Part shown: one piece after another, positions 1 through 64,000 of the stretch
How positions within the stretch are numbered: position 1 is the stretch's first letter
How the letters are laid out: every line of letters begins with the position of its first letter
Source of the DNA: Chitinophaga sancti
GTDB taxonomy: Bacteria; Bacteroidota; Bacteroidia; Chitinophagales; Chitinophagaceae
DNA length: 64,000 nucleotides
Direction: 5' to 3'
Assembly: GCF_034424315.1 (NCBI RefSeq)
Contig: NZ_CP139972.1
Coordinates: forward strand, 4,340,001-4,404,000
Translations under genes and position numbers: made by a program
Notes under the pieces: model-generated
Database searches by the model: none
What the model was told of the DNA's origin: nothing
Seen by the model: the letters and a program-made list of their open reading frames with translations, nothing else

Positions 1-529
1 TTACAAATACAAACACACTCCATCCCACGATCTGCTGGCCAATATCACCATTCAGCAATAAACTCCAGTGGATCATTTTCACAATAGCAAAAAAATCATA
101 CTTAAAATCATGATGTCCGGTAACCTGGCCGGTATATGGATTCAGGAAAACAGCTTCATAATATTTTACACTTCCAAAGTAAGTGATGGCTTTGGGGTCG
201 CCGGCCTGGTAAGTCATAAACTCCCATGCACGGTCCTTGTCAGTGAAAGTGGTGATGTAATTGATTTTCTTCTCTGGACCCAGGGCGCGTTGTGCATTGT
301 CCAACAAAGTACTGATAGGCAGGCTGGCTTTCTGCTGAGGTTGTACAAACATGATGTCATGATGCACCATTTCAGAAATTTCCTTCTGAAAAGAGAATAG
401 ACAACCTGTCACGCTTACGATAAATACAACAATTCCGGATGCTAATCCAAGCCATAAATGTAACCAGGCATTGAGTTTTGCCCGCCAGGATTTCCCCTTT
501 TTTCCTGTTGGCTGATTTCTTTTATTCAT
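1..529 (-). CDS. PepSY-associated membrane protein, N-terminal part (runs off left edge)
   Basis: The ATG is at 527-529 and the frame stays open to base 1, giving about 176 residues. After a basic cytoplasmic start (MNKRNQPTGKKGK) comes a helix with the sequence LNAWLHLWLGLASGIVVFIV, which is how PepSY_TM iron-uptake-associated proteins begin. An extracytoplasmic stretch follows and then IVKMIHWSLLLNGDIGQQIVG, the typical second helix with its conserved histidine. Proteins of this family sit in the inner membrane, often beside TonB-dependent siderophore receptors, and some reduce ferric siderophores. No receptor is visible here because the neighbour lies outside the window. The family call is firm; the iron role is inferred from the family. 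Confidence 0.85.
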   Translation of the reverse strand, partial: MNKRNQPTGKKGKSWRAKLNAWLHLWLGLASGIVVFIVSVTGCLFSFQKEISEMVHHDIMFVQPQQKASLPISTLLDNAQRALGPEKKINYITTFTDKDRAWEFMTYQAGDPKAITYFGSVKYYEAVFLNPYTGQVTGHHDFKYDFFAIVKMIHWSLLLNGDIGQQIVGWSVFVFV

Positions 530-966
530 GTTGCTTCGCCCTTATCAGTTGATATAGAAATGGTTATACTTAACCATGATAGCAAAATTGGAGAATATAG
601 AGGGGATGACCGAGACGGATCGGGAATTTAATTTGCGGGAAGCGGAAAATAGGGGTAGGCGCTGCCATGAAAATTGGACAATGATACTGAACCTGTTTGC
701 TATATCGTAAAATAGTGGGTATTCAAGATGGGGGAACTTATAAAATCGAAAATTATTATAAAGAATGAGATTGGGATTAATTATTAACAATCCTTCAGAC
801 TGGCTATATACACTTAAACCATTTCACACATATTCCTGGGGAACATGCTGCAGATCCTCCAGAATTTCCCTGGAATAATAGATACATTACACCTGGAACA
901 ATTTTAATTAATTAACAACATACCAGATAGAATTTTACCCAAGTAAAAATAACCCAACGTAAAACA

Positions 967-1443
967 ATGAAGAATATTGAATTAATGGGCTTACTATTTT
1001 TTCTTTCATGCCATCAGCCACCAAGGAACTGCATTAACTCATATACAGTTGATTTATTGGACATTAATGAGTCATTGGCATATAATCAATCTTATCATAT
1101 CCATAACGACACATTAAGAATATCATTTAATGATAAGCTTAGAAATGGGAAAAACTCAGTTTTATTCGAAAAGATATTAGATAAGAATCAAAAGAATAAA
1201 TTTTGCAACTATATATCCTCATTTAATATTGACACTTTAAAATCTGAATATGTTAATCAATCCGCTCAAGATGGAGATCAAAAAATTATAGCGATTTCTA
1301 TCGGAGCAAAAAAGAAATCTGTATACATTTCTACCGTATATATGGAAAATATAGCGGACTTAATTAAAAATATGAACGAATTAATCGATTCTTCAAAACT
1401 GAAAATAATTTATGCAGAATATAAAATTACGCATCCTATGTAG
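967..1443 (+). CDS. small predicted lipoprotein of unknown function
   Basis: A 158-residue protein. The N-terminus MKNIELMGLLFFLSC is a short lipoprotein signal peptide with a lipobox ending at Cys15, so it is probably lipidated and held in a membrane. The mature part is polar and lysine/aspartate-rich and has no motif I recognise. It stands alone, with about 440 bases of apparently empty sequence before it (530-966) and 350 after it. I do not know its function. Confidence 0.6.
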   Translation: MKNIELMGLLFFLSCHQPPRNCINSYTVDLLDINESLAYNQSYHIHNDTLRISFNDKLRNGKNSVLFEKILDKNQKNKFCNYISSFNIDTLKSEYVNQSAQDGDQKIIAISIGAKKKSVYISTVYMENIADLIKNMNELIDSSKLKIIYAEYKITHPM

Positions 1444-1793
1444 TTAAATCATAGCTGAATTGTTCTATGCAGCAGGTTGCCTTGCCAGCTGCATTTTTAT
1501 TAAATCTCACGAAAATCATAATCTGGCGAGAGTAACACTTGTAATGAAGGAGGCGAAAATGTTTAAAAAAGGCAGGCCTCAACAAGCCCGCCCAGTTGCA
1601 ACTTAATATTCCCAAGTATATAAAATCCAAATCTACCCCTCCTGCCCCAAACCCATTCGTTATTAACTAGTTAACAGGCTCAAAATGATCGCCCCACGAT
1701 CATTAACACCTCCATTAACCACCCGTTAACATATTTTCCCCCAATATTCACTAACTAGCAAACCGAAAATTGCTCTCTAACTCCCTACCCATT

Positions 1794-2807
1794 ATGCACC
1801 ACATTTCCATTATCAACGTATTCAAACAACTCAAAGCTGATCTCATAGGCAAAGACTCCTACCGCGGCGTCACCCTCACCTACACCTGGCTCGCCAATCA
1901 ATTCGGGCATTTCTCCCTCGGCTTCATCCCTACCCTCCTCATCCACCATCAACACGCCCCCTGGATCGTAGCCATCGCCTGGACTCTCTTCGAATCTTAC
2001 AACTTCTTAGGCCCACTACTGCTAAAAAAACACACCGAATCCAAAACAGTATACGTACCCTCCCATAAAAAATACACCTTCCCACCTACCTGGGGAAACA
2101 TCGCCTTTGACACCTTCACAGACCTCTGCTTTTTCTGGCTCGGCGCCTTCGCCGCCAGTCTGCTATTAGGTCAGCATACATTACTGAACATCACCATCAT
2201 CGCCTTCATCCTTATCTACCCCATCTGCTACTGGTACCCCACCAAGATGTACCTCCAGCAGGCATGCCTACCCACCCAGTTCCGCCTCAGTCAATGGAAC
2301 CTCTCTATCAAAGACGCTGACAAGGAAAAGGTCTATTCCTTCCTGAATGCCAGCGTACACCCTGATACAATTACCGGCAAACACCTCTTCATCTTCGGCG
2401 GCAAAGGCAGCGGAAAAACAGCCCTCGGCATCGGCATCGCTACCGAATCTGCTATTAAACACAAAGCATGTTTATATACCACCGCCATGAAACTATTCAG
2501 CCTTTTCGCACTCTCAGATGAAGACATCCAACAAGAAGATCCCAACCTCTGGACATGGCGCACAACCTCCTTGCTGGTCATTGATGATATCAATCCAGGA
2601 CAACCAATTCCTAAAGACATTGTAAGTGCTGATCAATTTATGGGGTACATGGACAGTGAAGCAAACCGCCATGCATTAAAAAGTAAAAATGTAATCTGGA
2701 TTCTGGGAGATGATACCACCTATTCTGAATGGCAACAGATGTTGCATAATATCGGGGTAACACAAGAAAGTATCTCTGCTATTTATTTACCGCAGGGCAA
2801 GATGTAA
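1794..2807 (+). CDS. membrane-anchored AAA+/P-loop ATPase (DnaA/IstB-like core)
   Basis: I place the start at the ATG at 1794 (337 residues); an in-frame TTG at 1770 would add eight residues. The N-terminal half has three to four hydrophobic helices (about residues 42-75 and 103-150). The C-terminal half is a P-loop domain: Walker A GGKGSGKT at about 202-209, Walker B LLVIDD at about 260-265, and a sensor-1-like strand VIWILGDDT. The ATPase resembles the DnaC/IstB/DnaA group, but I know no standard family with a multi-helix membrane domain in front. It is a single gene followed by a hairpin. The function is unknown; a membrane-associated remodelling or regulatory ATPase is the most that can be said. 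Confidence 0.7.
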   Translation: MHHISIINVFKQLKADLIGKDSYRGVTLTYTWLANQFGHFSLGFIPTLLIHHQHAPWIVAIAWTLFESYNFLGPLLLKKHTESKTVYVPSHKKYTFPPTWGNIAFDTFTDLCFFWLGAFAASLLLGQHTLLNITIIAFILIYPICYWYPTKMYLQQACLPTQFRLSQWNLSIKDADKEKVYSFLNASVHPDTITGKHLFIFGGKGSGKTALGIGIATESAIKHKACLYTTAMKLFSLFALSDEDIQQEDPNLWTWRTTSLLVIDDINPGQPIPKDIVSADQFMGYMDSEANRHALKSKNVIWILGDDTTYSEWQQMLHNIGVTQESISAIYLPQGKM

Positions 2808-2815
2808 CCGGATAA

Positions 2816-2835
2816 GGGGGAATAGCATTTCCCCC
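2816..2835. terminator. GC-rich hairpin downstream of the membrane ATPase
   Basis: GGGGGAA and TTCCCCC form a seven-pair stem with a six-base loop, 8 bases after the stop codon at 2807. It lies between convergent genes (1794-2807 plus, 2890-3618 minus), so it may serve both. No long T run follows on the plus strand. Confidence 0.55.
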
Positions 2836-2889
2836 ATCAAAATCTAAATTCAAAAATCAAAACTTTCATTCAAAAACACAACAAGCACC

Positions 2890-3618
2890 TCAGGGCAATA
2901 TATGATTCTCATACGCAAACGTCACCAAATGCGTTAAACTCTTCACCTCAAATCGCTTATACAAAGGAATTATCCGCTTCTCTATCGCCGACTGCGTCAC
3001 ATTCAACTCATGTGCAATCTCCTTAAATGACCTTCCTTGCGCTAACATCGCCAGCGCTTCTTTCTCCTTCTGCGATATCGCATAATAATGAAACAAGTTC
3101 TTATTCAACTCCTCCTCAAACTCCGCCTTCTCAGGTCCATACGCCGCATACTGCATCACCTTCCCCAACCTCAACCGATGACTCACCTGGTTCCTCCCGA
3201 TTATCTCCGTCACCCGTCCATTCTCGGACCTAAACACACCCACCCGCACAATCAATGGCACCGCAACCCCATTCTTATGCAGTTTCTTTAACTCTATCGT
3301 AAAACTATATTTCTCTAACTCCTCTGTCCGACTCATTATAAACATCAAGGCCTTATCATTCAACTCAAACGAAAACGGCTTATACTCCGGCGTCGTGATA
3401 TCCACAATACTGAGCATATTGATCTCACTATCATCATATCCCAACACTTCCTCCCAACCATCGGCATAGACCATCCTGTTCTCCTTAAAGGAATACACAT
3501 ATATTGCTTCCTCAGGAAACCTTTGAATAGTACGTCTTAAACTTATCGCCTGTTCGCTGTTCAAATCTGCAGGCAAAGCTGTGATCATAGATCTGGAAAA
3601 CTCCCCGGGATTGGACAT
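2890..3618 (-). CDS. PAS-like sensor / LuxR-type DNA-binding regulator
   Basis: A 242-residue protein with an ATG at 3616-3618. Residues about 30-140 read as a PAS domain (IYVYSFKENRMVYADGW, LGYDDSEIN and later GRVTEIIGRNQ), a layout common in Bacteroidota regulators. Residues about 178-242 are a LuxR/GerE helix-turn-helix with ISQKEKEALAMLAQG, FKEIAHELNV and a recognition helix near TQSAIEKRI. It probably controls transcription in response to a ligand or redox cue bound by the PAS domain. It lies tail to tail with the membrane ATPase and has no operon partner. The regulator call is strong; the signal is unknown. Confidence 0.85.
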   Translation of the reverse strand: MSNPGEFSRSMITALPADLNSEQAISLRRTIQRFPEEAIYVYSFKENRMVYADGWEEVLGYDDSEINMLSIVDITTPEYKPFSFELNDKALMFIMSRTEELEKYSFTIELKKLHKNGVAVPLIVRVGVFRSENGRVTEIIGRNQVSHRLRLGKVMQYAAYGPEKAEFEEELNKNLFHYYAISQKEKEALAMLAQGRSFKEIAHELNVTQSAIEKRIIPLYKRFEVKSLTHLVTFAYENHILP

Positions 3619-3839
3619 GACAAATTTTTAATTCCTCTAATTTAAGCATTTCCTTCCCAAACTGCGGAATTTCGCAGTTGTCACCCGATAAAAACCGGAT
3701 TATTTTTGCGGAACCTTTCAACCATTTCTTTAGAGACCCCAAAAAACATTAACCCCACTAGTACTTTCAACTTTTCTAGTGCCAGGGTAAAGGGCAGGCA
3801 CTAACCTTCGCTTGCCCTTACCATTGGTCTAACAGCCTT

Positions 3840-4046
3840 ATGAAAGTAATAGATCTGAAAATCAATTATAAAGGCAAAAAGTTAAGCCCTGAAAAAATAA
3901 AAGAATGCGAAATCGAAAAATTTGAGCCCCAAAAATCTAAGAAATATTCATCCATTACCCCGAATCTACAAGCCCTGAACATACATTCATCCATACCCCA
4001 AACTAATAACCCCAAAACCCCCTCTCTAAAGTTTCCCCCTCCCTGA
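3840..4046 (+). CDS. possible small lysine/proline-rich protein
   Basis: An ATG-initiated 68-codon frame coding for a charged N-terminus (MKVIDLKINYKGKKLSPEK) and a low-complexity Asn/Pro/Ser tail. The first 30 residues look protein-like; the tail reads like spacer DNA that happens to be open. No family is recognised. The frame may be a short gene whose true end was lost, or chance. The rest of 3619-4259 shows no other gene. Confidence 0.25.
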   Translation: MKVIDLKINYKGKKLSPEKIKECEIEKFEPQKSKKYSSITPNLQALNIHSSIPQTNNPKTPSLKFPPP

Positions 4047-4259
4047 AAACCCACCCCTATACCCCCAATTTCCTATTCATCTCACAAATAAAACCACAGG
4101 CGATTTTCCCGCTACATAGAACCAAATCCCTATGTAAAAAGACATCGCCACCATCATTCAACCAAAATTTCCATTATTCAATAAAAAATCTTAATTTGAA
4201 TTCATACGCCATTTAATACTCGAAATAACCCGATCCCTAAACCCACTAACCCACAACCT

Positions 4260-7200
4260 ATGTCGAACCCAAACGTTGCCCACGTTGAAAAATCCGTTTT
4301 TTCCATCCTCAACGCCGAAAATGAAATCATTGGTTACGGTTTCTTCGTCGACCCGCATGGAACTGCCCTTACCTGTTATCATATTATCGCTGCACTTACC
4401 AGCATTCGCATCAGAGACCACGATGGAAATGAACATATAGCCACAATAGATGAATACCATACCCTATGGGGCGTGCAGTACTCTGATATTGCTGTTCTTC
4501 AAATTCCAATGCAGTCTCCAACCTTCTTACAACTACCTCAACCCAAAGTGGTAGACCAGGAAATGACTGTTATCAAGGTGAACAATTCAAGCTTTGAATT
4601 CGAAGACATTCTATACCATAACGTCACTACCCCCACTCATCCACCATCATCTCACGGCCTACCCATCACATATACCGGCACAACCATGGCCGTCGGTTTT
4701 TTATCCGTTGCCAACTATCGCAACTTACCTAACCTGGCCATTTTCCGGCTAGCTAAAAAATCTGCCAACCTGGAACTATTCTTTCAATATCTCTCAGATA
4801 AATACTGTCCTGGAAAATTCAATCCTGAATTCAGCGAATTAAAAACCGTATGCAATGCACAACTACAACGTGCTTTCCGCCAGCAGCTCGAACAAAAATT
4901 CTTGCTACCATATAATTACACCCCTGAACCCAGGTACGGAATTAAACTCAAAGAATTCATAGAAGATAATAATTCGATTATATCCCTCGTCGGAGAAAGC
5001 GGCAGCGGCAAAACAAACTGCCTGCTTTGTGAGTTTCCTTACTATGCACGGTTTTTCTTTACAATATTTATCTCTGCTCATGATTTTGAACCACTACCAG
5101 CAAGCTTACCAGGAAAAATAAAAAACGTTTTAGCTAAAACACTCGCCGAGTATCCCCACGATAATATCACTGCCGATGATCTAATGAACCTGATATATCA
5201 ACATCCGAAAAGATGCCTGATCATTATCGACGGGTTAAATAAAATGCCCCGCATCTCTTCTAAAACATTCGATGAATGGTTTACAAGATCTATCCGCTGG
5301 GCAAAAGGCATGGGCCTAAAATTAATTATAACAAGCACAGCATTACCTACCTTTCAAAATAGTGGCCGCCTGGACGGCTTCACCTGTGGGAGAATAAGTA
5401 AAGCCGCCAACAATTATAATCTACCCACAAAATTCAGTAAGATCTCCAGGCTCAATCGTCCACTATTACTGCGACTCCTTTTTGAGATTGGTGGCCAGGA
5501 ACGATCGGCACCACTAGATGATTATCCTTTGTTCGCCACCTACCTGGCAAGAAAGTGTACGGCTCTCGCAGCACTTATCAATGTACCCTCACAGGTCGTC
5601 CATTCATTATTTATTGAATTTGCAAAACACTTCGCAACAAGCAATGATTACTGGCTCACTAATGACACCTACCAGGACATCCTCAAAGATCATCCACAAT
5701 TAACCTCCATTCTCATCCAGGAGAACCTCTTCATTGAATCGGTGAATGGCGTCAGAATTGCTCATAACTGGCTGGCCGATTTCCTCATCGGTGAAACATT
5801 CCACCCGGATGAAGACATTGACTGGGAACAACTAATACCCATTAGTAATTCCACACAACGAAAAGGCCTCCCCTGGCTGCTGGCCAAAAAATCTTTCTTA
5901 GGACAGAACATGGCAGTTCCCCTGCAAAACCTGCTCACATTTATTTTGAAAAAAGACAGCCATCAATCCCGAGCCACCAAAATATTCGAAAATACGGTGA
6001 GACATTTATCTCTACCTGATCAATACTATTCAATCATTGAATCTTTCATCATCCAGCATCAACAAACATTCGGTTCCACCGATATTACCGGGCTAATGGT
6101 CTACAATTCCCATTTATCCACTTCCAATCAATTTAAACTATTAAAAAAGGCTTTATCTAATGAAGAATTGCCTTCATCTAATATTATGTTGTTTCTCCAT
6201 CCTAATTACTATGAGAAAAATGACTATTTCCTGCAACTAGGTACTTTAATCGCTACCAAACAAATCCTGGAGAGATACCTCCTTGCAGAACCGGATACAA
6301 CCATGCCACGAATAATGGATTGGCTATACGATTGCAAGGACCAGAATAAAATTTCGGTGATTAATATTATAGCAGGTATCATCATCTATCAATATGACAG
6401 CAGGTATAATCACTCATTTAATCCATGGAACAAGGATACACCCGCTCAAGCTTCCATCATTAAAGTGATGATCACCATGATCGTAGCATCACACAGTAAG
6501 ACATTTTCGGATGTATTGACAGATTATTTGCTAAAGGATGATCATTCAGAAGGGATAAAGAACGGTACAGATTTTTATTTGAATGTTTTACCAACTGCAG
6601 TACTAAACGTTTACCGTGGCTTACCTCTTGATCAAGAAAAAATCAAATATACCATGTTGCTGCTCAGAGTTCCCGAATACCGGAAAGAAATGATTAGTGA
6701 CATCCTACTCATATTTAAAGAGAGTAAAATGCCTGAATTATTGACAGAAAAGTTACGGGCATACGTCACGCAGGAAGGCATCTTTGAAGTACTGGTGCCC
6801 ATGTTGGTCAAGTATATCAAATATGGCAGAAATTATAGGATAAGAAAGGATTGTATTTCAATTCTATTTCAATTTGGAAAAAACAAGGAACAAAACCAGG
6901 TGCTGGCAGATCATCTGGCAGCTCTTATCAGGATCAATTCCGATTTTGAATTGCACTTTACCAGATGTTTAATTCGGGGTCTCTATACCTTACCTGTCTC
7001 TTCCGCATCTTATCAAACTTTATCTGCCACGATTCCAATTCTACTGGAAAGAGATTTATCATCCTGGTATCGTACGTTGAAATACCTGTGCAGAGAAGAA
7101 AAAAATATTTACAAACGTGCAGATAAAATAAAATGGATTAATTGGGCATTTAACAATTTACCAGTGCGGCAACAATGTTCATTAGTGATCCTTCTTCTGA

Positions 7201-7382
7201 ATTTGAATATTATCAAAGAAGAGGATAAGGTTCGGGAAATGATCAAACCAACCATATTATTAACGTTGCAAGAGTCCGATCTATTTTACCAGGCAGTATT
7301 AAAGAAAGCAGCGAAGAAAAATATAGCCCTGCATTACGATCTCCTGGATGATCAGGATTTTAAGGTGATGTTGAAAGTGTAA
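4260..7382 (+). CDS. trypsin-like protease / STAND (NACHT-like) NTPase, candidate immune sensor
   Basis: A 1040-residue protein with three parts. Residues 1-160 have a chymotrypsin-fold pattern: GYGFFVDPHGTALTCYHIIA places a likely catalytic His41, YSDIAVLQI a likely Asp76, and the region THPPSSHGLPI, at the usual place of GxSGGP, offers Ser130 or Ser131 but lacks the standard GxSG motif. Residues about 225-420 are a P-loop NTPase: Walker A GESGSGKT (245-252) and Walker B CLIIIDG (about 319-325), with STAND-type spacing. Residues about 430-1040 are helical and resemble the alpha-solenoid sensor arms of STAND proteins. Protease-STAND fusions are known among bacterial anti-phage (Avs/NACHT-like) proteins, where the C-terminus senses and the N-terminus acts. 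It is a single gene with a strong hairpin 10 bases after its stop. Whether the protease site is active is uncertain. Confidence 0.8.
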   Translation: MSNPNVAHVEKSVFSILNAENEIIGYGFFVDPHGTALTCYHIIAALTSIRIRDHDGNEHIATIDEYHTLWGVQYSDIAVLQIPMQSPTFLQLPQPKVVDQEMTVIKVNNSSFEFEDILYHNVTTPTHPPSSHGLPITYTGTTMAVGFLSVANYRNLPNLAIFRLAKKSANLELFFQYLSDKYCPGKFNPEFSELKTVCNAQLQRAFRQQLEQKFLLPYNYTPEPRYGIKLKEFIEDNNSIISLVGESGSGKTNCLLCEFPYYARFFFTIFISAHDFEPLPASLPGKIKNVLAKTLAEYPHDNITADDLMNLIYQHPKRCLIIIDGLNKMPRISSKTFDEWFTRSIRWAKGMGLKLIITSTALPTFQNSGRLDGFTCGRISKAANNYNLPTKFSKISRLNRPLLLRLLFEIGGQERSAPLDDYPLFATYLARKCTALAALINVPSQVVHSLFIEFAKHFATSNDYWLTNDTYQDILKDHPQLTSILIQENLFIESVNGVRIAHNWLADFLIGETFHPDEDIDWEQLIPISNSTQRKGLPWLLAKKSFLGQNMAVPLQNLLTFILKKDSHQSRATKIFENTVRHLSLPDQYYSIIESFIIQHQQTFGSTDITGLMVYNSHLSTSNQFKLLKKALSNEELPSSNIMLFLHPNYYEKNDYFLQLGTLIATKQILERYLLAEPDTTMPRIMDWLYDCKDQNKISVINIIAGIIIYQYDSRYNHSFNPWNKDTPAQASIIKVMITMIVASHSKTFSDVLTDYLLKDDHSEGIKNGTDFYLNVLPTAVLNVYRGLPLDQEKIKYTMLLLRVPEYRKEMISDILLIFKESKMPELLTEKLRAYVTQEGIFEVLVPMLVKYIKYGRNYRIRKDCISILFQFGKNKEQNQVLADHLAALIRINSDFELHFTRCLIRGLYTLPVSSASYQTLSATIPILLERDLSSWYRTLKYLCREEKNIYKRADKIKWINWAFNNLPVRQQCSLVILLLNLNIIKEEDKVREMIKPTILLTLQESDLFYQAVLKKAAKKNIALHYDLLDDQDFKVMLKV

Positions 7383-7392
7383 TCCGGGTTAA

Positions 7393-7417
7393 AGAGCGTG
7401 TATTATGTACACGCTCT
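7393..7417. terminator. strong hairpin after the STAND gene
   Basis: AGAGCGTGTA pairs perfectly with TACACGCTCT (ten pairs, five-base loop), starting 10 bases after the stop at 7382 and followed by a pyrimidine-rich stretch. It is the likely end of the single-gene STAND transcript. Confidence 0.75.
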
Positions 7418-7492
7418 CCTTCTATAAAAACACAGCACTGATCTCCCGCATCCTTTCTCTCCTTAAGACCCAGTTTCCAAGAGGAACAAAAT

Positions 7493-7666
7493 TTAAATAA
7501 TCCCCTTATTTCCAAACGTTTCCATTTCATGCATTAACCTCGCTCTTTGTTCCATATACGACTTCCTGCCAAAATTCCCTTTTGCCACTTTCCCTGCTTT
7601 CTCCAGCCGTATTTCCAGGTGTATGTGGAGGCGTTTTTTAGGAGGAGGTTTGTTTAAGGCTTTAAG
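7493..7666 (-). pseudogene. possible coding remnant, family unknown
   Basis: A minus-strand frame of about 57 sense codons between two stops reads like protein: PPPKKRLHIHLEIRLEKAG, then GNFGRKSYMEQRARLMHEM. There is no upstream start codon, so it looks like the C-terminal end of a lost gene. I do not recognise the family. Together with the next entry it is all I can see in the gap 7418-8193. Confidence 0.3.
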
Positions 7667-7711
7667 TTATTTAAAGCAAGGGAATCGGCAATTGACCCTT
7701 TAGCGAGGGGT

Positions 7712-7888
7712 TCATGAATTTTTCAATTCATTCATCATATCTACTGAAGGCATTACAATGACATCGTGAGCTGCAGGATAACGTTCTTTTCCTGAATAAA
7801 CGATGAATTTATGAGTAGCATGGGCCTCCTGATCTTTATGGTTTATTTCGGAAATGAGAAATGCAACTGTGCTGATTGATTCAATCTG
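7712..7888 (-). pseudogene. possible coding remnant, family unknown
   Basis: A minus-strand frame of 58 codons ending in TGA reads VAFLISEINHKDQEAHATHK, then FIVYSGKERYPAAHD, with balanced, protein-like composition. It is bounded upstream by a TAA and has no start codon. It is probably the 3' end of a decayed gene. No family is recognised. Confidence 0.3.
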
Positions 7889-8193
7889 TTAAACTAGTGT
7901 CAAGAAATACCCCCAGATACAATAAGGGCTAACAGAATTAAAAAATCTTGCAACTCAAGCCCTACTTGGATACCACAACCAATAAATAAACTCCCATTAT
8001 CAAAATAAAATTATCAATATCAACTTTTCTATTTTCCCTACTATCCCCACTTCTCTCACCTCGTTAACCTACAGTTAAATAATTAAAACAATCAATATTC
8101 CCTATTACATTTGTATCACAATAACAAAATAACCCCAAACGAATTATTATAGTACCCTTAGTATATCAGTACCCTCACTTAGATGCTCAACGT

Positions 8194-8235
8194 AAAAAAG
8201 GAACAGCAACATCATCTGTTGCTGTTTCCTTTTTT
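8194..8235. terminator. bidirectional rho-independent terminator
   Basis: An A6 run, GGAACAGCAACA, a five-base loop, the complementary TGTTGCTGTTTCC and a T6 run form a near-perfect long hairpin with A/T tails on both sides. It lies 10 bases beyond the stop of the minus-strand gene at 8246. The preceding bases GCTCAACGTAAAA recur before another hairpin at 51120 and, more loosely, before one at 58622. Confidence 0.85.
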
Positions 8236-8245
8236 AATAACCATC

Positions 8246-8440
8246 TCAATCCTTCATCTCCTTCTCTATGGCCGTCAACATCTTTATCAATTTCTGAACA
8301 TCCATTTTATCCATCGTCATATACGCATGACCTGGAATATCAATCTCCGAACTGACTTCCATATGCAACAATCCGGTACCAGTTATATACCATTCCATCT
8401 CGTTATCGTCCTGGTCTATAAATACAGTTTTTGAGGGCAT
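8246..8440 (-). CDS. conserved small hypothetical protein (64 aa)
   Basis: The ATG at 8438-8440 gives 64 residues beginning MPSKTVFIDQDDNEMEWYI; an in-frame TTG ten codons upstream is possible. I prefer the ATG because a decayed copy at 58686-58880 aligns over exactly the same 65 codons. It has a beta-rich first half and a helical acidic/basic tail (KLIKMLTAIEKEMKD). It is divergent from the barrel protein at 8568, and the same divergent pair recurs at 58.7-61.7 kb. The function is unknown. Confidence 0.6.
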   Translation of the reverse strand: MPSKTVFIDQDDNEMEWYITGTGLLHMEVSSEIDIPGHAYMTMDKMDVQKLIKMLTAIEKEMKD

Positions 8441-8567
8441 GAAATTTAGTTTTAATTGTTTGAGTATCAAATGTAACGATCTCCTAACTATTAAAAAATA
8501 TCATCCTTTTATGTTACAGCTCTCCCCTCACTGCAATTAACCACGAAATAAACAGGTCTCAATTATT

Positions 8568-10088
8568 ATGAAAATCCCCAAAAGGATCTTTCAGCTAATT
8601 TTATGTTTGCTACTTTCTCCCTTATTGTCCCTAGCCCAAAAACAAACCTTGAATGGTATAGTAGCTGATTCTACCACTGGGAAACCAGTGCAGGATGCTA
8701 CTGTATATATCTTAAAAGACAATAAGGCGGTCGCAACTTCATTTTCCGATCAGCAGGGGGTATTCAATTTTATGAATATTCCTTCGGGGAATTATCAGCT
8801 ATATGTATCCATTACAGGGTACCAGGCTTATCATGCCCCTATCCAGATATCGCAATCTGCTATCAATGCAGGTAAAATCTTCATTAAGAATAAAACCATC
8901 ACACTCAATACTTTCGAGATCAAACAATCCATCCCGCCCATTACCATTAAAAAAGACACATTAGAATTTAATGCTAATTCAGTAAAAACAAGGCCTAACG
9001 CCGTCGTTGAAGAGCTGCTAAAGCATGTTCCCGGTGTTTCTATAGATGCGAATGGTAAAATTACCGCTCAGGGAGAAACTGTGAAGAGGATCCTCGTAGA
9101 TGGAAAACCTTTTTTTGGTAATAATACCTTCCTCACTACCCAAAACTTACCCGCTGAAATCATTGATAAAATTCAATTGATCGATGGTAAGTCTGAGCTG
9201 GCACAGTTTACCGGTTTTGATGATGGCAGCCACGAAAAGATCATCAATATCACGCTTAAAAAGAACCGTCGTCGTGGTACTACCGCTACCACCTCTGCAG
9301 GTTACGGTACGGATGACCGCTACGCCATTAGTGGCAATGTTAACAGCTTTAATGAACAGGATCGCCTATCTGCTGTTGCCAATGGCAATAACTTAAACGA
9401 CCGTAATTTCAACCCGGGAAATACCCATGCCGGCAACCAACCTGGGAATGGGATGGCGAATAGCTGGTCCGGGGCGATCAATTATAACATGGAGGACAAA
9501 AAGAAAATAAGACTGGATGTAAGTTATGATGCTGTGGATAACCATTCTCAAAATAATATTACAAATTTCAGGCAGACCTTTTTTCCTGACACCACCTGGT
9601 ATTATAACCAACAGAATAATACCAGCAGCCACAGCGTTAATCATTCACTCCATTCACGACTGAATTATAAAATAGATGAATCACAATCTATCCTTATTTT
9701 GCCTGAATTGTCTTTTAGTAAAACCGACAATATCCAAAACAATCAATACGAGTCTCTCAATAAAAATAAAGACACTTCTATTTCAGGACAGGCATTCAAT
9801 ACCAGCAGACAGTCCGCACCTAATATCAACATTCAGGGGCTTTATAGAAAACGTTTCAAAAAACGAGGCCGCACATTCAGTACTGATTTCTCAGTTGAAC
9901 GTAATTCAAGCACGGGTAATAATACCTTTCAAACCCAGGATCATTTGTTGCTCCTGGATTCTATAGGTAGTTATGATCGATTAACCAGGAACAATACGAT
10001 CAATAGTAATATCCGATTACGTCTTAGTTACACAACGCCATTATCAAGAGATCGGCTTTTACAATTATCGTACACATGGAAGGGATAA
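8568..10088 (+). pseudogene. outer-membrane barrel protein, truncated copy (carboxypeptidase-regulatory-like + plug + partial barrel)
   Basis: This frame encodes 506 residues that match the N-terminal half of the complete protein at 59005-61701. It has a signal peptide (LILCLLLSPLLSLAQ), a CarboxypepD_reg-like domain (about 26-105), a TonB-receptor-like plug (about 130-220, with FNANSVKTRPNAVVEELLK and ILVDGKPFFGNN) and the first barrel strands. Homology ends at LQLSYTW, and the last codons plus TAA come from a fused fragment of a Fic gene. The barrel cannot close, so the product is almost surely non-functional. It sits in a duplicated cassette with a divergent 64-residue gene and a terminator. 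Confidence 0.8.
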
Positions 10089-10222
10089 TTCAGGAAGTTG
10101 CAAGTTGTCCTACAGCTCGCCATGCTCTTTTGAACTCATCTATTCAGCTATTTCAGGAGATATGGTCAATGAAGAGGAATTTATCATACCCATAAAATTA
10201 TCCATAAATACCCTCAAAATGA
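10079..10222 (-). pseudogene. internally deleted remnant of a Fic gene
   Basis: Bases 10079-10102 are identical to 20317-20340, inside the Fic pseudogene. The following bases, to about 10222, match 21104-21270, the 5' end and upstream region of the same gene, with some substitutions. About 760 bases between these parts are missing, joined at a short shared GTTGCA/GCAAGTTG sequence, and a second small deletion lies between repeated ACCCATAAAA. This fragment forms the end of the truncated barrel gene. Confidence 0.75.
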
Positions 10223-10246
10223 GTTTTCGTAATTCAAGTAATTAGA

Positions 10247-10271
10247 AAACCGCCGTATTAACTGGCGGTTT
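10247..10271. terminator. hairpin terminator of the SDR operon
   Basis: AAACCGCC and GGCGGTTT form an eight-pair stem with a nine-base loop, about 40 bases beyond the end of the minus-strand gene at 10310. A/T tails lie on both sides. Confidence 0.8.
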
Positions 10272-10309
10272 CCATAATCCTAATAAGCGCAACCTGATGA
10301 TATCTCAAT

Positions 10310-10633
10310 TTACCCGGTGACCTTTAAAGATTCTATGAATTCGTTCCTAAATTCCAAATGGAACTTTAATACTATTGGACTTCCTGGGAAAGTGCCGGAC
10401 ACTTTTGCTGTCAGCACTCCGTTTGATCCGGACTGCTCATAATTTAGAGGCTCCATTGAAGATTGATAAGTCTCATTTGAATGTTCGATCCATTGGCGAA
10501 TTTCTTCCTTACCATTATGAATCCTGCCTTCGTCATGCACAACGGCCGTTACAGTGAAGCAGTCGGTATAAGCCTTGCTATCATAATTGTTTTGTGTCTC
10601 TATAAAACGTCCTACTACTTTTGGTAATTCCAT
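10310..10633 (-). CDS. SnoaL-like (NTF2-fold) polyketide cyclase family protein
   Basis: The ATG at 10631-10633 gives 107 residues starting MELPKVVGRFIETQNNYDSK. The pattern of an N-terminal helix, FTVTAVVHDEGR, GKEEIRQWIEHS and a beta-rich second half (GVLTAKVSGTFPGSP) is typical of SnoaL-like nuclear-transport-factor-2 folds. It starts 19 bases after the stop of the SDR gene and is surely co-transcribed. Such pairs are common in Bacteroidota HxlR-linked oxidoreductase clusters. The fold is well supported; the substrate is unknown. Confidence 0.8.
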   Translation of the reverse strand: MELPKVVGRFIETQNNYDSKAYTDCFTVTAVVHDEGRIHNGKEEIRQWIEHSNETYQSSMEPLNYEQSGSNGVLTAKVSGTFPGSPIVLKFHLEFRNEFIESLKVTG

Positions 10634-10652
10634 GATGATGAATTTTAAGTTT

Positions 10653-11447
10653 TTAGATTGTTGGTATTGTTCCTCCGTCAATGACGAAATTTGTTCCTGT
10701 TAAGTATTTAGCTCTTGGTGAAACTAAAAAGCCAACCAATTCTGCGACTTCTTCCGGTTCGGCGGGCCTGCCATAAGGTATTCCACCCAATGCATCCATG
10801 ACACTTTGCTGCGCTTCTTCTACAGTACTATTTGCATTTCTTGCAATCTCGCCCAACCAGTCTATAGATGCTGTTGTATTTATCCATCCCGGCGAAACAG
10901 TAAGCACACGCACACCTTTAGGCGTCACTTCATTTGATAAGCTTTTACTGTAATTGATTAATCCTGCCTTTGAAGCGGCGTATGGCAAGGTAGAATCGTA
11001 TAACGGCAATTTGCCCTGGATGGAAGCGATGTGAATAATTACACCATTTTTCCGATCAATCATTTGCGGTAAAAATCCCCTGTCAAGCCTGACAGGAGCA
11101 AGTAAATTTGCTTGTAGGGTTGATATCCAATCCTCATCATTCAATGCTGAAAAACCACCGGCGGGTGTTGATGAACCACCAAGATTGTTTACCAGGATAT
11201 CCAGCCTGCCATAGGTTGACAGCACTTCGCTGATTACTTTTTGCACCTCTTCTGCCTTGCTCAGGTCAGCAGGAACAAAATAAAGGTTAGCATCTGACTG
11301 TTCGGGTTTGTTCCTCGCGGTAATGACTACTGTTGGACCAGCGGCCTTTAAGCGTTCTGCGATGGCTCTACCGGCACCCCTGGTTCCACCTGTTACTAAG
11401 GCTATTTTACCGGATAATTCGTTGCTGTAGTTGAATTGCTGTTCCAT
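10653..11447 (-). CDS. SDR family NAD(P)-dependent oxidoreductase
   Basis: The ATG at 11445-11447 gives 264 residues. It shows the classical SDR signature: cofactor motif TGGTRGAG (19-26), NNLGG (about 87-91), catalytic Ser142 (HIAS), and Tyr156/Lys160 in YAASK, with a C-terminal TGTNFVIDGG. These enzymes reduce carbonyls or oxidise alcohols with NAD(P)H in the cytoplasm. It leads a two-gene operon with the SnoaL-like gene and is transcribed divergently from the HxlR gene, which probably regulates it. Confidence 0.9.
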   Translation of the reverse strand: MEQQFNYSNELSGKIALVTGGTRGAGRAIAERLKAAGPTVVITARNKPEQSDANLYFVPADLSKAEEVQKVISEVLSTYGRLDILVNNLGGSSTPAGGFSALNDEDWISTLQANLLAPVRLDRGFLPQMIDRKNGVIIHIASIQGKLPLYDSTLPYAASKAGLINYSKSLSNEVTPKGVRVLTVSPGWINTTASIDWLGEIARNANSTVEEAQQSVMDALGGIPYGRPAEPEEVAELVGFLVSPRAKYLTGTNFVIDGGTIPTI

Positions 11448-11536
11448 GTGTTTTTGTTTGTAGTACAAATCTCGATAGTATGCGGGATGCAAACAATTAC
11501 GGGCTTACGAATCAGATACGGAAAAATTTATCCGTA

Positions 11537-11567
11537 TTGACCGTTCATCGGGTGTGTTGTATATTTG
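11537..11567 (+). promoter_or_regulatory. Bacteroidota-type promoter of the hxlR-like gene
   Basis: TTG at 11537-11539 and TATATTTG at 11560-11567 match the Bacteroidota -33/-7 consensus (TTG, TAnnTTTG) with 20 bases between them. The -7 box lies only 5 bases before the ATG at 11573, so the leader would be very short. Confidence 0.65.
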
Positions 11568-11572
11568 TAGTT

Positions 11573-11959
11573 ATGTACATTAAAAAGACTACTCCGACGC
11601 TCAATTGTGGACTTGACCTGGTTGGTGAAGTATTGTATGGAAAATGGAAGATCCGTATTCTTTGGTTCATCCATATGGGCAACTTACGGCCAGGTGAATT
11701 GCAGCGGAAAATTCCGGATGTAAGCAGACGGGTGTTGAATGTGCAACTGAAGGAACTTGAAGATCATGAATTGGTGACTAAAAAGATCTTTCCGGTTTTA
11801 CCTCCAAAGGTAGAATACAGTCTTACGGAATTTGGCAAAACACTCATTCCCTTGATTCAATCCATTGGTCTTTGGGGCGACGAACATGAAGAGCGGCTAC
11901 GCAGGGTCATTTTGCAGCACAATGCAGGGGCATCAGAAGAGGTGGGAAATGTTGTTTAA
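11573..11959 (+). CDS. HxlR-family transcriptional regulator
   Basis: The ATG at 11573 gives 128 residues; upstream in-frame starts would overlap the promoter. The sequence is a typical HxlR winged helix: CGLDLVGEVLYGKWKIRILW, then MGNLRPGELQRKIPDVSRRV, LNVQLKELEDHELV and the wing VEYSLTEFGKTLIPLI. HxlR proteins respond to reactive electrophiles or oxidants and control divergent oxidoreductases. It is divergent from the SDR/SnoaL operon, which is the obvious target. Confidence 0.9.
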   Translation: MYIKKTTPTLNCGLDLVGEVLYGKWKIRILWFIHMGNLRPGELQRKIPDVSRRVLNVQLKELEDHELVTKKIFPVLPPKVEYSLTEFGKTLIPLIQSIGLWGDEHEERLRRVILQHNAGASEEVGNVV

Positions 11960-12049
11960 AGAAATGCTTTAATCCTGGCGGCGCAAATTCCCCCGAAGTT
12001 TTAAAGTATTATTTGTGATTGTCCATAGACTTTAATTATTTGTTGAGAA

Positions 12050-13012
12050 TTACTTATACTTCGTTTCATATTCATTCTGCCATTTTTTGGGTTTCAAGCC
12101 AAAGTGTTTTTCAAATAATCTTCCAAAATAACTTAAATTACTAAATCCTAATTTGTAGCCAACTTCGGAAACAGAAAGGTTATACTGCTTTAAAAGTTTC
12201 GCCGCTTCCTGCATTCTCAAATGATTGTAATATTCATAAATTCCTCTACCAAAAACCTGGGTGAATATTTTTCGGAGCTTCAGTTCGGTCATACCGCTTA
12301 GTTTTACCAGCTCATCTTTTGAAGGAGACTTATCCAATGAATATGCTATGGCATTTCGCACCAAATAAACGGCATTGATTTCAGCTTTACTGAGATTAGC
12401 ATGTTCCGTATTTTCTCTGTTTAATAAATTGCTGAAAAGCATATACATCAGTTCAAGCGCTTTTAATCGATAAAAGGCTTCCGATAAAACATTCTCTAAT
12501 GAAAGGTTAGCAAGTTGACTGACTAAAATAACCATTTCAGGAGACATGAATTCTTCTATCCAGAAAGTTTTATCGGTATTAAAAAGATAATACAGTTTAT
12601 TCCGGTCGATTCCGACAAAGCGTTTCAGATATTCCAGTTCGACTAAAATAGTGATCTGCTGTACGTGCATACCTTTCGGAAATAATATTTCACTTTCTAC
12701 ATGCGATGGTGTAATCCGTACATGTGGCCGGTTATTCATATTCCTTGCTGCAAAAGTTTCTCCTTTTTCTGTTTTATCTAAAATATTTTGAAATGAAATG
12801 AGCACTCCTTTATTCATCACGCCAATCTGGTTTCTTCTATACGAAAATGTCTCGCTGGAAATTAAAGAACGAACCATAATCAGCATCTCGGGTAACAGGT
12901 CCACAATTTTTAATTGATTTAAGCGCAAATGTTTGATTTCTCCTTCAACAGCATCTATGGAGACGCCTAGTTTTTCTGCAATTCGCAGCATCTCTTGTTT
13001 TTTACTGCTCAT
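12050..13012 (-). CDS. AraC-family transcriptional regulator
   Basis: A 320-residue protein with an ATG at 13010-13012. The C-terminal 100 residues are an AraC/XylS double helix-turn-helix: LVKLSGMTELKLRKIFTQVF, then LLKQYNLSVSEVGYKLGFSN and LSYFGRLFEKHFGLKPKKW. The N-terminal 200 residues are a sensing domain without a recognised motif. It is divergent from the FAD monooxygenase at 13103 with a 90-base spacer, and probably controls it. Confidence 0.85.
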   Translation of the reverse strand: MSSKKQEMLRIAEKLGVSIDAVEGEIKHLRLNQLKIVDLLPEMLIMVRSLISSETFSYRRNQIGVMNKGVLISFQNILDKTEKGETFAARNMNNRPHVRITPSHVESEILFPKGMHVQQITILVELEYLKRFVGIDRNKLYYLFNTDKTFWIEEFMSPEMVILVSQLANLSLENVLSEAFYRLKALELMYMLFSNLLNRENTEHANLSKAEINAVYLVRNAIAYSLDKSPSKDELVKLSGMTELKLRKIFTQVFGRGIYEYYNHLRMQEAAKLLKQYNLSVSEVGYKLGFSNLSYFGRLFEKHFGLKPKKWQNEYETKYK

Positions 13013-13102
13013 ATTTTTTTGGACTATTTTTTATTTAAAAGGAGCTATTTTATCTATAAATCTAGCGATAAATTTGTACTGGTACACAAAAAGATAAAAA
13101 CA

Positions 13103-14281
13103 ATGAAACAAAAGATCATCATTTCAGGAGGTGGGATAGCCGGACTAACTGTCGCAAAATTTCTGACTCAACAAGGACATCATGTGACCGTTTTGGAAAG
13201 AGCATCGTCCTTCAGTAAATCGGGATTTCTGATCTCACTTAAAAGTTTTGGGATCTCCATTATGGACGAACTGGGCCTGACGGATCAACTTCGCGAAGCA
13301 TCATCACCTTCAGAGTTTGTGAATTTCAGAGAATCGAATGACGAAATCATACAAGGTATCAGTTACGAAAAAATGAACCAGGATATTGAACGTTCTGTAT
13401 TGATCACCAGAGGCGGCCTGCATCACGTTTTATATAATGATCTAAAAGATAGTATAGCTATTCGCCTCTCGGCTGGCATTGGAAAATTAGCACAAAGCGA
13501 CAACGAAGTCAAAATCACGCTCCAGAACGGCGAGGAACTGGAAGCAGACCTGTTAATCGTTTCGGAGGGCTTGCGATCTACAACCAGACAAAGTTATTTT
13601 CCTGAAAGTGTATTGGAGGATTTTAATGTACTCTATATGGGAGGACGTCTGAAAGGACCGCATGCTTACGAAGTCGGTAAATTCAATGTTTATATCGATG
13701 TGAACAGAATGTTGTCTATCTATCCCATTGCACAGGATGAAATAGCTATTCAGTGTTACATCCACGATAGCGGAAATTTAACTTCCATCCAGCACAAAGC
13801 AAATGAACTGTTGACATCATCATTCAACAGTTACAACAATGAAATTCAACACCTATTGCATCGTTTTGTAGAAAACGGAATAATGTTCATCGATAAAATG
13901 GGCATGGTAAATTCGCCCAATTTGGTGAACGGAAATGTTGTTTTGTTGGGAGATGCGGGATACTGCCCAACGGCACTATCGGGCATGGGGGCTTCTTTAT
14001 CTATTTACGGGGCAAAGGCATTGGCACATTTTATCAAGGAGCAACCAAATGATTTAAAAACAGCCTGTAGCAATTATAATACAATGATGCAACCTTTGAT
14101 ACGCAAATTCCAGGGAAATGCTAAAAATAATGCGGCTTCTTTTATCCCTGACAGCCAGGAAAAATTAAACCGGTTTGTGCTTTCTTTCCGGGCCGCATCG
14201 GATGTGGACATGCAAAAAATAATGACAGCTCCCATCGTATTGACGGAAGATCAATTGAATTTTAAAATAAGTGAACGATGA
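13103..14281 (+). CDS. FAD-dependent monooxygenase (TetX / PHBH-like)
   Basis: The ATG at 13103 gives 392 residues; an earlier in-frame ATG would overlap the divergent regulator. The N-terminus MKQKIIISGGGIAGL carries the dinucleotide-binding GxGxxG (9-14), then VLERA ends the second strand. The second FAD motif is LLGDAGYCPTALSGMGAS near residue 290. Class A flavin monooxygenases hydroxylate aromatic or polyketide compounds with NAD(P)H; TetX-like members inactivate tetracyclines, but the exact substrate cannot be read. The TGA overlaps the ATG of the next gene (ATGA), so both are translated together. A TAAATTTG sequence at 13069-13076 may be its -7 box. Confidence 0.85.
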   Translation: MKQKIIISGGGIAGLTVAKFLTQQGHHVTVLERASSFSKSGFLISLKSFGISIMDELGLTDQLREASSPSEFVNFRESNDEIIQGISYEKMNQDIERSVLITRGGLHHVLYNDLKDSIAIRLSAGIGKLAQSDNEVKITLQNGEELEADLLIVSEGLRSTTRQSYFPESVLEDFNVLYMGGRLKGPHAYEVGKFNVYIDVNRMLSIYPIAQDEIAIQCYIHDSGNLTSIQHKANELLTSSFNSYNNEIQHLLHRFVENGIMFIDKMGMVNSPNLVNGNVVLLGDAGYCPTALSGMGASLSIYGAKALAHFIKEQPNDLKTACSNYNTMMQPLIRKFQGNAKNNAASFIPDSQEKLNRFVLSFRAASDVDMQKIMTAPIVLTEDQLNFKISER

Positions 14282-14661
14282 ATTTTAGGAAAATTATTTC
14301 GGTACTGATCGGATTTGGAACGATAGGGTTGTTAAGTTCCATCTTAGCAAAGATGCAAGGGATTATCTTCCCTTCATCTTTGGAAATTTTTACCAATCCC
14401 AATCTTACCGAAACAAGCACAATTCAGTTTGCGATCAAACTTTTATGCGTATTGGCGAGTTGTGTTATAGGTGGTATGATCACCACAAGAATTGGTGGCA
14501 GCATCAGGGAAAACCAGATGGTTGGCGGTTTAATCAGCCTGGTAGTAGGCTGGCTTTGGTTGTCGGTAATACACCCGATTTTGTTTTGGTTACTACTGAT
14601 TTTGGCTGTATTTCCAGCTGTGTTTTTGGGGTATAAAATTACTTATACTATGAAAAAATAG
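14278..14661 (+). CDS. small multi-pass membrane protein coupled to the monooxygenase
   Basis: A 127-residue protein with four hydrophobic segments (about 5-25, 45-65, 78-98, 98-118) and a Gly-rich loop GGMITTRIGGSIRENQMVGG. It overlaps the monooxygenase stop by 4 bases (ATGA), so it is translationally coupled. No family is recognised. It may help with export or membrane access of the monooxygenase substrate, but that is speculation from context. Confidence 0.65.
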   Translation: MNFRKIISVLIGFGTIGLLSSILAKMQGIIFPSSLEIFTNPNLTETSTIQFAIKLLCVLASCVIGGMITTRIGGSIRENQMVGGLISLVVGWLWLSVIHPILFWLLLILAVFPAVFLGYKITYTMKK

Positions 14662-15003
14662 GTTTAAATATTCATTATGGCGAACGTAAGTTTAGCAATT
14701 CACGCTGATAAAGTAATTAAAAATGGCGCTGCAATTATTGAAAAGCACCTAATCTGCGGGTCCAATATCAGTCTGGTATTTTCGGATTGCTACACCTATA
14801 CCTACACTTAAGTTTAACTGGGATTTATGCTGGACTACAACCCACTTCTAAATAGTTCAAGGTCAATCTTGTCTCTAGCAAGTTGTTCTGGATTTTGATT
14901 CAATTTCTTAAGGGTTGTCTTATAAAGTAAATGAAAGTTTTAAAACGATAATTCATATATCTGCAGAAGGTTCTATTGCATTTTTTTGTACAATTTAATG
15001 GCA

Positions 15004-15024
15004 TATTGCATTAATCATGCAATA
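15004..15024. promoter_or_regulatory. perfect inverted repeat upstream of the satD-like remnant
   Basis: TATTGCAT and ATGCAATA form a perfect 8-base inverted repeat with a 5-base spacer, and a further TATTGCATTAAT lies at about 15033-15045. This looks like an operator in front of the decayed gene at 15056. The rest of 14662-15003 shows nothing I can name. Confidence 0.5.
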
Positions 15025-15055
15025 ATATTGACTATTGCATTAATTCGACAATAAT

Positions 15056-15237
15056 ATGAAAGAAGAATTATATTCTATTTTAATGACTGATGTTATCGTC
15101 GAAAAGCGCAACAAGATATTTTGATGAAGCATTTTAAAAAAGTGATTGCTTCAACCAACCGGAAAGAAAAACATAAAATCATCTTACCTATAACCATTAC
15201 CATTGGGGATGAATTTCAGAGAGTGATGAAAGAATAA
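15056..15237 (+). pseudogene. SatD-family gene remnant
   Basis: The ATG at 15056 opens MKEELYSILMTDVIVEKRNK, then a stop. After a frame change the sequence continues LMKHFKKVIASTNRKEKHK and ITIGDEFQRVMKE before TAA. The pattern YSILTaDI and the later lTLGDEFQ are hallmarks of SatD-family proteins of about 200 residues, so only about a quarter remains. SatD proteins are usually paired with a membrane protein; none is visible next to this remnant. Confidence 0.65.
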
Positions 15238-15327
15238 TCACATGATTGCTCTCTTTTCAAACTGATTCTGAAAATGAACAAACAAAAATCGCGAAGGATA
15301 TTCCCCCGGCGTTTCGCCATTTTTTCC

Positions 15328-15380
15328 GTGCCCGGTAGCGGGGCGTTTTCGAACCAAATTATATTGATTATTAATAAATT
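15328..15380 (-). repeat. tRNA-3'-end-like repeat A
   Basis: Read on the minus strand, the sequence has GGTTCGAA (T-loop-like), then CCCCGCTACCGGGCAC, then the short hairpin GGCGAAACGCC. It matches repeat B (21419-21470) at roughly four of every five positions over about 50 bases, in the same orientation. The two copies bracket the helicase/Fic segment. Confidence 0.55.
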
Positions 15381-15432
15381 ACACCAGTGGTAATAGTAAA
15401 TGTATCCTCAATTTCGTAAATCAGACATTCTT

Positions 15433-15858
15433 CTAATAATTAATGACCCATATGGAATAGTCTTCAAGTAGCTGATATTCCAACGATTTTTTATCTAGGG
15501 CCTTCATATCTGCCAGGGGTAGCTTGAACCGTTTCTTATCAGAAATCCTTGTCACTTTTGCAAATAATCCATAGTCTTCATCATAATAGGAATCAAAACT
15601 TGTCATTTTGAATATGCCAGTATAAGACGGGCGAGTTTTCTTTAATATTTCGTATTCCTCTTTTTCTCCTGGACCTAATAAGTAAAACTCTTCCCAGTCA
15701 AAATCTTCAATTCCAGTAATGTCAAGGGGAAACTTCAAGTTTGATTCCAGGTATGACTTGTAAAACAAAAGTGTTTCAATTCGTCTGGAAGTGTCTTCAA
15801 AACTATTTTTAAATATCTGTTCAATCCTTTCTTCGCTTTTCTTAAATCTATTACTCAT
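15433..15858 (-). CDS. hypothetical protein, last gene of the helicase operon (CcbP-like in layout)
   Basis: The ATG at 15856-15858 (141 residues) directly follows the stop of the upstream gene; an in-frame TTG lies five codons earlier. After a helical start, LKFPLDITGIEDFDWEEFYL, many acidic residues, DSYYDEDYGLFAKVTRI and KRFKLPLADM follow. This order resembles the small calcium-binding CcbP-type proteins of cyanobacteria, though the match is from memory and weak. It is the last gene of a four-gene minus-strand unit behind the primase-helicase. Confidence 0.55.
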   Translation of the reverse strand: MSNRFKKSEERIEQIFKNSFEDTSRRIETLLFYKSYLESNLKFPLDITGIEDFDWEEFYLLGPGEKEEYEILKKTRPSYTGIFKMTSFDSYYDEDYGLFAKVTRISDKKRFKLPLADMKALDKKSLEYQLLEDYSIWVINY

Positions 15859-15859
15859 G

Positions 15860-16465
15860 TCATTTATTTTCAAACTTGTTAAGTTCCAGGCAAAGTGAAT
15901 ACATCAGTGAGAAAGCAGTACAGCCATTGGTAACGATATCGATTATAGAATAATTCTCAAATGTCCACATTAGAAGGAAATCATTATTATCGTCACTAAT
16001 CTCAAATTTGCCTAATTGAGGCAATGCTAAAAGGTATGTTTTTACATTATCCGGCAGTGAAATCATAAAGGCCTCCTGCTCCTCAATGGTCATTTGCAAA
16101 TAGATTCCCTCCCAGTTGATACCAATTTGAAGCATAATGGATGCAGGTTCATTATACACATGAATAAACAGCATAATACCCATATCCTTCCATTCGGCAT
16201 GAGTCCACTGTTGTAACGTTTGGTTATACCCAGACCATTCCGCCAATAGGTCATATAGTAGCTCCGTAACCGCAATTCCCAATCCCTCCCTATCAGAACA
16301 AGAGCCTGTGATCAGCATTCTATTAAAATCGACGATAGTACTGGAATGAATTTTGAATGATTGGATTTTATCTCCTTGCATCTGTATATTTTTAGCAGCA
16401 TCTCTATACGCATTCATGATTAATGTGTACATCCATTTTTGAATGTAAGCATTAATGTTTTCCAT
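15860..16465 (-). CDS. hypothetical protein of the helicase operon
   Basis: A 201-residue protein with an ATG at 16463-16465. It is soluble and has no motif I recognise; notable stretches are GLGIAVTELLYDLLAEWSGY and an acidic FEISDDNNDFLLMWTF. It overlaps the upstream gene by 46 bases and ends one base before the next start, so translation of the three genes is tightly linked. Its conservation with the helicase would have to be tested to give it a role. Confidence 0.6.
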   Translation of the reverse strand: MENINAYIQKWMYTLIMNAYRDAAKNIQMQGDKIQSFKIHSSTIVDFNRMLITGSCSDREGLGIAVTELLYDLLAEWSGYNQTLQQWTHAEWKDMGIMLFIHVYNEPASIMLQIGINWEGIYLQMTIEEQEAFMISLPDNVKTYLLALPQLGKFEISDDNNDFLLMWTFENYSIIDIVTNGCTAFSLMYSLCLELNKFENK

Positions 16466-17037
16466 TTATCATCGACATACCGATCTTCGTCACGTATGCT
16501 TTTGAAGTGTTTAATAGTCTGTTGCAGTAATAAATCAAATACATCCGGACTTAGCGGCAGTTTGCCGATCTGATCTAAATATTCGAAGGATTCAATAAGA
16601 ATCATTTGATAAGTCCAACCCTCATCTAACACCATACAAAGTTCGGGCTCAATCGCGAGAATAATAGCAAAGGCAGTTTCCGCAGCGGTAAGGTAGTTTT
16701 TTGCATTGATTGATTCTCTTCCTCTCTCCAGAAGGCTTCTCGCAATCTTCTCAACTGCATCCTGACCATCATCGCTAATATAATCGTCCCCCTTTTTTTC
16801 TTCCGCAATAAAGGCCTTCAAAAAGGTGAGTATTTCAGCAGTCGTTTCCATTGGAACAAACCGGGCTATCATTTCATAAGCAATTGATCGGTCACGCTGA
16901 ATAAGTTCATCCAGGAAACTATGAGCAGGGCTGGAAGGATTTTTTTCCATTATCATCTTCAGCTGTGCTGTATAATTTTCAAGAGGGAAAGGAATAGGTG
17001 CATTCCTTAAGTATCTCCTTTTTTCACTTTTACTCAT
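16420..17037 (-). CDS. hypothetical helical protein of the helicase operon
   Basis: A 205-residue protein with an ATG at 17035-17037, 38 bases after the helicase stop. It begins with a basic stretch (MSKSEKRRYLRNAPIPF) and is then almost entirely helical and acidic, like a repeat or adaptor protein. The segment LTFLKAFIAEEKKGDDYISD could be an interaction surface. No family is recognised. Its fixed place right after the primase-helicase suggests a partner of that enzyme. Confidence 0.6.
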   Translation of the reverse strand: MSKSEKRRYLRNAPIPFPLENYTAQLKMIMEKNPSSPAHSFLDELIQRDRSIAYEMIARFVPMETTAEILTFLKAFIAEEKKGDDYISDDGQDAVEKIARSLLERGRESINAKNYLTAAETAFAIILAIEPELCMVLDEGWTYQMILIESFEYLDQIGKLPLSPDVFDLLLQQTIKHFKSIRDEDRYVDDKWKTLMLTFKNGCTH

Positions 17038-17075
17038 ATTTTCAGAGATTTGTGAATGATATGAATTGTAAGTTA

Positions 17076-20054
17076 CTAAATCAGACGTTCTTCCAACATA
17101 AACTTCCAGGTAATGAAGCCTTTCTGTTCGTTGCTATAGTCATGAACAATCCGGCTAAAATTTTCTGGAGCAGCGTTGATGAAGGCTTGTCTGCCTTGTT
17201 GCCTGATAATATCCAGCTGCTTGTCTAAGTCTTTTAAATACATTGGCAGTAGCGACCGCTGCTTTTCGAAATACCAGATATAACTGGCTTCCTCTGTATC
17301 CAGAGTTTCTAATATCAGGTGGTACATTTCCTCTCCTTCTATCAGAAATACAAAGGAGAATGGTTGAAGAACAAAGCGGATTTTCAATATATGTCCGGCA
17401 TGCTTTTCTGCCAAATAGCGAAGTTGTTGATGATGCTTAAATTGGGGATTCCTTAATATATCTGCAATCAATTCCTCCCCGGATTCATAAAGAGGGTGTC
17501 CGTTTTGTAGCTGAGTTATATCCAATACATTTCGTTCAGGTAAAGAAGACTTATTGAGGATTACTTTTGTCACAAATCTGAATCGCACCCCCTCAATGAT
17601 TTCTTTATTGATTCTCTTTATGTCGGCTGAATCTGCGGATTGTGATACCAGCGTTCCATTTTCCAGTTCCGCAAATATGGAGGCCATAATGTTTCTGCTT
17701 TTTAGTACTTTAATGAAATAAGGCTTCAATACGTCAAATTCTGGTCTGATATCTTCATGCGCTATTTCAAATTCAAGTTTCTCATCTGGTTCCTTATAAA
17801 TATAAGAGAACCCAATAGCACCGTATTTGAATTCGAGTGAATCCATAGGTACCTTAACTTCTTTCTCTATAGTAAGTGTGTTACTTGTAGTTACTGGCGT
17901 AATTTCTTCGACTGGATCATCAAACAACGATCTCTGTTTAATTAGCTTTCTGTAATAGGTATTTCGTTTTAAAAATAGTTTATTCAGGTAATCAATTCTA
18001 ATATCCCGGTAGTCATAAATGACAGGAGCTATTTCTGATCGTTGTACCCGGCCAATATATTGAATGAGCTTTCCTTCAAATGAGAATGGATAGACAAGGA
18101 AGAGGCACGTAGCATTGTTCAAATCGGAACCTTCTCCAAAGAACTGTCCTGTGGTTATCAATACCTGGTAATTTCCGGATTTTAGTAGTTTCCATTTGGT
18201 ATCACGACTGGTTGCACTATCCTCTCCACTTAATGTAATTGCTTCATATGATTGTTTCAGATATTGATACAATGAATCAATATGTTCTTTACGTTCAGTT
18301 AGCACCACCATACGTTTCCCGCTACTAAGCTCTTTGATTATATCTTTTAAGATCAGATTGTTTCTTGTTGAATCATGTACCAGGATTTTAGACAAGGTTT
18401 CAAACCGGTCAGTTTTCTGGTTAAAGGGTACATTTAGAGATGTGTCTCTAATAATTATTGTTGCCTGAGGAGCGCTAGTTACCTGATGGCTGTCGATTTC
18501 TGCAATAACTTCACCTAAATGGATGAAGATAAGTTTACCATCGCTGTATTTACGGAAAGGAGTCGCAGTAAGTCCATACTGGTAATAGCTTTTGAATTGC
18601 TGGATGGTAGCATGGTACGTTTCGGCAGGAATATGGTGACATTCATCAATCAATATCGTTCCGAATGAGCTGGTAAGATCCTGATTAGATTCATTGGATA
18701 TAGCTTTTGCAAGGCTTTGAATCGTTGCCAATGTTATTAGCTTTCCTGGCTTATACTTTCCCTGTCCGATTTTCCCAATCTCGTGATCCGGAATGCCTAG
18801 AAAAGTAGTGATTCGTTCTGCCCACTGTTCCATTAACTGCTTTCTATGAACTACAATTAGCGCCGGTTGCTGTTTATTGGCAATTATTTTTAATCCTATT
18901 AAGGTTTTACCAGAACCAGGAGGTGCCACTATTACCCCTATATGCTTATTTTCTGTTGTGAAAACACCAATTTGCTGATAATCCCGCAATGTTGCCTCAA
19001 AACGATAAAGCTGGTTAGGTTGTTGTTTACGTTGATCTTCTAATTTATAAACGATATTTTTGTTCTTACAAAAATCAAGAAGGTTTCTTATAAAGCCACG
19101 GGGAATAATAATATGATCGCTTGTTTCTTCAATGAATTTAAAATAGCGCTTGCTTTTATATGTGCTTTTGCCTGTCTTCTGCCGGATAAAGAATTCTGTG
19201 TTAGCAATATTCAGCTCTTCTCGTAAATAGCTGATCAGAATAACAGGCAGGCCATTTCTTGCAATAGTGATTACATTATTTAAATATATAGTTAAGCCTT
19301 GATTAGGCAGTGTATTTATTGATGGTTCAGAAAGGTTTGACTTAGCATACAAATTATCCAGGGTAGCTATACGCGCTTTTTGTATGGTAGTAAGAAATTG
19401 CCATTGGTCTGGATACGGTTCCATTGTTTCGGGAGCAACGAAGCAACTATTCCCATTATCCATGGTCGGTTTATAAAAAGGAAGTGCGATTAGGTTACCA
19501 AGTGGTTTTCCGGAAAGTGAATCCTGGTTAGGAAATAGTCTGTCAAAACTGGAATTTTTATCGAATGTTGATATGATACGAGCTTCTATTAGTAATGAAA
19601 GCATTATTTTCCGGCTCTTCATTGCCGGATAGGCCTGCTCAAAAAATACCCAGACATGCGCGCCATTTCCAGAACGAGAGCGTTCCAGGTAAGCTGGAAT
19701 TTCTTTTTTCTGACAAAAGGCCACAAACTTGCGACTATCATCTATCCAAGTTTCTTCGTCAAAATCTGCGACTATGAACCACGATGTATCATCTGTTAAT
19801 AAGGGATAGAGACCAATAAGGTGGCTTCCGTTTAAATGTTTATATATCTGTGCTTCTGTTAATGGTTGGTATGTTTTTTCCGGAAAATTACTAAGCGTAC
19901 CGCCTTTCATTTTGTGCACTTTATACCGGTATGGATCAAAATTATAAGCCGGCATATAGCCGGTTTTAATACCGTTTTCCCAGTATAATGCGAAAACATC
20001 TTGCCTGCCTTTGAAGAGTGCAGTGAAAAGGCTTATATTATATTCAGGGATCAT
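17076..20054 (-). CDS. AEP-TOTE-type primase / superfamily 2 DEAD-box-like helicase
   Basis: I start it at the ATG at 20052-20054 (992 residues); an in-frame GTG at 20094-20096 would add 14. Residues 1-240 are an archaeo-eukaryotic primase domain: metal-binding VADFDEE (95-101) and nucleotide-binding SGNGAHVW (128-135). This is the form described for TOTE conflict-system proteins. Residues about 355-700 are a superfamily 2 helicase: APPGSGKT (377-384), DECHH (470-474), GLTATPFRK (494-502) and a late IGRVQR motif. The rest, about 700-992, is unassigned. Such proteins are thought to act in defence or element conflict by unwinding DNA and making primers. Three small genes follow in the same operon; a broken Fic gene precedes it. 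Confidence 0.85.
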   Translation of the reverse strand: MIPEYNISLFTALFKGRQDVFALYWENGIKTGYMPAYNFDPYRYKVHKMKGGTLSNFPEKTYQPLTEAQIYKHLNGSHLIGLYPLLTDDTSWFIVADFDEETWIDDSRKFVAFCQKKEIPAYLERSRSGNGAHVWVFFEQAYPAMKSRKIMLSLLIEARIISTFDKNSSFDRLFPNQDSLSGKPLGNLIALPFYKPTMDNGNSCFVAPETMEPYPDQWQFLTTIQKARIATLDNLYAKSNLSEPSINTLPNQGLTIYLNNVITIARNGLPVILISYLREELNIANTEFFIRQKTGKSTYKSKRYFKFIEETSDHIIIPRGFIRNLLDFCKNKNIVYKLEDQRKQQPNQLYRFEATLRDYQQIGVFTTENKHIGVIVAPPGSGKTLIGLKIIANKQQPALIVVHRKQLMEQWAERITTFLGIPDHEIGKIGQGKYKPGKLITLATIQSLAKAISNESNQDLTSSFGTILIDECHHIPAETYHATIQQFKSYYQYGLTATPFRKYSDGKLIFIHLGEVIAEIDSHQVTSAPQATIIIRDTSLNVPFNQKTDRFETLSKILVHDSTRNNLILKDIIKELSSGKRMVVLTERKEHIDSLYQYLKQSYEAITLSGEDSATSRDTKWKLLKSGNYQVLITTGQFFGEGSDLNNATCLFLVYPFSFEGKLIQYIGRVQRSEIAPVIYDYRDIRIDYLNKLFLKRNTYYRKLIKQRSLFDDPVEEITPVTTSNTLTIEKEVKVPMDSLEFKYGAIGFSYIYKEPDEKLEFEIAHEDIRPEFDVLKPYFIKVLKSRNIMASIFAELENGTLVSQSADSADIKRINKEIIEGVRFRFVTKVILNKSSLPERNVLDITQLQNGHPLYESGEELIADILRNPQFKHHQQLRYLAEKHAGHILKIRFVLQPFSFVFLIEGEEMYHLILETLDTEEASYIWYFEKQRSLLPMYLKDLDKQLDIIRQQGRQAFINAAPENFSRIVHDYSNEQKGFITWKFMLEERLI

Positions 20055-20152
20055 AGTAGATCGCTTTATGGGTTGGTTTAAAGGCGAAAAAGACACGATG
20101 TGAAAATTATAAGGGTATCTTTTTCGCCTATTATTAGCTCATATGAAATGGG

Positions 20153-21216
20153 TTAGATAGTGTACCAGGTACCTTTTCCAATTCCATTTTTCTGAAGACG
20201 CTTTGTCTCAACCAACATCTCTAAATGTTTTTTAACGGTATTGCGATTTGCATTGGTTATAGTAACAATGTCACTGATAGTTGCTTTCCCTCTGGATTGC
20301 ACCAATTGTAATATCTGAAGGGATAATTCAGGAAGTTGCATAAGGAGCAGATTTTCCTTCTCAACCTTTGCTTCCAGCCGTCTCTTTTGTCGTTGTAAAG
20401 CACGAAGAAAAATAGCAGCCATGGTTGCCAATCAGGACTTTCACTTTTTAGTGTTCCCTGTGTTTGCCGTAATGCAAGATAATACCCTTCCTTGCGTTGT
20501 TCGATCACTGCCTCAAGAGAACTATAAGGAACATAATGATATCCTTCCTTCAGCAGGAGATATGTTGTCAATATTCAGGAAAGCCTTCCGTTTCCATCCG
20601 GGAAAGGAAGTATTGCAAGAAACTCGACAATAACCATTGCAGTGACTAATAGCGGGTGCAGGTTTTTTGTCGCATAGGCATCTGTTGCCCATTCAATTAA
20701 ATCCTGCATACGAATCGGTGTCTTAAAAGGGTTTGATGTTTCAAGTACAACTCCGATAGATTTACCAGTGCTATCAAAGGCTTCTACATGATTAGGTGAT
20801 TTCTTATAACTTCCCCGATGCCAATTATCTTTTTCACTATGTTTTAATAATAGTGAATGCATTTGCTGAATATAGTTTTCAGAGAGCGGGATTTCAGTAT
20901 AACTCTGAAAGAGCAAATTCATAACAGTTGAGTAACCTGCTACTTCCTGTTCATCTCTTGTTGTAAACTTTTGTATTTCAAGATTGGATAGGAGGGCTTC
21001 TACTTGTTTATCAGTAAGTTTACTTCCCTCAATACGAGTTGATGATCCGATACTTTCAATTGTAGCAACTTTTTTTAAGGAAGAAAGTTGTTCAGGGGCA
21101 AGTTGCCCCAAAGCACGCCATGCTCCTTTGAACTCATCTATTTCAGCTATTAGTGAAAGTAATTTTGGCGTTATAGTTAGTGAAGCGGAATTTATCATAC
21201 CCATAAAACTACCCAT
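20153..21216 (-). pseudogene. Fic-domain protein, inactivated three ways
   Basis: The ATG at 21214-21216 begins a Fic protein with N-terminal helix, inhibitory-helix-like SIGSSTRIEG and the Fic core. The core reads ILPFPDGNGRLS, so the catalytic His of HPFxxGNGR is Leu (CTT in place of CAT). Six codons later CGA has become TGA (20575-20577). The frame continues as LTTYLLLKEGYHYVP and then loses one T in a T run near 20417, after which a C-terminal winged helix (ATISDIVTITNANRNTVKKH) follows in another frame. Intact it would be about 355 residues and transfer AMP or a similar group to a target protein. Confidence 0.9.
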
Positions 21217-21381
21217 ATAATTGTTGGATACCCATAAAATTATCCATAAATACCCGAAAATAGTATGGGAATTTGATTAAATATTGAGGCTGAGGTGATA
21301 TATGGAATGGGAAAGAGGAACTTCTAACCCATATGTTTATAAAAAACAAAGAATTAAATAGTGGAGTAAATTGTTATTAAA

Positions 21382-21412
21382 TAGGAAACCCACTCTTAGA
21401 GCGGGTTTCCTA
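21382..21412. terminator. hairpin next to tRNA-like repeat B
   Basis: TAGGAAACCC and GGGTTTCCTA form a ten-pair stem, extended inward by CTC/GAG around one mismatch. On the minus strand it directly follows the tRNA-3'-like sequence of repeat B, as a terminator follows a tRNA gene. Confidence 0.75.
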
Positions 21413-21418
21413 TTTAAA

Positions 21419-21470
21419 GTGCCCAGTAGCGGAGTATTTTCGAACCAAATGTTATTGATTATCAAGAATT
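21419..21470 (-). repeat. tRNA-3'-end-like repeat B
   Basis: On the minus strand it reads GGTTCGAAAATACTCCGCTA, then CTGGGCAC. This resembles a T-loop (GGTTCGAA) and an acceptor-stem 3' strand, followed by a terminator. Copy A (15328-15380) is its partner in the same orientation 6.1 kb away, and a third tRNA-like sequence lies at 25351. The 5' part of any tRNA is absent, as expected for an attachment-site copy. Confidence 0.55.
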
Positions 21471-21583
21471 ATTTAGTGAAACTTAGATGTCTTGATACTT
21501 TTCATGGAGTTTAACATTGGATTAACTGGCCGAAATCTTCAGAGGATTAATTTTGCAGAATTCATCCAATTGTTTGATTAATT

Positions 21584-22592
21584 ATGAATAAGGAATACCA
21601 AGCGTGGCTTTCGCAAATTAAAATTAAAGTACAGCAGGCCCAATTAAGGGCTGCTAAGAATTTCAACATTGTTTTGATTGAACTTTATTGGGAATTAGGG
21701 CGTGAAATTGTGGCACGTCAAAAAGATTTTAAGTGGGGAGACAACTTTCTTCAACAGCTGGCAATTGACTTGAAATTAAGTTTTCCGCAAATAAATGGCT
21801 TCTCCCGTAGGAATTTATATACAATAAGACAATGGTATCTGTTCTTTTCAAAGCAATTTGAATTTGTGCCACAAGCTGTGGCACAATTACCATGGTCATA
21901 TCAAAGACTACTGATTTCCAAGGTAAAAGAAATAGATATTGCCATTATTTATGCAAACTACACTCATAAAAACGGTTGGTCCCGTGATACACTTGAAGTA
22001 AATATTAATAGAAGTTACCATTTAAAATTAGGGAAGGCAGATAACAATTTTAAGGTAACGCTTCCCAAACCGCAATCTGACCTGGCAATAGAAAATATTA
22101 AAGATCCATATCATTTTGATTTCTTAGGATTGGAAGATGATGCACAGGAACGAGAAATTGAGAAAGCATTGACCCAAAGGATAACAGATTTTATGCTGGA
22201 ACTCGGAAAGGGGTTTGCATTTGTGGGGCGTCAATACAAATTGGAGATAAATGAAGCAGATTATTTTCTGGATTTACTATTTTATCATTTGCATCTTAGA
22301 TGTTATGTAGTAATAGAATTAAAAGCTGGGAAATTTAAACCAGAATATGCTGGGAAATTGAATTTTTATCTATCTGCTGTAGATAGTCAATTGAAACATC
22401 CAACTGATAAAGAATCAATAGGAATCATTTTATGTAGAATGAAGGATAAAATTGAAGTTGAATACACTTCGTGATATGAATAAGCCCATTGGAGTTAGTG
22501 CCTTTGAGTTATCCGAAAGTATTCCTGAAAATTTAAAATCACAGTTACCTACTATAGAGGAAATGGAGAATAGTCTGGAATTCAATTTTTGA
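21584..22592 (+). pseudogene. YhcG/DUF1016-family PDDEXK nuclease, frameshifted near the C-terminus
   Basis: The frame from the ATG at 21584 gives 296 residues up to an early TGA at 22472. The N-terminal DUF1016 helical domain is seen in ELYWELGREIVARQKDFKWG and the SRRNLYTIRQWY region. The nuclease core is FVGRQYKLEINEADYFLDLL plus VVIELKAGKF, giving the D...ExK triad. One base is missing near 22455: the next frame continues LRDMNKPIGVSAFELSESIP to TGA at 22590-22592, which is the normal C-terminus. The catalytic part is complete, so partial activity is possible. The family is linked to mobile and defence loci. Confidence 0.85.
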
Positions 22593-22636
22593 AAGTTATT
22601 TAAAATTCATAAAGTCGCGTAATCACATCATATGTT

Positions 22637-22750
22637 ATGATAGCACCCTTAAATTTGCACGCTCCCAAAAATTGGCAGGACTTCGAAACTTTATGCCTAA
22701 AGCTTTGGGGAGAGATATGGATGATTCCACACGAGATCGAATTTAACTCT
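22637..22750 (+). pseudogene. PD-(D/E)XK-like nuclease gene, 5' fragment before the IS3 element
   Basis: The ATG at 22637 opens MIAPLNLHAPKNWQDFETLC, then LKLWGEIWMIPHEIE, followed by a TAA caused by an extra A at about 22741-22742. Removing that A and the IS3 element, and joining at the target duplication CTC, restores the continuous frame into the fragment at 24075. The gene was thus split by insertion and also carries a one-base frameshift. Confidence 0.75.
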
Positions 22751-22767
22751 TATATACTCCCCATTTA

Positions 22768-23703
22768 TTAGACAGCAATAGGTGAATTATTAATTAAAGA
22801 ATCAAATCTATTACTACTATTATAACCTTTTTCTTTTTTTGGTTCTTTTTTTCTTTTTGTTGATATCTGTGGATATGTGGATAACTTATCAGCTGCTCCA
22901 TAAACCTCAGCAGGAGTCTTATATTCCAGGCCTTGATGTTTTCGTTCCCAGTTGTAGAATTCCACATACCTGTGAATTCCCTTGTATAAATCCAGCGTAC
23001 TATCATAAGCATTGAGATAGATATTCTCATACTTGATGCTACGCCAAAATCGCTCGATTGTGATATTGTCTGTGGCTCGTCCTACTCCATCCATGCTTAG
23101 GCGAATTTCAGCACTTAATACAGCTGTTGTAAAGTCTTCACTTGTAAACTGGCTGCCCTGATCCGTATTTAAGATCTCTGGTGCTCCATAAATAGAAATG
23201 GCCTTTTCAAGCGCTTCCAGACAAAATTCCACTGTCATGGTATTGCTGAGTGTCCAGGATAACAGATAGCGGCTATTCCAGTCTATAATCGCACACAGGT
23301 ACATAAAACCCTTCGGCATTGGAATATAAGTTATATCCATACTCCAAACCATATTATTCCGGTCTATTTTCAGGTTCCGAAGCAGGTATGGATATGTTTT
23401 GTGCCACTTACATGCCTCACTTGTATTAGGGGCGGGATATATGGCCGAAATATCCATTTTCCGCATCAATCGCCTTATCCGCTTCACATTAACATGTAGC
23501 TCTGGTGTACTCAGATGTTTTGCCATGCGCTCTGCCCCAAAATAGGGATGTTCCAAATGCATACGGTCTATCTGCTCCATCAGCTCCAGGTTTAATTTGC
23601 TTTCTCCTTTGGGCTCATGGTAATGGCTGCTACGAGATACTTCCAGCAATTGACACTGACGTACAATACTGAGCTCACTGTCCTCCTTATTTACTAAAGC
23701 CAT
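22768..23703 (-). CDS. IS3 OrfB transposase (DDE integrase domain)
   Basis: The part from the ATG at 23701-23703 has about 311 residues and starts MALVNKEDSELSIVRQCQLL. It has the HTH_21-like segment (YFGAERMAKHLSTPELHVN) and the rve integrase core with DDE: WSMDITYIP (D), LNTDQGSQFTSEDF (D), and a late ERFWRSIKYENIY (E). The frame continues upstream without a stop into the slippery A9 run of orfA, so the active transposase is probably the OrfAB fusion made by -1 frameshifting. Confidence 0.9.
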   Translation of the reverse strand: MALVNKEDSELSIVRQCQLLEVSRSSHYHEPKGESKLNLELMEQIDRMHLEHPYFGAERMAKHLSTPELHVNVKRIRRLMRKMDISAIYPAPNTSEACKWHKTYPYLLRNLKIDRNNMVWSMDITYIPMPKGFMYLCAIIDWNSRYLLSWTLSNTMTVEFCLEALEKAISIYGAPEILNTDQGSQFTSEDFTTAVLSAEIRLSMDGVGRATDNITIERFWRSIKYENIYLNAYDSTLDLYKGIHRYVEFYNWERKHQGLEYKTPAEVYGAADKLSTYPQISTKRKKEPKKEKGYNSSNRFDSLINNSPIAV

Positions 23704-24013
23704 CTTTCCAGTTTTTCCCAAATGCCTGCTCAGATTTTTTTTTCAACCAGTCGACCTCTACCTTGAGTTGACCGATTTGCTTATATAGTTCGTCTTTTTC
23801 TTCCTGATGATCTGAGGCATCGCTACCTGCCTTCTTTCCCTGGTCAAACACATCCTCTGACCCTGAAAGCAGTTGCTTCTTCCACTCAGTTATCTGAGTA
23901 GGATGTATATCATACTTCTCGGCCAGCTCTGCTAAGGTCAGCTGTTCCTTTAAGGCTTCGATAGCTACTTTCGCTTTAAACGCTGCATTGAACTTTCTTC
24001 TTCCCTTGTTCAT
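23687..24013 (-). CDS. IS3 OrfA (helix-turn-helix, leucine zipper)
   Basis: A 108-residue protein with HTH_Tnp_1 features: KFNAAFKAKVAIEALKEQ, LAELAEKYDIHPTQITEWKK and a coiled-coil KDELYKQIGQLKVEVDWLKK. The run of nine A at TTGAAAAAAAAATCTG is a -1 frameshift site; slipping there continues as NLSRHLGKTGKMALV into orfB. OrfA alone usually binds the ends and limits transposition. Confidence 0.9.
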   Translation of the reverse strand: MNKGRRKFNAAFKAKVAIEALKEQLTLAELAEKYDIHPTQITEWKKQLLSGSEDVFDQGKKAGSDASDHQEEKDELYKQIGQLKVEVDWLKKKSEQAFGKNWKDGFSK

Positions 24014-24074
24014 ATTGTAAATTTAAGATGTTTTTCCACTTAAACTTACTGTCCGTTTTTAGGGGAGTATTATA

Positions 24075-25185
24075 CTCCGACAATAGTCAGGGACAGGATG
24101 GAGTTGATATATATGGCCCAATTGATGGGGGGACTGCTTTTTCTGGTATTCAGTGTAAGAACAGGAAGCTGAACCTTATAGATGGATCACCAAATAGAAT
24201 TTCCAATATAGATGTTCAAAGTGAGATAGAAAAGGCGAAAAAATTTAAGCCAGCTTTGAAAAAGTTGATAATTGCGACATCCTTGCCAAAGGATAAAGCA
24301 ATTGAAGAATTTGTAAGGTTGCAAAGCATGGAGCATGTTAAAGTTGGGCTATTCACTATACAAATTTGTTTTTGGGAATTTTTTGAACGGAAAATACCAG
24401 AGTTTGAAACTGTTTATAATTGGTATGTAAAGAATGAAGGTTTTCATCGCATTAAACAATTAAGCGTTACATTCAAAGATGGCAGTGTTGAGATGACTTA
24501 TCATCCTAAATTCCAAAAAACGGTTGATAGATATATAATCCCTCCAACAAATAACACGGCTCCTGATATCAATCCTTATACATCATCATTGGCAAACTTG
24601 CTTCAGAGTGATATTAATAAAATGATGCAGCCGGGATACAATTCCATATTTAGAAGCACTTTGTTATTATCTAACACAATTGATTGGGAACAACTCTGTT
24701 GGTTGGAATTACTGGTTTCCAATATAGGTCAGGCCGTTGTTGAAGATTATAAAATAGAATTATCATTAGAAGGTTTTTTTGAAAAAGCTGAGCCAGAACG
24801 TGGAAACGTTTTATTCAACCCAGATTTTCATAATGATATAAAGGGATATAGAAACTCAAATTCTCATTTATATATTGAACCAAGGAAGAAGATTTTAGTA
24901 CAAGGTGATAGTTTTGTAACTGGTAGTTTTTACATTCAACCAGCTATTGCCGTTGAAGCCGAAATAAAACTAAATTGGAAATTACTATCTCGGGATTTTA
25001 CAGACTCAGGTACCCTTATAGTTAAAATAGTACCTCAATATCATGTTATTATTAACCGCCATGAAGTTTTAGATTCAACAGATGTTAGAGAAGAAATTTC
25101 CTATTCACTTATAAAGCGAAAAGGGACGTATAATATTGGAAGTATTGACTACCATGACAAAGAATCTGATTATCCTGTTAGTTAA
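24075..25185 (+). pseudogene. PD-(D/E)XK-like nuclease gene, 3' fragment after the IS3 element
   Basis: The open frame enters from the IS end and reads SDNSQGQDGVDIYGP and then FSGIQCKNRKLNLID; GVDI plus IQCKN is the D...QxK core of Mrr-like restriction nucleases. A segment VGLFTIQICFWEFFERKIPE follows, and the C-terminal 230 residues look beta-rich (LELLVSNIGQAVVEDYKIEL). Without the insertion the protein would be about 405 residues. It lies downstream of the YhcG-type nuclease in a defence-type island. In its present state the N-terminus is cut off, so no normal product is made. Confidence 0.75.
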
Positions 25186-25319
25186 TAATTTGCAAAATAT
25201 AAGTGGCTTATTCTTATAACAAAGAATGTGATTGTAATTGGGAGATTTTAAGTGTATATCCTTAGGTAATAAAGCTCCAATAATGCGAGATGTTTTGACA
25301 CTTAATAAAATTTAAAAAT

Positions 25320-25344
25320 CCTTATAGGTCAACGACTTATAAGG
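25320..25344 (-). terminator. terminator behind the tRNA-like remnant
   Basis: CCTTATA and TATAAGG form a stem, extended by weaker pairs. On the minus strand it is followed by GGATTTTTAAATTTT, a proper T-rich tail. It starts 7 bases after the tRNA-like 3' end at 25351. Confidence 0.65.
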
Positions 25345-25350
25345 CCATGA

Positions 25351-25437
25351 GTACCCAGAACAGGAATCGAACCTGCACTCCGTTTTCAAAACAAGATTTC
25401 GAGTCCGTCACGTCTACCAATTTAGATATCATATTCC
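25351..25437 (-). tRNA. degenerate class II (Leu/Ser-type) tRNA-like remnant
   Basis: On the minus strand: D-loop-like AAATTGGTAGACG, anticodon arm around GGACTCGAAATCTTG (loop CTCGAAA, anticodon CGA), a variable arm GTTTTGAAAAC, a good T-arm GCAGGTTCGATTCCTGT and the acceptor 3' strand TCTGGGTAC. The 5' acceptor strand does not pair (ATATGAT in place of about GTACCCAG) and the anticodon stem has a mismatch or bulge. It is therefore more likely a broken or element-borne tRNA than a working one. The spacer 25186-25896 holds nothing else I can name. Confidence 0.5.
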
Positions 25438-25896
25438 GCTCCACAACAATGTAGAGTATATTAAAATCTACTATGCTTTCTATAAGAAAATCGGTTTGGT
25501 CTATTTGTTAGCCCTATGCTAGATTACTTGGTTCCGTTACAATTATGCAAATAGCTCCATACGTCAATATATCACTTAGGATAACACGGTTATTCTGAAT
25601 TTACATTTACAATAGTTCTATTCCGGCTAGTCATAGAAGACTATTTGACGGTAATAGTGAACAGACCTGATGATCAACTAAATAATTGGTATTGAGATAT
25701 AATTAATAGCTAAGCGTGTATAATTCTAAAATGGGATGTAATTGGATAGGAAACCTATTCAGCACCCCCGAATTAAAGAAAATAACCCCCAAATTTCATT
25801 CCCCCAAATCCTCCCTATTCCCCAACTGCAATTCCTGCGCAATGAAAATCCCTAATTTACAAACGCACAAGTTCCTAATTTTCTAAACCATTACCC

Positions 25897-26811
25897 ATGG
25901 GCACCCTCACCATTACCAACGTCGAAAAACACTCCAGTACCACCCCTATCCCCACCTACTTTACCCCTTACCTCCTTGACTGGACCGCCAAAGAACTCTA
26001 TTCCGATCATTCCAAATCCATTTTAGTGCAATATTTCGGCAGCCCCCATTTCTATTACAACAATTATGTATCATATACCAGGGAGGATCAACCCCAGACC
26101 ATCCGCTTACATAACCCCTCCCAGAGCATGATTGTCCAGATCTACACCGAATGCCACTCCCTTCAATGGTACAACAACGATCTGAAAACAAAAAAGATCC
26201 TCTTCACCTCCTCCAGCGAGTTCAACGTTTCTCTCAAAGAAGGGATCCTTCTCCACTTATTCACCATCGAAAAACCTTTCCTGGAACAATTGATCGGCAA
26301 TCATATCAGCGCAGATTCCCTGGTTCAGGGCCAACTGGCACCTCATAAACTCATCAGTTCTAAACTAAATACCATCCTAAACCCCGACTCCAACCCGGTA
26401 CAACTCAGGCTAAAGATCCTCTCCCTCATCATAGACATTATTTCCCTCTGCTCCAAACCAGATCACTCAGACCCCAGTGCTAAAAATCAAACCTCTATCC
26501 AAAACATGCTGGATGAGATCAAAGAGCGGATCATCGAAAAACCGAATATCAAGGATTTCCATTACTCGCGATTAGCAAAGGAATATTTAAGCAACCGATC
26601 TACCTTATCCAGGGGCTTTAAATCCGCCTACGGCATCACCCTCACGCAATTTCTGCATGTACAGCTCATGAACAAGGCCAAACAACTATTGATAGAGACA
26701 GAGATGTCTGTAAACGAAATATCAGATTACCTGGGGTATAACCAGGCCACTAATTTCTCGAGAAACTTCTTCAAGCAATTCCGGCAGCAGCCACATGAAT
26801 TTAGGAAATAA
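25897..26811 (+). CDS. AraC-family transcriptional regulator
   Basis: A 304-residue protein with an ATG at 25897. The C-terminal 100 residues are an AraC double helix-turn-helix: FHYSRLAKEYLSNRSTLSRG, TLTQFLHVQLMNKAKQLLI, then MSVNEISDYLGYNQATNFSR and FFKQFRQQPHEFRK. The N-terminal 190 residues are a beta-rich ligand domain of the Bacteroidota type. It faces the membrane-protein operon (ends at 26814) tail to tail with only 2 bases between the stops. Its target is unknown. Confidence 0.85.
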   Translation: MGTLTITNVEKHSSTTPIPTYFTPYLLDWTAKELYSDHSKSILVQYFGSPHFYYNNYVSYTREDQPQTIRLHNPSQSMIVQIYTECHSLQWYNNDLKTKKILFTSSSEFNVSLKEGILLHLFTIEKPFLEQLIGNHISADSLVQGQLAPHKLISSKLNTILNPDSNPVQLRLKILSLIIDIISLCSKPDHSDPSAKNQTSIQNMLDEIKERIIEKPNIKDFHYSRLAKEYLSNRSTLSRGFKSAYGITLTQFLHVQLMNKAKQLLIETEMSVNEISDYLGYNQATNFSRNFFKQFRQQPHEFRK

Positions 26812-26813
26812 CG

Positions 26814-28265
26814 CTACCCATTATCCGGACTATTACTGAGCACTTTATCAAACACCACAAAGGCCGTTAAAGAAAATACAAACAAAGGGAATATCTGATA
26901 CCTCAATACAATAGGCGATGCCGTGATACTAAATACCATGTTGATCCCTGCAATCAGCAATGTTAAATAAATCAGCTTATGCAGATTCGTCCATCCAAAT
27001 AATCCAAAGAGGTAAAAGAAGCCCAGGCAGGAAGCCAGGTAAAAACAATTTACTAAAGCGAATGCAATCGGCATTAATTTAATGGGTAACATGCCATAAT
27101 CCACTTTTGGAAATTGCACCTGTTTTGAATTTAAATCAAACCAGACCTGTGCAAGGGTATCCACCTTATCACTGCCCATATTAAAGGTTGATAAAAATTC
27201 TGGTGGTGGTACATAAAAAGCCTTAAAATTGGGTACAATAAAGTATCTAAAATATTCCAGCGGGTGATGTGATATTAAATATTGTCCATATCTCCGGAAT
27301 ACGTTGCCCATGGAAGCATACTTTATAAAATAATCTGTCGTGGTGTCTTTTTGCCACACCGTTCTGAGATAGCTTTTTAAGGGGGCTTTCTCATCCCACA
27401 GGTAATAGATGCCCAATAATGAGTCAGGTCTGCTGTGTAACCGGTTCAAAGAATCCAGGTGCTTATTGACCATCGTATGCAATACCTGGAGATTAGCTGG
27501 CATATCCTTTCCGCTTTCCTGGGGTAAGTGTGAATACATATATAAGGAATTAGCCGCCAGTTGCCATCCCCCAAATGCAGAGAACTGTTCTGTGTTTGTC
27601 TTTTCTTTATACTGATCTGTCGTATTGATAATAAATGCACCAATGGCGAACAGGATCCCGCATATGGTCGCTAGCTTTGCTTTGCGGCTGGCAGCTGAAA
27701 ACAGGATGATGCCAATACTGATTATGGGATAAAAGAATCCGTTATATCTAAAGGTAAACACCAAAGCCAGGACCAATACATGTGTCCATAAAGTCCGGGT
27801 CTTAAAAAAGAAGATGATATCTAATAACTGCGCAAACCAGACGATACTGAGTGCGATGAAAAAGGCATCGCTGGTAATCATATTGGAAATGTAAAACACA
27901 ATAGGGTTAAACATAGCCGCAATGATCAGGAATTTCGTATAGCGATTCACGACACTAATTTTCAGTATCCGGTTTATCAGGTAAAACAAAGCCAGTTGCA
28001 GTGATAGATACTGCACCCATACCAATACCAATTGTGAGTGGGTGAATACGCTGACAAATCTCAATACTTTCGAATATCCGATGGGCCAGATATTGATCTT
28101 CATATTATGATACGCCGCTGCTATATAAGAATAGGAGTCAGGAATAAAACTGGCAGCTGTGTACAGTCGCTTAAATAGTAAGAAAGACAGCAGCAATGCG
28201 ATGCCCAGCCAAATCTGCGGCTGCCTGAGATAAGCAGGTGTTTTATGGTTATCTATCAATGCCAT
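26814..28265 (-). CDS. multi-pass membrane protein, GT-C-like family, paralogue 1
   Basis: I start it at the ATG at 28263-28265 (483 residues), 17 bases inside the end of the upstream gene; an ATG 13 codons earlier is possible. About ten hydrophobic helices are visible. Family motifs shared by all six paralogues in this window: DSYSYI in the first extracytoplasmic loop, PIGYSK, a NPIVFYISN/SD segment, FRYNGFFYP, GGWQLAANSLYMY, a loop with YGQYLISHHPLEYFRYFIVPN, and a C-terminal helix with SPIVLRYQIFP. An Asp in the first loop followed by many helices is the architecture of GT-C glycosyltransferases, which use polyprenyl-phosphate sugars. Last gene of a three-gene operon. Confidence 0.7.
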   Translation of the reverse strand: MALIDNHKTPAYLRQPQIWLGIALLLSFLLFKRLYTAASFIPDSYSYIAAAYHNMKINIWPIGYSKVLRFVSVFTHSQLVLVWVQYLSLQLALFYLINRILKISVVNRYTKFLIIAAMFNPIVFYISNMITSDAFFIALSIVWFAQLLDIIFFFKTRTLWTHVLVLALVFTFRYNGFFYPIISIGIILFSAASRKAKLATICGILFAIGAFIINTTDQYKEKTNTEQFSAFGGWQLAANSLYMYSHLPQESGKDMPANLQVLHTMVNKHLDSLNRLHSRPDSLLGIYYLWDEKAPLKSYLRTVWQKDTTTDYFIKYASMGNVFRRYGQYLISHHPLEYFRYFIVPNFKAFYVPPPEFLSTFNMGSDKVDTLAQVWFDLNSKQVQFPKVDYGMLPIKLMPIAFALVNCFYLASCLGFFYLFGLFGWTNLHKLIYLTLLIAGINMVFSITASPIVLRYQIFPLFVFSLTAFVVFDKVLSNSPDNG

Positions 28266-29682
28266 GAGATGATTTTTTAAACCGGAGACCCGATATGGCA
28301 GCATTCAGCATGATCAGGCTCAATGAGAAAGAAAGCAGTAGTGGAAAGTATTGGTATCTGAACACCACCGGTGCTGATACGATACTAAATGCAAAGTTGG
28401 CCAGCAGGAAAAAATAAGCCCCTATCATAATTTTCCGGAGTGCAGCGGGCAATTGACCCTTCAATACTTTAATAATTCCCCAGGGGGCAAAGCAGAGCAA
28501 TAACAAATTACAGATACCAAATACGGCGGCAAAGGGTTGTAATAAGGTCTCCTGGTATTGATTAAACACACTCGTCACTTTATTGGTCTTATAATCGAAC
28601 CATAGTTTTGCATCCGTTTTTGCACTATCCATCCCTAAGTTATAGGTAGTAAACGCTTCCAATGGAGGATTGATAAATCCTTTGGAATTGGGTCTAATGA
28701 AATGATTGAAGAAATCCAGGGGGTATTTTTTAATGAGGGTCTGTCCATACTCTGCAAAGGTAGATCCGATGGCATACCATGCCTTTATGGAATCCTTCAC
28801 CTGGTGTTCTTTTATATATTGGTACCAGTACTGTTTCAATGGGCCGGATTCATTCCACATATAGTCAGTGGCAATGATGGGCGGATACTTCATCCTTTGA
28901 GGTATCGTATCAAAATAGCGCTGGGCGATCAACTCTACTTTTTGTGTCTCTACTGTTGGCATAGGTGTATGAGCACCTGTTTTATAGGCATACATTTGCA
29001 AGGCATTGTTGGCTAACTGCCAGCCTCCAAATGGAGAGAAGTTGCTGACATGGAGTTTCTTTTCATAGGAATTCGTTACGAGTAAGTATACCAGCGCAGC
29101 GACCATTAAGCCACCGGCCACTGAGAATATTTTCATTTTGTGTCCATATGGGGAGATAATATATACGAAAGTGGCGACAAAGGGATAATAGAGCGCATTA
29201 TATCTAAACCATAAAATGACGAACAATAGCCCCAATGAAATCCAAAGATCCCATTTACCAGGGCGCAACAGGATCCAGAATAAATTGGTGATCCACATTA
29301 AACTCAATGCTGAAAACACACCATCCGCACTGATGTAATTCGCCATAAACAGGGTGGCAGGATTGACGATGAGGAATACAAACAAGAGCACCGAAATTGC
29401 CTTCCGCATCTTGATCCAATAGATCAATGATATAAAAAGGTAAAATGCACTTAACTCAATTAAAAAATATTGTATCCCAGTAGTTACCACATCGGAGGTA
29501 CTGAATACACTCACTAAGCGTAGAAACTTAGAATACCCGATAGGACGAACACTGGCATTATCGTTAGCAGCTGCGATGCCTATGTAACTATAAGAATCAT
29601 TGGAGAAATCTGGGTGTGGGTATAGGAATTTAAAACCCAGGAAGCAAACGACCATACTAATGATCGCCGCCAATAACCACAT
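28249..29682 (-). CDS. multi-pass membrane protein, GT-C-like family, paralogue 2
   Basis: A 477-residue protein with an ATG at 29680-29682. It has the family motifs NDSYSYIGIAA, RPIGYSKFLR, LWFRYNALYYP, FSPFGGWQLANNALQMY and APVVFRYQYFP. It starts 29 bases after the FAD oxidoreductase gene and overlaps the next paralogue by 17 bases, so the three form one operon. The duplication with paralogue 1 is old: the motifs are kept but most loop sequence has diverged. The sugar and acceptor are unknown. Confidence 0.7.
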   Translation of the reverse strand: MWLLAAIISMVVCFLGFKFLYPHPDFSNDSYSYIGIAAANDNASVRPIGYSKFLRLVSVFSTSDVVTTGIQYFLIELSAFYLFISLIYWIKMRKAISVLLFVFLIVNPATLFMANYISADGVFSALSLMWITNLFWILLRPGKWDLWISLGLLFVILWFRYNALYYPFVATFVYIISPYGHKMKIFSVAGGLMVAALVYLLVTNSYEKKLHVSNFSPFGGWQLANNALQMYAYKTGAHTPMPTVETQKVELIAQRYFDTIPQRMKYPPIIATDYMWNESGPLKQYWYQYIKEHQVKDSIKAWYAIGSTFAEYGQTLIKKYPLDFFNHFIRPNSKGFINPPLEAFTTYNLGMDSAKTDAKLWFDYKTNKVTSVFNQYQETLLQPFAAVFGICNLLLLCFAPWGIIKVLKGQLPAALRKIMIGAYFFLLANFAFSIVSAPVVFRYQYFPLLLSFSLSLIMLNAAISGLRFKKSSHGIDR

Positions 29683-29711
29683 CTTTCCCTTTCCGTATAA
29701 TGAGAATTTAA

Positions 29712-31391
29712 CTAAGGGGTGTAGCTCAGTTTTTTTTTACTCTCCGAAGTCTCAACAACTTCAGGCGTCGGTTCTACTTTCACTCCCCGCTCTCCATTAC
29801 TATCATCATTCTTCTTTTCTTCATGATAATCCTGCTCTGTATTAATCGCCCAGATATTATCTTTGTCCTCTATTCCATTCAGTATATTATCCACAGCGGT
29901 AATAGCGGTTAACATGGAGTGGTCCGCATTATTATATTTATGCATGCCATTGCGACCTACTAAATACAAATTCTTAATTCCATCTACATAGGTTCGTATT
30001 TCACTAAAGCGCTCATAGGCACCAAAATAAGCAGGATATGTTTTCTCCACTCTTAATACCGTTCCATCTATCACATTTTCCTCCGTTGCCAGACCTATCT
30101 TATGCAATTCTTTAATCGCAATCGCTTTTATTTTCTCATCTGGCAATTTCCAGAAATCATCGGTATCATTACAGAAGAATTCCATCCCTACCCAGGTAGT
30201 TTTAGGATCTGCCACCAGGTAAGGGCTCCAGTTATTAAAGATCTGTAATCTGCCTACTTTCACGTCTCGTTCCTGGATGTAGATCCAGGTATCTTTTAGT
30301 TCCAGGCGTTTAATCTCCCCTGTGCTTTTATCAGCATAAGACATATTATTCAACAACAGGCCTACAGTAATAAAATCCCTATACTGTAAGTTACTGGCTA
30401 TATATTGTACATTTTCTGGTACCTGCTCTCCTATTGCAGCAATCAGTTCTTTCACCGGCATGGTGCTAAAAAAGTAATCTCCTTCTATGACCTGTGTTTC
30501 ACCTGTTTTTGAATTCCTGATAGTAATGGCCTTTGCCTGATCTCCTTCCACATCTACTTTCACCACTTCCTGGTGCATCAGTATCTCACCACCCAATACT
30601 TTCACTTTGGCAGCGACTTCTTCCCACAATTGACCTGGGCCAAGTTTAGGATAAAAGAACTGCTCTATCAGACTGGTCTCCGTATCCTTTTGCGACACAT
30701 CACCACTTGCCTTCTTAGGTTTTAGTGACTTCACTGCATGTTGAATAGCTTTGGTAATGCTCACCCCTTTTATTCTTTGCGCCCCCCATTCTGCTGGAAT
30801 CTCATTACAAGGAACACCCCATACTTTTTCTGTATAGTCTTTAAAGAACAACCCATACAAGATCTTCCCGAATCTATTGATCATAAAATCTTCTAAGGTC
30901 AATTCAGGTTTATTAGGCCAAATCTGTGCTTTCAGATAAGAAAACAAAATACCAATAGTACGGAAAACACCCAGTTTCATCAGGGTATCTATAGACAACT
31001 GCACCGGATAAGAAAAGAACTTCCGGAGGAAGTATATTCTTGAGAGCCTGGGTCTTACTAACATGACTTTATCAGGATCAGTCGTGATCCCGTTTTCTTC
31101 ATGGTACACCACCCTGCTTTTATTTTGATAAGTAATGGTATGCGCGCTTTCTCCCCCTGTTACTACAGGTAGGATATTCAGCCACCATTTCATTACTCTG
31201 TCAGATTTGGAAAAAAACCGATGTCCGCCAATATCCATCCGATTTCCTTTATAGTTAATCGTCTTTGATATGCCGCCTATGTCGCCGGATTTTTCTAATA
31301 CAACCGGAATAATATCACTTCTGGTCAGGAATTCGTAGGCTGCGGTTAGACCAGCCGGGCCTGCGCCGATAATAATAGCCTTTTTACTCAT
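29712..31391 (-). CDS. FAD-dependent oxidoreductase (UDP-galactopyranose-mutase/amine-oxidase-like)
   Basis: A 559-residue protein with an ATG at 31389-31391. The N-terminus [18 protein letters not shown] carries GxGxxG (9-14), then [15 protein letters not shown] and [12 protein letters not shown], hallmarks of the NAD(P)-binding/FAD amine-oxidase-like proteins found in polysaccharide loci. The late [20 protein letters not shown] contacts FAD. A charged low-complexity tail (about residues 515-559, with [13 protein letters not shown]) extends beyond the usual end. First gene of the operon with two GT-C-like proteins, which points to glycan or lipid-linked sugar chemistry. Confidence 0.8.
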
Positions 31392-31907
31392 GGAATGCGG
31401 ATTATGGGGTATAACTAATCAACAATAGAAAATAAGTTGGCAGATCTACATTTCAATAAGACACTTACAATGAACTCGTTTAAATGTAGTTCTCATTTAA
31501 AGATTGTATCATGTTTCCCGGGTTAATTGGCTGCTCTGGGTTACGCGCACAATTTCTAAGCAGCGGCAGTATTCATTGTGTCTATGTATCAATTTATCGC
31601 TGCACTAAGGTCCATTTTATTATTGAATACCGGGGCATCATTAGTAGGCTTAAGGTGCATCATTTTGGGCATTATACTTCGAAAAAGGAAATCAATTTAT
31701 TTTAATAATAAAAAATTTCAACTAAGCTTACATCACGAAGTAGGCTGGAATATAATCGAAATAGTTCGATCAATTGTTAAGAATCTAATTTCTATCCTAG
31801 TCAGTCATTGAGCATTCCTTAGTTTGCCGGTTACTATGTAAGTATCGAAAAATATTAATTTAGTATATATGTCAAGCGCAAGATATACTGTAAATAATTC
31901 TAAAAAA

Positions 31908-32985
31908 AGGCTCTTGTATTAGCATGCAAATCCGGCATTACGCAGGTAGCGCAGGATTTGCATGTCCATCCTAATATGCTCCATGTGTGGAAAAACCAGC
32001 ATGGGCTGTAGACAGGCTAGGAATTCCTGGGAAAAGATAACCCAACTGATCAGGGAATAACCAGATTCCAGAAGGAAAATGTGAGATTTTAAAAAGAGGT
32101 TGAGATACTAAAAAAGCTGCAGGTATCTTTCCAGACCGCCCTAGGATAGATACTATATGATCTAACAGATATCGGAGCGTCCAGTGTTAAAACTTGAGCA
32201 AAGTATTAAGTTGTAGTATAAGTGCTTATTACAGCTGGAGGAAAGGAGAATCAGGAAAACGTGAACATCATAAATACCGATCGGCTGCATTGATCAGGAG
32301 AACGTACCTTGGATCTAAAAAGCCTCATGGTAGTCTTTGCATTTACCATCCATTAAAGGTGGAATCTATTTGCTGTTACAGATCACACAGCATCAAACAG
32401 GGCCCAAAGGTATACAAAAGAAAAAGTTCTGTGTAACTGCCGAAAGGGCTCATGATCTGCCAGTCGCTGATAACCTGCTTAACCGGAATTTTAAAGCTGA
32501 AAGAGCTAATCAAAAATGGGTGTCCGATTTCACTTACATTAGAATCAGTGAAGGATGGCTTTACCTGGCAGTAATAGTTGATCTATTCTCCAGAAAGGTG
32601 GTAGGATGGTCTATGGATATGAGCATGAAGACAGGACTGGTTGTTGCAGCGTTAAGAATGGCACTCCGCTCACGAAAGCCGAAACTTGGATTGATACATC
32701 ATTCAGACCGGGCAGTTTAATATGCCAGTCAAAAATATCAAAATAAGCTTACCAGGGTCAAAATGATTTGCAGAATGATTAGAAAGAGCTATTGCCAGGA
32801 TAATTCAGTTGCAGAAAGCTTCTTCTCTTCTTTAGAAAGAGAATTGATTTATCCACCAGGAGCCTTAACAATTTTCAATGATGCTCATAGTACGATTCTG
32901 AGCTAAGGGTGTTACAATACGATTCGAAAACACACATACCTCGGTTAAATTTCCCCGACGAACTGGAGTGAAATAGCTAAGACAT
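31908..32985 (+). mobile_element. IS3-family remnant (IS150-like), decayed
   Basis: A decayed orfA part reads SGITQVAQDLHVHPNMLHVW and FQKENV, related to orfA at 43954-44247. Decayed orfB parts follow: LSCSISAYYSWRKGESGKRE (from about 32194), then LPVADNLLNRNFKAERANQK, WVSDFTYIRISEGWLYLAVI and LIHHSDRAV to a stop at 32718, and a shifted tail ESFFSSLERELIYPPG. At least three frameshifts and several stops are present. No clear inverted repeats remain. Confidence 0.8.
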
Positions 32986-33325
32986 AATTTTCTAAAATGT
33001 AGCTTAACCTGGTATCCGTATTCTTGTTCGAGACCGCAGAATAAAGTCTTGCTAACTTATATTCTGAAAAAATTTTAATTATTTAAACGGAGAAGAAGTG
33101 AATTTGTAACCCAAAAGCAGACAAATAAATAAGCTACCTGTTTTAAAATAGAATTCCCAAATTCTTAAGGGATAGATAACCCAGTGCATGCCTCAGCTGC
33201 CCTTTATACCAAATTCGATGAACTAAAATAGTTCTATAGAAAATATTGTAATTGTTTTGGGGTATAAACAAATCTTCTCAGGGTATTAGTAAAATAATAA
33301 TATGGAAAATTTAATTCGTCTAATT

Positions 33326-33366
33326 TTATATGGTTATCTTCCATTTATAGAAAGATAACCATATAA
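33326..33366 (-). terminator. strong hairpin downstream of the peptide gene at 33395
   Basis: TTATATGGTTATCTT (33326-33340) pairs perfectly with AAGATAACCATATAA (33352-33366): 15 pairs with an 11-base loop, 29 bases beyond the stop of the minus-strand peptide gene. The other peptide copies show no such hairpin. Confidence 0.7.
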
Positions 33367-33394
33367 TTTAAAATCTTAACTAACATAGAAAATT

Positions 33395-33655
33395 TTACAA
33401 TGATGGCGCTACTTTCTGATTTTCATATATACGATTTGGTCCTGGTACAGTGCAGAATAAGGTTTTCGAAAAAGCATTTATTGCATACTTCGTAGTGATC
33501 ACTGCAGCGAATATATGATCTGCCCCTACATCAATACCTACAGTAGTATAACATAAAAGGGTACCATTAAATCTGTGTTGGACTTTAAAGGCTAATGTAC
33601 CTCCCACAAGGCTTAAAAAGCCTATAGCACTGAGGATAATATTTGTTCTTTTCAT
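33395..33655 (-). CDS. small exported two-cysteine peptide, copy 1 (possible DUF6520-like)
   Basis: An 86-residue protein with a hydrophobic N-terminus MKRTNIILSAIGFLSLVGGT and then LAFKVQHRFNGTLLCYTTVG, a variable centre (IDVGADHIFAAVITTKYAIN), and the conserved end KTLFCTVPGPNRIYENQKV. The two cysteines (in LCYTT and LFCT) are kept in all copies and could form a disulfide in the periplasm. It is the only minus-strand copy. The short size, signal-like start and Bacteroidota context recall DUF6520 proteins, an assignment I cannot verify. The function is unknown. Confidence 0.7.
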   Translation of the reverse strand: MKRTNIILSAIGFLSLVGGTLAFKVQHRFNGTLLCYTTVGIDVGADHIFAAVITTKYAINAFSKTLFCTVPGPNRIYENQKVAPSL

Positions 33656-33870
33656 GGTGTAAATGTTTTTAAAAAAATCTAAATATTTTTAATTAATATC
33701 GACCTGAAAGTAGTGTGGTTAACTAAACCTCAGAATTTGATTTTGCTAATATTTATCGCGATAAAATCTTGATGCTCTAAAAATAAAAAAGAAAGAATAT
33801 TATGAACTAAATTTATGAATTAAGGAAATAGAATTGAATAGTAATATTCCCTCTGTAAATTTACTTACTT
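33656..33870 (-). promoter_or_regulatory. conserved leader of peptide copy 1
   Basis: Read on the minus strand, a promoter-like GTAAATTTAC lies at 33855-33864, about 200 bases before the ATG. A perfect 14-base palindrome TTTATCGCGATAAA lies at 33752-33765, and a GAGGTTTAGTTAACC block and CAGGTCGATATTAAT follow. The same order occurs before the copies at 39922 and 51965. Confidence 0.55.
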
Positions 33871-34094
33871 ATGTTTCAGAAGCATTTGGGATCAAGGAAT
33901 AAAATTTGTTTAATAAAGTTATTCTTAAAAAACTCCATTCAAATAGTTATACCGATATATGCTTCTTAGAAGTTAAACTTTCATAAATCTCTTTCTTTTG
34001 TGACAAATAAATAGATCAAAATAAAATTTAGGAAATCGATAAAGTAATGTGCATGTCCTCTCTGATTACTGAGTAAGTAACCTGGGGTTAATCC

Positions 34095-34289
34095 ATGAAA
34101 TATTTTACAGTAATTCTTTACAGCGATAAGGATGATATCTGCCGACATACAATATCACAACTTAAGGAACAAAAGATTCTTAAAACTGGCCACATAAGAG
34201 ATAGATCACAGGCTACCTGGGAGATGATGGAGGAATTTGAAGCGCTCTTTACTGATACAAAGGAGGCATTGCATGGATATAATGCTTAA
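34095..34289 (+). CDS. possible small hypothetical protein
   Basis: An ATG-initiated 64-codon frame: MKYFTVILYSDKDDICRHTI, SQLKEQKILKTGHIRDRSQA, TWEMMEEFEALFTDTKEAL. The composition is protein-like, with helical acidic segments, but I recognise no family. It may be the end of a decayed gene. The surrounding bases 33871-34094 and 34290-34609 hold nothing I can name. Confidence 0.3.
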   Translation: MKYFTVILYSDKDDICRHTISQLKEQKILKTGHIRDRSQATWEMMEEFEALFTDTKEALHGYNA

Positions 34290-34719
34290 GGTCGATAAAC
34301 CCAGATATGTTCATGATTAAATTCAATTGCTAAAAATGGTTATCAAAGATGTAATCCCAACATTACTATGGAGGCACTCTATGTGTAGCCAACATTGCAT
34401 TCATAGCGTTTCTGATTTTATGTCAATAGTACAAGGGCCGCTCCATAATCAATAACCTTTCACTGCGGCCATTAATGCTGGCTCCATCAATCCCTTAACT
34501 GTTTCTGTCCAGCCAAAAGCCAATACCGAACCAGGCAAAAGAAAACTTGTAGACTACGATATGATCTTTAAATAATCATAAGAAAAATCCTCAGTGCATA
34601 ACTATGGCTGACTAATAGTAAGCATACGATCTGGGGCGTCTTTTCAAAGTAATTTATAGATGCTACATTTGCACCCATACATCACCCATCACTAAGTTCT
34701 TTGATTATTTCTGGCCATC

Positions 34720-36513
34720 CTAAACAGCTGCTTTTCCTGCTGCTGCTGATTTCCAATTTGAAGGTAATAACTGTGTCAGTTCACTGGCTGTGCAGTCGTG
34801 GAGTCGATTATACACATCATTTAAGTATTCGAATGGATCAATCCGATTCAGCTTACAAGTTTCTACGAGAGAATAAAATAATGCAGCCCTTTCCCCACCA
34901 TGTTCATTACTAGCAAAAAGGGAGTTTTTCCTAAATAATGTAATTGGACGGATCGCGTTCTCAGTCGAGTTATTGTCAACGTCTATTCTTCCGTTTAAAA
35001 ATAATATATTCAGCTTATCCCACTGATTATTTGCATAAGTAATAGCTTTAGCCAACAGGCTATCAGGTACATGTTTATCCTTGTGTTCATCCAACCAGCT
35101 GCGGATCTTGTCAAAAAAAGGTTTACTATATTTCTGTCGTAATGCCAGTCGTTGGTCGGGAGTAAAATGTTTACGTTTAGCATACGCTTCTATACGGTAA
35201 ATGATATTAAAGTATACAAGCACCTGGTCTGCCAGTATTTTATTTTGTCGCTGAGCTTTTTTGAAGCCTCTGCGGATATGGGCCAGGCAGCTCATCAACG
35301 TAACTTTGTCGTTCTCTTTAAAAGCAGCTGTATAAGACGATAGCGCATCTGTTTGTAATATGCCTGCAAAGTCTTTCAGAATTTCTTTTGGTACATCATG
35401 AGCTCTGCCAGGATGAAATTCAAAGAGCACAAGCTTGTGTTCCGGTGCATGAAACACCCACATCCAACCATTGGCGGCTTTGCCCTGACCTTCGTCGTGA
35501 AGGTATTTTAGGGTAGTCTCATCGGCCTTAATGTAACTGGCCGTCTGTACAGTCTTCTTCAATAATTTTAATAATCGCTTCAGCTTTTTATAACAAACTT
35601 CCTCCCAGTGGTCGATTGTTGATGCTGCAAAACTAACGCCTGTCAGGCGCTCAAACCGCTGCTGCTGGCGATAGTATGGCATATAGTAAACAAAACGCTC
35701 ACTGTGCAGATGGGCAAGTAATTTGTTGCTTACAATTCCCCTTTCTATCATCCGTGGCTGGACAGGAGTGCAGTGGATCTTTCCATCTGCTGATTTATAT
35801 TGAAGGTGATGTTCTTCTTTTCTGATTAGTTTTCCGGGAATAATTTCGTAATAAACAGAGACCTTCTTCCCCATAGGCTTCATGCCTGTTTTGTCTCCGG
35901 GAAGATCATAAACAATGGTTTCTGTTTCCAGGTGAGTGGGGATGGGTCTTCTTCCTTTATGTGCTTTGTGACGCTTTTTTCTGCGGCTGGTTTTGGAAGT
36001 AGTGCCTGTTTGGGTATCTGTGATGGTCGAAGCTATTGTTTGTTCAATAATAGCTTCGACTTCGGTTTTATCAAATTCTTCTCCCAGGGTTTGCTGAATA
36101 GCTGTCTGTGTAGTTGCCGCGTCAGGAATAAATTTTTCACTACGCTGGCCAAATAACATCTCCTGCAGCTCTTTTAATTGCCAGTCTTTACGCTGTGCCT
36201 CATCTGTTTTGCCAGCAAGAGCGGTCTGCAGTTCTGCAATAGTTTCCTCCAGAGATGCAATCCTCCTATCTTTATCAATCCCACGTTCCTGCTCATTAGA
36301 TAACCAACGTTTCTGCTGGTCTTTTTCTTCTTTTAGCGCAGTATTCTCTGTTGTGAGCTCCTGAATAATGCGACTGAACACATGTCTTTCCTGGGTAAGT
36401 GCATTAGACAAATCTGCTTTCTGCAGTTGCAGCGCATTCACTTGTTCCAGTGCTTCAGACAATGTGTATATGATCTCAGGTTTCACTCGTCGCAAAGGTA
36501 ATATCGCGGACAT
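34720..36513 (-). CDS. tnpC: IS66 transposase (TnpC)
   Basis: A 597-residue protein with an ATG at 36511-36513. It has a coiled-coil N-terminus, LKELQEMLFGQRSEKF (IS66 leucine-zipper motif), a zinc-finger-like and basic segment (TSRRKKRHKAHKGRRP), and the DDE catalytic region: SYIKADETTLKYL, GILQTDALSSYTAAF, VDNNSTENAIRP (catalytic E). The length and motif order are normal for the family. Confidence 0.95.
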   Translation of the reverse strand: MSAILPLRRVKPEIIYTLSEALEQVNALQLQKADLSNALTQERHVFSRIIQELTTENTALKEEKDQQKRWLSNEQERGIDKDRRIASLEETIAELQTALAGKTDEAQRKDWQLKELQEMLFGQRSEKFIPDAATTQTAIQQTLGEEFDKTEVEAIIEQTIASTITDTQTGTTSKTSRRKKRHKAHKGRRPIPTHLETETIVYDLPGDKTGMKPMGKKVSVYYEIIPGKLIRKEEHHLQYKSADGKIHCTPVQPRMIERGIVSNKLLAHLHSERFVYYMPYYRQQQRFERLTGVSFAASTIDHWEEVCYKKLKRLLKLLKKTVQTASYIKADETTLKYLHDEGQGKAANGWMWVFHAPEHKLVLFEFHPGRAHDVPKEILKDFAGILQTDALSSYTAAFKENDKVTLMSCLAHIRRGFKKAQRQNKILADQVLVYFNIIYRIEAYAKRKHFTPDQRLALRQKYSKPFFDKIRSWLDEHKDKHVPDSLLAKAITYANNQWDKLNILFLNGRIDVDNNSTENAIRPITLFRKNSLFASNEHGGERAALFYSLVETCKLNRIDPFEYLNDVYNRLHDCTASELTQLLPSNWKSAAAGKAAV

Positions 36514-36554
36514 TCATACCCAAGTATTTATGATTTATTCTGATAAAATATTTA

Positions 36555-36914
36555 TCAGCTTTTATGATATCTGCCTGATCGTTCATAACGTTTGCGGAAT
36601 CTCACTTCTACTCCTTCCAATATTAGTAAAAGATCCTTCTTTTCTAACACCATCATCTTAGTTTCAATGTTGTATATAGGTGTACCAAAAGTACCTCTTG
36701 ACAATCTTTTATAAAATATGCCGAAGCCGTCTCCATCCCAGCCAAGAATCTTAACCTGCGTGCGACGGTGATTGAAAAACGCATAGAGGGTACCATACTG
36801 AAAAGGGTCTTCTTTTATCTCATTTACAACAATACCAGACAGGCCGTTAAAACTTAAGCGCATATCCGTGTTGCTGTTCCATAATACCAGGCGATAACCA
36901 GTTAGTGATAACAT
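36555..36914 (-). CDS. tnpB: IS66 accessory protein TnpB (IS66 Orf2-like)
   Basis: A 119-residue protein with an ATG at 36912-36914, one base after the TnpA stop. It shows the family pattern DMRLSFNGLSGIVVNEIKED, then FFNHRRTQVKILGWDGDGFG and YKRLSRGTF. It is required for transposition by many IS66 elements. Confidence 0.95.
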   Translation of the reverse strand: MLSLTGYRLVLWNSNTDMRLSFNGLSGIVVNEIKEDPFQYGTLYAFFNHRRTQVKILGWDGDGFGIFYKRLSRGTFGTPIYNIETKMMVLEKKDLLLILEGVEVRFRKRYERSGRYHKS

Positions 36915-36915
36915 A

Positions 36916-37236
36916 TTACAACAGGGCTTTTAGATATGAAGGTTCAACGCGCTGATAAAAAACAATACCGCGATATTCTGCAAAGATAGTTCCCGACACA
37001 GGCTCTTGTTGGACCGGAGAGAGGTCTACATCAATAAACCCTACGGGAGCATTTGTTTCTACAAGTTGATTCCCATAGCGTTTGCGCCAATTATAAAAAG
37101 TACCTGCCGATATCTGAAAGGCAGCGGTAAACTCCTTCACACTTATATTACCAGCCTGAGTGAACTGTTCAAGAGCTGAGATGATCTCTTGTTCACTGAA
37201 ATGATGACCGGTTACGGAAGATTTTTTTCGTTTCAT
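36916..37236 (-). CDS. tnpA: IS66 TnpA (helix-turn-helix)
   Basis: A 106-residue protein with an ATG at 37234-37236 near the right inverted repeat. A helix-turn-helix is visible in ISVKEFTAAFQISAGTFYNW, followed by RKRYGNQL. First gene of the IS66 set. Confidence 0.9.
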   Translation of the reverse strand: MKRKKSSVTGHHFSEQEIISALEQFTQAGNISVKEFTAAFQISAGTFYNWRKRYGNQLVETNAPVGFIDVDLSPVQQEPVSGTIFAEYRGIVFYQRVEPSYLKALL

Positions 37237-37731
37237 ATTTGCTATTCTTACGAACGCAAAGTTAGAAGCTAATCAGTTGCATTGGGGGATGCTCCGCGTC
37301 GTATGCTTACGACTAATATAAGATCAATAAACAAATGAAATTAGGAGAAAAAAATCAGCGAGTTATGTTCAGGATAGGTGAAATTAATCAAAATGCAAAA
37401 AAACTAATTACAAACACAGAACAACAGGCTATGGATTATGTATAGTTTTCTTCAAGACCAGACAAAGTGAGGATATCGGATTCACTTCTATATTTTTTGT
37501 TGTAAAAAAACAGTTTATATTTTAAGAATATTTTGGATTGAGAGTATAAACTTGTTTGATGAAGGGCAATTCTATTGGAAAAATTGAAATTGTAATCTCA
37601 ATGTATGTTTCCAGGAAGTTAAAATTTTAATATTGTAAATCTCTAACTTCCATAATTAATAAACCGAGAAGAATTAGCCTTAACCTTGAAATACGTCTGG
37701 GTTAAAATAACTTGATGGCCAGAGCAATACA

Positions 37732-39213
37732 TTAATTATAACTGATCTTATCAGTTGATCTTGTAAAAAACGATATTGAAAAAACTTCCATAAAAAATAT
37801 AAAATATTCATATCTAATAACTATCGGTCCTGAGAACACCCCAAAGAAAAAATTAAGTATCCAAACGGCAAATATTAGGTAAATAAGGGTTTGAATTTTA
37901 TAATTAAATTCTCTATTCTTCTTTAGTATAATAAAACTTACTGAGGTTAAAATAAACAAGATATGAGAAATGCTAAATAACAATGAGAAAAGATAAAACT
38001 GACTAATAATATTATCACCGGGTAACGAATCTGCACTATTTTTTTTATATTTTATAAATTTCCCAATGATAGTTAAATCTTCACTAGTTGAAGGATTATA
38101 AGCGCTAAATTTTTTATTATCAAAAATTTCACAATTAGGTGACCAGTATTTAATAAAATTGGGGAAAACTACAAAATTCACGAATTCAATAGGATGACTT
38201 TTTATCAGGTAATAACCGTATCTTTTATATAGTGGAGACAAAACTGCAAACTTTTTAAAATCGACGGGAGCACCATATTTAGAATATAAATATTGTTTTA
38301 ATGGAGAATAAAAAGAAAAGATGAAGAAGATTCCTCCTTCTGTTTCTTCTTTTAATTTTTTTTGATGAGAATAGTAATAGTTATTAACGAAATAATTTAA
38401 TTGTGTAAACTCTTGGGGAATAGTTTCTTTCTTTTCTTGGAAAAAAATGTTTTGGTACATATAAAGTGCATCATTTGCAACCTTCCAACTACTCATAGGT
38501 GAAAATAAACTCACTCCAGCTACTTTCCTTGTCTCCATACGAGTGTATTCAACAAAAATAAACAATAAAAAATATTGAATAAATAAACTTAATAATTTCC
38601 ACTTTACTTTAAATGGACTTAAGATGATTGCCAGTGTGCTAATAATAGGGAAAAATAGAGAATTGTACCTAAGTGAAAACAATATTAATAAAAGAATTGA
38701 TTGAATAATTGTTATCCATTTGGAGCAACCGTAGATAATTCTTAATAATTGGACAAACCAAATTAAACTTAAACCGGTAAATAAAATATCAGATAAGATA
38801 AAATTTGATGTAACTATAAATAACGGATTTAAACATGTAATTGCAAACAATATATAGCTTAGTGGTTTACCTAATCCCAAAACCTGCCTTAGTGTTATAA
38901 AAAAATATAAAAATGAAAATTGGGAAAAGAAAAATTGAACGGATACTATTAAGTAAGGTGATTTTGAAATTGCACCCATCATTAATATAAATTTTGAATA
39001 CCCAATTGGCCTGAAACTTACATTAATATCTTTGCTTGCATCTCTTAAGTATTGATAAGAATCATAGGCAAAAAAAGGATTAGGGAAATAATATTTAAAA
39101 ATCAACCAAATAATTAAAGAACTAACTACCCCAAGAATAAGGAAATCCTTATTTTTTTTAATGGACAAATAAAAATCCTGATCTAATTTTTCTCTTACAG
39201 AATAATTCACCAT
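37732..39213 (-). CDS. multi-pass membrane protein, GT-C-like family, paralogue 3
   Basis: A 493-residue protein with an ATG at 39211-39213. Family motifs: YDSYQYLRDASKD, RPIGYSKFI, CLNPLFIVTSNFILSD, LRYNSLFFP, FSPMSSWKVANDALYMY, YGYYLIKSHPIEFVNFVVFP and GPIVIRYEYF. It is more AT-rich than paralogues 1 and 2. It stands alone between the IS66 element and the first plus-strand peptide gene. Non-coding stretches of about 420 (37311-37731) and 500 bases (39214-39703) on either side show no gene, apart from a repeated 48-base fragment at 39510. Confidence 0.7.
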   Translation of the reverse strand: MVNYSVREKLDQDFYLSIKKNKDFLILGVVSSLIIWLIFKYYFPNPFFAYDSYQYLRDASKDINVSFRPIGYSKFILMMGAISKSPYLIVSVQFFFSQFSFLYFFITLRQVLGLGKPLSYILFAITCLNPLFIVTSNFILSDILFTGLSLIWFVQLLRIIYGCSKWITIIQSILLLILFSLRYNSLFFPIISTLAIILSPFKVKWKLLSLFIQYFLLFIFVEYTRMETRKVAGVSLFSPMSSWKVANDALYMYQNIFFQEKKETIPQEFTQLNYFVNNYYYSHQKKLKEETEGGIFFIFSFYSPLKQYLYSKYGAPVDFKKFAVLSPLYKRYGYYLIKSHPIEFVNFVVFPNFIKYWSPNCEIFDNKKFSAYNPSTSEDLTIIGKFIKYKKNSADSLPGDNIISQFYLFSLLFSISHILFILTSVSFIILKKNREFNYKIQTLIYLIFAVWILNFFFGVFSGPIVIRYEYFIFFMEVFSISFFTRSTDKISYN

Positions 39214-39509
39214 TGGTTATGTGGGTTTATTTGGTAGAACGTAAGTAATGGAATAATTCAGTTACCGAATTTGGAGTAAGAGAATTTAGAGCTATATCAT
39301 ATATTTTTAACTCTGTTTAAAGATATTACAGTTTGTTACATATTATGGTAGAAGCTTTGTACGGAAGTAGGTGTTACATATATTTTCGTCATCCCCAAAG
39401 CCCCCAACAGCAGGAACAAAACAAGCTTTATTAATAAACAAAAATATGAGTCGAAAGAAACAAATTCTTGCTCGTAGAAAGTCGGTTGTTGCACTTTCTT
39501 CTCAGGTCA

Positions 39510-39557
39510 ATATTTATTGATAAGGTATAGTCTCAAATTGACATTGAGATCCATCCT
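39510..39557 (+). repeat. copy of a repeated coding fragment (partner at 46529-46575)
   Basis: The 21 bases at 39531-39551 are identical to 46550-46570, and flanking bases are similar over about 45. At both sites the same frame gives SQIDIEI, so the source was probably coding. The gene family is not recognised. Confidence 0.5.
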
Positions 39558-39703
39558 AAATTATGATTGATATTCTTACAAAATAGCATCCTGGTTATAG
39601 AAGCTAAAGAAATTATTATTTATTCAAATCTGATCAAACCAGGTCTATATTTTTCAATAAACTATCTTAATAAGACAAGTTTTATTATCTCAATCCTAAA
39701 TAT

Positions 39704-39921
39704 TCTCAAAACATTAATAGGCATATTTACAATGAAAAAGCATTAAAATATTAATTAAATTCTTTAATTCAGGATTCAATATTTATTATTTCTCTTTTGC
39801 AATCAAAAATATTCTATCGCGATAAAGTTTACATACGTTCGTCGTAGGTTCGGTTAGCGAATCTCATTTCATGTAGATTCTAATAACTTAAATTTAGCTT
39901 TTTCATAAAATATTTAATACC
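39704..39921 (+). promoter_or_regulatory. conserved leader of peptide copy 2
   Basis: The promoter-like block CATATTTACAATG starts at 39722, 190 bases before the ATG. The palindrome TATCGCGATA lies at 39815-39824, and the block ATTTAGCTTTTTCATAAAA runs into the ATG. The same elements in the same order precede other peptide copies. Confidence 0.55.
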
Positions 39922-40185
39922 ATGAAAAAAGTAAATATTATTCTTAGCCTTATTGCCTTAATAAGCTTTATTGGCGGAGCATTAGCTTTTAAAACCCAAC
40001 ACAGATTTAATGGTGCGCTCCGGTGTTACACTACTGTTGGTACCATGATTGGTGGTATTACTGTATTTGCTGCAATACCACCAAGTGTAAGATATTCACC
40101 AACGAATCCAACGGGCACATTATTCTGTAGCATTCCTGGCCCGAATGTTACTTATAAACCCGTAAAAGTCTCATTAGCTCAATAA
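39922..40185 (+). CDS. small exported two-cysteine peptide, copy 2
   Basis: An 87-residue protein: hydrophobic MKKVNIILSLIALISFIGGA, then LAFKTQHRFNGALRCYTTVG, a variable centre TMIGGITVFAAIPPSVRYSP and the conserved TGTLFCSIPGPNVTY. The cysteines are kept. It heads a plus-strand row of three copies (39922, 40628 and the broken one at 41.1/43 kb), spaced by about 450 bases with separate leaders, so each is probably its own transcript. Confidence 0.7.
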   Translation: MKKVNIILSLIALISFIGGALAFKTQHRFNGALRCYTTVGTMIGGITVFAAIPPSVRYSPTNPTGTLFCSIPGPNVTYKPVKVSLAQ

Positions 40186-40627
40186 TTAATACCATTCTTT
40201 AATTAAAACATATTACTAAATCATTTCTCTAATTACAAAATTTATATTGAGTGATCCTGAGCTATAAATATAAATCGCTGGTTAAACTACATTTTTCAAA
40301 TTACCCTCTTTCTGCTTAACTCAAATTATTCATGGAAAATGTAACCGAGGTATGAGTGTGTTGTCGGATTGTTTTGTAAAATACTTCTATATAGATATAA
40401 AATCGTACTACGAGCATCATTGAAATTAGCAAAGACTCCTGCAAAATAGATCAATTCACTTTTAAGGCAGAAAAGCAGCTTTCTGCTACAAAATTATACC
40501 GGCAATTACCTTTCCGTTCATACGATAAAAGTCACCAAATTTTCGGCTTTGGTTCAGTTAGTCAGTTTCATTTCAAACAGATATTAATAACATAAATTTA
40601 GCTTTTTCATAAAAAGCATTTAATTTC

Positions 40628-40891
40628 ATGAAAAAGACAAATATTATTCTTAGTGCGATTTCTTTATTAAGCGCTATCGGAGGATTACTGGCATTTAAAG
40701 CCCAACAAAGATTTAATGGTGTTCTCTTTTGTTATACTACTATTGGTAGGCTCAGTGCTCAAGGCGATCCCTTTTACGATGCAGTACTAACTACAAGGTA
40801 TACATTAATAGATCCAGTGAAAACATTATTTTGTACCATTCCTGCAGCAAATACTAATTATAGGCCAATGAAAGTCAAACCATTATTATAA
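40628..40891 (+). CDS. small exported two-cysteine peptide, copy 3
   Basis: An 87-residue protein: MKKTNIILSAISLLSAIGG, LAFKAQQRFNGVLFCYTTIG, a variable centre (RLSAQGDPFYDAVLTTRYTL) and KTLFCTIPAANTNY. Its leader keeps only the near part: a half palindrome at about 40518-40530 and ATATTAATAACATAAATTTA before the ATG. It follows copy 2 in the same orientation. Confidence 0.7.
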   Translation: MKKTNIILSAISLLSAIGGLLAFKAQQRFNGVLFCYTTIGRLSAQGDPFYDAVLTTRYTLIDPVKTLFCTIPAANTNYRPMKVKPLL

Positions 40892-41100
40892 CTAAAATCA
40901 GTTTTTAGTTATATTATAAAAAATACACAAAAATAAGCTCTCGCTCCCAACAGATGATGCGGTAATAACGTCTATATATAGCATTCTGAGAGGCTTCAAA
41001 AAAATGGACCATACCCATTAAAAACTGGGGAATGATCCTTAATCAGTTCTTGACTATCTTTGGTGATAGAGTAAGAAAATAAATTATACTATAACTTCGA

Positions 41101-41223
41101 CTTTATTATTTACACACTTAGTGAAATAGTTCTATTAGCTATTAAAGCTCAACATAGATTTAATGGTGTCTTCTTTTGCTTATACTACTGTTGGACCCTT
41201 GGTCCTAGTGGTGATCCTATTTA
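41101..41223 (+). pseudogene. small two-cysteine peptide, copy 4, 5' fragment before the IS
   Basis: The bases code for KAQHRFNGVFFC, then a one-base insertion shifts the frame before YTTVG. The signal-peptide part upstream is decayed beyond a usable start. The 3' part lies after the IS1182-like element at 42944. The site of insertion is TATTTA. Confidence 0.75.
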
Positions 41224-42943
41224 GGGTCTGCTGAATAAGTTCCCGATCTGTTATTTTTCATTTTTACACCGAATCGATTTACCCTTCTTAATGTCTCAGA
41301 TACCGGGATATAAATTGTGTATCGGATCTATTCCCCATTGTGGTCAAATAGCCCTCCTTTACCAGCCAGTAATAGATCTGCAGTACTGACAACAAAGAAC
41401 CTGCTGCCAGTTTAAGCAGATTCATAACAAAGTATATAGACATCACCCAACTCTCAGCTGTATCCTTGAGGCGGGCCTTGATTTTGCCCAGTCCATATGC
41501 ATTTTTCCCCTGTCCAAACTTCCCTTCGATCGCATTTCGTTCCGGCATCTCCTTTTGCAATAATCGCTTTTGCTCCTTACTATTTGATGAGGGCCGACCC
41601 AATGGCTTGCCCACATAACGGATCCCTTTTCCACTCATGAATCGTCTGTTTTCACGTGTGCCGAACAACTGATCTCCCAATACACGCTCTGGATAGCACC
41701 CAAACAAGCGTTTATATGTTTCAAGGCTTTCGGTCAACAATGAACCTTCATTGTAATTATCCCAGCTCAGTTTTTCTATATGGGTGTAGCCATCTTTCAA
41801 CATCACCAGTTGTTTGCTGCCAAACTCAGTTGATACACGGTCTTTACCTCTCGGTATTGGACGTACATGCGGTTGATAGATACTTACAATCCGATCCGAT
41901 ATTTTATGCTCTCTATTCTTATACATCTCTGCCTGCTGACGATACATTTCCTGGATCACCCGTATTAACCTCCAGTCTTTCATTTTCAGCACCCCCTTGA
42001 AATTAGCTTCTGATTCTATCAGCCAGTTGATGTACTTTAAATCTCGTTTAACATATTGTAATTGCTGTCGGATACCTCTGCGTATATCTCGTTTGCTTTT
42101 GTTCTTTTTTTTGGCAATGTTCAAATATTGCTTCCTCGCTATTCTCCGATACATGCGCGGCATCACCAGTTCTGCTACCTGACATCCCCGCTCTATCATC
42201 CTTTCCAATTGACGGCGACCCTCATTTAATAATTTGATATCTGTTGGATATTCGATCTGTTGCTCTGACACTGTCGCATCTAACATGACTGTTCCTGATA
42301 GCCCATCAGATGACTTTCCTTTTACGCTCTCTGTATGCTCATTCAAGACATTGTTATTACTCTTTCCACCATTCCCATCCTGATCATCCTCACTGCGGGT
42401 ATCCGCTGTTTTCTCTTCATTCGCTTTGATTAGTCCGGCTTCCTGCAAAATAATCTCATTCAATCTGGACATCACATCTATGCCTAATCTTTTTCTAATA
42501 CTGACCATCAATGATGCATCAAAGGGAGCCTCCTGTTGAAAACTGCTTAAGCCTACAAAATATTGCAGATATATATTTTCCGTGATCTGCTCTACTACCT
42601 CCCGATCATCTATGTTAAGTATATGTTTGATGATCACTGCACCTATTACCATCCGGGCACTCAATGTTGGAGCACCGAAATCTGCCCGCATTTTTTTATA
42701 ATACACGTCCGCCAGTTTGTCCCACGGAATCTTTGCAGCTAGTATAACCCATCGGTTTGTAGTGGATAATTGCTGCGAAAAAGGAGTTGAAAATCCTTCT
42801 AAGGTTAACTGTTTTGCAGGAGTGTAACGTATCATTGCTGCATGATTTTGAAGATGAATCTTTCAATATACAAACACTTCTACAGCAAAAAACAAGCCAC
42901 ATCATATTGATTAACAATGTTTTATTACTATATCAGCAGACCC
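41224..42943 (-). mobile_element. IS1182/IS5-like element inserted in a peptide gene
   Basis: The element is 1720 bp. The left end GGGTCTGCTGAATAA and the reverse complement of the right end GGGTCTGCTGATATA are the inverted repeats. An exact 6-bp target duplication TATTTA lies at 41218-41223 and 42944-42949. It carries one intact transposase gene. It interrupts a peptide copy that was already frameshifted. Confidence 0.9.
41288..42835 (-). CDS. IS1182/IS5-like transposase (DDE, DUF772 N-terminus)
   Basis: A 515-residue protein with an ATG at 42833-42835. The N-terminal DUF772-type region includes YYKKMRADFGAPTLSARMVI, GAVIIKHILNIDDREVVEQI and FDASLMVSIRKRLG. The DDE core follows with SGTVMLDATVSEQQIEYP (D), a later VLGDQLFGTRENRRF (D) and ERNAIEGKFGQGKNAYGLGK (E). 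The gene is intact and of normal length. Confidence 0.9.
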   Translation of the reverse strand: MIRYTPAKQLTLEGFSTPFSQQLSTTNRWVILAAKIPWDKLADVYYKKMRADFGAPTLSARMVIGAVIIKHILNIDDREVVEQITENIYLQYFVGLSSFQQEAPFDASLMVSIRKRLGIDVMSRLNEIILQEAGLIKANEEKTADTRSEDDQDGNGGKSNNNVLNEHTESVKGKSSDGLSGTVMLDATVSEQQIEYPTDIKLLNEGRRQLERMIERGCQVAELVMPRMYRRIARKQYLNIAKKKNKSKRDIRRGIRQQLQYVKRDLKYINWLIESEANFKGVLKMKDWRLIRVIQEMYRQQAEMYKNREHKISDRIVSIYQPHVRPIPRGKDRVSTEFGSKQLVMLKDGYTHIEKLSWDNYNEGSLLTESLETYKRLFGCYPERVLGDQLFGTRENRRFMSGKGIRYVGKPLGRPSSNSKEQKRLLQKEMPERNAIEGKFGQGKNAYGLGKIKARLKDTAESWVMSIYFVMNLLKLAAGSLLSVLQIYYWLVKEGYLTTMGNRSDTQFISRYLRH

Positions 42944-43064
42944 TATTTACTCAGCAATACTAAATGCAAGTTATACGGTAACAGGCGCGGCAGGTACATT
43001 ATTCTGCTCAGTTCCAAGTCCAAATATTACTTATAAACCATTGAGAGTCGGATTAGCAAAATAA
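42944..43064 (+). pseudogene. small two-cysteine peptide, copy 4, 3' fragment after the IS
   Basis: After the duplicated TATTTA the frame reads YSAILNASYTVTGAAG, then TLFCSVPSPNITYKPLRVGL and AK before TAA at 43062-43064. Joined to the 5' part, its centre would be GPLGPSGDPIYSAILNASYT, different from all other copies. The next bases, 43065-43257, hold nothing recognisable. Confidence 0.75.
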
Positions 43065-43257
43065 ATAATAATTTCCTTTAGTTAAAACATATAAATATAT
43101 CATTCCTTCTTTTTACATCTCTTAACGTGAGATCAATCGATACTATTTCACTAACCATGTCAATAACTAAATCCTGGCGGTAAAAATTTGAGTCAGTTAT
43201 TGACATAGTTAGCGTTTTAAAAAACATGTCTCCCTTCAAAAACGTGCCTTATCTAAA

Positions 43258-43332
43258 ACAATGAACGAATACTCTAATTATTTTTGCCTGATCTAATGCA
43301 TTATGAAACATCTTCTTCTCCTCAACTTTAAT
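43258..43332 (-). pseudogene. fragment of the 3' end of a GH2 gene
   Basis: These bases resemble 48503-48575, the last codons and downstream flank of the GH2 gene, at roughly four of five positions; the block TTTGCCTGATCTAATGCATT is shared. It is joined directly to the truncated orfB of the IS3 remnant, so a second GH2 end was moved here by recombination. Confidence 0.65.
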
Positions 43333-43334
43333 AC

Positions 43335-44303
43335 CATTTTGGCCTGGGCAAGCTCATTTTGGTATTTATAGCTTGCATATTGAACTCCGCGGTCTGAATG
43401 ATGAATTAACCCGGAACCTGGTTTTCGTAAGCGAATTGCCATACGTAATGCAGCAATAACGAGATCATTTCTCATCGTGATATCCATAGACCTACCAACA
43501 ATTTTCTGGAAAACAGATCAATCATGACTGCTAAGTAAAGCTAGCCTCCATTAGTTTGGATATAGCTGATGTCCGTTGCCCATTTTTGATTTATTTTTTC
43601 CAATTTAAAATTACGATTGAGGATATTATCAGCCACGGGAAGATCGTGATCAGATTGCGTCGTCACAGCGTACTTTCTTTTTTGAATCCCTGCCAATCCC
43701 TGTTGCTGCATGATTTTGATTATATAAGACCGGCTACAACGCACGGATTCAGCTTTCAAGGCTTGATAAATACGTGGGCTACCATAAGTCTTTTTTGAAC
43801 CAAAATAGGTAGTTCGGATTAGGGCTGTCAATTTCCGCTTATGGCACTCCCGCTTTCCGGAATGACCTTTCTTCCAACTGTAGTAGGCACTTATACTACA
43901 ATCCAGTACCCGACACAATGTTCTTACGCTATATTGCTCCGACAAATGCATGATCACAGAGTATCTCTCCCGGAGCGATCTAGAAAGATACTGGCGGCTT
44001 TTTTTAATATCTCGACCTCTTCTTTCAGCTTGGCATTTTCTTTTTGAAACCGCATCATTTCCTGGTCAGCTGGGTTTCCCTTTCCGGGGAAAGCCTTTTC
44101 TATATGTTGTTCCTGCTGTCTTTTCCAGACATAAAGTATATTTGGATGAACTCCAAGATCCTGAGCAACTTGAGTGATATTGGAGTTAGCTGCTAAACGA
44201 AGAGCTACCTCCTTAAATTCCTTACTATAAGTTTTTCTCTTTGACATATTTACTAAATTAAGATTTTTATATCTTAACATAGTGTCCGTCAAACCAGGAC
44301 ATG
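43335..44303 (-). mobile_element. IS3-family remnant (IS150-like), truncated
   Basis: orfA is intact from the ATG at 44245-44247 to 43954: MSKRKTYSKEFKEVALRLAA, then NITQVAQDLGVHPNILYVWK. orfB begins at 43957 (MIMHLSEQYSVRTLCRVLDC) and runs to a stop at 43541, then continues in another frame ([40 protein letters not shown]) before ending in foreign sequence at about 43335. The right end has TGTCCGTCAAACCAGGACA near 44283-44301. The third catalytic residue is lost. Confidence 0.85.
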
Positions 44304-44459
44304 ATCAGTATAAGTCAATCTGAAATTTATTGACGATTCTTTTGTAAAACAGCGAATATATTATCAACGAATAAATTACTATTTACCAGAATTTGACAAA
44401 ATTAAATAAATACACTCCTAATTAATTATTCCTATTAAACAAATATTGATTTTTAAATC

Positions 44460-44671
44460 CTAAATATTATCACAACATAGATGAATACATTTACAATGAA
44501 AAATTGTCAAAATTATTTTGACGTATTCATTTAGGAAATGAATATTTCTCCTTTTTTATAATTAGATTTTTTTAGATAAAATTTAAATAATATCCTTTGC
44601 AATTTAATTAACTGGTTTATTTCAAACAGCAATTAATAACTTAAATTAATTTATTCAAAAAATTTATTACC
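44460..44671 (+). promoter_or_regulatory. conserved leader of peptide copy 5
   Basis: TACATTTACAATG lies at 44486, 178 bases before the ATG, and TTATTTCAAACAGCAATTAA lies closer to it. The palindrome is degraded to TTTAGATAAAA near 44572. Sequence similarity to the leaders at 39704 and 51731 extends some way further upstream. Confidence 0.5.
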
Positions 44672-44920
44672 ATGAAAAAAGCAAATATTATTTTCAGTAC
44701 GATTAGTTTATTAAGCGTTATTGGAGGTGCATTAGCATTTAAGTCTCAACACAGATTTAATGGTGTCCTCTTATGTTATACTACTTTGGGTGACGGAAAT
44801 AAATACGCTGCAATAGTTGCTACCAGATACACATTTAGTAACCCAACGGGTACACTATTTTGCACCATTCCTGGACCAGCTGTTACTTATCGTTTATCAA
44901 AAGTTGCTGTAGCCTTTTAA
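44672..44920 (+). CDS. small exported two-cysteine peptide, copy 5
   Basis: An 82-residue protein, the shortest copy: MKKANIIFSTISLLSVIGGA, LAFKSQHRFNGVLLCYTTLG, a short centre DGNKYAAIVATRYTF and TGTLFCTIPGPAVTYRLSKV. Both cysteines are kept. It lies between two IS3 remnants. Confidence 0.7.
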   Translation: MKKANIIFSTISLLSVIGGALAFKSQHRFNGVLLCYTTLGDGNKYAAIVATRYTFSNPTGTLFCTIPGPAVTYRLSKVAVAF

Positions 44921-44994
44921 CTAAATTACTTATTAATAAAGTCTGTTTTTCCCGACTAAATTAAACAATAAAAATTATTAAAAAAAGCGGCATA

Positions 44995-45326
44995 TTGTCT
45001 TTCTCAATCTCTCGGGGAAGGATTCTATGTGATCGCCGGAATACAAAAGAAGAAATTTCTGTGTGACTACGAATACTAACTATTATTTGCTAGCTACTGA
45101 TAATTATTTAATCGAAATTCAAGGCAAAAAAGCCAATAAAAAATGGTAGTCTGACATAGCCTGAATCTGAAAAAGCGAAGGTTGACATTATTCGGCAGTG
45201 ATAGTAAATCTATTTTCAAAAAAGGTAGTTGGATGATCAAGGGATAAAAACATATAGGCTAACTTGGTTATTACGGCATTAACAAATGGTAATCCTCTAG
45301 AAAGCCTAAACTTGGAATTGCAACAA
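44995..45326 (+). mobile_element. highly decayed IS3 orfB remnant
   Basis: Frame-shifting fragments such as GIQKKKFCV, LFSKKVVG and NLVITAL follow the order of the orfB at 32337-32720 but with many stops. It is the most decayed of the three related IS3 remnants, so it is probably the oldest. Confidence 0.55.
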
Positions 45327-45330
45327 TAAA

Positions 45331-45626
45331 ATGGACACTTAGTTAAGTGGTGAGATATTGTTTGCTTATTTTTTTTCTAAATTCTTCTGGATTCATATAT
45401 CCCAGCGCAGAATGAAGCCTTTTTCGATTGTACCAAATTTCTATGTACTCAAATACAGCTAATGCTGCCTGCGCCTTGTCTATGAATTTATTTTGATAAA
45501 TGCGCTCCGCCTTAAGTGTTTAAAAAAAGCGCTCATTGACTGCATTATCCCAACAATCCCCTTTTCGACTCATACTCCTGTACACAAGTGGATTCGCGTC
45601 CAGAATCTGCTTAAAATCTAATGCTT
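45331..45626 (-). mobile_element. 3' fragment of another IS3-family transposase
   Basis: On the minus strand the bases read MSRKGDCWDNAVNERFF, a stop, then TLKAERIYQNKFIDKAQAAL, AVFEYIEIWYNRKRLHSALG and YMNPEEFRKKIS. This is the C-terminus with the catalytic E of an IS3 OrfB from a subgroup different from the other remnants. TGGACACTTAG near 45332 may be the terminal repeat. Confidence 0.8.
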
Positions 45627-46733
45627 GATAAAATCAGAATGAGCAGGATAAATTATAATTTAGCTATAACAAATTAGAAATTTGGATATTAAAAGGCATA
45701 GTCAAATTACTTGCTGTTGATACATATTTCAGAAATAGAACTTCATAGTTCCAATTCTGAAAGAGGGTCTATAAATTTTGCCAAAGATGACGGCTGATGC
45801 CAATCTTTGTTATTTATTTAATGGGGGAAATTCTCCGAGGCAAGAAAAACTAATAATGAAGATTAGCTTATTGTCACAATATTGATAAAATTAGAATCAA
45901 AATTTTGACGTAGATGATGAAGAGGTTATTTACGATGGCATTGTTTGGCCGGACATTCCTGAACAATAGGGTTGAATAGTAAATATTCAACTAAAAATAA
46001 CTGATAAATATATGAATATTTTTGTGTAGGGATACCAAACTCTAACCCACGCTAATATTAAACTACTATCAGTTTCGATTCCAAATCGAATTGCTATCCG
46101 TAATACCAAACAATTTGCCGGATTAAAAGAATACCAAGCAAAAGCAAGAAAGTATTCTTTCATTTTAATATGGACTCTACCACCATCTGCCTGGCTAGGG
46201 CTTTTTTGGGGTTAAAAATTACCCGCGAATAAGGAATAGACATTTTTATGAGAAATATCAAAAAGGCTTAGTATAGCCTGTATTTAATAGATCGGATTTT
46301 CTCAAACTTTTCACTGGATATGAATTCTAATAAATATGTAATCTCCATCGAAAACGCTTGGATATAAGAAACCTGGCAGAAAAGGAAGTAGGACGAAATG
46401 AGTATCAGATACGAAGCTCTCAAAACTAGTATAAGAATATGGCGATGGTTAAATTAGGCCAGCTATTCATGAACACTCAGAAACTTCTTTGCTATGAAGA
46501 AGAGGTTGAGGGTAACAACTTAAGATATCACTCTATTGATAACATCTATTCTCAAATTGACATTGAGATCAACCTGATATATATTGAACGACATTATTGC
46601 GAAATGGCCACCACATTATAAAAAATGAAAAATTACTATTTATCAGAATCTGATAAAATTAAGTAAATAATTATTAACAAAACAGGCATATCCAAATAAT
46701 AATCATACTAAATAATTTAGACTTATCTGGTAA
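45627..46733. other. gene-poor stretch with coding debris
   Basis: No intact gene is visible. At about 46155-46220 the plus strand reads MDSTTICLARAFLG, which resembles the DSTT motif of IS4-type DDE transposases. At 46439-46621 a 60-codon frame includes HSIDNIYSQIDIEINLIYIE, the second copy of the fragment seen at 39510. I regard the whole stretch as decayed mobile and accessory DNA. Confidence 0.35.
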
Positions 46734-48218
46734 TCATAATACCCCTATAATTAAAAAAGAGAAAACATTGCTCATTTGAACCGGAAACAATACATGCCGC
46801 ATTTGAATTGGGGATGCAAACACATTAAAGCAAAAATTAATTATCCAGAAAAAAGTTATAAACATCACCACCCTGTTCAAATTAGAAGGATTGTTTCTCC
46901 ATTTAAAAATAAAGTAATATAAAACAGACAATAGAAAAATTATATAAACAACGCATGCCCATAGAGGGTACAACCTGATAATACCTTCAAAAATATATGG
47001 ATCTTTCACTCTTGTTGTTAGCATGACCGATTTATATTTAAACCATTGAGCAATAAGCTCCGGCACATTGATAGCGCCGCCATTATAACTATCAATCATT
47101 TCCATTGGTGGTATAAACCATTTCTTTACATTAGGCCAAATGACATATTCAATAAATTGTACCGGATAGTGGAGAATAAGCCAGGCCCCGTATTCAGCAT
47201 AAAGAGGCCCCACGACGGCTCCTGTTTTTAGATCAGACTCGCCTTCTTTCAGAGTAGTCTGTTGCAGGCAATAAATCCATAAAGGAGATTCCTGCATAAA
47301 CATGTAATCATATGTAGCCTTTCCATTGTCTATTCTATTATTAGAATCTTTGTTTGCATAATAAAAATAGTTTCTTACCATAGCATCCAGCTTATCAAAT
47401 TTATTCGGAACTTTTACCCGAGATTCAACAGGTACATGCCTATATGCATATAATCCGTTATTGGCCATTTGCCACCCTGAAAAAACAGAAAACTGTCTCT
47501 TCCCACTAATCTCAAAATACTTCTCGCGGTTATAGATCACAAAACTTAGCATGAGAGAAGAAAATAAGAAAACTCCTACGATCTTTAACCTTAATTGTTC
47601 TTTTGATTGAAAAAAAGCAAATAAACTAATGAAAGGATAAAACAAAGCATTAAAACGTACCGTCAATAAAAAAAACAAAATAATTGCATGCCAAAATATA
47701 ACCGTCTTAGTTGGCCTATATATAATCCAGATTAATAGGTTAATCCAAATCACACTTAAAGACAAAAAAAGATTATCACTGGAAACTGTATTTGCAATAA
47801 CAAAAAGCAAGGGGTTAAAAAGCGTCATAATTATTAAAAGTCGCTTCAAATATTTATGTGGATTAAAAAAATAAAATAACGTATATAACAGAGATATTGC
47901 AGCACCCTGCACCAGGAAATACTGGAAAACAACCAGGCATGTGTCTGAAACTGTTAATGCGCTAAAGAATCTCAGAAACATAGGGTATCCAATAGGATAG
48001 TTAGCAATTTGAGCATTATCGAAGGCTTCTTTTATATAGCAATATGAATCTCCAATTAAAAAATTAGCATAGGGATATAAATATTTATAAATTATTAACT
48101 GTAAAACAATAACAATTACCGAAATTATCAGATAGAATCTATTTTCCGGAAATTTCAATATATAATCCTTTAAGGACGTTGATGCCGGGAAATTGTTATC
48201 AATGAGAGGATTAGACAT
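46734..48218 (-). CDS. multi-pass membrane protein, GT-C-like family, paralogue 4
   Basis: I start it at the ATG at 48216-48218 (MSNPLIDNNF, 494 residues); an ATG at 48242 and a GTG at 48254 are also in frame. Family motifs: GDSYCYIKEAFDN, YPIGYPMFLR, FNPLLFVIANTVSSD, VRFNALFYP, FSGWQMANNGLYAY, YGAWLILHYPVQFIEYVIWP and ASPIQMRHVLFP. It ends close to decayed DNA and starts about 250 bases past the GH2 end, in the same direction but probably in a separate unit because a hairpin lies between them. Confidence 0.7.
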   Translation of the reverse strand: MSNPLIDNNFPASTSLKDYILKFPENRFYLIISVIVIVLQLIIYKYLYPYANFLIGDSYCYIKEAFDNAQIANYPIGYPMFLRFFSALTVSDTCLVVFQYFLVQGAAISLLYTLFYFFNPHKYLKRLLIIMTLFNPLLFVIANTVSSDNLFLSLSVIWINLLIWIIYRPTKTVIFWHAIILFFLLTVRFNALFYPFISLFAFFQSKEQLRLKIVGVFLFSSLMLSFVIYNREKYFEISGKRQFSVFSGWQMANNGLYAYRHVPVESRVKVPNKFDKLDAMVRNYFYYANKDSNNRIDNGKATYDYMFMQESPLWIYCLQQTTLKEGESDLKTGAVVGPLYAEYGAWLILHYPVQFIEYVIWPNVKKWFIPPMEMIDSYNGGAINVPELIAQWFKYKSVMLTTRVKDPYIFEGIIRLYPLWACVVYIIFLLSVLYYFIFKWRNNPSNLNRVVMFITFFWIINFCFNVFASPIQMRHVLFPVQMSNVFSFLIIGVL

Positions 48219-48465
48219 ACCAAGAGACGTTAGATAATACATTAATGCAGCCACGTCTATATCATAGTTATAGATTTAAATGACTGTATGAACTACTATT
48301 ATCAATTTACAACCTCGATCAATATTAAACTTTGGATACATGGATTTTCCTAACTTCCCTTTACCTACAAACCAATTAGCGTTATATATTGAAAAGTAGC
48401 AATTTTATAATAAGGAAGGGAGTACAAGCAGTATTTAGTTATTTACACATGTGGTATGAATAAAA

Positions 48466-48489
48466 GCAGGCCTCATTTCAGAGACCTGC
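48466..48489. terminator. hairpin terminator of the GH2 gene
   Basis: GCAGGCCTC and GAGACCTGC pair with one mismatch around a six-base loop, 27 bases beyond the GH2 stop on the minus strand. Confidence 0.65.
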
Positions 48490-48515
48490 CCTATATAAAA
48501 CGACGAACGAATACC

Positions 48516-50879
48516 TTAATTTTTCTTTGCCTGATCTAATGCATTTTGGAACATACTTTTTTCATCACCTTTAATATAATCACCATACTTATTCAGGTAT
48601 GCAGTAGCTGCAGGCACATACATCGCCCAGTCTTTTGCATTCAATGCGACAACTGTCTTCATTCTCAAAAACATTTCATCTCCAGGGGCACCATGTTCCT
48701 TCATCACGGATTCTATCTCCTTCCAATCTTTATGTTGCTTCATCATCGGCTCCATCACACCTTTATAGACCATGTTCATCATATTCACCTGGTACTGCCT
48801 TTCTCCTAATACCTTCTTAAACTGCTCCGAATGTTGACTCATAATAATATAGCCCGCATCTTTTGAGCTCCTGGCAAATTGTCCTACAATTCTAATATCA
48901 TCCTCCGTCAATGGACCACTCAAGCCAGCGATATAAGCATTCCCCGCCATATCAGCTCCTGGCAGGTCACCAACCTGCTTCGCTGTCATAGCCAACTTCA
49001 GGAGGAAGTCATGATCTCTCTTCCCATTTATATACACTTCCAACATCCTTGAATACAATTCTGCAGGCTCCGTTAAATCAGCATTTTGCGCTACTACAGT
49101 GGGAATAGTACCTATAGAAGGATTAAGGGGGGCATGAATCTTTCTCAGTTTATCAAAGGGAATCTTCACTACTTCTCTATCATAGGTCATCAATCCGTTT
49201 TGCTCTCCTTCTACATCAAAAGGCTGTGTATAAATAGAAGCACTTAAGCCATCCTGATGAAGCAATCTCAGGTGTTGAGCCATGATTGCAAACTTACTCT
49301 CCAAAGCTGCTGGCTTTTCCTGTATATAGCCCCAGGCATTTATGGGATTCCATTGATGATCAGGGATAAATACGCCAATACCACCAAACTCTCCTACTAC
49401 TCTTACCATTTCATTTTGTGCCGGCGCATTCATTGGATTAGGATAGGAGTGAACATCTACGATATCACTTGCTACCCAATTATCTTTTCCTGACTTAATC
49501 TCATCTCCATTAATAAAAATATATTCACCTGTATGCCCATTTACCAAGCGGCCTGGATCTGTTTGTTTCACCCATTTCGTAAGTCTCTCCTGATCATAAC
49601 TGCCCCACTGCTCATTAAATAGCACCCAGGTCACAATACTTGGGGCATTATGTAACTGCTCCAGAATCTCCTTACTTTCTTTCTCAAACTCAGGCTTTGC
49701 GCCTTCCGGCAAACTCTGATTAGGATTTACAAAATCCTGCCAAACCAGCATACCAATCTTATCTGCATGATAATACCATCGGGCTGGATCTATTTGTATA
49801 TGTTTATGAATTGTATTAAAACCCATTGCCTTGATAGCCTCAATATCGAATTTCAGTGCCTCATCCGTAGGAGCTGTATACAAACCATCTGGCCAAAAAC
49901 CCTGATCCAAGGTTCCCAGGTTAAAGTAAGGTTTGTTGTTTAGGAAGATCCTTGTCACCCCCTTCTCATCCTTGCCCAGAGAAATCTTCCTCATTCCAAA
50001 ATAACTCTTCACTTCATCCCCCTTCATCTTAACCACCAAATCATACAAAAAGGGATTTTCTGGCGACCACAACTTCGCATCTTTCACAGGTATTGAGAAT
50101 ACTATCCCTGCCTTTCCTTTCACTTTGCCCACAACATTTCCTCTATCGAGCGCAGTGACCTCCACTGCATTTCCTGCAGGAGCATTTACCTTTACTTCCA
50201 GCACCCCTTTGTCAATATCCGGTGTCAGAACCAATCCTTCAATATAAGTCTTCGGCACTGACTCTAGCCATACCGTCTGCCAAATGCCAGAAGAGGATGT
50301 ATAATAAATACTGGCAGGATGCAGGACTTGCTTACCATGAGGTCCAATACCTTCATCTGTTGGATCATATACTTTTACAACCAAAACATTATCCCCCGTC
50401 TTAAGTACATTTGTAATATCCAGCGTAAAAGCCTCATACCCTCCACTATGGCGACCTACTTCTTTCCCATTTACAAATATAGTCGCCTGAAAATCTACAG
50501 CACCAAAATGTAGTAATACTTTCTCACCTTCCGGTTTTGCAATCGTTTTCCTATACCAGAGTAATTGGTCTGGCTGCAATGATTTCTTCACACCAGACAA
50601 TGCTGATTCTATCGGATAAGGCACCAGGATCTTACCTTCCCAGGTATCAGGTATGCTTCCATTCTTAGGTGTAATAGCATACTCCCAGAGACCATTCAGG
50701 TTCTGCCATTTGTCTCTTACCATCTGCGGGCGGGGGTATTCCTTTAATGCATTGTTGGGTGATACTTCTTTTGCCCATCGGGTCTGAATGGTTACCGGTT
50801 GCATTTTGTATACATCCTGCGCCTCTGCATGGAAGATGAAGAGGGAACTAAAAGCCACAATTGAAAATAAGCTTTTCAT
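48516..50879 (-). CDS. glycoside hydrolase family 2 enzyme (beta-galactosidase/glucuronidase-like), exported
   Basis: A 787-residue protein with an ATG at 50877-50879 and a signal peptide MKSLFSIVAFSSLFIFHAEA cut before QD. Domains in order: sugar-binding jelly roll (about 50-210, with NLNGLWEYAI and WYRKTI), immunoglobulin-like sandwich (about 210-300), TIM barrel (about 310-600) with acid/base Glu423 in VLFNEQWGS and nucleophile Glu497 in VVGEFGG. About 170 helical residues of unknown role follow. It acts in the periplasm or at the surface on beta-linked glycans. The 3' end has a partial copy at 43258-43332. The upstream stretch 50880-51128 shows no gene. Confidence 0.9.
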   Translation of the reverse strand: MKSLFSIVAFSSLFIFHAEAQDVYKMQPVTIQTRWAKEVSPNNALKEYPRPQMVRDKWQNLNGLWEYAITPKNGSIPDTWEGKILVPYPIESALSGVKKSLQPDQLLWYRKTIAKPEGEKVLLHFGAVDFQATIFVNGKEVGRHSGGYEAFTLDITNVLKTGDNVLVVKVYDPTDEGIGPHGKQVLHPASIYYTSSSGIWQTVWLESVPKTYIEGLVLTPDIDKGVLEVKVNAPAGNAVEVTALDRGNVVGKVKGKAGIVFSIPVKDAKLWSPENPFLYDLVVKMKGDEVKSYFGMRKISLGKDEKGVTRIFLNNKPYFNLGTLDQGFWPDGLYTAPTDEALKFDIEAIKAMGFNTIHKHIQIDPARWYYHADKIGMLVWQDFVNPNQSLPEGAKPEFEKESKEILEQLHNAPSIVTWVLFNEQWGSYDQERLTKWVKQTDPGRLVNGHTGEYIFINGDEIKSGKDNWVASDIVDVHSYPNPMNAPAQNEMVRVVGEFGGIGVFIPDHQWNPINAWGYIQEKPAALESKFAIMAQHLRLLHQDGLSASIYTQPFDVEGEQNGLMTYDREVVKIPFDKLRKIHAPLNPSIGTIPTVVAQNADLTEPAELYSRMLEVYINGKRDHDFLLKLAMTAKQVGDLPGADMAGNAYIAGLSGPLTEDDIRIVGQFARSSKDAGYIIMSQHSEQFKKVLGERQYQVNMMNMVYKGVMEPMMKQHKDWKEIESVMKEHGAPGDEMFLRMKTVVALNAKDWAMYVPAATAYLNKYGDYIKGDEKSMFQNALDQAKKN

Positions 50880-51128
50880 AAACTGCTTGTCAAGTTTGGG
50901 ATCTTAAATAATTTAGTAAATAAATATATCGGGTTGGCAATTCACATTTAATGTTACCAAGCCAGTATTATTAATTATATAGTTGCAAAAAGAGGGAAAT
51001 TCTAACATTCTGGAAGAATACTCATTTTTTATATTACGCTTTGCTCACTATCGCAATAAGAAAGAAAATATTTTAGCCCCAGCCCTGTGATCCATTAAAA
51101 GCATACAGATCCCCCAAATGCTCAACGT

Positions 51129-51168
51129 AAAAAGGAGCGGTAACACTTTGGTGTTGCTGTCTCCTTTT
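51129..51168. terminator. long hairpin, related to the one at 8194
   Basis: AAAAGGAGCGGTAACAC and GTGTTGCTGTCTCCTTTT form a long stem with one bulge. The preceding ATGCTCAACGTAAAA is identical to the bases before the 8194 hairpin, so the two are related by descent although no matching gene lies beside this one. Confidence 0.7.
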
Positions 51169-51259
51169 CCTTCTTTATAAGAAGTCTATCTTTTTATTAT
51201 TGAACATACCACGATCTTTATTATACAAGCCAAAAGCAACTTGCAAAATTTCAACAACA

Positions 51260-51437
51260 ATGAGCCAGGTAAATAGTTGATAACATTGAGGTTAACGATG
51301 TTCTATCCGAATTTTATGAATTAAATAAAATTATTAGAGATTATTATGATTTAGACAAGAATAATATAAAACATCCGGAAGAGCAACTGAAATTTAGTAA
51401 GGTTATGTGTAAATTAAGACTTTCTCTTAGACAATAA
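51260..51437 (+). pseudogene. small frameshifted gene of unknown family
   Basis: The ATG at 51260 opens MSQVN, then one extra base shifts the frame; the rest reads VDNIEVNDVLSEFYELNKII, then RDYYDLDKNNIKHPEEQLKF and SKVMCKLRLSLRQ before TAA. It would be about 58 residues, acidic and helical. The next small frame starts 3 bases later. No family is recognised. Confidence 0.45.
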
Positions 51438-51440
51438 TTA

Positions 51441-51632
51441 ATGCTACTTGATAGAACTCTAAATATTTACGAATTTAAAGCTCAGTTCGATGATTATTAC
51501 CATTTTGAATTTATTGATCTGAATGAATTATTAACCATGTACCTATTTTCTAGAGCGGCTTTACCATTCTTAAACTATAAAAACGAGGTTAATCTTCATG
51601 TTTTTCTCCCTGGACCTACATATACTGGATAA
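51441..51632 (+). CDS. possible small hypothetical protein
   Basis: A 63-residue frame from an ATG: MLLDRTLNIYEFKAQFDDYY, HFEFIDLNELLTMYLFSRAA, LPFLNYKNEV. The composition is protein-like. It directly follows the frameshifted small gene at 51260 and may have formed a pair with it. No family is recognised. Confidence 0.4.
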   Translation: MLLDRTLNIYEFKAQFDDYYHFEFIDLNELLTMYLFSRAALPFLNYKNEVNLHVFLPGPTYTG

Positions 51633-51730
51633 TACTTGCAAACAACCAGCAGATTATAAAAAGTTTAATAAATTCTAAATTTATTAAAATATGACAAAAT
51701 CCAAGTTAAGCAAGTTTTATTATTCCAATC

Positions 51731-51964
51731 CTAAATGCTCGCAAAATAAAATAGATACATTTACAATGTGAAAGCATTAAAATAGATTCCAACATTTCAA
51801 TTAAGACATTGTCTTGTTAATTATTTCTCTTCTACTGTTAAAATAAGAACTTATCGCAATAAAAGTTAACAAAATCTATTACCCTGCGGTTTAGTTGACT
51901 ACTTTTATTTCAGGCAGATATTAACAATATAATTTTAGCTTTTTTCAAAAAAGCATCTAATACC
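51731..51964 (+). promoter_or_regulatory. conserved leader of peptide copy 6
   Basis: TACATTTACAATG starts at 51756, 201 bases before the ATG. TTATCGCAATAA (one change from the palindrome) lies at 51851-51862. TTTCAGGCAGATATTAACAA and TTTTAGCTTTTTTCAAAAAA lead to the ATG. Confidence 0.55.
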
Positions 51965-52219
51965 ATGAAAAAAGTAAATATTATTCTCAGTGTTATTGGT
52001 TTATTAAGCATTATTGGCGGTACATTAGCGTTTAAATCTCAACACAGATTTGGTGGTACCCTTTTTTGTTATACTACTATTGGAACTGGGATTGATAATT
52101 CTTTCACTCCGATATTAGTTACACGGTATACAACAGTAAACCCACACGGAACATTATTCTGTACCGTTCCAGGAGCAAATGTTTTCTACCATCCATTACG
52201 AGTTACAGCAGCCTTATAA
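51965..52219 (+). CDS. small exported two-cysteine peptide, copy 6
   Basis: An 84-residue protein: MKKVNIILSVIGLLSIIGGT, LAFKSQHRFGGTLFCYTTIG, centre TGIDNSFTPILVTRYTTVN and HGTLFCTVPGANVFY. Both cysteines are kept. It pairs with copy 7 some 650 bases downstream. Confidence 0.7.
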   Translation: MKKVNIILSVIGLLSIIGGTLAFKSQHRFGGTLFCYTTIGTGIDNSFTPILVTRYTTVNPHGTLFCTVPGANVFYHPLRVTAAL

Positions 52220-52630
52220 CTAAAAATCAACTTTAATTAAAACATAGAATTATATGACTCGTTAAACCAAAAGTATTAATCGAAAACCAGAATGAATACC
52301 TTAAACGAATGATTATTTGGATGTAGCAGGAGTTAAAGCGAACAAAATTAAGGCGCTGGATTTTATGGGGTGAGTATAAGGCTTAATATCCCGATGGCTA
52401 TGCATAGACGATTTTGAGAGTATTATCATGAATGGTAAGAACATTTTGTTTATTGAAATAGGCACTGTTATTAATTTCTAAACTAGAAATAATTAGCCCT
52501 ATTTCAAGGAGTACCAAACTATTTATTTTAGCATTGTAATATTTATAAAACTTGACCTTTTTATAATTAACTAAACTGCTGATTTATTTTCAAAATAATT
52601 ATTCCCTTTAATCAAGTATTATCGTCTTAA

Positions 52631-52864
52631 TTCAAACATTTCCACAACATACATAGGTTCATTTGCAATAAAAAAGCACCTAAATCGGATTCGATATTGT
52701 TATTCCAGAAAAATATAATATTTAAAATATTTCCATTTTCTTGTTAAAATCTATCGCTATTTTATTATTATAAAGGGGAAAATAATCTTCATTAGGGTAA
52801 CTAATATCAATTTAGATAAATATTAATACTACAAATCTATCCTTTTCAAAAAAAACTTAATACC
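52631..52864 (+). promoter_or_regulatory. conserved leader of peptide copy 7
   Basis: TTCATTTGCAATA at 52658 is closest of all copies to a Bacteroidota -7 box and lies 199 bases before the ATG. The palindrome is reduced to CTATCGCTAT at 52751-52760. The stretch 52220-52630 shows no gene. Confidence 0.5.
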
Positions 52865-53125
52865 ATGAAAAGATCAAATATTATTCTAACAGCTATAGGT
52901 TTAATAAGCTTATTAGTAGGCACATTAGCATTTAAAGCTCAACACAGATTTAGTGGTGCACTTTTTTGCTACACAACTGTTGGCATCCCTTCACCTGGTG
53001 GTATAACTTATGCACCTATATTAGTTGAAAGGTACAGTGCAATGTCCTCCGGAAACACTTTAATATGCACAATTCCTGGCGTAAATGTAACATATCATGA
53101 GATAAAAGTTATACAATCTTTGTAA
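52865..53125 (+). CDS. small exported two-cysteine peptide, copy 7
   Basis: An 86-residue protein: MKRSNIILTAIGLISLLVGT, LAFKAQHRFSGALFCYTTVG, centre IPSPGGITYAPILVERYSAM and NTLICTIPGVNVTY. Both cysteines are kept although the second sits in LICT rather than LFCT. An IS256 remnant follows. Confidence 0.7.
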   Translation: MKRSNIILTAIGLISLLVGTLAFKAQHRFSGALFCYTTVGIPSPGGITYAPILVERYSAMSSGNTLICTIPGVNVTYHEIKVIQSL

Positions 53126-53224
53126 CTAAAATTTTCGATTTTAATCAATATATATTCATATGATTTCTTTTTATTTATAGATTATAAAATATATTTTAAA
53201 AACAAAAATTCAATTAATCAAATC

Positions 53225-53610
53225 CAACATTTATTTTCAAAAATAGAAGTAAGTTGATGGAGCATAACCACCAAGTAATGGGAGGGCGTGCTCCATTTCT
53301 TTTCGATATCCGTAATAGGTAGAGAATCTTGTAATTTGAGCAAAAGCATCACTGGGTAAATTGAATTTTCTTACTATCATTGAAACATTCTGTTAAAATT
53401 CTCTATTGTATTAAGGGAATACATGAACTTGCGGATCCTTACCGGAAAGTCAAAATATCTTGTAAAATATCTCGAATTATCTTCTTCGAATGAATGTTAT
53501 GTCTGCAATTGATGCCAACACTTATTAGAACAATTACTCAACACGTGCTCTGCAGATATACGATTAGGTACGCCGTATATAACCCTCAAATCAGCACAAA
53601 ACTCGATTCA
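53225..53610 (-). mobile_element. IS256-family transposase remnant
   Basis: On the minus strand the bases read DFPVRIRKFMYSLNTIENFN, then a frame change to VRKFNLPSDAFAQI, and another to TDIEKKWSTPSHYL. This follows the IS256 pattern FPxxIRKxIYTTNAIESLNR, RKxTKxxGxFPSDEA, KKWxxPxRxW. Further upstream fragments (about 53440-53600) are more decayed. The stretch 53611-53871 shows no other feature. Confidence 0.7.
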
Positions 53611-53871
53611 ACTAATCCTTGTTCATACACTGGTTGAAAAACTAGCATTGGATTCAAATTTTTAAAATATTGGGAGCAAATCCAGTAGCTATATCATCAG
53701 GTGCAGTTTTACTTCTCTTAAGAGATCCTTATAATCTCTTGTTAAATGCAATTGTAGTATAATATATATTCCGTATCTCTCAAGCATCAAAATTCATTAT
53801 TGAATATCTTAATTACACAAACCATTTCTGATGAGTCAAAAGTAGCTGAATCCACAAATCAAAAATTAAAT

Positions 53872-55374
53872 ATGATTACCATTACAAATAAATTAAAAAA
53901 ATCAATTTATGTTCCAAATGATTCTGTCACTTTTTCCTCTACCATAAATTATCTCCTTATTATAGCAATTTTAGCCTCAGTCGTCCAAATATTAATTTTC
54001 AAGTATTACTATCCTTTCGCAAGTTACATTTATGGAGATTCCTATGCATATATTCTAAATGCAATAAACAATTCCAAAATTGCCATCTATCCAATTGGGT
54101 ATTCTGTCTTCTTGAATTTAATACACAGGATAACATATTCAGACTATTTTCTTGTTATTATTCAATATCTATTACTTCAATCGAGTACGCTATTTTTAAT
54201 ATTCTCAATGTTCCATTTTTATAATCCTCCCTGGATAATCAGAATCTTATTATTTGCTTTTATGGTATTCAATCCCCTCCATCTATATCTATCTAATACC
54301 ATATCAAGTGACATATTGTTCATCAGCCTAAGTATTACATGGTTTAGCCTTCTTCTTTGGGTAATACATAAACCTTCTATTGCCATTCATTTTTTTCATG
54401 CTATAATATTATTCTTAGCTTTTACTGTAAGATATTTCGCCTTATTCTATCCTATTATTTCATTATTTGCCTTTATTATATCTAAAAGCTCTCTAATTCT
54501 TAAATTAAATAGTTTATTGTGCTGCGCCGCATTAATCGGAAGTTTTATTTTTTTTACTCAAAACTTGTACTATCAAATATGTCAAAAACATATTTTCTCT
54601 CCATTTTCAGGTTGGCTATTAGCCAATAATGCTTTATATGCTTATCGCTACGTTTCAAATGAGCAACATAAAACTCCTCCTCGCGAATTAGAGAATTTAG
54701 ACCTACAGGTAAGAGATTACTTTGATAGCACTCAAAATAATCCTGGCCATTTAATGGAACAGGGCGAAACATATTTTCATTTTATGTGGATATCTACCAG
54801 CCCACTTAGAGCTTATGCAAAAAAAAGTATTCAGCCAGGATCTAAGCTGAAAGACCTAGGAAAGTGGGCTTTTTTTGCACCCATTTTCAAGGATTATGGA
54901 TGGTGGATTATAAAAAATTACCCTATACAATTTTCAAGATATTACCTCTTTGCAAATGTTAAGCGATATAGCTTACCTCCAGTTGAATTTCTGGAAAGTT
55001 ATAATTCAGGACTAAACGAAGTTCCTGATTACATAAAAAATTGGTTTCACTATAAGAGCAATATATTATCATATAAAGTTAAAAATCCTGTTTACACTAT
55101 ACTTCCTTTATATTCAATATGGTCAGCCATAATAAATATTCAAATACTACTATTCATCATAATATACGTTTGGTTAAAATGCTACCGTTATTATCCCATC
55201 AAACTAGATGTACTTCTATTTCTATCTTTTTTTGGGTTAATAAATTTCGCTTTTGAAGTCTTTTCAACATTAATATCATTGCGGTTTCAAATTTTCTCAA
55301 TCTGGATTTTCACATGCTTTTCCTACATATTATTAGGATGCATAATTATACAATTAAAAAAAACTGATGCCTAG
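53872..55374 (+). CDS. multi-pass membrane protein, GT-C-like family, paralogue 5
   Basis: The ATG at 53872 gives 500 residues; an in-frame TTG at 53800 would add 24. Family motifs: GDSYAYILNAINN, YPIGYSVFL, FNPLHLYLSNTISSD, VRYFALFYP (Phe for the usual Asn), FSGWLLANNALYAY, YGWWIIKNYPIQFSRYYLFA and a C-terminal LRFQIFSIW. First plus-strand member. A TTTATCGCGACAA sequence at 55379-55392, just after the stop, resembles the leader palindrome of the peptide genes. Confidence 0.7.
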   Translation: MITITNKLKKSIYVPNDSVTFSSTINYLLIIAILASVVQILIFKYYYPFASYIYGDSYAYILNAINNSKIAIYPIGYSVFLNLIHRITYSDYFLVIIQYLLLQSSTLFLIFSMFHFYNPPWIIRILLFAFMVFNPLHLYLSNTISSDILFISLSITWFSLLLWVIHKPSIAIHFFHAIILFLAFTVRYFALFYPIISLFAFIISKSSLILKLNSLLCCAALIGSFIFFTQNLYYQICQKHIFSPFSGWLLANNALYAYRYVSNEQHKTPPRELENLDLQVRDYFDSTQNNPGHLMEQGETYFHFMWISTSPLRAYAKKSIQPGSKLKDLGKWAFFAPIFKDYGWWIIKNYPIQFSRYYLFANVKRYSLPPVEFLESYNSGLNEVPDYIKNWFHYKSNILSYKVKNPVYTILPLYSIWSAIINIQILLFIIIYVWLKCYRYYPIKLDVLLFLSFFGLINFAFEVFSTLISLRFQIFSIWIFTCFSYILLGCIIIQLKKTDA

Positions 55375-55655
55375 CTGTATTTATCGCGACAAGACTAATG
55401 ATACTGATATTATGCCAGTTAGTTTATCCTTAAGTACCCCACCTATTGAGACCAGAAGATATTGGAATATCATGATTACTAAGCATAAAATGCGTTAATG
55501 TACAGAGTAATTATTTCAGCAAAACAATTCTATCTGGTAAGCACAAAGAAACATTTATTAATAAGTCTAATAATTATGCTATTAATCTGTATAATGGTAC
55601 CCGAAATTTGGACCGGTAATTAAGATTGTAAAAAACATCTTAAATTGCCAAAATA

Positions 55656-55940
55656 ATGACAAAGCAAAGCAGAAGAAAATTCACTGGAGACTTCAAGGCG
55701 AAAGTAGTCATGGAAGCCTTAAAAGAGCGTAGTACAGTTGAAGAACTAGCTAAGAAGTATGATTTGCATCCCACACAAATCAATACATGGAAACGAGAGG
55801 CGGCAGCCAAACTTGCTAGTGCGTTTGATTCAGAATCTGGAAACAAACAACAGGAACAACAAGCTGATCAACTGGAGAAATTGTATGCACAGATAGGTCA
55901 GCTTAAAGTTGAGAATGACTTCCTGAAAAAAAAATTGTAA
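55656..55940 (+). CDS. IS3 OrfA
   Basis: A 94-residue protein: KFTGDFKAKVVMEALKERST, VEELAKKYDLHPTQINTWKR, then a coiled coil DQLEKLYAQIGQLKVENDFL. It ends at a run of nine A (55926-55934); slipping -1 there reads on as IVTRSLSIRRSMLEPNHP into orfB, the usual way IS3 elements make OrfAB. Confidence 0.9.
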   Translation: MTKQSRRKFTGDFKAKVVMEALKERSTVEELAKKYDLHPTQINTWKREAAAKLASAFDSESGNKQQEQQADQLEKLYAQIGQLKVENDFLKKKL

Positions 55941-55966
55941 CCAGGTCATTATCCATCCGTCGTTCC

Positions 55967-56782
55967 ATGCTTGAACCAAATCATCCATACCTTAGTATTC
56001 GCCGTCAATGCGAGCTTTTAAAGCTGCACAGGAGTGGTTTGTATTATGTTCCTGTATCGGAGACAAGCGAGAACCTGGAAATAATGCGCATTCTTGACGC
56101 GCAATACTTTCTGACACCTTTCTATGGGGAACGTCGATTGATGGCTTTATTGCGTCTAAAAGGGTATAATATTAACAGAAAGAGAATAAGACGTCTGATG
56201 AAATTGGTAAACTGGAACACACTATTCCAGGAACCCAACACCAGTAAGCCGGATAAATCTCACAAAATATATCCTTACCTGCTCAAAGGCATCGATATCA
56301 ATAAAGCTAACCAGGTTTGGTGTTGCGACATTACATATATTCCGATGAAAAAGGGCTTCATGTATTTATGCGCCATTATTGATGTACATACCCGCTACGT
56401 AGTCAACTGGGGCATAAGTAATACCATGAATGCAGAGTGGTGCAGAGATATTGCAGATGTTGCAATTTTGAAACACGGTAAGCCGGAAATATTTAATACA
56501 GATCAGGGCAGTCAGTTCACCAGCGAAGTGTTTACCGGTCTGCTAAAAGAACATGAAATCAAAATAAGCATGGACGGGAAAGGTCGGGCACTGGATAATA
56601 TATGGATCGAACGACTGTGGAGGAGTGTTAAATATGAGCACATTTACCTGAACGTACACGAAGATGGTCTTTCGCTCTATCAGGGCCTGAAAGAATATTT
56701 TAATTTTTATAATCGTACGCGTGTGCATCAATCATTGGATTATTCAACCCCAATAGAAGCCTATATGGCCAAAGCCGCATAA
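55967..56782 (+). CDS. IS3 OrfB transposase
   Basis: A 271-residue protein from the ATG at 55967, probably made mostly as part of OrfAB. DDE core: WCCDITYIPMKKGFMYL (D), IFNTDQGSQFTSEVF (D), DNIWIERLWRSVKYEHIY (E). It is related to the OrfB at 22768 but clearly a different element. The gene is intact. Confidence 0.9.
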   Translation: MLEPNHPYLSIRRQCELLKLHRSGLYYVPVSETSENLEIMRILDAQYFLTPFYGERRLMALLRLKGYNINRKRIRRLMKLVNWNTLFQEPNTSKPDKSHKIYPYLLKGIDINKANQVWCCDITYIPMKKGFMYLCAIIDVHTRYVVNWGISNTMNAEWCRDIADVAILKHGKPEIFNTDQGSQFTSEVFTGLLKEHEIKISMDGKGRALDNIWIERLWRSVKYEHIYLNVHEDGLSLYQGLKEYFNFYNRTRVHQSLDYSTPIEAYMAKAA

Positions 56783-56960
56783 TCCCCTGCCGGGGGCTTG
56801 TGCCAAATGATTCACAGGGCAAAGCCCAGTAAATCATTTAACACTTAAAAGCTTAAAAGGAACGATTACCGGTCCTAAGACTGGGGACCACCATACTGGA
56901 ATAGTAAAAAATACAGTTAATATAAATTTCAGAACAACTGAATATAAAATCTATAATTCA

Positions 56961-58505
56961 ATGAACGATTTGTTATCAGGAGCTAAAGATCAGGACAGCA
57001 TATCTATACTACAACTACTCAAGTGTAATAGAATATATTTAATACTTTCATTGCTAATCAGCATAATCGGATGGATATTATTCAAGCACTGTTATCCATA
57101 TCCATTCCTTACTTATGACTCTTATCTATATTTAGAGATTGCTTCAAAAAACAGTACCGTTTCTAATTGGCCGATAGGATATCCAAAGTTTATACATATA
57201 ATAAGCTCTCTTTCCAATTCAACCAATTTAATAGTTAGCATACAATTTTTCACACTGCAAATATCTTTAATAATATTCTTTCTTACCATTAAGATAACGT
57301 TTGCATTAAGAAAAATCTTTTCAATACTACTATTCTTATGTTTGTTTATCAATCCTATTTTCATTTTTACTAGCAATCATATTCTATCAGATCCTTTATT
57401 CATAGCCTTTACTATCTTTTGGTATTCACAATTAATTTGGATCATTAAAGGTTGCAATAAGTATGTAATCTTTTTTAATGCCATAACTTTATTTTTCGCA
57501 TTTATTTTTCGCTATAATGCTATATACTATCCAATAATCAATATACTTACAATATTATTGTCATCGCTTACCACCAGACTTAAATTAGTAGCAATACTAC
57601 TATCGATATTATTACCATACACTTTCATTCAATATACCAAATCGGAATTCGAAAAAATAACCGGCATCAAACAATACTCATATATTTCCGGATGGAAATT
57701 AGCCAGTAATGCGCTATACATATATCATAATGTATATAAAAAATATCCGACTAATACTTCAGAAAAATTTAAAGTCCTGGATTCTCTGGCAAGGAATTAC
57801 TTCAATGAGAATAAAAATGATTTCTTTGATCTGAAAAATGTAGATAGTGATCCAACCTTAGGAAGTTGGTTTATTGTTAAAGTGGATGCACCATTAATGG
57901 AATACATGCATTATATAAAGAATGATAATTTTAAGAATAATGAATGGGAAAATTTCGAAGTGGAAAATATGGCTCCCTTAGGTCCTTTCTTTAAGGATTA
58001 TGGATATTATATGATAAGAAAATATCCATTAGCATACCTTAAATATATAATTTACCCTGATTTATTGTCCTATTTATATCCTTTTTCAGAGAATTTGACA
58101 AACAACTATGAACCTTTTTCACTTTGGCCTGATCGACATGGGGAAATAGCTAAGACTACACTTAATTTATCCAAACTAAATATCCGTGGTAAATATATGA
58201 AGCTACGATATGACTTGTTAAACCCATTTCCCACAATTTTTTACTACATTCATCTATTCTATTTATTGATACTATTATGCTTTCTATTTGGAGGTTCGAA
58301 TAGAAATCTCTCCAGAGATAAAACTTTAATAATTTCAATATTAAATATTATCTGTCTAACAAATTTCTTATTTGTAATATTAATACACACCAGTGCAATA
58401 AGATATGAAGTTTTTATAATATTTTTGGAATTGGGGCTTGGAATAACTATGGCTCATTTTTTTAGCGATCAAATAAAAACACTAAAATTTAAGAAATGTA
58501 GTTAG
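56961..58505 (+). CDS. multi-pass membrane protein, GT-C-like family, paralogue 6
   Basis: A 514-residue protein with an ATG at 56961. Family motifs: YDSYLYLEIASKN, WPIGYPKFIH, INPIFIFTSNHILSD, FRYNAIYYP, SGWKLASNALYIY, YGYYMIRKYPLAYLKYIIYP and SAIRYEVF. It is the most diverged in the loop after the GW motif. It follows the IS3 element by about 70 bases, which probably carries or removed its native promoter. Confidence 0.7.
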   Translation: MNDLLSGAKDQDSISILQLLKCNRIYLILSLLISIIGWILFKHCYPYPFLTYDSYLYLEIASKNSTVSNWPIGYPKFIHIISSLSNSTNLIVSIQFFTLQISLIIFFLTIKITFALRKIFSILLFLCLFINPIFIFTSNHILSDPLFIAFTIFWYSQLIWIIKGCNKYVIFFNAITLFFAFIFRYNAIYYPIINILTILLSSLTTRLKLVAILLSILLPYTFIQYTKSEFEKITGIKQYSYISGWKLASNALYIYHNVYKKYPTNTSEKFKVLDSLARNYFNENKNDFFDLKNVDSDPTLGSWFIVKVDAPLMEYMHYIKNDNFKNNEWENFEVENMAPLGPFFKDYGYYMIRKYPLAYLKYIIYPDLLSYLYPFSENLTNNYEPFSLWPDRHGEIAKTTLNLSKLNIRGKYMKLRYDLLNPFPTIFYYIHLFYLLILLCFLFGGSNRNLSRDKTLIISILNIICLTNFLFVILIHTSAIRYEVFIIFLELGLGITMAHFFSDQIKTLKFKKCS

Positions 58506-58636
58506 CTGAGCACTCAATTAAACAATAAATAAAAATGCTTGTGAAAAATACTTGCAATGTTTTAATCTAAAACGAACTATTAGTTACTCCTCAGGCTATA
58601 AGTCATCTACCATATTAATTCGCTCAATGTATAAAG

Positions 58637-58672
58637 AAGGAAACGGCAACAGAAATCTATTGCCGTTTCCTT
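58637..58672. terminator. long hairpin of the second barrel cassette
   Basis: AAGGAAACGGCAA and TTGCCGTTTCCTT pair perfectly (13 pairs, 10-base loop). GCTCAATGTATAAAG before it corresponds to the GCTCAACGTAAAA before the hairpin at 8194. It lies 14 bases beyond the decayed small gene at 58686. Confidence 0.85.
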
Positions 58673-58685
58673 ATTTTACACAATC

Positions 58686-58880
58686 TTATTCTTTCATTTC
58701 TTTCTCTATCTCCGTCAACATCTTTATCAATTTCTGGACATTTAACTTATCTAAAGTCATGAATGCATGGCCAGATATATCTATTTCTGAACTGACTCCT
58801 ATTTGTAGTAATCAAGTAATATTTATATACCATTCCATCTCATTTCCATCATGATCTATAAATACTATTTTTGAGGGTAT
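58686..58880 (-). pseudogene. decayed copy of the 64-residue gene at 8246
   Basis: It aligns codon for codon with 8246-8440 (65 codons each). The start ATG is now ATA (58878-58880) and one Gly codon (GGA) has become TGA at 58812-58814. The rest is preserved: IVFIDHDGNEMEWYI, then SGHAFMTLDKLNVQKLIKML. Two inactivating point changes with no frameshift show recent loss. Confidence 0.85.
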
Positions 58881-59004
58881 AATCTTCTGCTTAGTTAATT
58901 GAATTTCAAATGTAAAATTCACCTACTTATCAAAAAAATATCATCTTTTTATGTTACAGCTAATTCCTCTGTGCAATTAGCTACGAAATAAACAGGTCTT
59001 AACA

Positions 59005-61701
59005 ATGATGAAAATCCCTCAAAGGATCTTTCAATTAATCTTATGTTTGCTACTATCTCCCTTATTATCCCTGGCACAAAAACAGACACTGAAAGGCATA
59101 ATAGCTGATTCTACTACAGGTAAGCCAGTGCAGAATGCTGCTGTGTATATACTAAAAGATAATAAAGCGATTGCTACTTCATTTTCTGACAAGGAAGGGG
59201 GATTTCGTTTTGTAGACATTCCTATGGACAATTATCAGCTATATATATCCCTTACAGGATATAAGGCTTATCATGTAGCTTTACGCCTATCCAAAGATAT
59301 CGCTAACCTCGGTAAAATATTAATCAAAAATAATGTTATTACTCTCAATACTATTGAGGTCAAACAATCAATCCCTCCGATTACCATCAAAAAAGACACT
59401 TTAGAATTTAACGCTAATTCCATCAAAACCAGACCGAATGCGGTAGTCGAGGAGTTACTGAAACGGGTACCGGGTGTATTTATTGATCCCAGTGGAAAAA
59501 TTACTGCTCAGGGGGAAATTGTGAATAGAATCCTTGTGGATGGTAAGCCTTTCTTTGGCAATAATACTTCCCTCACTACCCAAAACCTACCTGCTGAAAT
59601 CATTGACAAAATTCAATTGATCGATGCTAAATCTGACCAGGCACAATTTACCGGTTTCGATGACGGTATTCATGAAAAAATCATTAATATCACCCTCAAA
59701 AAAAACCGGCGACGCGGTACTATCGCTACTACATCTGCCGGTTATGGTACCAGTGACCGCTATGCTATTAATAGCAATGTAAATAATTTCAATGAACAGA
59801 ATCGTCTATCCACCGTAGCTAATGGCAATAATTTAAATGATCAGGACTTCAACCCTGGCAACACCCATGCTGGTATGCAACCAGGAAATGGTCTGGCCAA
59901 TTCCTGGTCTGGAGCTGTCAATTATAATATGGATGACAAAAAGAGAATAAAGTTGGATGCCAGTTATGAAGCTTTAGATAATCATTCTCAAAATAATACT
60001 TATAATTTCAGGCAGACCTTCCTTCCTGACACAAGCTGGTATTACAACCAACAAAATAATTCTACCAATCACAGTGTTAATCATGCGATTCGTACACGAT
60101 TAGATTATAGAATAGATAACTCACAATCATTATTAATTGCACCTGAATTTACCTTTAACAAGGCTGATAATCTCCAAAATAATAAGTACGAATCCCTGAA
60201 TAAGAACAAAGACACAAGCATTTCCGGACAAGCACTAAATACGAGTAGGCAGTCCACATCGGGGGTTTCCGTTCACGGACTTTTTAGAAAACAATTCAAA
60301 AAGAAAGGACAGACATTTAGTGCCGATTTCTCAGCTACACATTCTCAAACTTCTGGCAATAATACCTTTCAAACCAGGGATTACTTATTGCTCCTGGATT
60401 CAATAGCTAGTTATAATAGATTATTGAGGAATAATACTACAAATAACAATATCAATTTACGGCTAAGTTATACGCAACCTTTATCAGAACATCGATTTTT
60501 ACAATTATTCTACTCCTGGAATAATGGACACAATAACATTACAAATAAAACTTTCGATATCGATTCCATTTCCGGGAAATACAATCATTCCAATGATAGC
60601 CTTAGCAATAGCTCCAAAATTTACTCAGGCATTCAATCAGCAGGAGTCAACATTGCAACTAATAAAAATGTTTACGATTATACCTTGGGTATAAATATCC
60701 AGATGAATAGTAGTAAAAATGAAAACAGTAACGCTCCGTCGTTCCATAAAAATTTCATCAATCTATTCCCAGCTGCCAAATTGAATATATTTTTATCTAA
60801 GGAAAAAAAAATTCATTTTGCGTATAATGGAAGTACTATTTCTCCTACTGTCCAGCAGTTACAACCCTTACCTAACCTTGCTAATTCATTGCTAATCCAG
60901 AAAGGGAATCCGGATCTCAAGCCTGGATTTCGACATAGCTTTAATGTGGACTATAATGCCATAAACAGTGTTACATTCCGTGGGCTTTTCATGAACCTCA
61001 GTACTGAATTCATAAGAAACAAGATTGTGAATGTCAACCGGTATGACAGTACTGGTCATCAGTACACTATACCAATCAATGCAAATGGGGCAATGAGTTT
61101 AAGTGGCATTGTGACTAACACCCTTCCTATTAAATCTATGCATTCTATACTGGATCTATCGTCCGGTATATCTTATAATAAAGACATTACGTTCACCGTC
61201 ATTGGTAATGATAATATTAAATCATATACTCATATTATCAGTTTGAACCAATCAGCTAATTTTTATTATAGCTACCAATCACTCATGGAATTTACTTCAG
61301 TACTTCAAGTTACCTATAGTGGTAACCATTACGGAGCTTTATCTACAAGTAATTCCAACTACCTTACTTACAATCTATTTTTTACTTCTATTATTTATTT
61401 ACCTGCAGGATTCATGTTAGGTAATGAATTTCGCTATATTATGAATAGAGGCCGGGCAGCAGGTTATAATACCAATATTCCATTATTAAATGGCTACATT
61501 GCTAAAAGCCTATTCAAACAAAAACAAGGATTGATTAAGATATATGGATATGATCTATTGCATCAAAATGTAAGCGTTACCCGTAATACAGGAGATAATT
61601 TCATTGAAGACGTAAGACAGACAGTATTGAAACCATATTTAATGTTAAGTTTTACATGGTATTTTAAAAAATATCCCGCTAGAAAAGAAAAAGAAGGATA
61701 A
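59005..61701 (+). CDS. outer-membrane beta-barrel protein with carboxypeptidase-regulatory-like domain (TonB-receptor-like)
   Basis: An 898-residue protein. A signal peptide (ILCLLLSPLLSLAQ) is followed by a CarboxypepD_reg-like domain (about 27-105, LKGIIADSTTGKPVQNAAVY), a plug-like region (about 130-220, TLEFNANSIKTRPNAVVEEL and NRILVDGKPFFGNN) and a long barrel (about 230-898) of the outer-membrane OMP_b-brl_3 type ending in LMLSFTWYFKKYPARKEKEG. Such proteins sit in the outer membrane and probably import or export a ligand. It is the complete copy of the cassette truncated at 8568. Two ATGs in tandem (59005, 59008) are possible starts. Confidence 0.9.
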   Translation: MMKIPQRIFQLILCLLLSPLLSLAQKQTLKGIIADSTTGKPVQNAAVYILKDNKAIATSFSDKEGGFRFVDIPMDNYQLYISLTGYKAYHVALRLSKDIANLGKILIKNNVITLNTIEVKQSIPPITIKKDTLEFNANSIKTRPNAVVEELLKRVPGVFIDPSGKITAQGEIVNRILVDGKPFFGNNTSLTTQNLPAEIIDKIQLIDAKSDQAQFTGFDDGIHEKIINITLKKNRRRGTIATTSAGYGTSDRYAINSNVNNFNEQNRLSTVANGNNLNDQDFNPGNTHAGMQPGNGLANSWSGAVNYNMDDKKRIKLDASYEALDNHSQNNTYNFRQTFLPDTSWYYNQQNNSTNHSVNHAIRTRLDYRIDNSQSLLIAPEFTFNKADNLQNNKYESLNKNKDTSISGQALNTSRQSTSGVSVHGLFRKQFKKKGQTFSADFSATHSQTSGNNTFQTRDYLLLLDSIASYNRLLRNNTTNNNINLRLSYTQPLSEHRFLQLFYSWNNGHNNITNKTFDIDSISGKYNHSNDSLSNSSKIYSGIQSAGVNIATNKNVYDYTLGINIQMNSSKNENSNAPSFHKNFINLFPAAKLNIFLSKEKKIHFAYNGSTISPTVQQLQPLPNLANSLLIQKGNPDLKPGFRHSFNVDYNAINSVTFRGLFMNLSTEFIRNKIVNVNRYDSTGHQYTIPINANGAMSLSGIVTNTLPIKSMHSILDLSSGISYNKDITFTVIGNDNIKSYTHIISLNQSANFYYSYQSLMEFTSVLQVTYSGNHYGALSTSNSNYLTYNLFFTSIIYLPAGFMLGNEFRYIMNRGRAAGYNTNIPLLNGYIAKSLFKQKQGLIKIYGYDLLHQNVSVTRNTGDNFIEDVRQTVLKPYLMLSFTWYFKKYPARKEKEG

Positions 61702-61868
61702 ATACATTTGTATTTCTATTAACTTATCTACAGCTGCTCTTATTATTTTAATACTGACATTACAATTCAGCCACATTTTCTTTATTTGTATAACCAAGAA
61801 TATTCTTAACTCCAAGGACTGTTATTTGAATTAACCCATGAATACATTCCGATTCAAATGTTGTTCCT

Positions 61869-62684
61869 ATGCATGACACGCTTAATATTACAATACCTCC
61901 CAAGGTGAGCCCCTGGAAAGAACTAAAAACGCTTTCCATCATCATCCCAGCATACAATGAAGAAAATACCATCACTCAGATTTTAGATAAAATCCGGGCT
62001 GTTCTACTCATTCATGACATTGAAAAAGAGATTATCATTGTTAATGACTGCTCCAAAGACAATACGGAACAGGTAATTCTGGAATATATAAATACCTATA
62101 AGGAAAACAGAATAAAATACCTCGCTTTTCCTGCAAATAAAGGTAAAGGTGCCGCCATTCATGCTGGTATACTACAGGCTACCGGTGAATATCTGATCAT
62201 TCAGGATGCTGATCTTGAGTACGACCCTTTTGAATATAATGTGTTATTAAAACCTATTGTACATGGTTTTGCAGATGTAGTTTATGGGTCACGCTTTATG
62301 GGTGGCAGTCCACATAGAATCATGTTTTTCTGGCATACGATGGGAAACCGTATTCTTACATTTTTCGCCAATATGTTTGCTAACCTCAATCTAACAGACA
62401 TGGAAACAGGTTACAAGGTATTCCGAACTGATATTATCCAACAGATCTACCTTCAGGAGAAGCGTTTTGGATTCGAACCTGAAGTAACTCTCAAAATGGC
62501 CAGATTGAAAGATATCAGAATTTATGAAGTAGGTATATCCTATTATGGTCGTACATATAGAGAAGGGAAAAAAATCAACTGGAAAGATGGCGTCAGAACA
62601 GTCTGGTGCATTATCAAATATGGCATGCTCACATCCAGATACCTTAAACAGGAAGCCATTACAACCGTAAATAAGATATCTTAA
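61869..62684 (+). CDS. family 2 glycosyltransferase, DPM1-like (polyprenyl-phosphate sugar synthase)
   Basis: A 271-residue protein with an ATG at 61869. The GT-A core is clear: TLSIIIPAYNEENTI (21-35), IIIVNDCSKDNT (56-67), FPANKGKGAAIHAG (87-100) and the metal/sugar motif QDADLEYDP (112-120), then DMETGYKVFR and FGFEPEVTLKMAR. This is the dolichol-phosphate-mannose-synthase pattern. It would make a polyprenyl-phosphate hexose at the inner face of the membrane, the donor used by GT-C enzymes. It leads a two-gene operon; the methyltransferase follows 17 bases later. Confidence 0.85.
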   Translation: MHDTLNITIPPKVSPWKELKTLSIIIPAYNEENTITQILDKIRAVLLIHDIEKEIIIVNDCSKDNTEQVILEYINTYKENRIKYLAFPANKGKGAAIHAGILQATGEYLIIQDADLEYDPFEYNVLLKPIVHGFADVVYGSRFMGGSPHRIMFFWHTMGNRILTFFANMFANLNLTDMETGYKVFRTDIIQQIYLQEKRFGFEPEVTLKMARLKDIRIYEVGISYYGRTYREGKKINWKDGVRTVWCIIKYGMLTSRYLKQEAITTVNKIS

Positions 62685-62701
62685 TTATAAATTCTCCCTA
62701 A

Positions 62702-63433
62702 ATGACAAGATCTACAATTGATGAAGTAGGTTTATCCACACTTGAAAACCTAAGTGTTGTCGATCGCTTAAATGGTTGGATGTTTGAATCTATCCAACCT
62801 TTTGTAAAAGGCCGGGTACTCGAAATCGGCAGCGGCATTGGAAATATTTCTGATTGCTTCGTTAAAAACAATTATCCTATAACTCTCAGTGATTACAGCG
62901 ACCATTATTGTAACTACTTAGATAAAAAGTTTACTAACCAACCGCTGATAGAAGGAATTTTTCAGATTGATCTTGCAGACGCCGATTTTGACAGTCGGTA
63001 TAACTTGTTGATAGGGAAATTTGATACAGTATTTGCATTAAATGTTGTCGAGCACATTAAAGACGATCACCTGGCAATTGCAAATTGCAGAAAACTGTTA
63101 AAACCAGGCGGCAACCTCATAATATTGGTTCCTGCATACCAAACATTATATAATAGTTTTGATGTAGAACTGGAACATTTTCGACGGTATACCCGAAAAT
63201 CCGTCACCGAATTATTCAATTCTCAGCAAATACATATCCTGCAAACCAGGTATTTCAATATGGCAGGCATATTAGGTTGGTTCGTATCTGGAACTATCTT
63301 ACGAAAAAAACAATTACCTTCTGGCCAACTCAGTTTTTATAACAAACTGGTACCGATCTTTCGAATTCTTGATCAGGTCACTTTCAATCAAGTTGGGCTA
63401 TCTGTTATTATTGTGGGACAGAAACCGGAATAA
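62702..63433 (+). CDS. class I SAM-dependent methyltransferase
   Basis: A 243-residue protein with an ATG at 62702. Motif I EIGSGIGNIS is at 41-50, LSDYSDHY ends the second strand, and VFALNVVEHIKDDHLAIANC with LLKPGGNLIILVP completes the Methyltransf_11/23 core. The C-terminal part with TLYNSFDVELEHFRRYTRKS is typical of methyltransferases found beside DPM1-like glycosyltransferases. It overlaps the convergent gene at 63408 by 26 bases. The target is unknown, possibly a lipid-linked glycan. Confidence 0.85.
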   Translation: MTRSTIDEVGLSTLENLSVVDRLNGWMFESIQPFVKGRVLEIGSGIGNISDCFVKNNYPITLSDYSDHYCNYLDKKFTNQPLIEGIFQIDLADADFDSRYNLLIGKFDTVFALNVVEHIKDDHLAIANCRKLLKPGGNLIILVPAYQTLYNSFDVELEHFRRYTRKSVTELFNSQQIHILQTRYFNMAGILGWFVSGTILRKKQLPSGQLSFYNKLVPIFRILDQVTFNQVGLSVIIVGQKPE

Positions 63434-64000
63434 GAGTTTTCTTCAGTAACCTCATCATATATACATTTATATCCCATTGGCTTACATTATGTGTGAGGTA
63501 TGGAAATGGACCAAATTCAGTGGTAATAGTCAATACCTCATCCTTGCTATTTCTATTAGCTATTTGCAACCACCAGCCAATATGTTTATCCACAGCTTCC
63601 TGCCATTTAGGCAATCTCGGGTCGGGAATCTGTGGTCCTTCCGGAAAACCGACCCGGGCATGTACATGAGACGCCCGGTTAATAGCCAGCTCCACAGCCT
63701 CAGTTTGATCTTCAAGAAAAGACTCAGCAACACTCACCCAGTGAGAGATATCAAATGTAATCCTCAACTCCGGAATAGATTCCAGATACTGTTTTGTAAC
63801 ATGGGCCGCAAAACTAAACTTTCCACGATGTGTCTCATGAATCACTCCAGGTCCTGCCAGTTTGATTAGTGCGCAATTTTGTTCAAAAGAAAAAATATCC
63901 CTACCAGTCTGGGAGTTAATTTTTACCCGGGGATATTTCTTAATTCTTTCCATCCACCTTGCATACAAATCACAATGCTCACTAAAATCAGAAGAGCTGG
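63408..64000 (-). CDS. TIM-barrel sugar-phosphate isomerase/epimerase-like protein (runs off right edge)
   Basis: The frame is open at base 64000, so the N-terminus is missing; about 197 residues are visible. Sequence features: CALIKLAGPGVIHETHRGKF (metal-ligand E and H), ELRITFDISHWVSVAESFLE (D and H), SHVHARVGFPEGPQIPDPRL (H and R) and LTITTEFGPFPY (E). This is the metal-binding pattern of the xylose-isomerase-like TIM barrel family. The substrate cannot be told. It converges on the methyltransferase gene and overlaps it by 26 bases. Confidence 0.8.
   Translation of the reverse strand, partial: SSSDFSEHCDLYARWMERIKKYPRVKINSQTGRDIFSFEQNCALIKLAGPGVIHETHRGKFSFAAHVTKQYLESIPELRITFDISHWVSVAESFLEDQTEAVELAINRASHVHARVGFPEGPQIPDPRLPKWQEAVDKHIGWWLQIANRNSKDEVLTITTEFGPFPYLTHNVSQWDINVYMMRLLKKTLIPVSVPQ

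Follow-up and report, generated by a model that had tools for sequence, protein, structure and literature searches.

Why does the genome of Chitinophaga sancti carry, close together, so many genes for a small two-cysteine peptide with constant ends and a variable centre, and what do these peptides do? We analysed a window of 64,000 nucleotides (contig NZ_CP139972.1, positions 4,340,001 to 4,404,000), the rest of this genome and the loci of related peptides across the genus. The copies are best explained as the product of a family of exported peptide precursors in Chitinophaga that has expanded specifically in this lineage, and the peptides together with genes for a peptidase, for likely sugar-adding enzymes and for disulfide chemistry point to an undescribed secreted-peptide system.

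The family is present at all seven places given in a preliminary description of this DNA, as six full copies and one broken by an IS (Table 1). The broken copy is split as had been proposed, with a transposase-like ORF between its two pieces, and the 8 bases CCTATTTA flank the insert on either side, as would be expected of a target duplication. Because its front piece has neither start codon nor signal and goes out of frame close to CYTT, this copy has decayed beyond the insertion itself. Besides the broken copy, 11 others can be recognised in the 8.42-Mb genome, and all 12 lie inside 145 kb. Five lie beyond the window (4455095, 4458280, 4502570, 4518147 and 4518576), the one at 4458280 is cut by an IS frame, and ten keep a full-length reading frame. 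The remaining copies were found at E values of 5e-26 to 2e-19, so the matches are not due to chance.

Table 1. Features of the window, in window coordinates.
Feature	Position	Strand	Remark
AraC-type regulator	25897..26811	+	
GT-C-like polytopic membrane protein, island paralogue	26814..28304	-	
GT-C-like polytopic membrane protein, island paralogue	28249..29682	-	
FAD-dependent amine-oxidase-like protein	29712..31391	-	fused to GT-C-like domain in relatives
Exported peptide copy, 86 aa, Cys35/Cys68	33395..33655	-	sequence comparison
14-bp palindrome TTTATCGCGATAAA, upstream of copy 33395	33752..33765	no strand	
GT-C-like polytopic membrane protein, the one modelled	37732..39213	-	
Palindrome TTTATCGCGATAAA with 1 mismatch, upstream of copy 39922	39813..39826	no strand	
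Exported peptide copy, 87 aa, Cys35/Cys69	39922..40185	+	sequence comparison
Leader hairpin GCTTTT/AAAAGC adjoining start codon	40597..40627	+	
Exported peptide copy, 87 aa, Cys35/Cys69	40628..40891	+	sequence comparison
Broken copy, front piece; without signal, out of frame near CYTT	41126..41182	+	
Transposase-like ORF, 515 aa, between broken-copy pieces	41288..42835	-	function read from sequence alone
Broken copy, rear piece	42924..43055	+	
Exported peptide copy, 82 aa, Cys35/Cys64	44672..44920	+	sequence comparison
GT-C-like polytopic membrane protein, island paralogue	46734..48254	-	
Palindrome TTTATCGCGATAAA with 2 mismatches, upstream of copy 51965	51850..51863	no strand	
Leader hairpin GCTTTT/AAAAGC adjoining start codon	51934..51964	+	
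Exported peptide copy, 84 aa, Cys35/Cys66	51965..52219	+	sequence comparison
Exported peptide copy, 86 aa, Cys35/Cys68	52865..53125	+	sequence comparison
GT-C-like polytopic membrane protein, island paralogue	53800..55374	+	
GT-C-like polytopic membrane protein, island paralogue	56961..58505	+	
GT2 glycosyltransferase	61869..62684	+	best NCBIfam matches AglJ, PgfS, below cut-off

The constant/variable/constant design proposed for these peptides was borne out by a comparison spanning paralogues and other species. We collected 14 close members, 11 from the Chitinophaga sancti genome and three from a sister genome, and based identity and composition figures on 13 of them, leaving out the IS-cut copy (L011). 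Mean pairwise amino acid identity was 0.68 in the signal, 0.77 in the N block, 0.29 in the centre and 0.75 in the C block. The centre does differ in every copy, as the preliminary description had claimed, though the adjacent copies 4518147 and 4518576 have much of it in common (ITPNFQI); these two also form the single supported branch of the paralogue tree. The last 14 or so residues (mean identity 0.36 in the 13 members) are a second variable part, absent from that description. Four-fold degenerate sites differ by 46–61%, are near saturation and have diverged to a similar degree in ends and centre, and since the ends are nevertheless 68–77% identical in protein against 29% for the centre, the copies are to be read as old paralogues with constrained ends, not as recently shuffled ones. 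The equal divergence of these sites also argues against the idea that the constant ends arose by gene conversion or from duplications of recent date, and length changes and diverged third positions argue against a diversity-generating retroelement. A variable centre would equally be expected under relaxed constraint. Phase variation, suggested earlier, did not survive inspection of positions 33000–54000 of the window: each copy has its own leader, the only long inverted repeats (two) are the antiparallel gene copy itself, and no repeats fitting a shuffling cassette surround one expression site.

All 14 close members look exported. The maximal mean hydropathy of the start is 2.0–2.5, with a small or aliphatic residue at –3 and alanine at –1 of the proposed cleavage site, so that n-region, hydrophobic core and A-x-A-like site agree with Sec export and with the signal-like start noticed before. 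The cysteine pair described as invariant is present in all 14, separated by 28–33 residues. Across the genus, 73 of 75 peptides were scored for cysteine parity and 70 had an even count, five of these having no cysteine; with at least two cysteines, 65 of 68 were even, whereas the other mechanically called ORFs (60–150 aa) of the same loci split into 123 with an even and 72 with an odd count. This pairing is what an exported disulfide-bonded peptide would have, the bond itself being predicted. Threonine makes up 13.8% of mature residues in the 13 close members and 21.3% in 21 distant ones, compared with 5.6% in island proteins longer than 250 aa, and net charge is +1 to +6 in all 13 close members. 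A structure model of the peptide was poor (pLDDT 56). Sequence searches for relatives of solved structure found none convincing for the peptides (best E 1.4) or for the GT-C-like proteins (best E 0.11).

These peptides belong, as far as their sequences indicate, to a family almost confined to Chitinophaga, exported-looking, threonine-rich and nearly always even in cysteines. The preliminary assignment to Pfam DUF6520 (PF20130) holds as a probable distant relationship, 6 of 33 wider-family members matching at E≤0.01, but not as membership: none of the six window copies passes the curated cut-off of 25.4 bits. The wider family grades into DUF6520, with which it has in common small exported-looking Chitinophaga proteins and a similar signal start, whereas the two window copies that match at all (14.9 and 15.2 bits) do so only at positions 1–27 and 1–28, the signal region. 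In line with the preliminary description, the peptides fall in no housekeeping family. Viral or plasmid cargo was rejected, as no relative was confirmed in viral contigs or, with one copy as query, in plasmids. Compared with the PADLOC defence library, a single peptide copy, a single GT-C protein and the S9 protein had no match, and none of the papers searched mentions DUF6520 or NVEALA.

Our study describes for the first time the genus-wide neighbourhood of these genes, in which S9, thioredoxin-fold, SusC/SusD and GT-C-like proteins recur. In 50 peptide loci, chosen by peptide matches only, and 20 control stretches, S9 prolyl-oligopeptidase genes occurred in 45/50 versus 0/20, thioredoxin-fold (Trx) genes in 25/50 versus 0/20, GT-C genes in 22/50 versus 0/20, and AraC-type and TlpA genes each in 17/50 versus 0/20. 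Enrichment was modest for SusD (24/50 versus 3/20) and SusC (17/50 versus 3/20), and MauE was found in 5/50 peptide loci. The recurring order is FAD/GT-C, (MauE), TlpA and peptide, facing S9 peptidase, thioredoxin protein, SusD and SusC, and FecI/FecR or AraC genes often accompany the SusC, SusD, Trx and S9 run. The wider island, the partner genes and the leader elements lie beyond the reach of a one-window reading.

The GT-C-like membrane proteins, 17 of which are encoded in the island, go together with the peptides at genome level: among 36 genomes both are present in 24 and both absent in 8 (Fisher 6e-5), with a Spearman correlation of 0.81 between copy numbers. A structure model of one of them had a pLDDT of 84, and Foldseek ranks 1–23 were all GT-C enzymes or complexes containing one, judged by titles, at a best E of 4.6e-3 (none reaching 0.001) and a best TM of 0.45. 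A GT-C enzyme is expected to have an aspartate in the first outer loop, and Asp51 is conserved at 90% or more in 23 rows. None of the six tested Pfam entries relevant to GT-C identity gave a match. The link of GT-C genes to the peptides may be mere neighbourhood within a plastic surface-glycan island.

Many peptide genes of the genus have a covarying leader hairpin, and some have the DUF805b RNA. The hairpin, with compensatory changes in its arms, was found in 31 of 37 selected leaders, against a mean of 15.4 and a maximum of 22 in an arm-swap control (500). Most island copies have a 14-bp palindrome instead (7 of 11 with at most two mismatches), and 4 of the 6 window copies have no hairpin or a broken one (two by measurement, two by eye). 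No known RNA matched the window leaders up to E=1 (33000–54000), DUF805b had no match in the island, and a TCTGC/GCAGA pairing farther upstream in island leaders was inconsistent by eye. In the Chitinophaga sancti genome the shortest distance between any of the 11 peptides and an S9 gene is 23.7 kb, so that none of them has one inside 10 kb. For these reasons (no nearby S9, no DUF805b, hairpins lost) the island branch has departed from the common arrangement, or is decaying.

A unifying model based on our data, to which we give a probability of about 0.5, is that the peptides are Sec-exported precursors of disulfide-looped peptides that are matured and trimmed by the neighbouring cassette and owe their specificity to the variable loop. 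The precursor would be exported through Sec and cleaved after ALA, and TlpA, thioredoxin and MauE proteins would help it to form one disulfide, between about Cys35 and Cys68; a GT-C enzyme may glycosylate its many threonines, and the S9 peptidase would trim it. Speaking against such a role of GT-C, the D-S/T motif used in Bacteroidota O-glycosylation must be rare in these peptides, aspartate making up only 1.4% of mature residues. The constant parts would serve export and recognition by common machinery, leaving the disulfide-bounded loop to meet an outside partner; in the island, peptide and GT-C genes have multiplied, with the palindrome in the promoter region of most peptide copies. What is finally made is most likely a peptide, secreted or kept at the surface, whose loops are specific to a partner. 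Glycosylation and trimming, if they occur as proposed, would make this a new secreted-peptide route in Bacteroidota. An uncharacterised exported-peptide family thus gains a testable genus-wide context of S9, GT-C-like and MauE/TlpA candidates, regulators and leader elements, the DUF805b RNA gains a gene set for testing its role, and the island provides some ten naturally occurring variants of a single loop, all built on a constant frame.

Class II bacteriocins and peptide pheromones vary in a way that gives target or receptor specificity, and a tentative alternative, which we consider somewhat unlikely, is that the peptides are secreted antagonists or pheromones, cationic disulfide peptides acting on cells of the same or near species with the loop setting the target or receptor. 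Small size, apparent export, positive charge, even cysteine counts, copy-number variation and lineage restriction would all agree with this. DUF805b leaders also precede GG-leader-like peptides at 4 of 20 other genus loci, one of them, in the Chitinophaga sancti genome, adjoining a grasp-with-spasm maturase. However, DUF805b is no bacteriocin marker, because it also precedes proteins of about 165–225 aa (8/20) and ribosomal-protein-like ORFs (4/20); judged by their titles, none of the DUF805 papers found concerns the RNA. Nor do the peptides have the strict GG leader of bacteriocins and RiPPs: 3 of 14 close members have VG or GA in place of the double glycine that precedes the proposed cleavage site, and the leader is of the hydrophobic signal type. 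Among families present in at least 5 of the 50 loci (ORFs of at least 60 aa), no immunity-like gene stands out and no maturase or C39 transporter was recognised by eye.

The frequency of S9 genes, and the facing operon with its Trx, SusD and SusC genes, would also suit an envelope accessory of an S9/SusC/SusD/thioredoxin uptake system, a subunit, chaperone or sensor of which only the ends are needed and the centre is free. We regard this as unlikely: Chitinophaga sancti has 11 peptides for three S9 genes, none of them close, and 26 of the 27 DUF6520 relatives (from 54 Pfam matches) that lie within 2 kb of MauE have no S9 gene in 10 kb. Among A5 peptides, 15 of 139 lie within 3.5 kb of MauE, the nearest in the Chitinophaga sancti genome being at 5.7 kb. 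Quite improbable as a whole is a dedicated envelope maturation route for ribosomal peptides that would combine Sec export, a disulfide loop, O-glycosylation of threonine by GT-C transferases of its own, S9 trimming and display or release of a diversified loop set for cell–cell recognition with SusC/SusD as the receiving gate. Multiplication of a surface-gene island by IS recombination, with copies kept by chance under weak selection, would account for the many transposase-like ORFs (20, read as transposase by eye, the largest paralogue group of the region), the two IS-cut copies and the lost hairpins, but is very improbable given ends conserved in protein despite the four-fold divergence, ten full-length frames and a palindrome kept in most copies.

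The reading as Sec-exported, cassette-matured precursors can be set beside known systems. In conotoxin-like precursors the signal is more conserved than the mature loop and the cysteine frame is kept; the peptides have the same pattern, as an analogy that implies no common ancestry. Bacteriocin and other GG-leader precursors are likewise small and cationic with a conserved leader and a variable core, but the Chitinophaga peptides have a Sec-type hydrophobic signal and no evident maturase in the families surveyed. Loci combining SusCD, thioredoxin and peptidase are a common type in Bacteroidota, and here too SusC, SusD, Trx and S9 form one gene run, which in Chitinophaga, by contrast, faces convergent GT-C, TlpA and peptide genes, the peptides varying in number and loop. 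The classical partner of MauE is methylamine dehydrogenase. MauE/TlpA-type redox proteins (PF07291; AhpC-TSA, PF00578) adjoin genes for cysteine-bearing, exported-looking peptides, and the Chitinophaga loci differ by their added GT-C and S9 genes.

The preliminary description had counted seven copies of the small two-cysteine peptide, since the window (bases 4340001–4404000 of a single 8.42-Mb contig) stops at 4404000. A search of the window returned six full copies and two pieces of a seventh, as had been described. With one copy as query, the genome gave 11 places at E ≤ 0.01 including the query itself, all within contig positions 4373398–4518830; a profile search also recovered both pieces of the broken copy, at E 1e-9 and 0.002, and gave a weak, chance-like match at 4301873. 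An IS-like reading frame cuts off the end of the copy at contig position 4458280. From these matches we count twelve copies in this region of about 145 kb, the island: ten full, one cut and one broken. A tree of 14 copies was almost without support.

The anatomy of the family is solid. By using 13 close members, ten from this genome and three from a sister genome of the genus (G031), with the IS-cut copy excluded, we obtained mean pairwise amino acid identities of 0.68 in the signal, 0.77 in residues 24–40, 0.29 in residues 41–64, 0.75 in residues 65–72 and 0.36 in the tail. In the same order and set, the difference at codon positions 1 and 2 was 0.18, 0.13, 0.52, 0.16 and 0.47, and that at four-fold third positions 0.56, 0.46, 0.46, 0.61 and 0.48. 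The constant ends (0.68–0.77) and variable centre (0.29) proposed earlier therefore stand as a sequence feature. Silent sites are strongly and about equally diverged across all parts of the peptide and the ends are held, which argues against recent copying as the cause of the constant ends. With silent sites close to saturation and a centre that aligns poorly, the same figures do not demonstrate positive selection in the centre. At the DNA level, the window repeat spans 192–196 bases; it begins about 73–80 bases ahead of the start codon and ends at the N block's CYTT codons, and weaker similarity reaches further upstream.

Every close member carries exactly two cysteines, separated by 28–33 residues, so that the variable centre may lie inside a disulfide loop. 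The cysteine number is even in 70 of 73 scored genus peptides (52 with two, 10 with four, 3 with six, 5 with none) and odd in three, which have three each, one of them with an extra cysteine in the signal; two of the 75 genus peptides were left unscored because the start rule failed, and one of these has three by eye. The comparison set, 123 even versus 72 odd, consists of mechanical ORFs, many of which are surely no genes. Threonine makes up 13.8% of the mature part in the 13 close members and 21.3% in 21 distant ones, versus 5.6% for ORFs of the island longer than 250 aa, and the mature peptides are poor in Asp and Glu, with a net charge of +1 to +6 in 13/13. A hydrophobic start and an Ala at the proposed –1 position were found in 14/14, which upholds the suggested secretion as a feature of the sequence. 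A bacteriocin or signalling role is possible; phase variation, also suggested at first, does not stand. The AlphaFold2 model of the peptide was too poor to use (pLDDT 56, pTM 0.28).

None of the six copies passes the cut-off of Pfam DUF6520, a distant relative family; two of the six weakly match its first 27–28 positions, and NCBIfam gave a single chance-like match for the copies and nothing else. In the wider family, 6/33 members match DUF6520 at E ≤ 0.01. A narrow profile was positive in 12 of 59 genomes (own included), all of the genus, and close members occurred, besides the own genome, only in G031. The wider profile found 139 places in 26/36 genus genomes at E ≤ 0.01. With it, only 4/298 genomes across the order reached E ≤ 1e-4, namely the own genome, two others of the genus and one from a different genus in the family, in a scan that scored at most 17 candidates per genome and can miss weak cases. 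No confirmed peptide relatives were found in viral contigs or in plasmids, the latter searched with one copy. At E ≤ 0.01, DUF6520 itself is present in 36/60 genus genomes, and in 24 it exceeds the cut-off.

The neighbourhood of the peptides was compared between 50 peptide loci, taken in sets of 10 and 40 and picked by peptide matches only (two loci overlap slightly), and 20 control stretches; peptide clusters outside this genome number 82. Mechanical ORF calling followed by BLAST grouping recovered the main peptide group itself in 38/50 loci. An S9 prolyl-oligopeptidase was found in 45/50 loci versus 0/20 controls, and controls were equally empty for a thioredoxin-domain protein of 448 aa (25/50), a GT-C-like protein, alone or FAD-fused (22/50), an AraC-type regulator (17/50), a TlpA-type protein (17/50) and MauE (5/50). 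SusD (24/50 versus 3/20), SusC (17/50 versus 3/20), FecI (16/50 versus 2/20) and FecR (11/50 versus 1/20) took their names from the sequence, with no profile used; the other names are profile matches of single representatives. The recurrent order, only partial in many loci, is FAD/GT-C, (MauE), TlpA and peptide on one strand, head-on to S9, thioredoxin protein, SusD and SusC; an S9 gene on the opposite strand is the next downstream gene for 29/75 peptides.

For the most part, the profile seeds for S9, GT-C and MauE were taken from peptide loci; this favours the scan counts that follow and leaves the 50-locus test unaffected. S9 lies within 3.5 kb of 77/123 peptides outside the window genome and G031 (0.7 expected under random placing) and of 0/11 peptides of the window genome. 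A GT-C gene lies within 10 kb of 73/139 peptides in the genus scans (2.1 expected). Of the 36 genus genomes, 24 carry peptide and GT-C genes, 8 carry neither and 4 carry one kind alone. Half of the Pfam DUF6520 matches (27/54) lie within 2 kb of MauE, 26 of these 27 without S9 within 10 kb; this genome also has a DUF6520 gene beside MauE (see table). A Ser/Asp/His triad is characteristic of active prolyl oligopeptidase, and Ser697 (GxSxG context), Asp782 and His816 are kept in 9/9 rows of the S9 proteins, as they would be in active enzymes. It is from this neighbourhood and from the peptide chemistry that we infer a mechanism of peptide maturation.

Six loci of other species, all but one picked for a visible motif, gave nine matches to the Rfam RNA DUF805b (RF02914) upstream of the peptides, one locus having none; the island gave no match. 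In the genus, DUF805b matched in 36/36 genomes, in 32 over the cut-off. The best 150 sites listed comprise 36 at wider-family peptides, 8 at Pfam DUF6520 only, 11 at MauE only and 95 elsewhere. We read 20 stretches (L-numbers) from the last two groups, naming downstream ORFs by eye. DUF805b precedes GG-leader-like peptides in four (L134, L136, L147, L150), small exported-looking DUF6520-like peptides in three (L135, L139, L152), proteins of about 165–225 aa in eight (L137, L138, L141, L142, L144, L145, L146, L149) and a lipoprotein-like protein in one; in four (L133, L140, L143, L148) ribosomal-protein-like ORFs, presumably S10, lie further downstream, with more than one DUF805b in three. These mixed downstream genes make DUF805b a leader of broader use in the genus. 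L134, of this genome, has its GG-leader-like peptide beside a grasp-with-spasm maturase over its cut-off. In L135 and L152 the small peptide is followed by a 355–360 aa protein with a hydrophobic start; in L135 the peptide had no Pfam match and the larger protein no Pfam or NCBIfam match.

In the island, the palindrome TTTATCGCGATAAA lies 98–115 bases before the start, with 0–2 mismatches, in 7/11 copies, and it stands before 1/3 G031 copies; its best match before GT-C genes (n=17) has 4 mismatches. At ≤1 mismatch it occurs at six genome places, four of them in the island, and at ≤2 mismatches four times in the window versus 0.36 expected, the fourth, at 55380, being away from any peptide. Elsewhere it is rare: 763 kb of peptide loci yielded 5 places, including one in G031, and 260 kb of controls none.

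A second leader element, common to island and genus, is a hairpin immediately upstream of the start codon. Of 37 leaders, 31 form an uninterrupted stem of 5 or more pairs, and four different arm pairs occur among them; this is no frequency for all leaders because the 37 were selected by anchor. An arm-swap control of 500 trials gave a mean of 15.4 and a maximum of 22 leaders with a stem. The 37 come from 87 leaders looked at and have a correctly positioned TTTA anchor, apart from L095, which was added by eye; leaders without the anchor or with it elsewhere, such as those at window 44672 and 52865, were excluded. Of the window copies, only those at 40628 and 51965 have an intact hairpin. The strongest counterpoint to a simple cassette is the window copies, which lack S9 proximity and DUF805b and, in several cases, the hairpin. 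Hairpins of the form GGTTACC...GGTAACC after several copies, and an A/T-rich palindrome just after copy 52865, are terminator-like by eye.

GT-C-like paralogues of about 500 aa number 17 in the island and 19 in the genome, the most among 36 genus genomes scanned, versus 0 to 12 in the 35 others. The paralogues that were tested matched no Pfam or NCBIfam family. A structure model of the 37732–39213 protein (pLDDT 84, pTM 0.87) has best PDB matches that include AftB, EmbB, Pmt4, PglB, ALG9, ArnT and oligosaccharyltransferase complexes, none reaching E 0.001 (best TM 0.45), and the family keeps Asp51, part of a DSYxYI motif, at 90% conservation or more. On these data we have fair confidence that the family would adopt the GT-C fold. 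In relatives, an FAD amine-oxidase-like protein is fused to the GT-C-like domain in frames of 1036–1059 aa (L053, L054, L058, L059).

Features of the window and its contig (window coordinates unless marked contig)
Feature	Coordinates	Strand
GT-C-like paralogue	26814–29682 (two paralogues)	
GT-C-like paralogue	37732–39213	
GT-C-like paralogue	46734–48254	
GT-C-like paralogue	53800–55374	
GT-C-like paralogue	56961–58505	
Further island GT-C-like paralogues	contig 4406529–4513993	
Direct repeat, 37 bases	39515–39551 and 46534–46570	
A/T-rich palindrome	53170–53213	
tRNA-Lys (CTT)	25351–25427	–
TOTE-type primase/helicase protein	17076–20096	–
Pfam DUF6520 gene beside MauE	contig 4794573–4795262	

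The flanking genes of G031 and the window are 87.8% (FAD) and 84.1% (GT2) identical. The gap between them is 4.6 kb in G031, with one GT-C gene, one 393-aa acyltransferase-like gene (by eye) and one peptide gene inside, and 30.5 kb in the window, where it holds four GT-C genes, six full peptide copies and the broken one. The two arms of the direct repeat, 89% alike, lie near two GT-C genes. The tRNA-Lys gene stands shortly before the first island genes and is a possible insertion site. Near the island edge lies a protein with TOTE-type archaeo-eukaryotic primase (Pfam AEP-TOTE) and helicase domains, a predicted conflict system.
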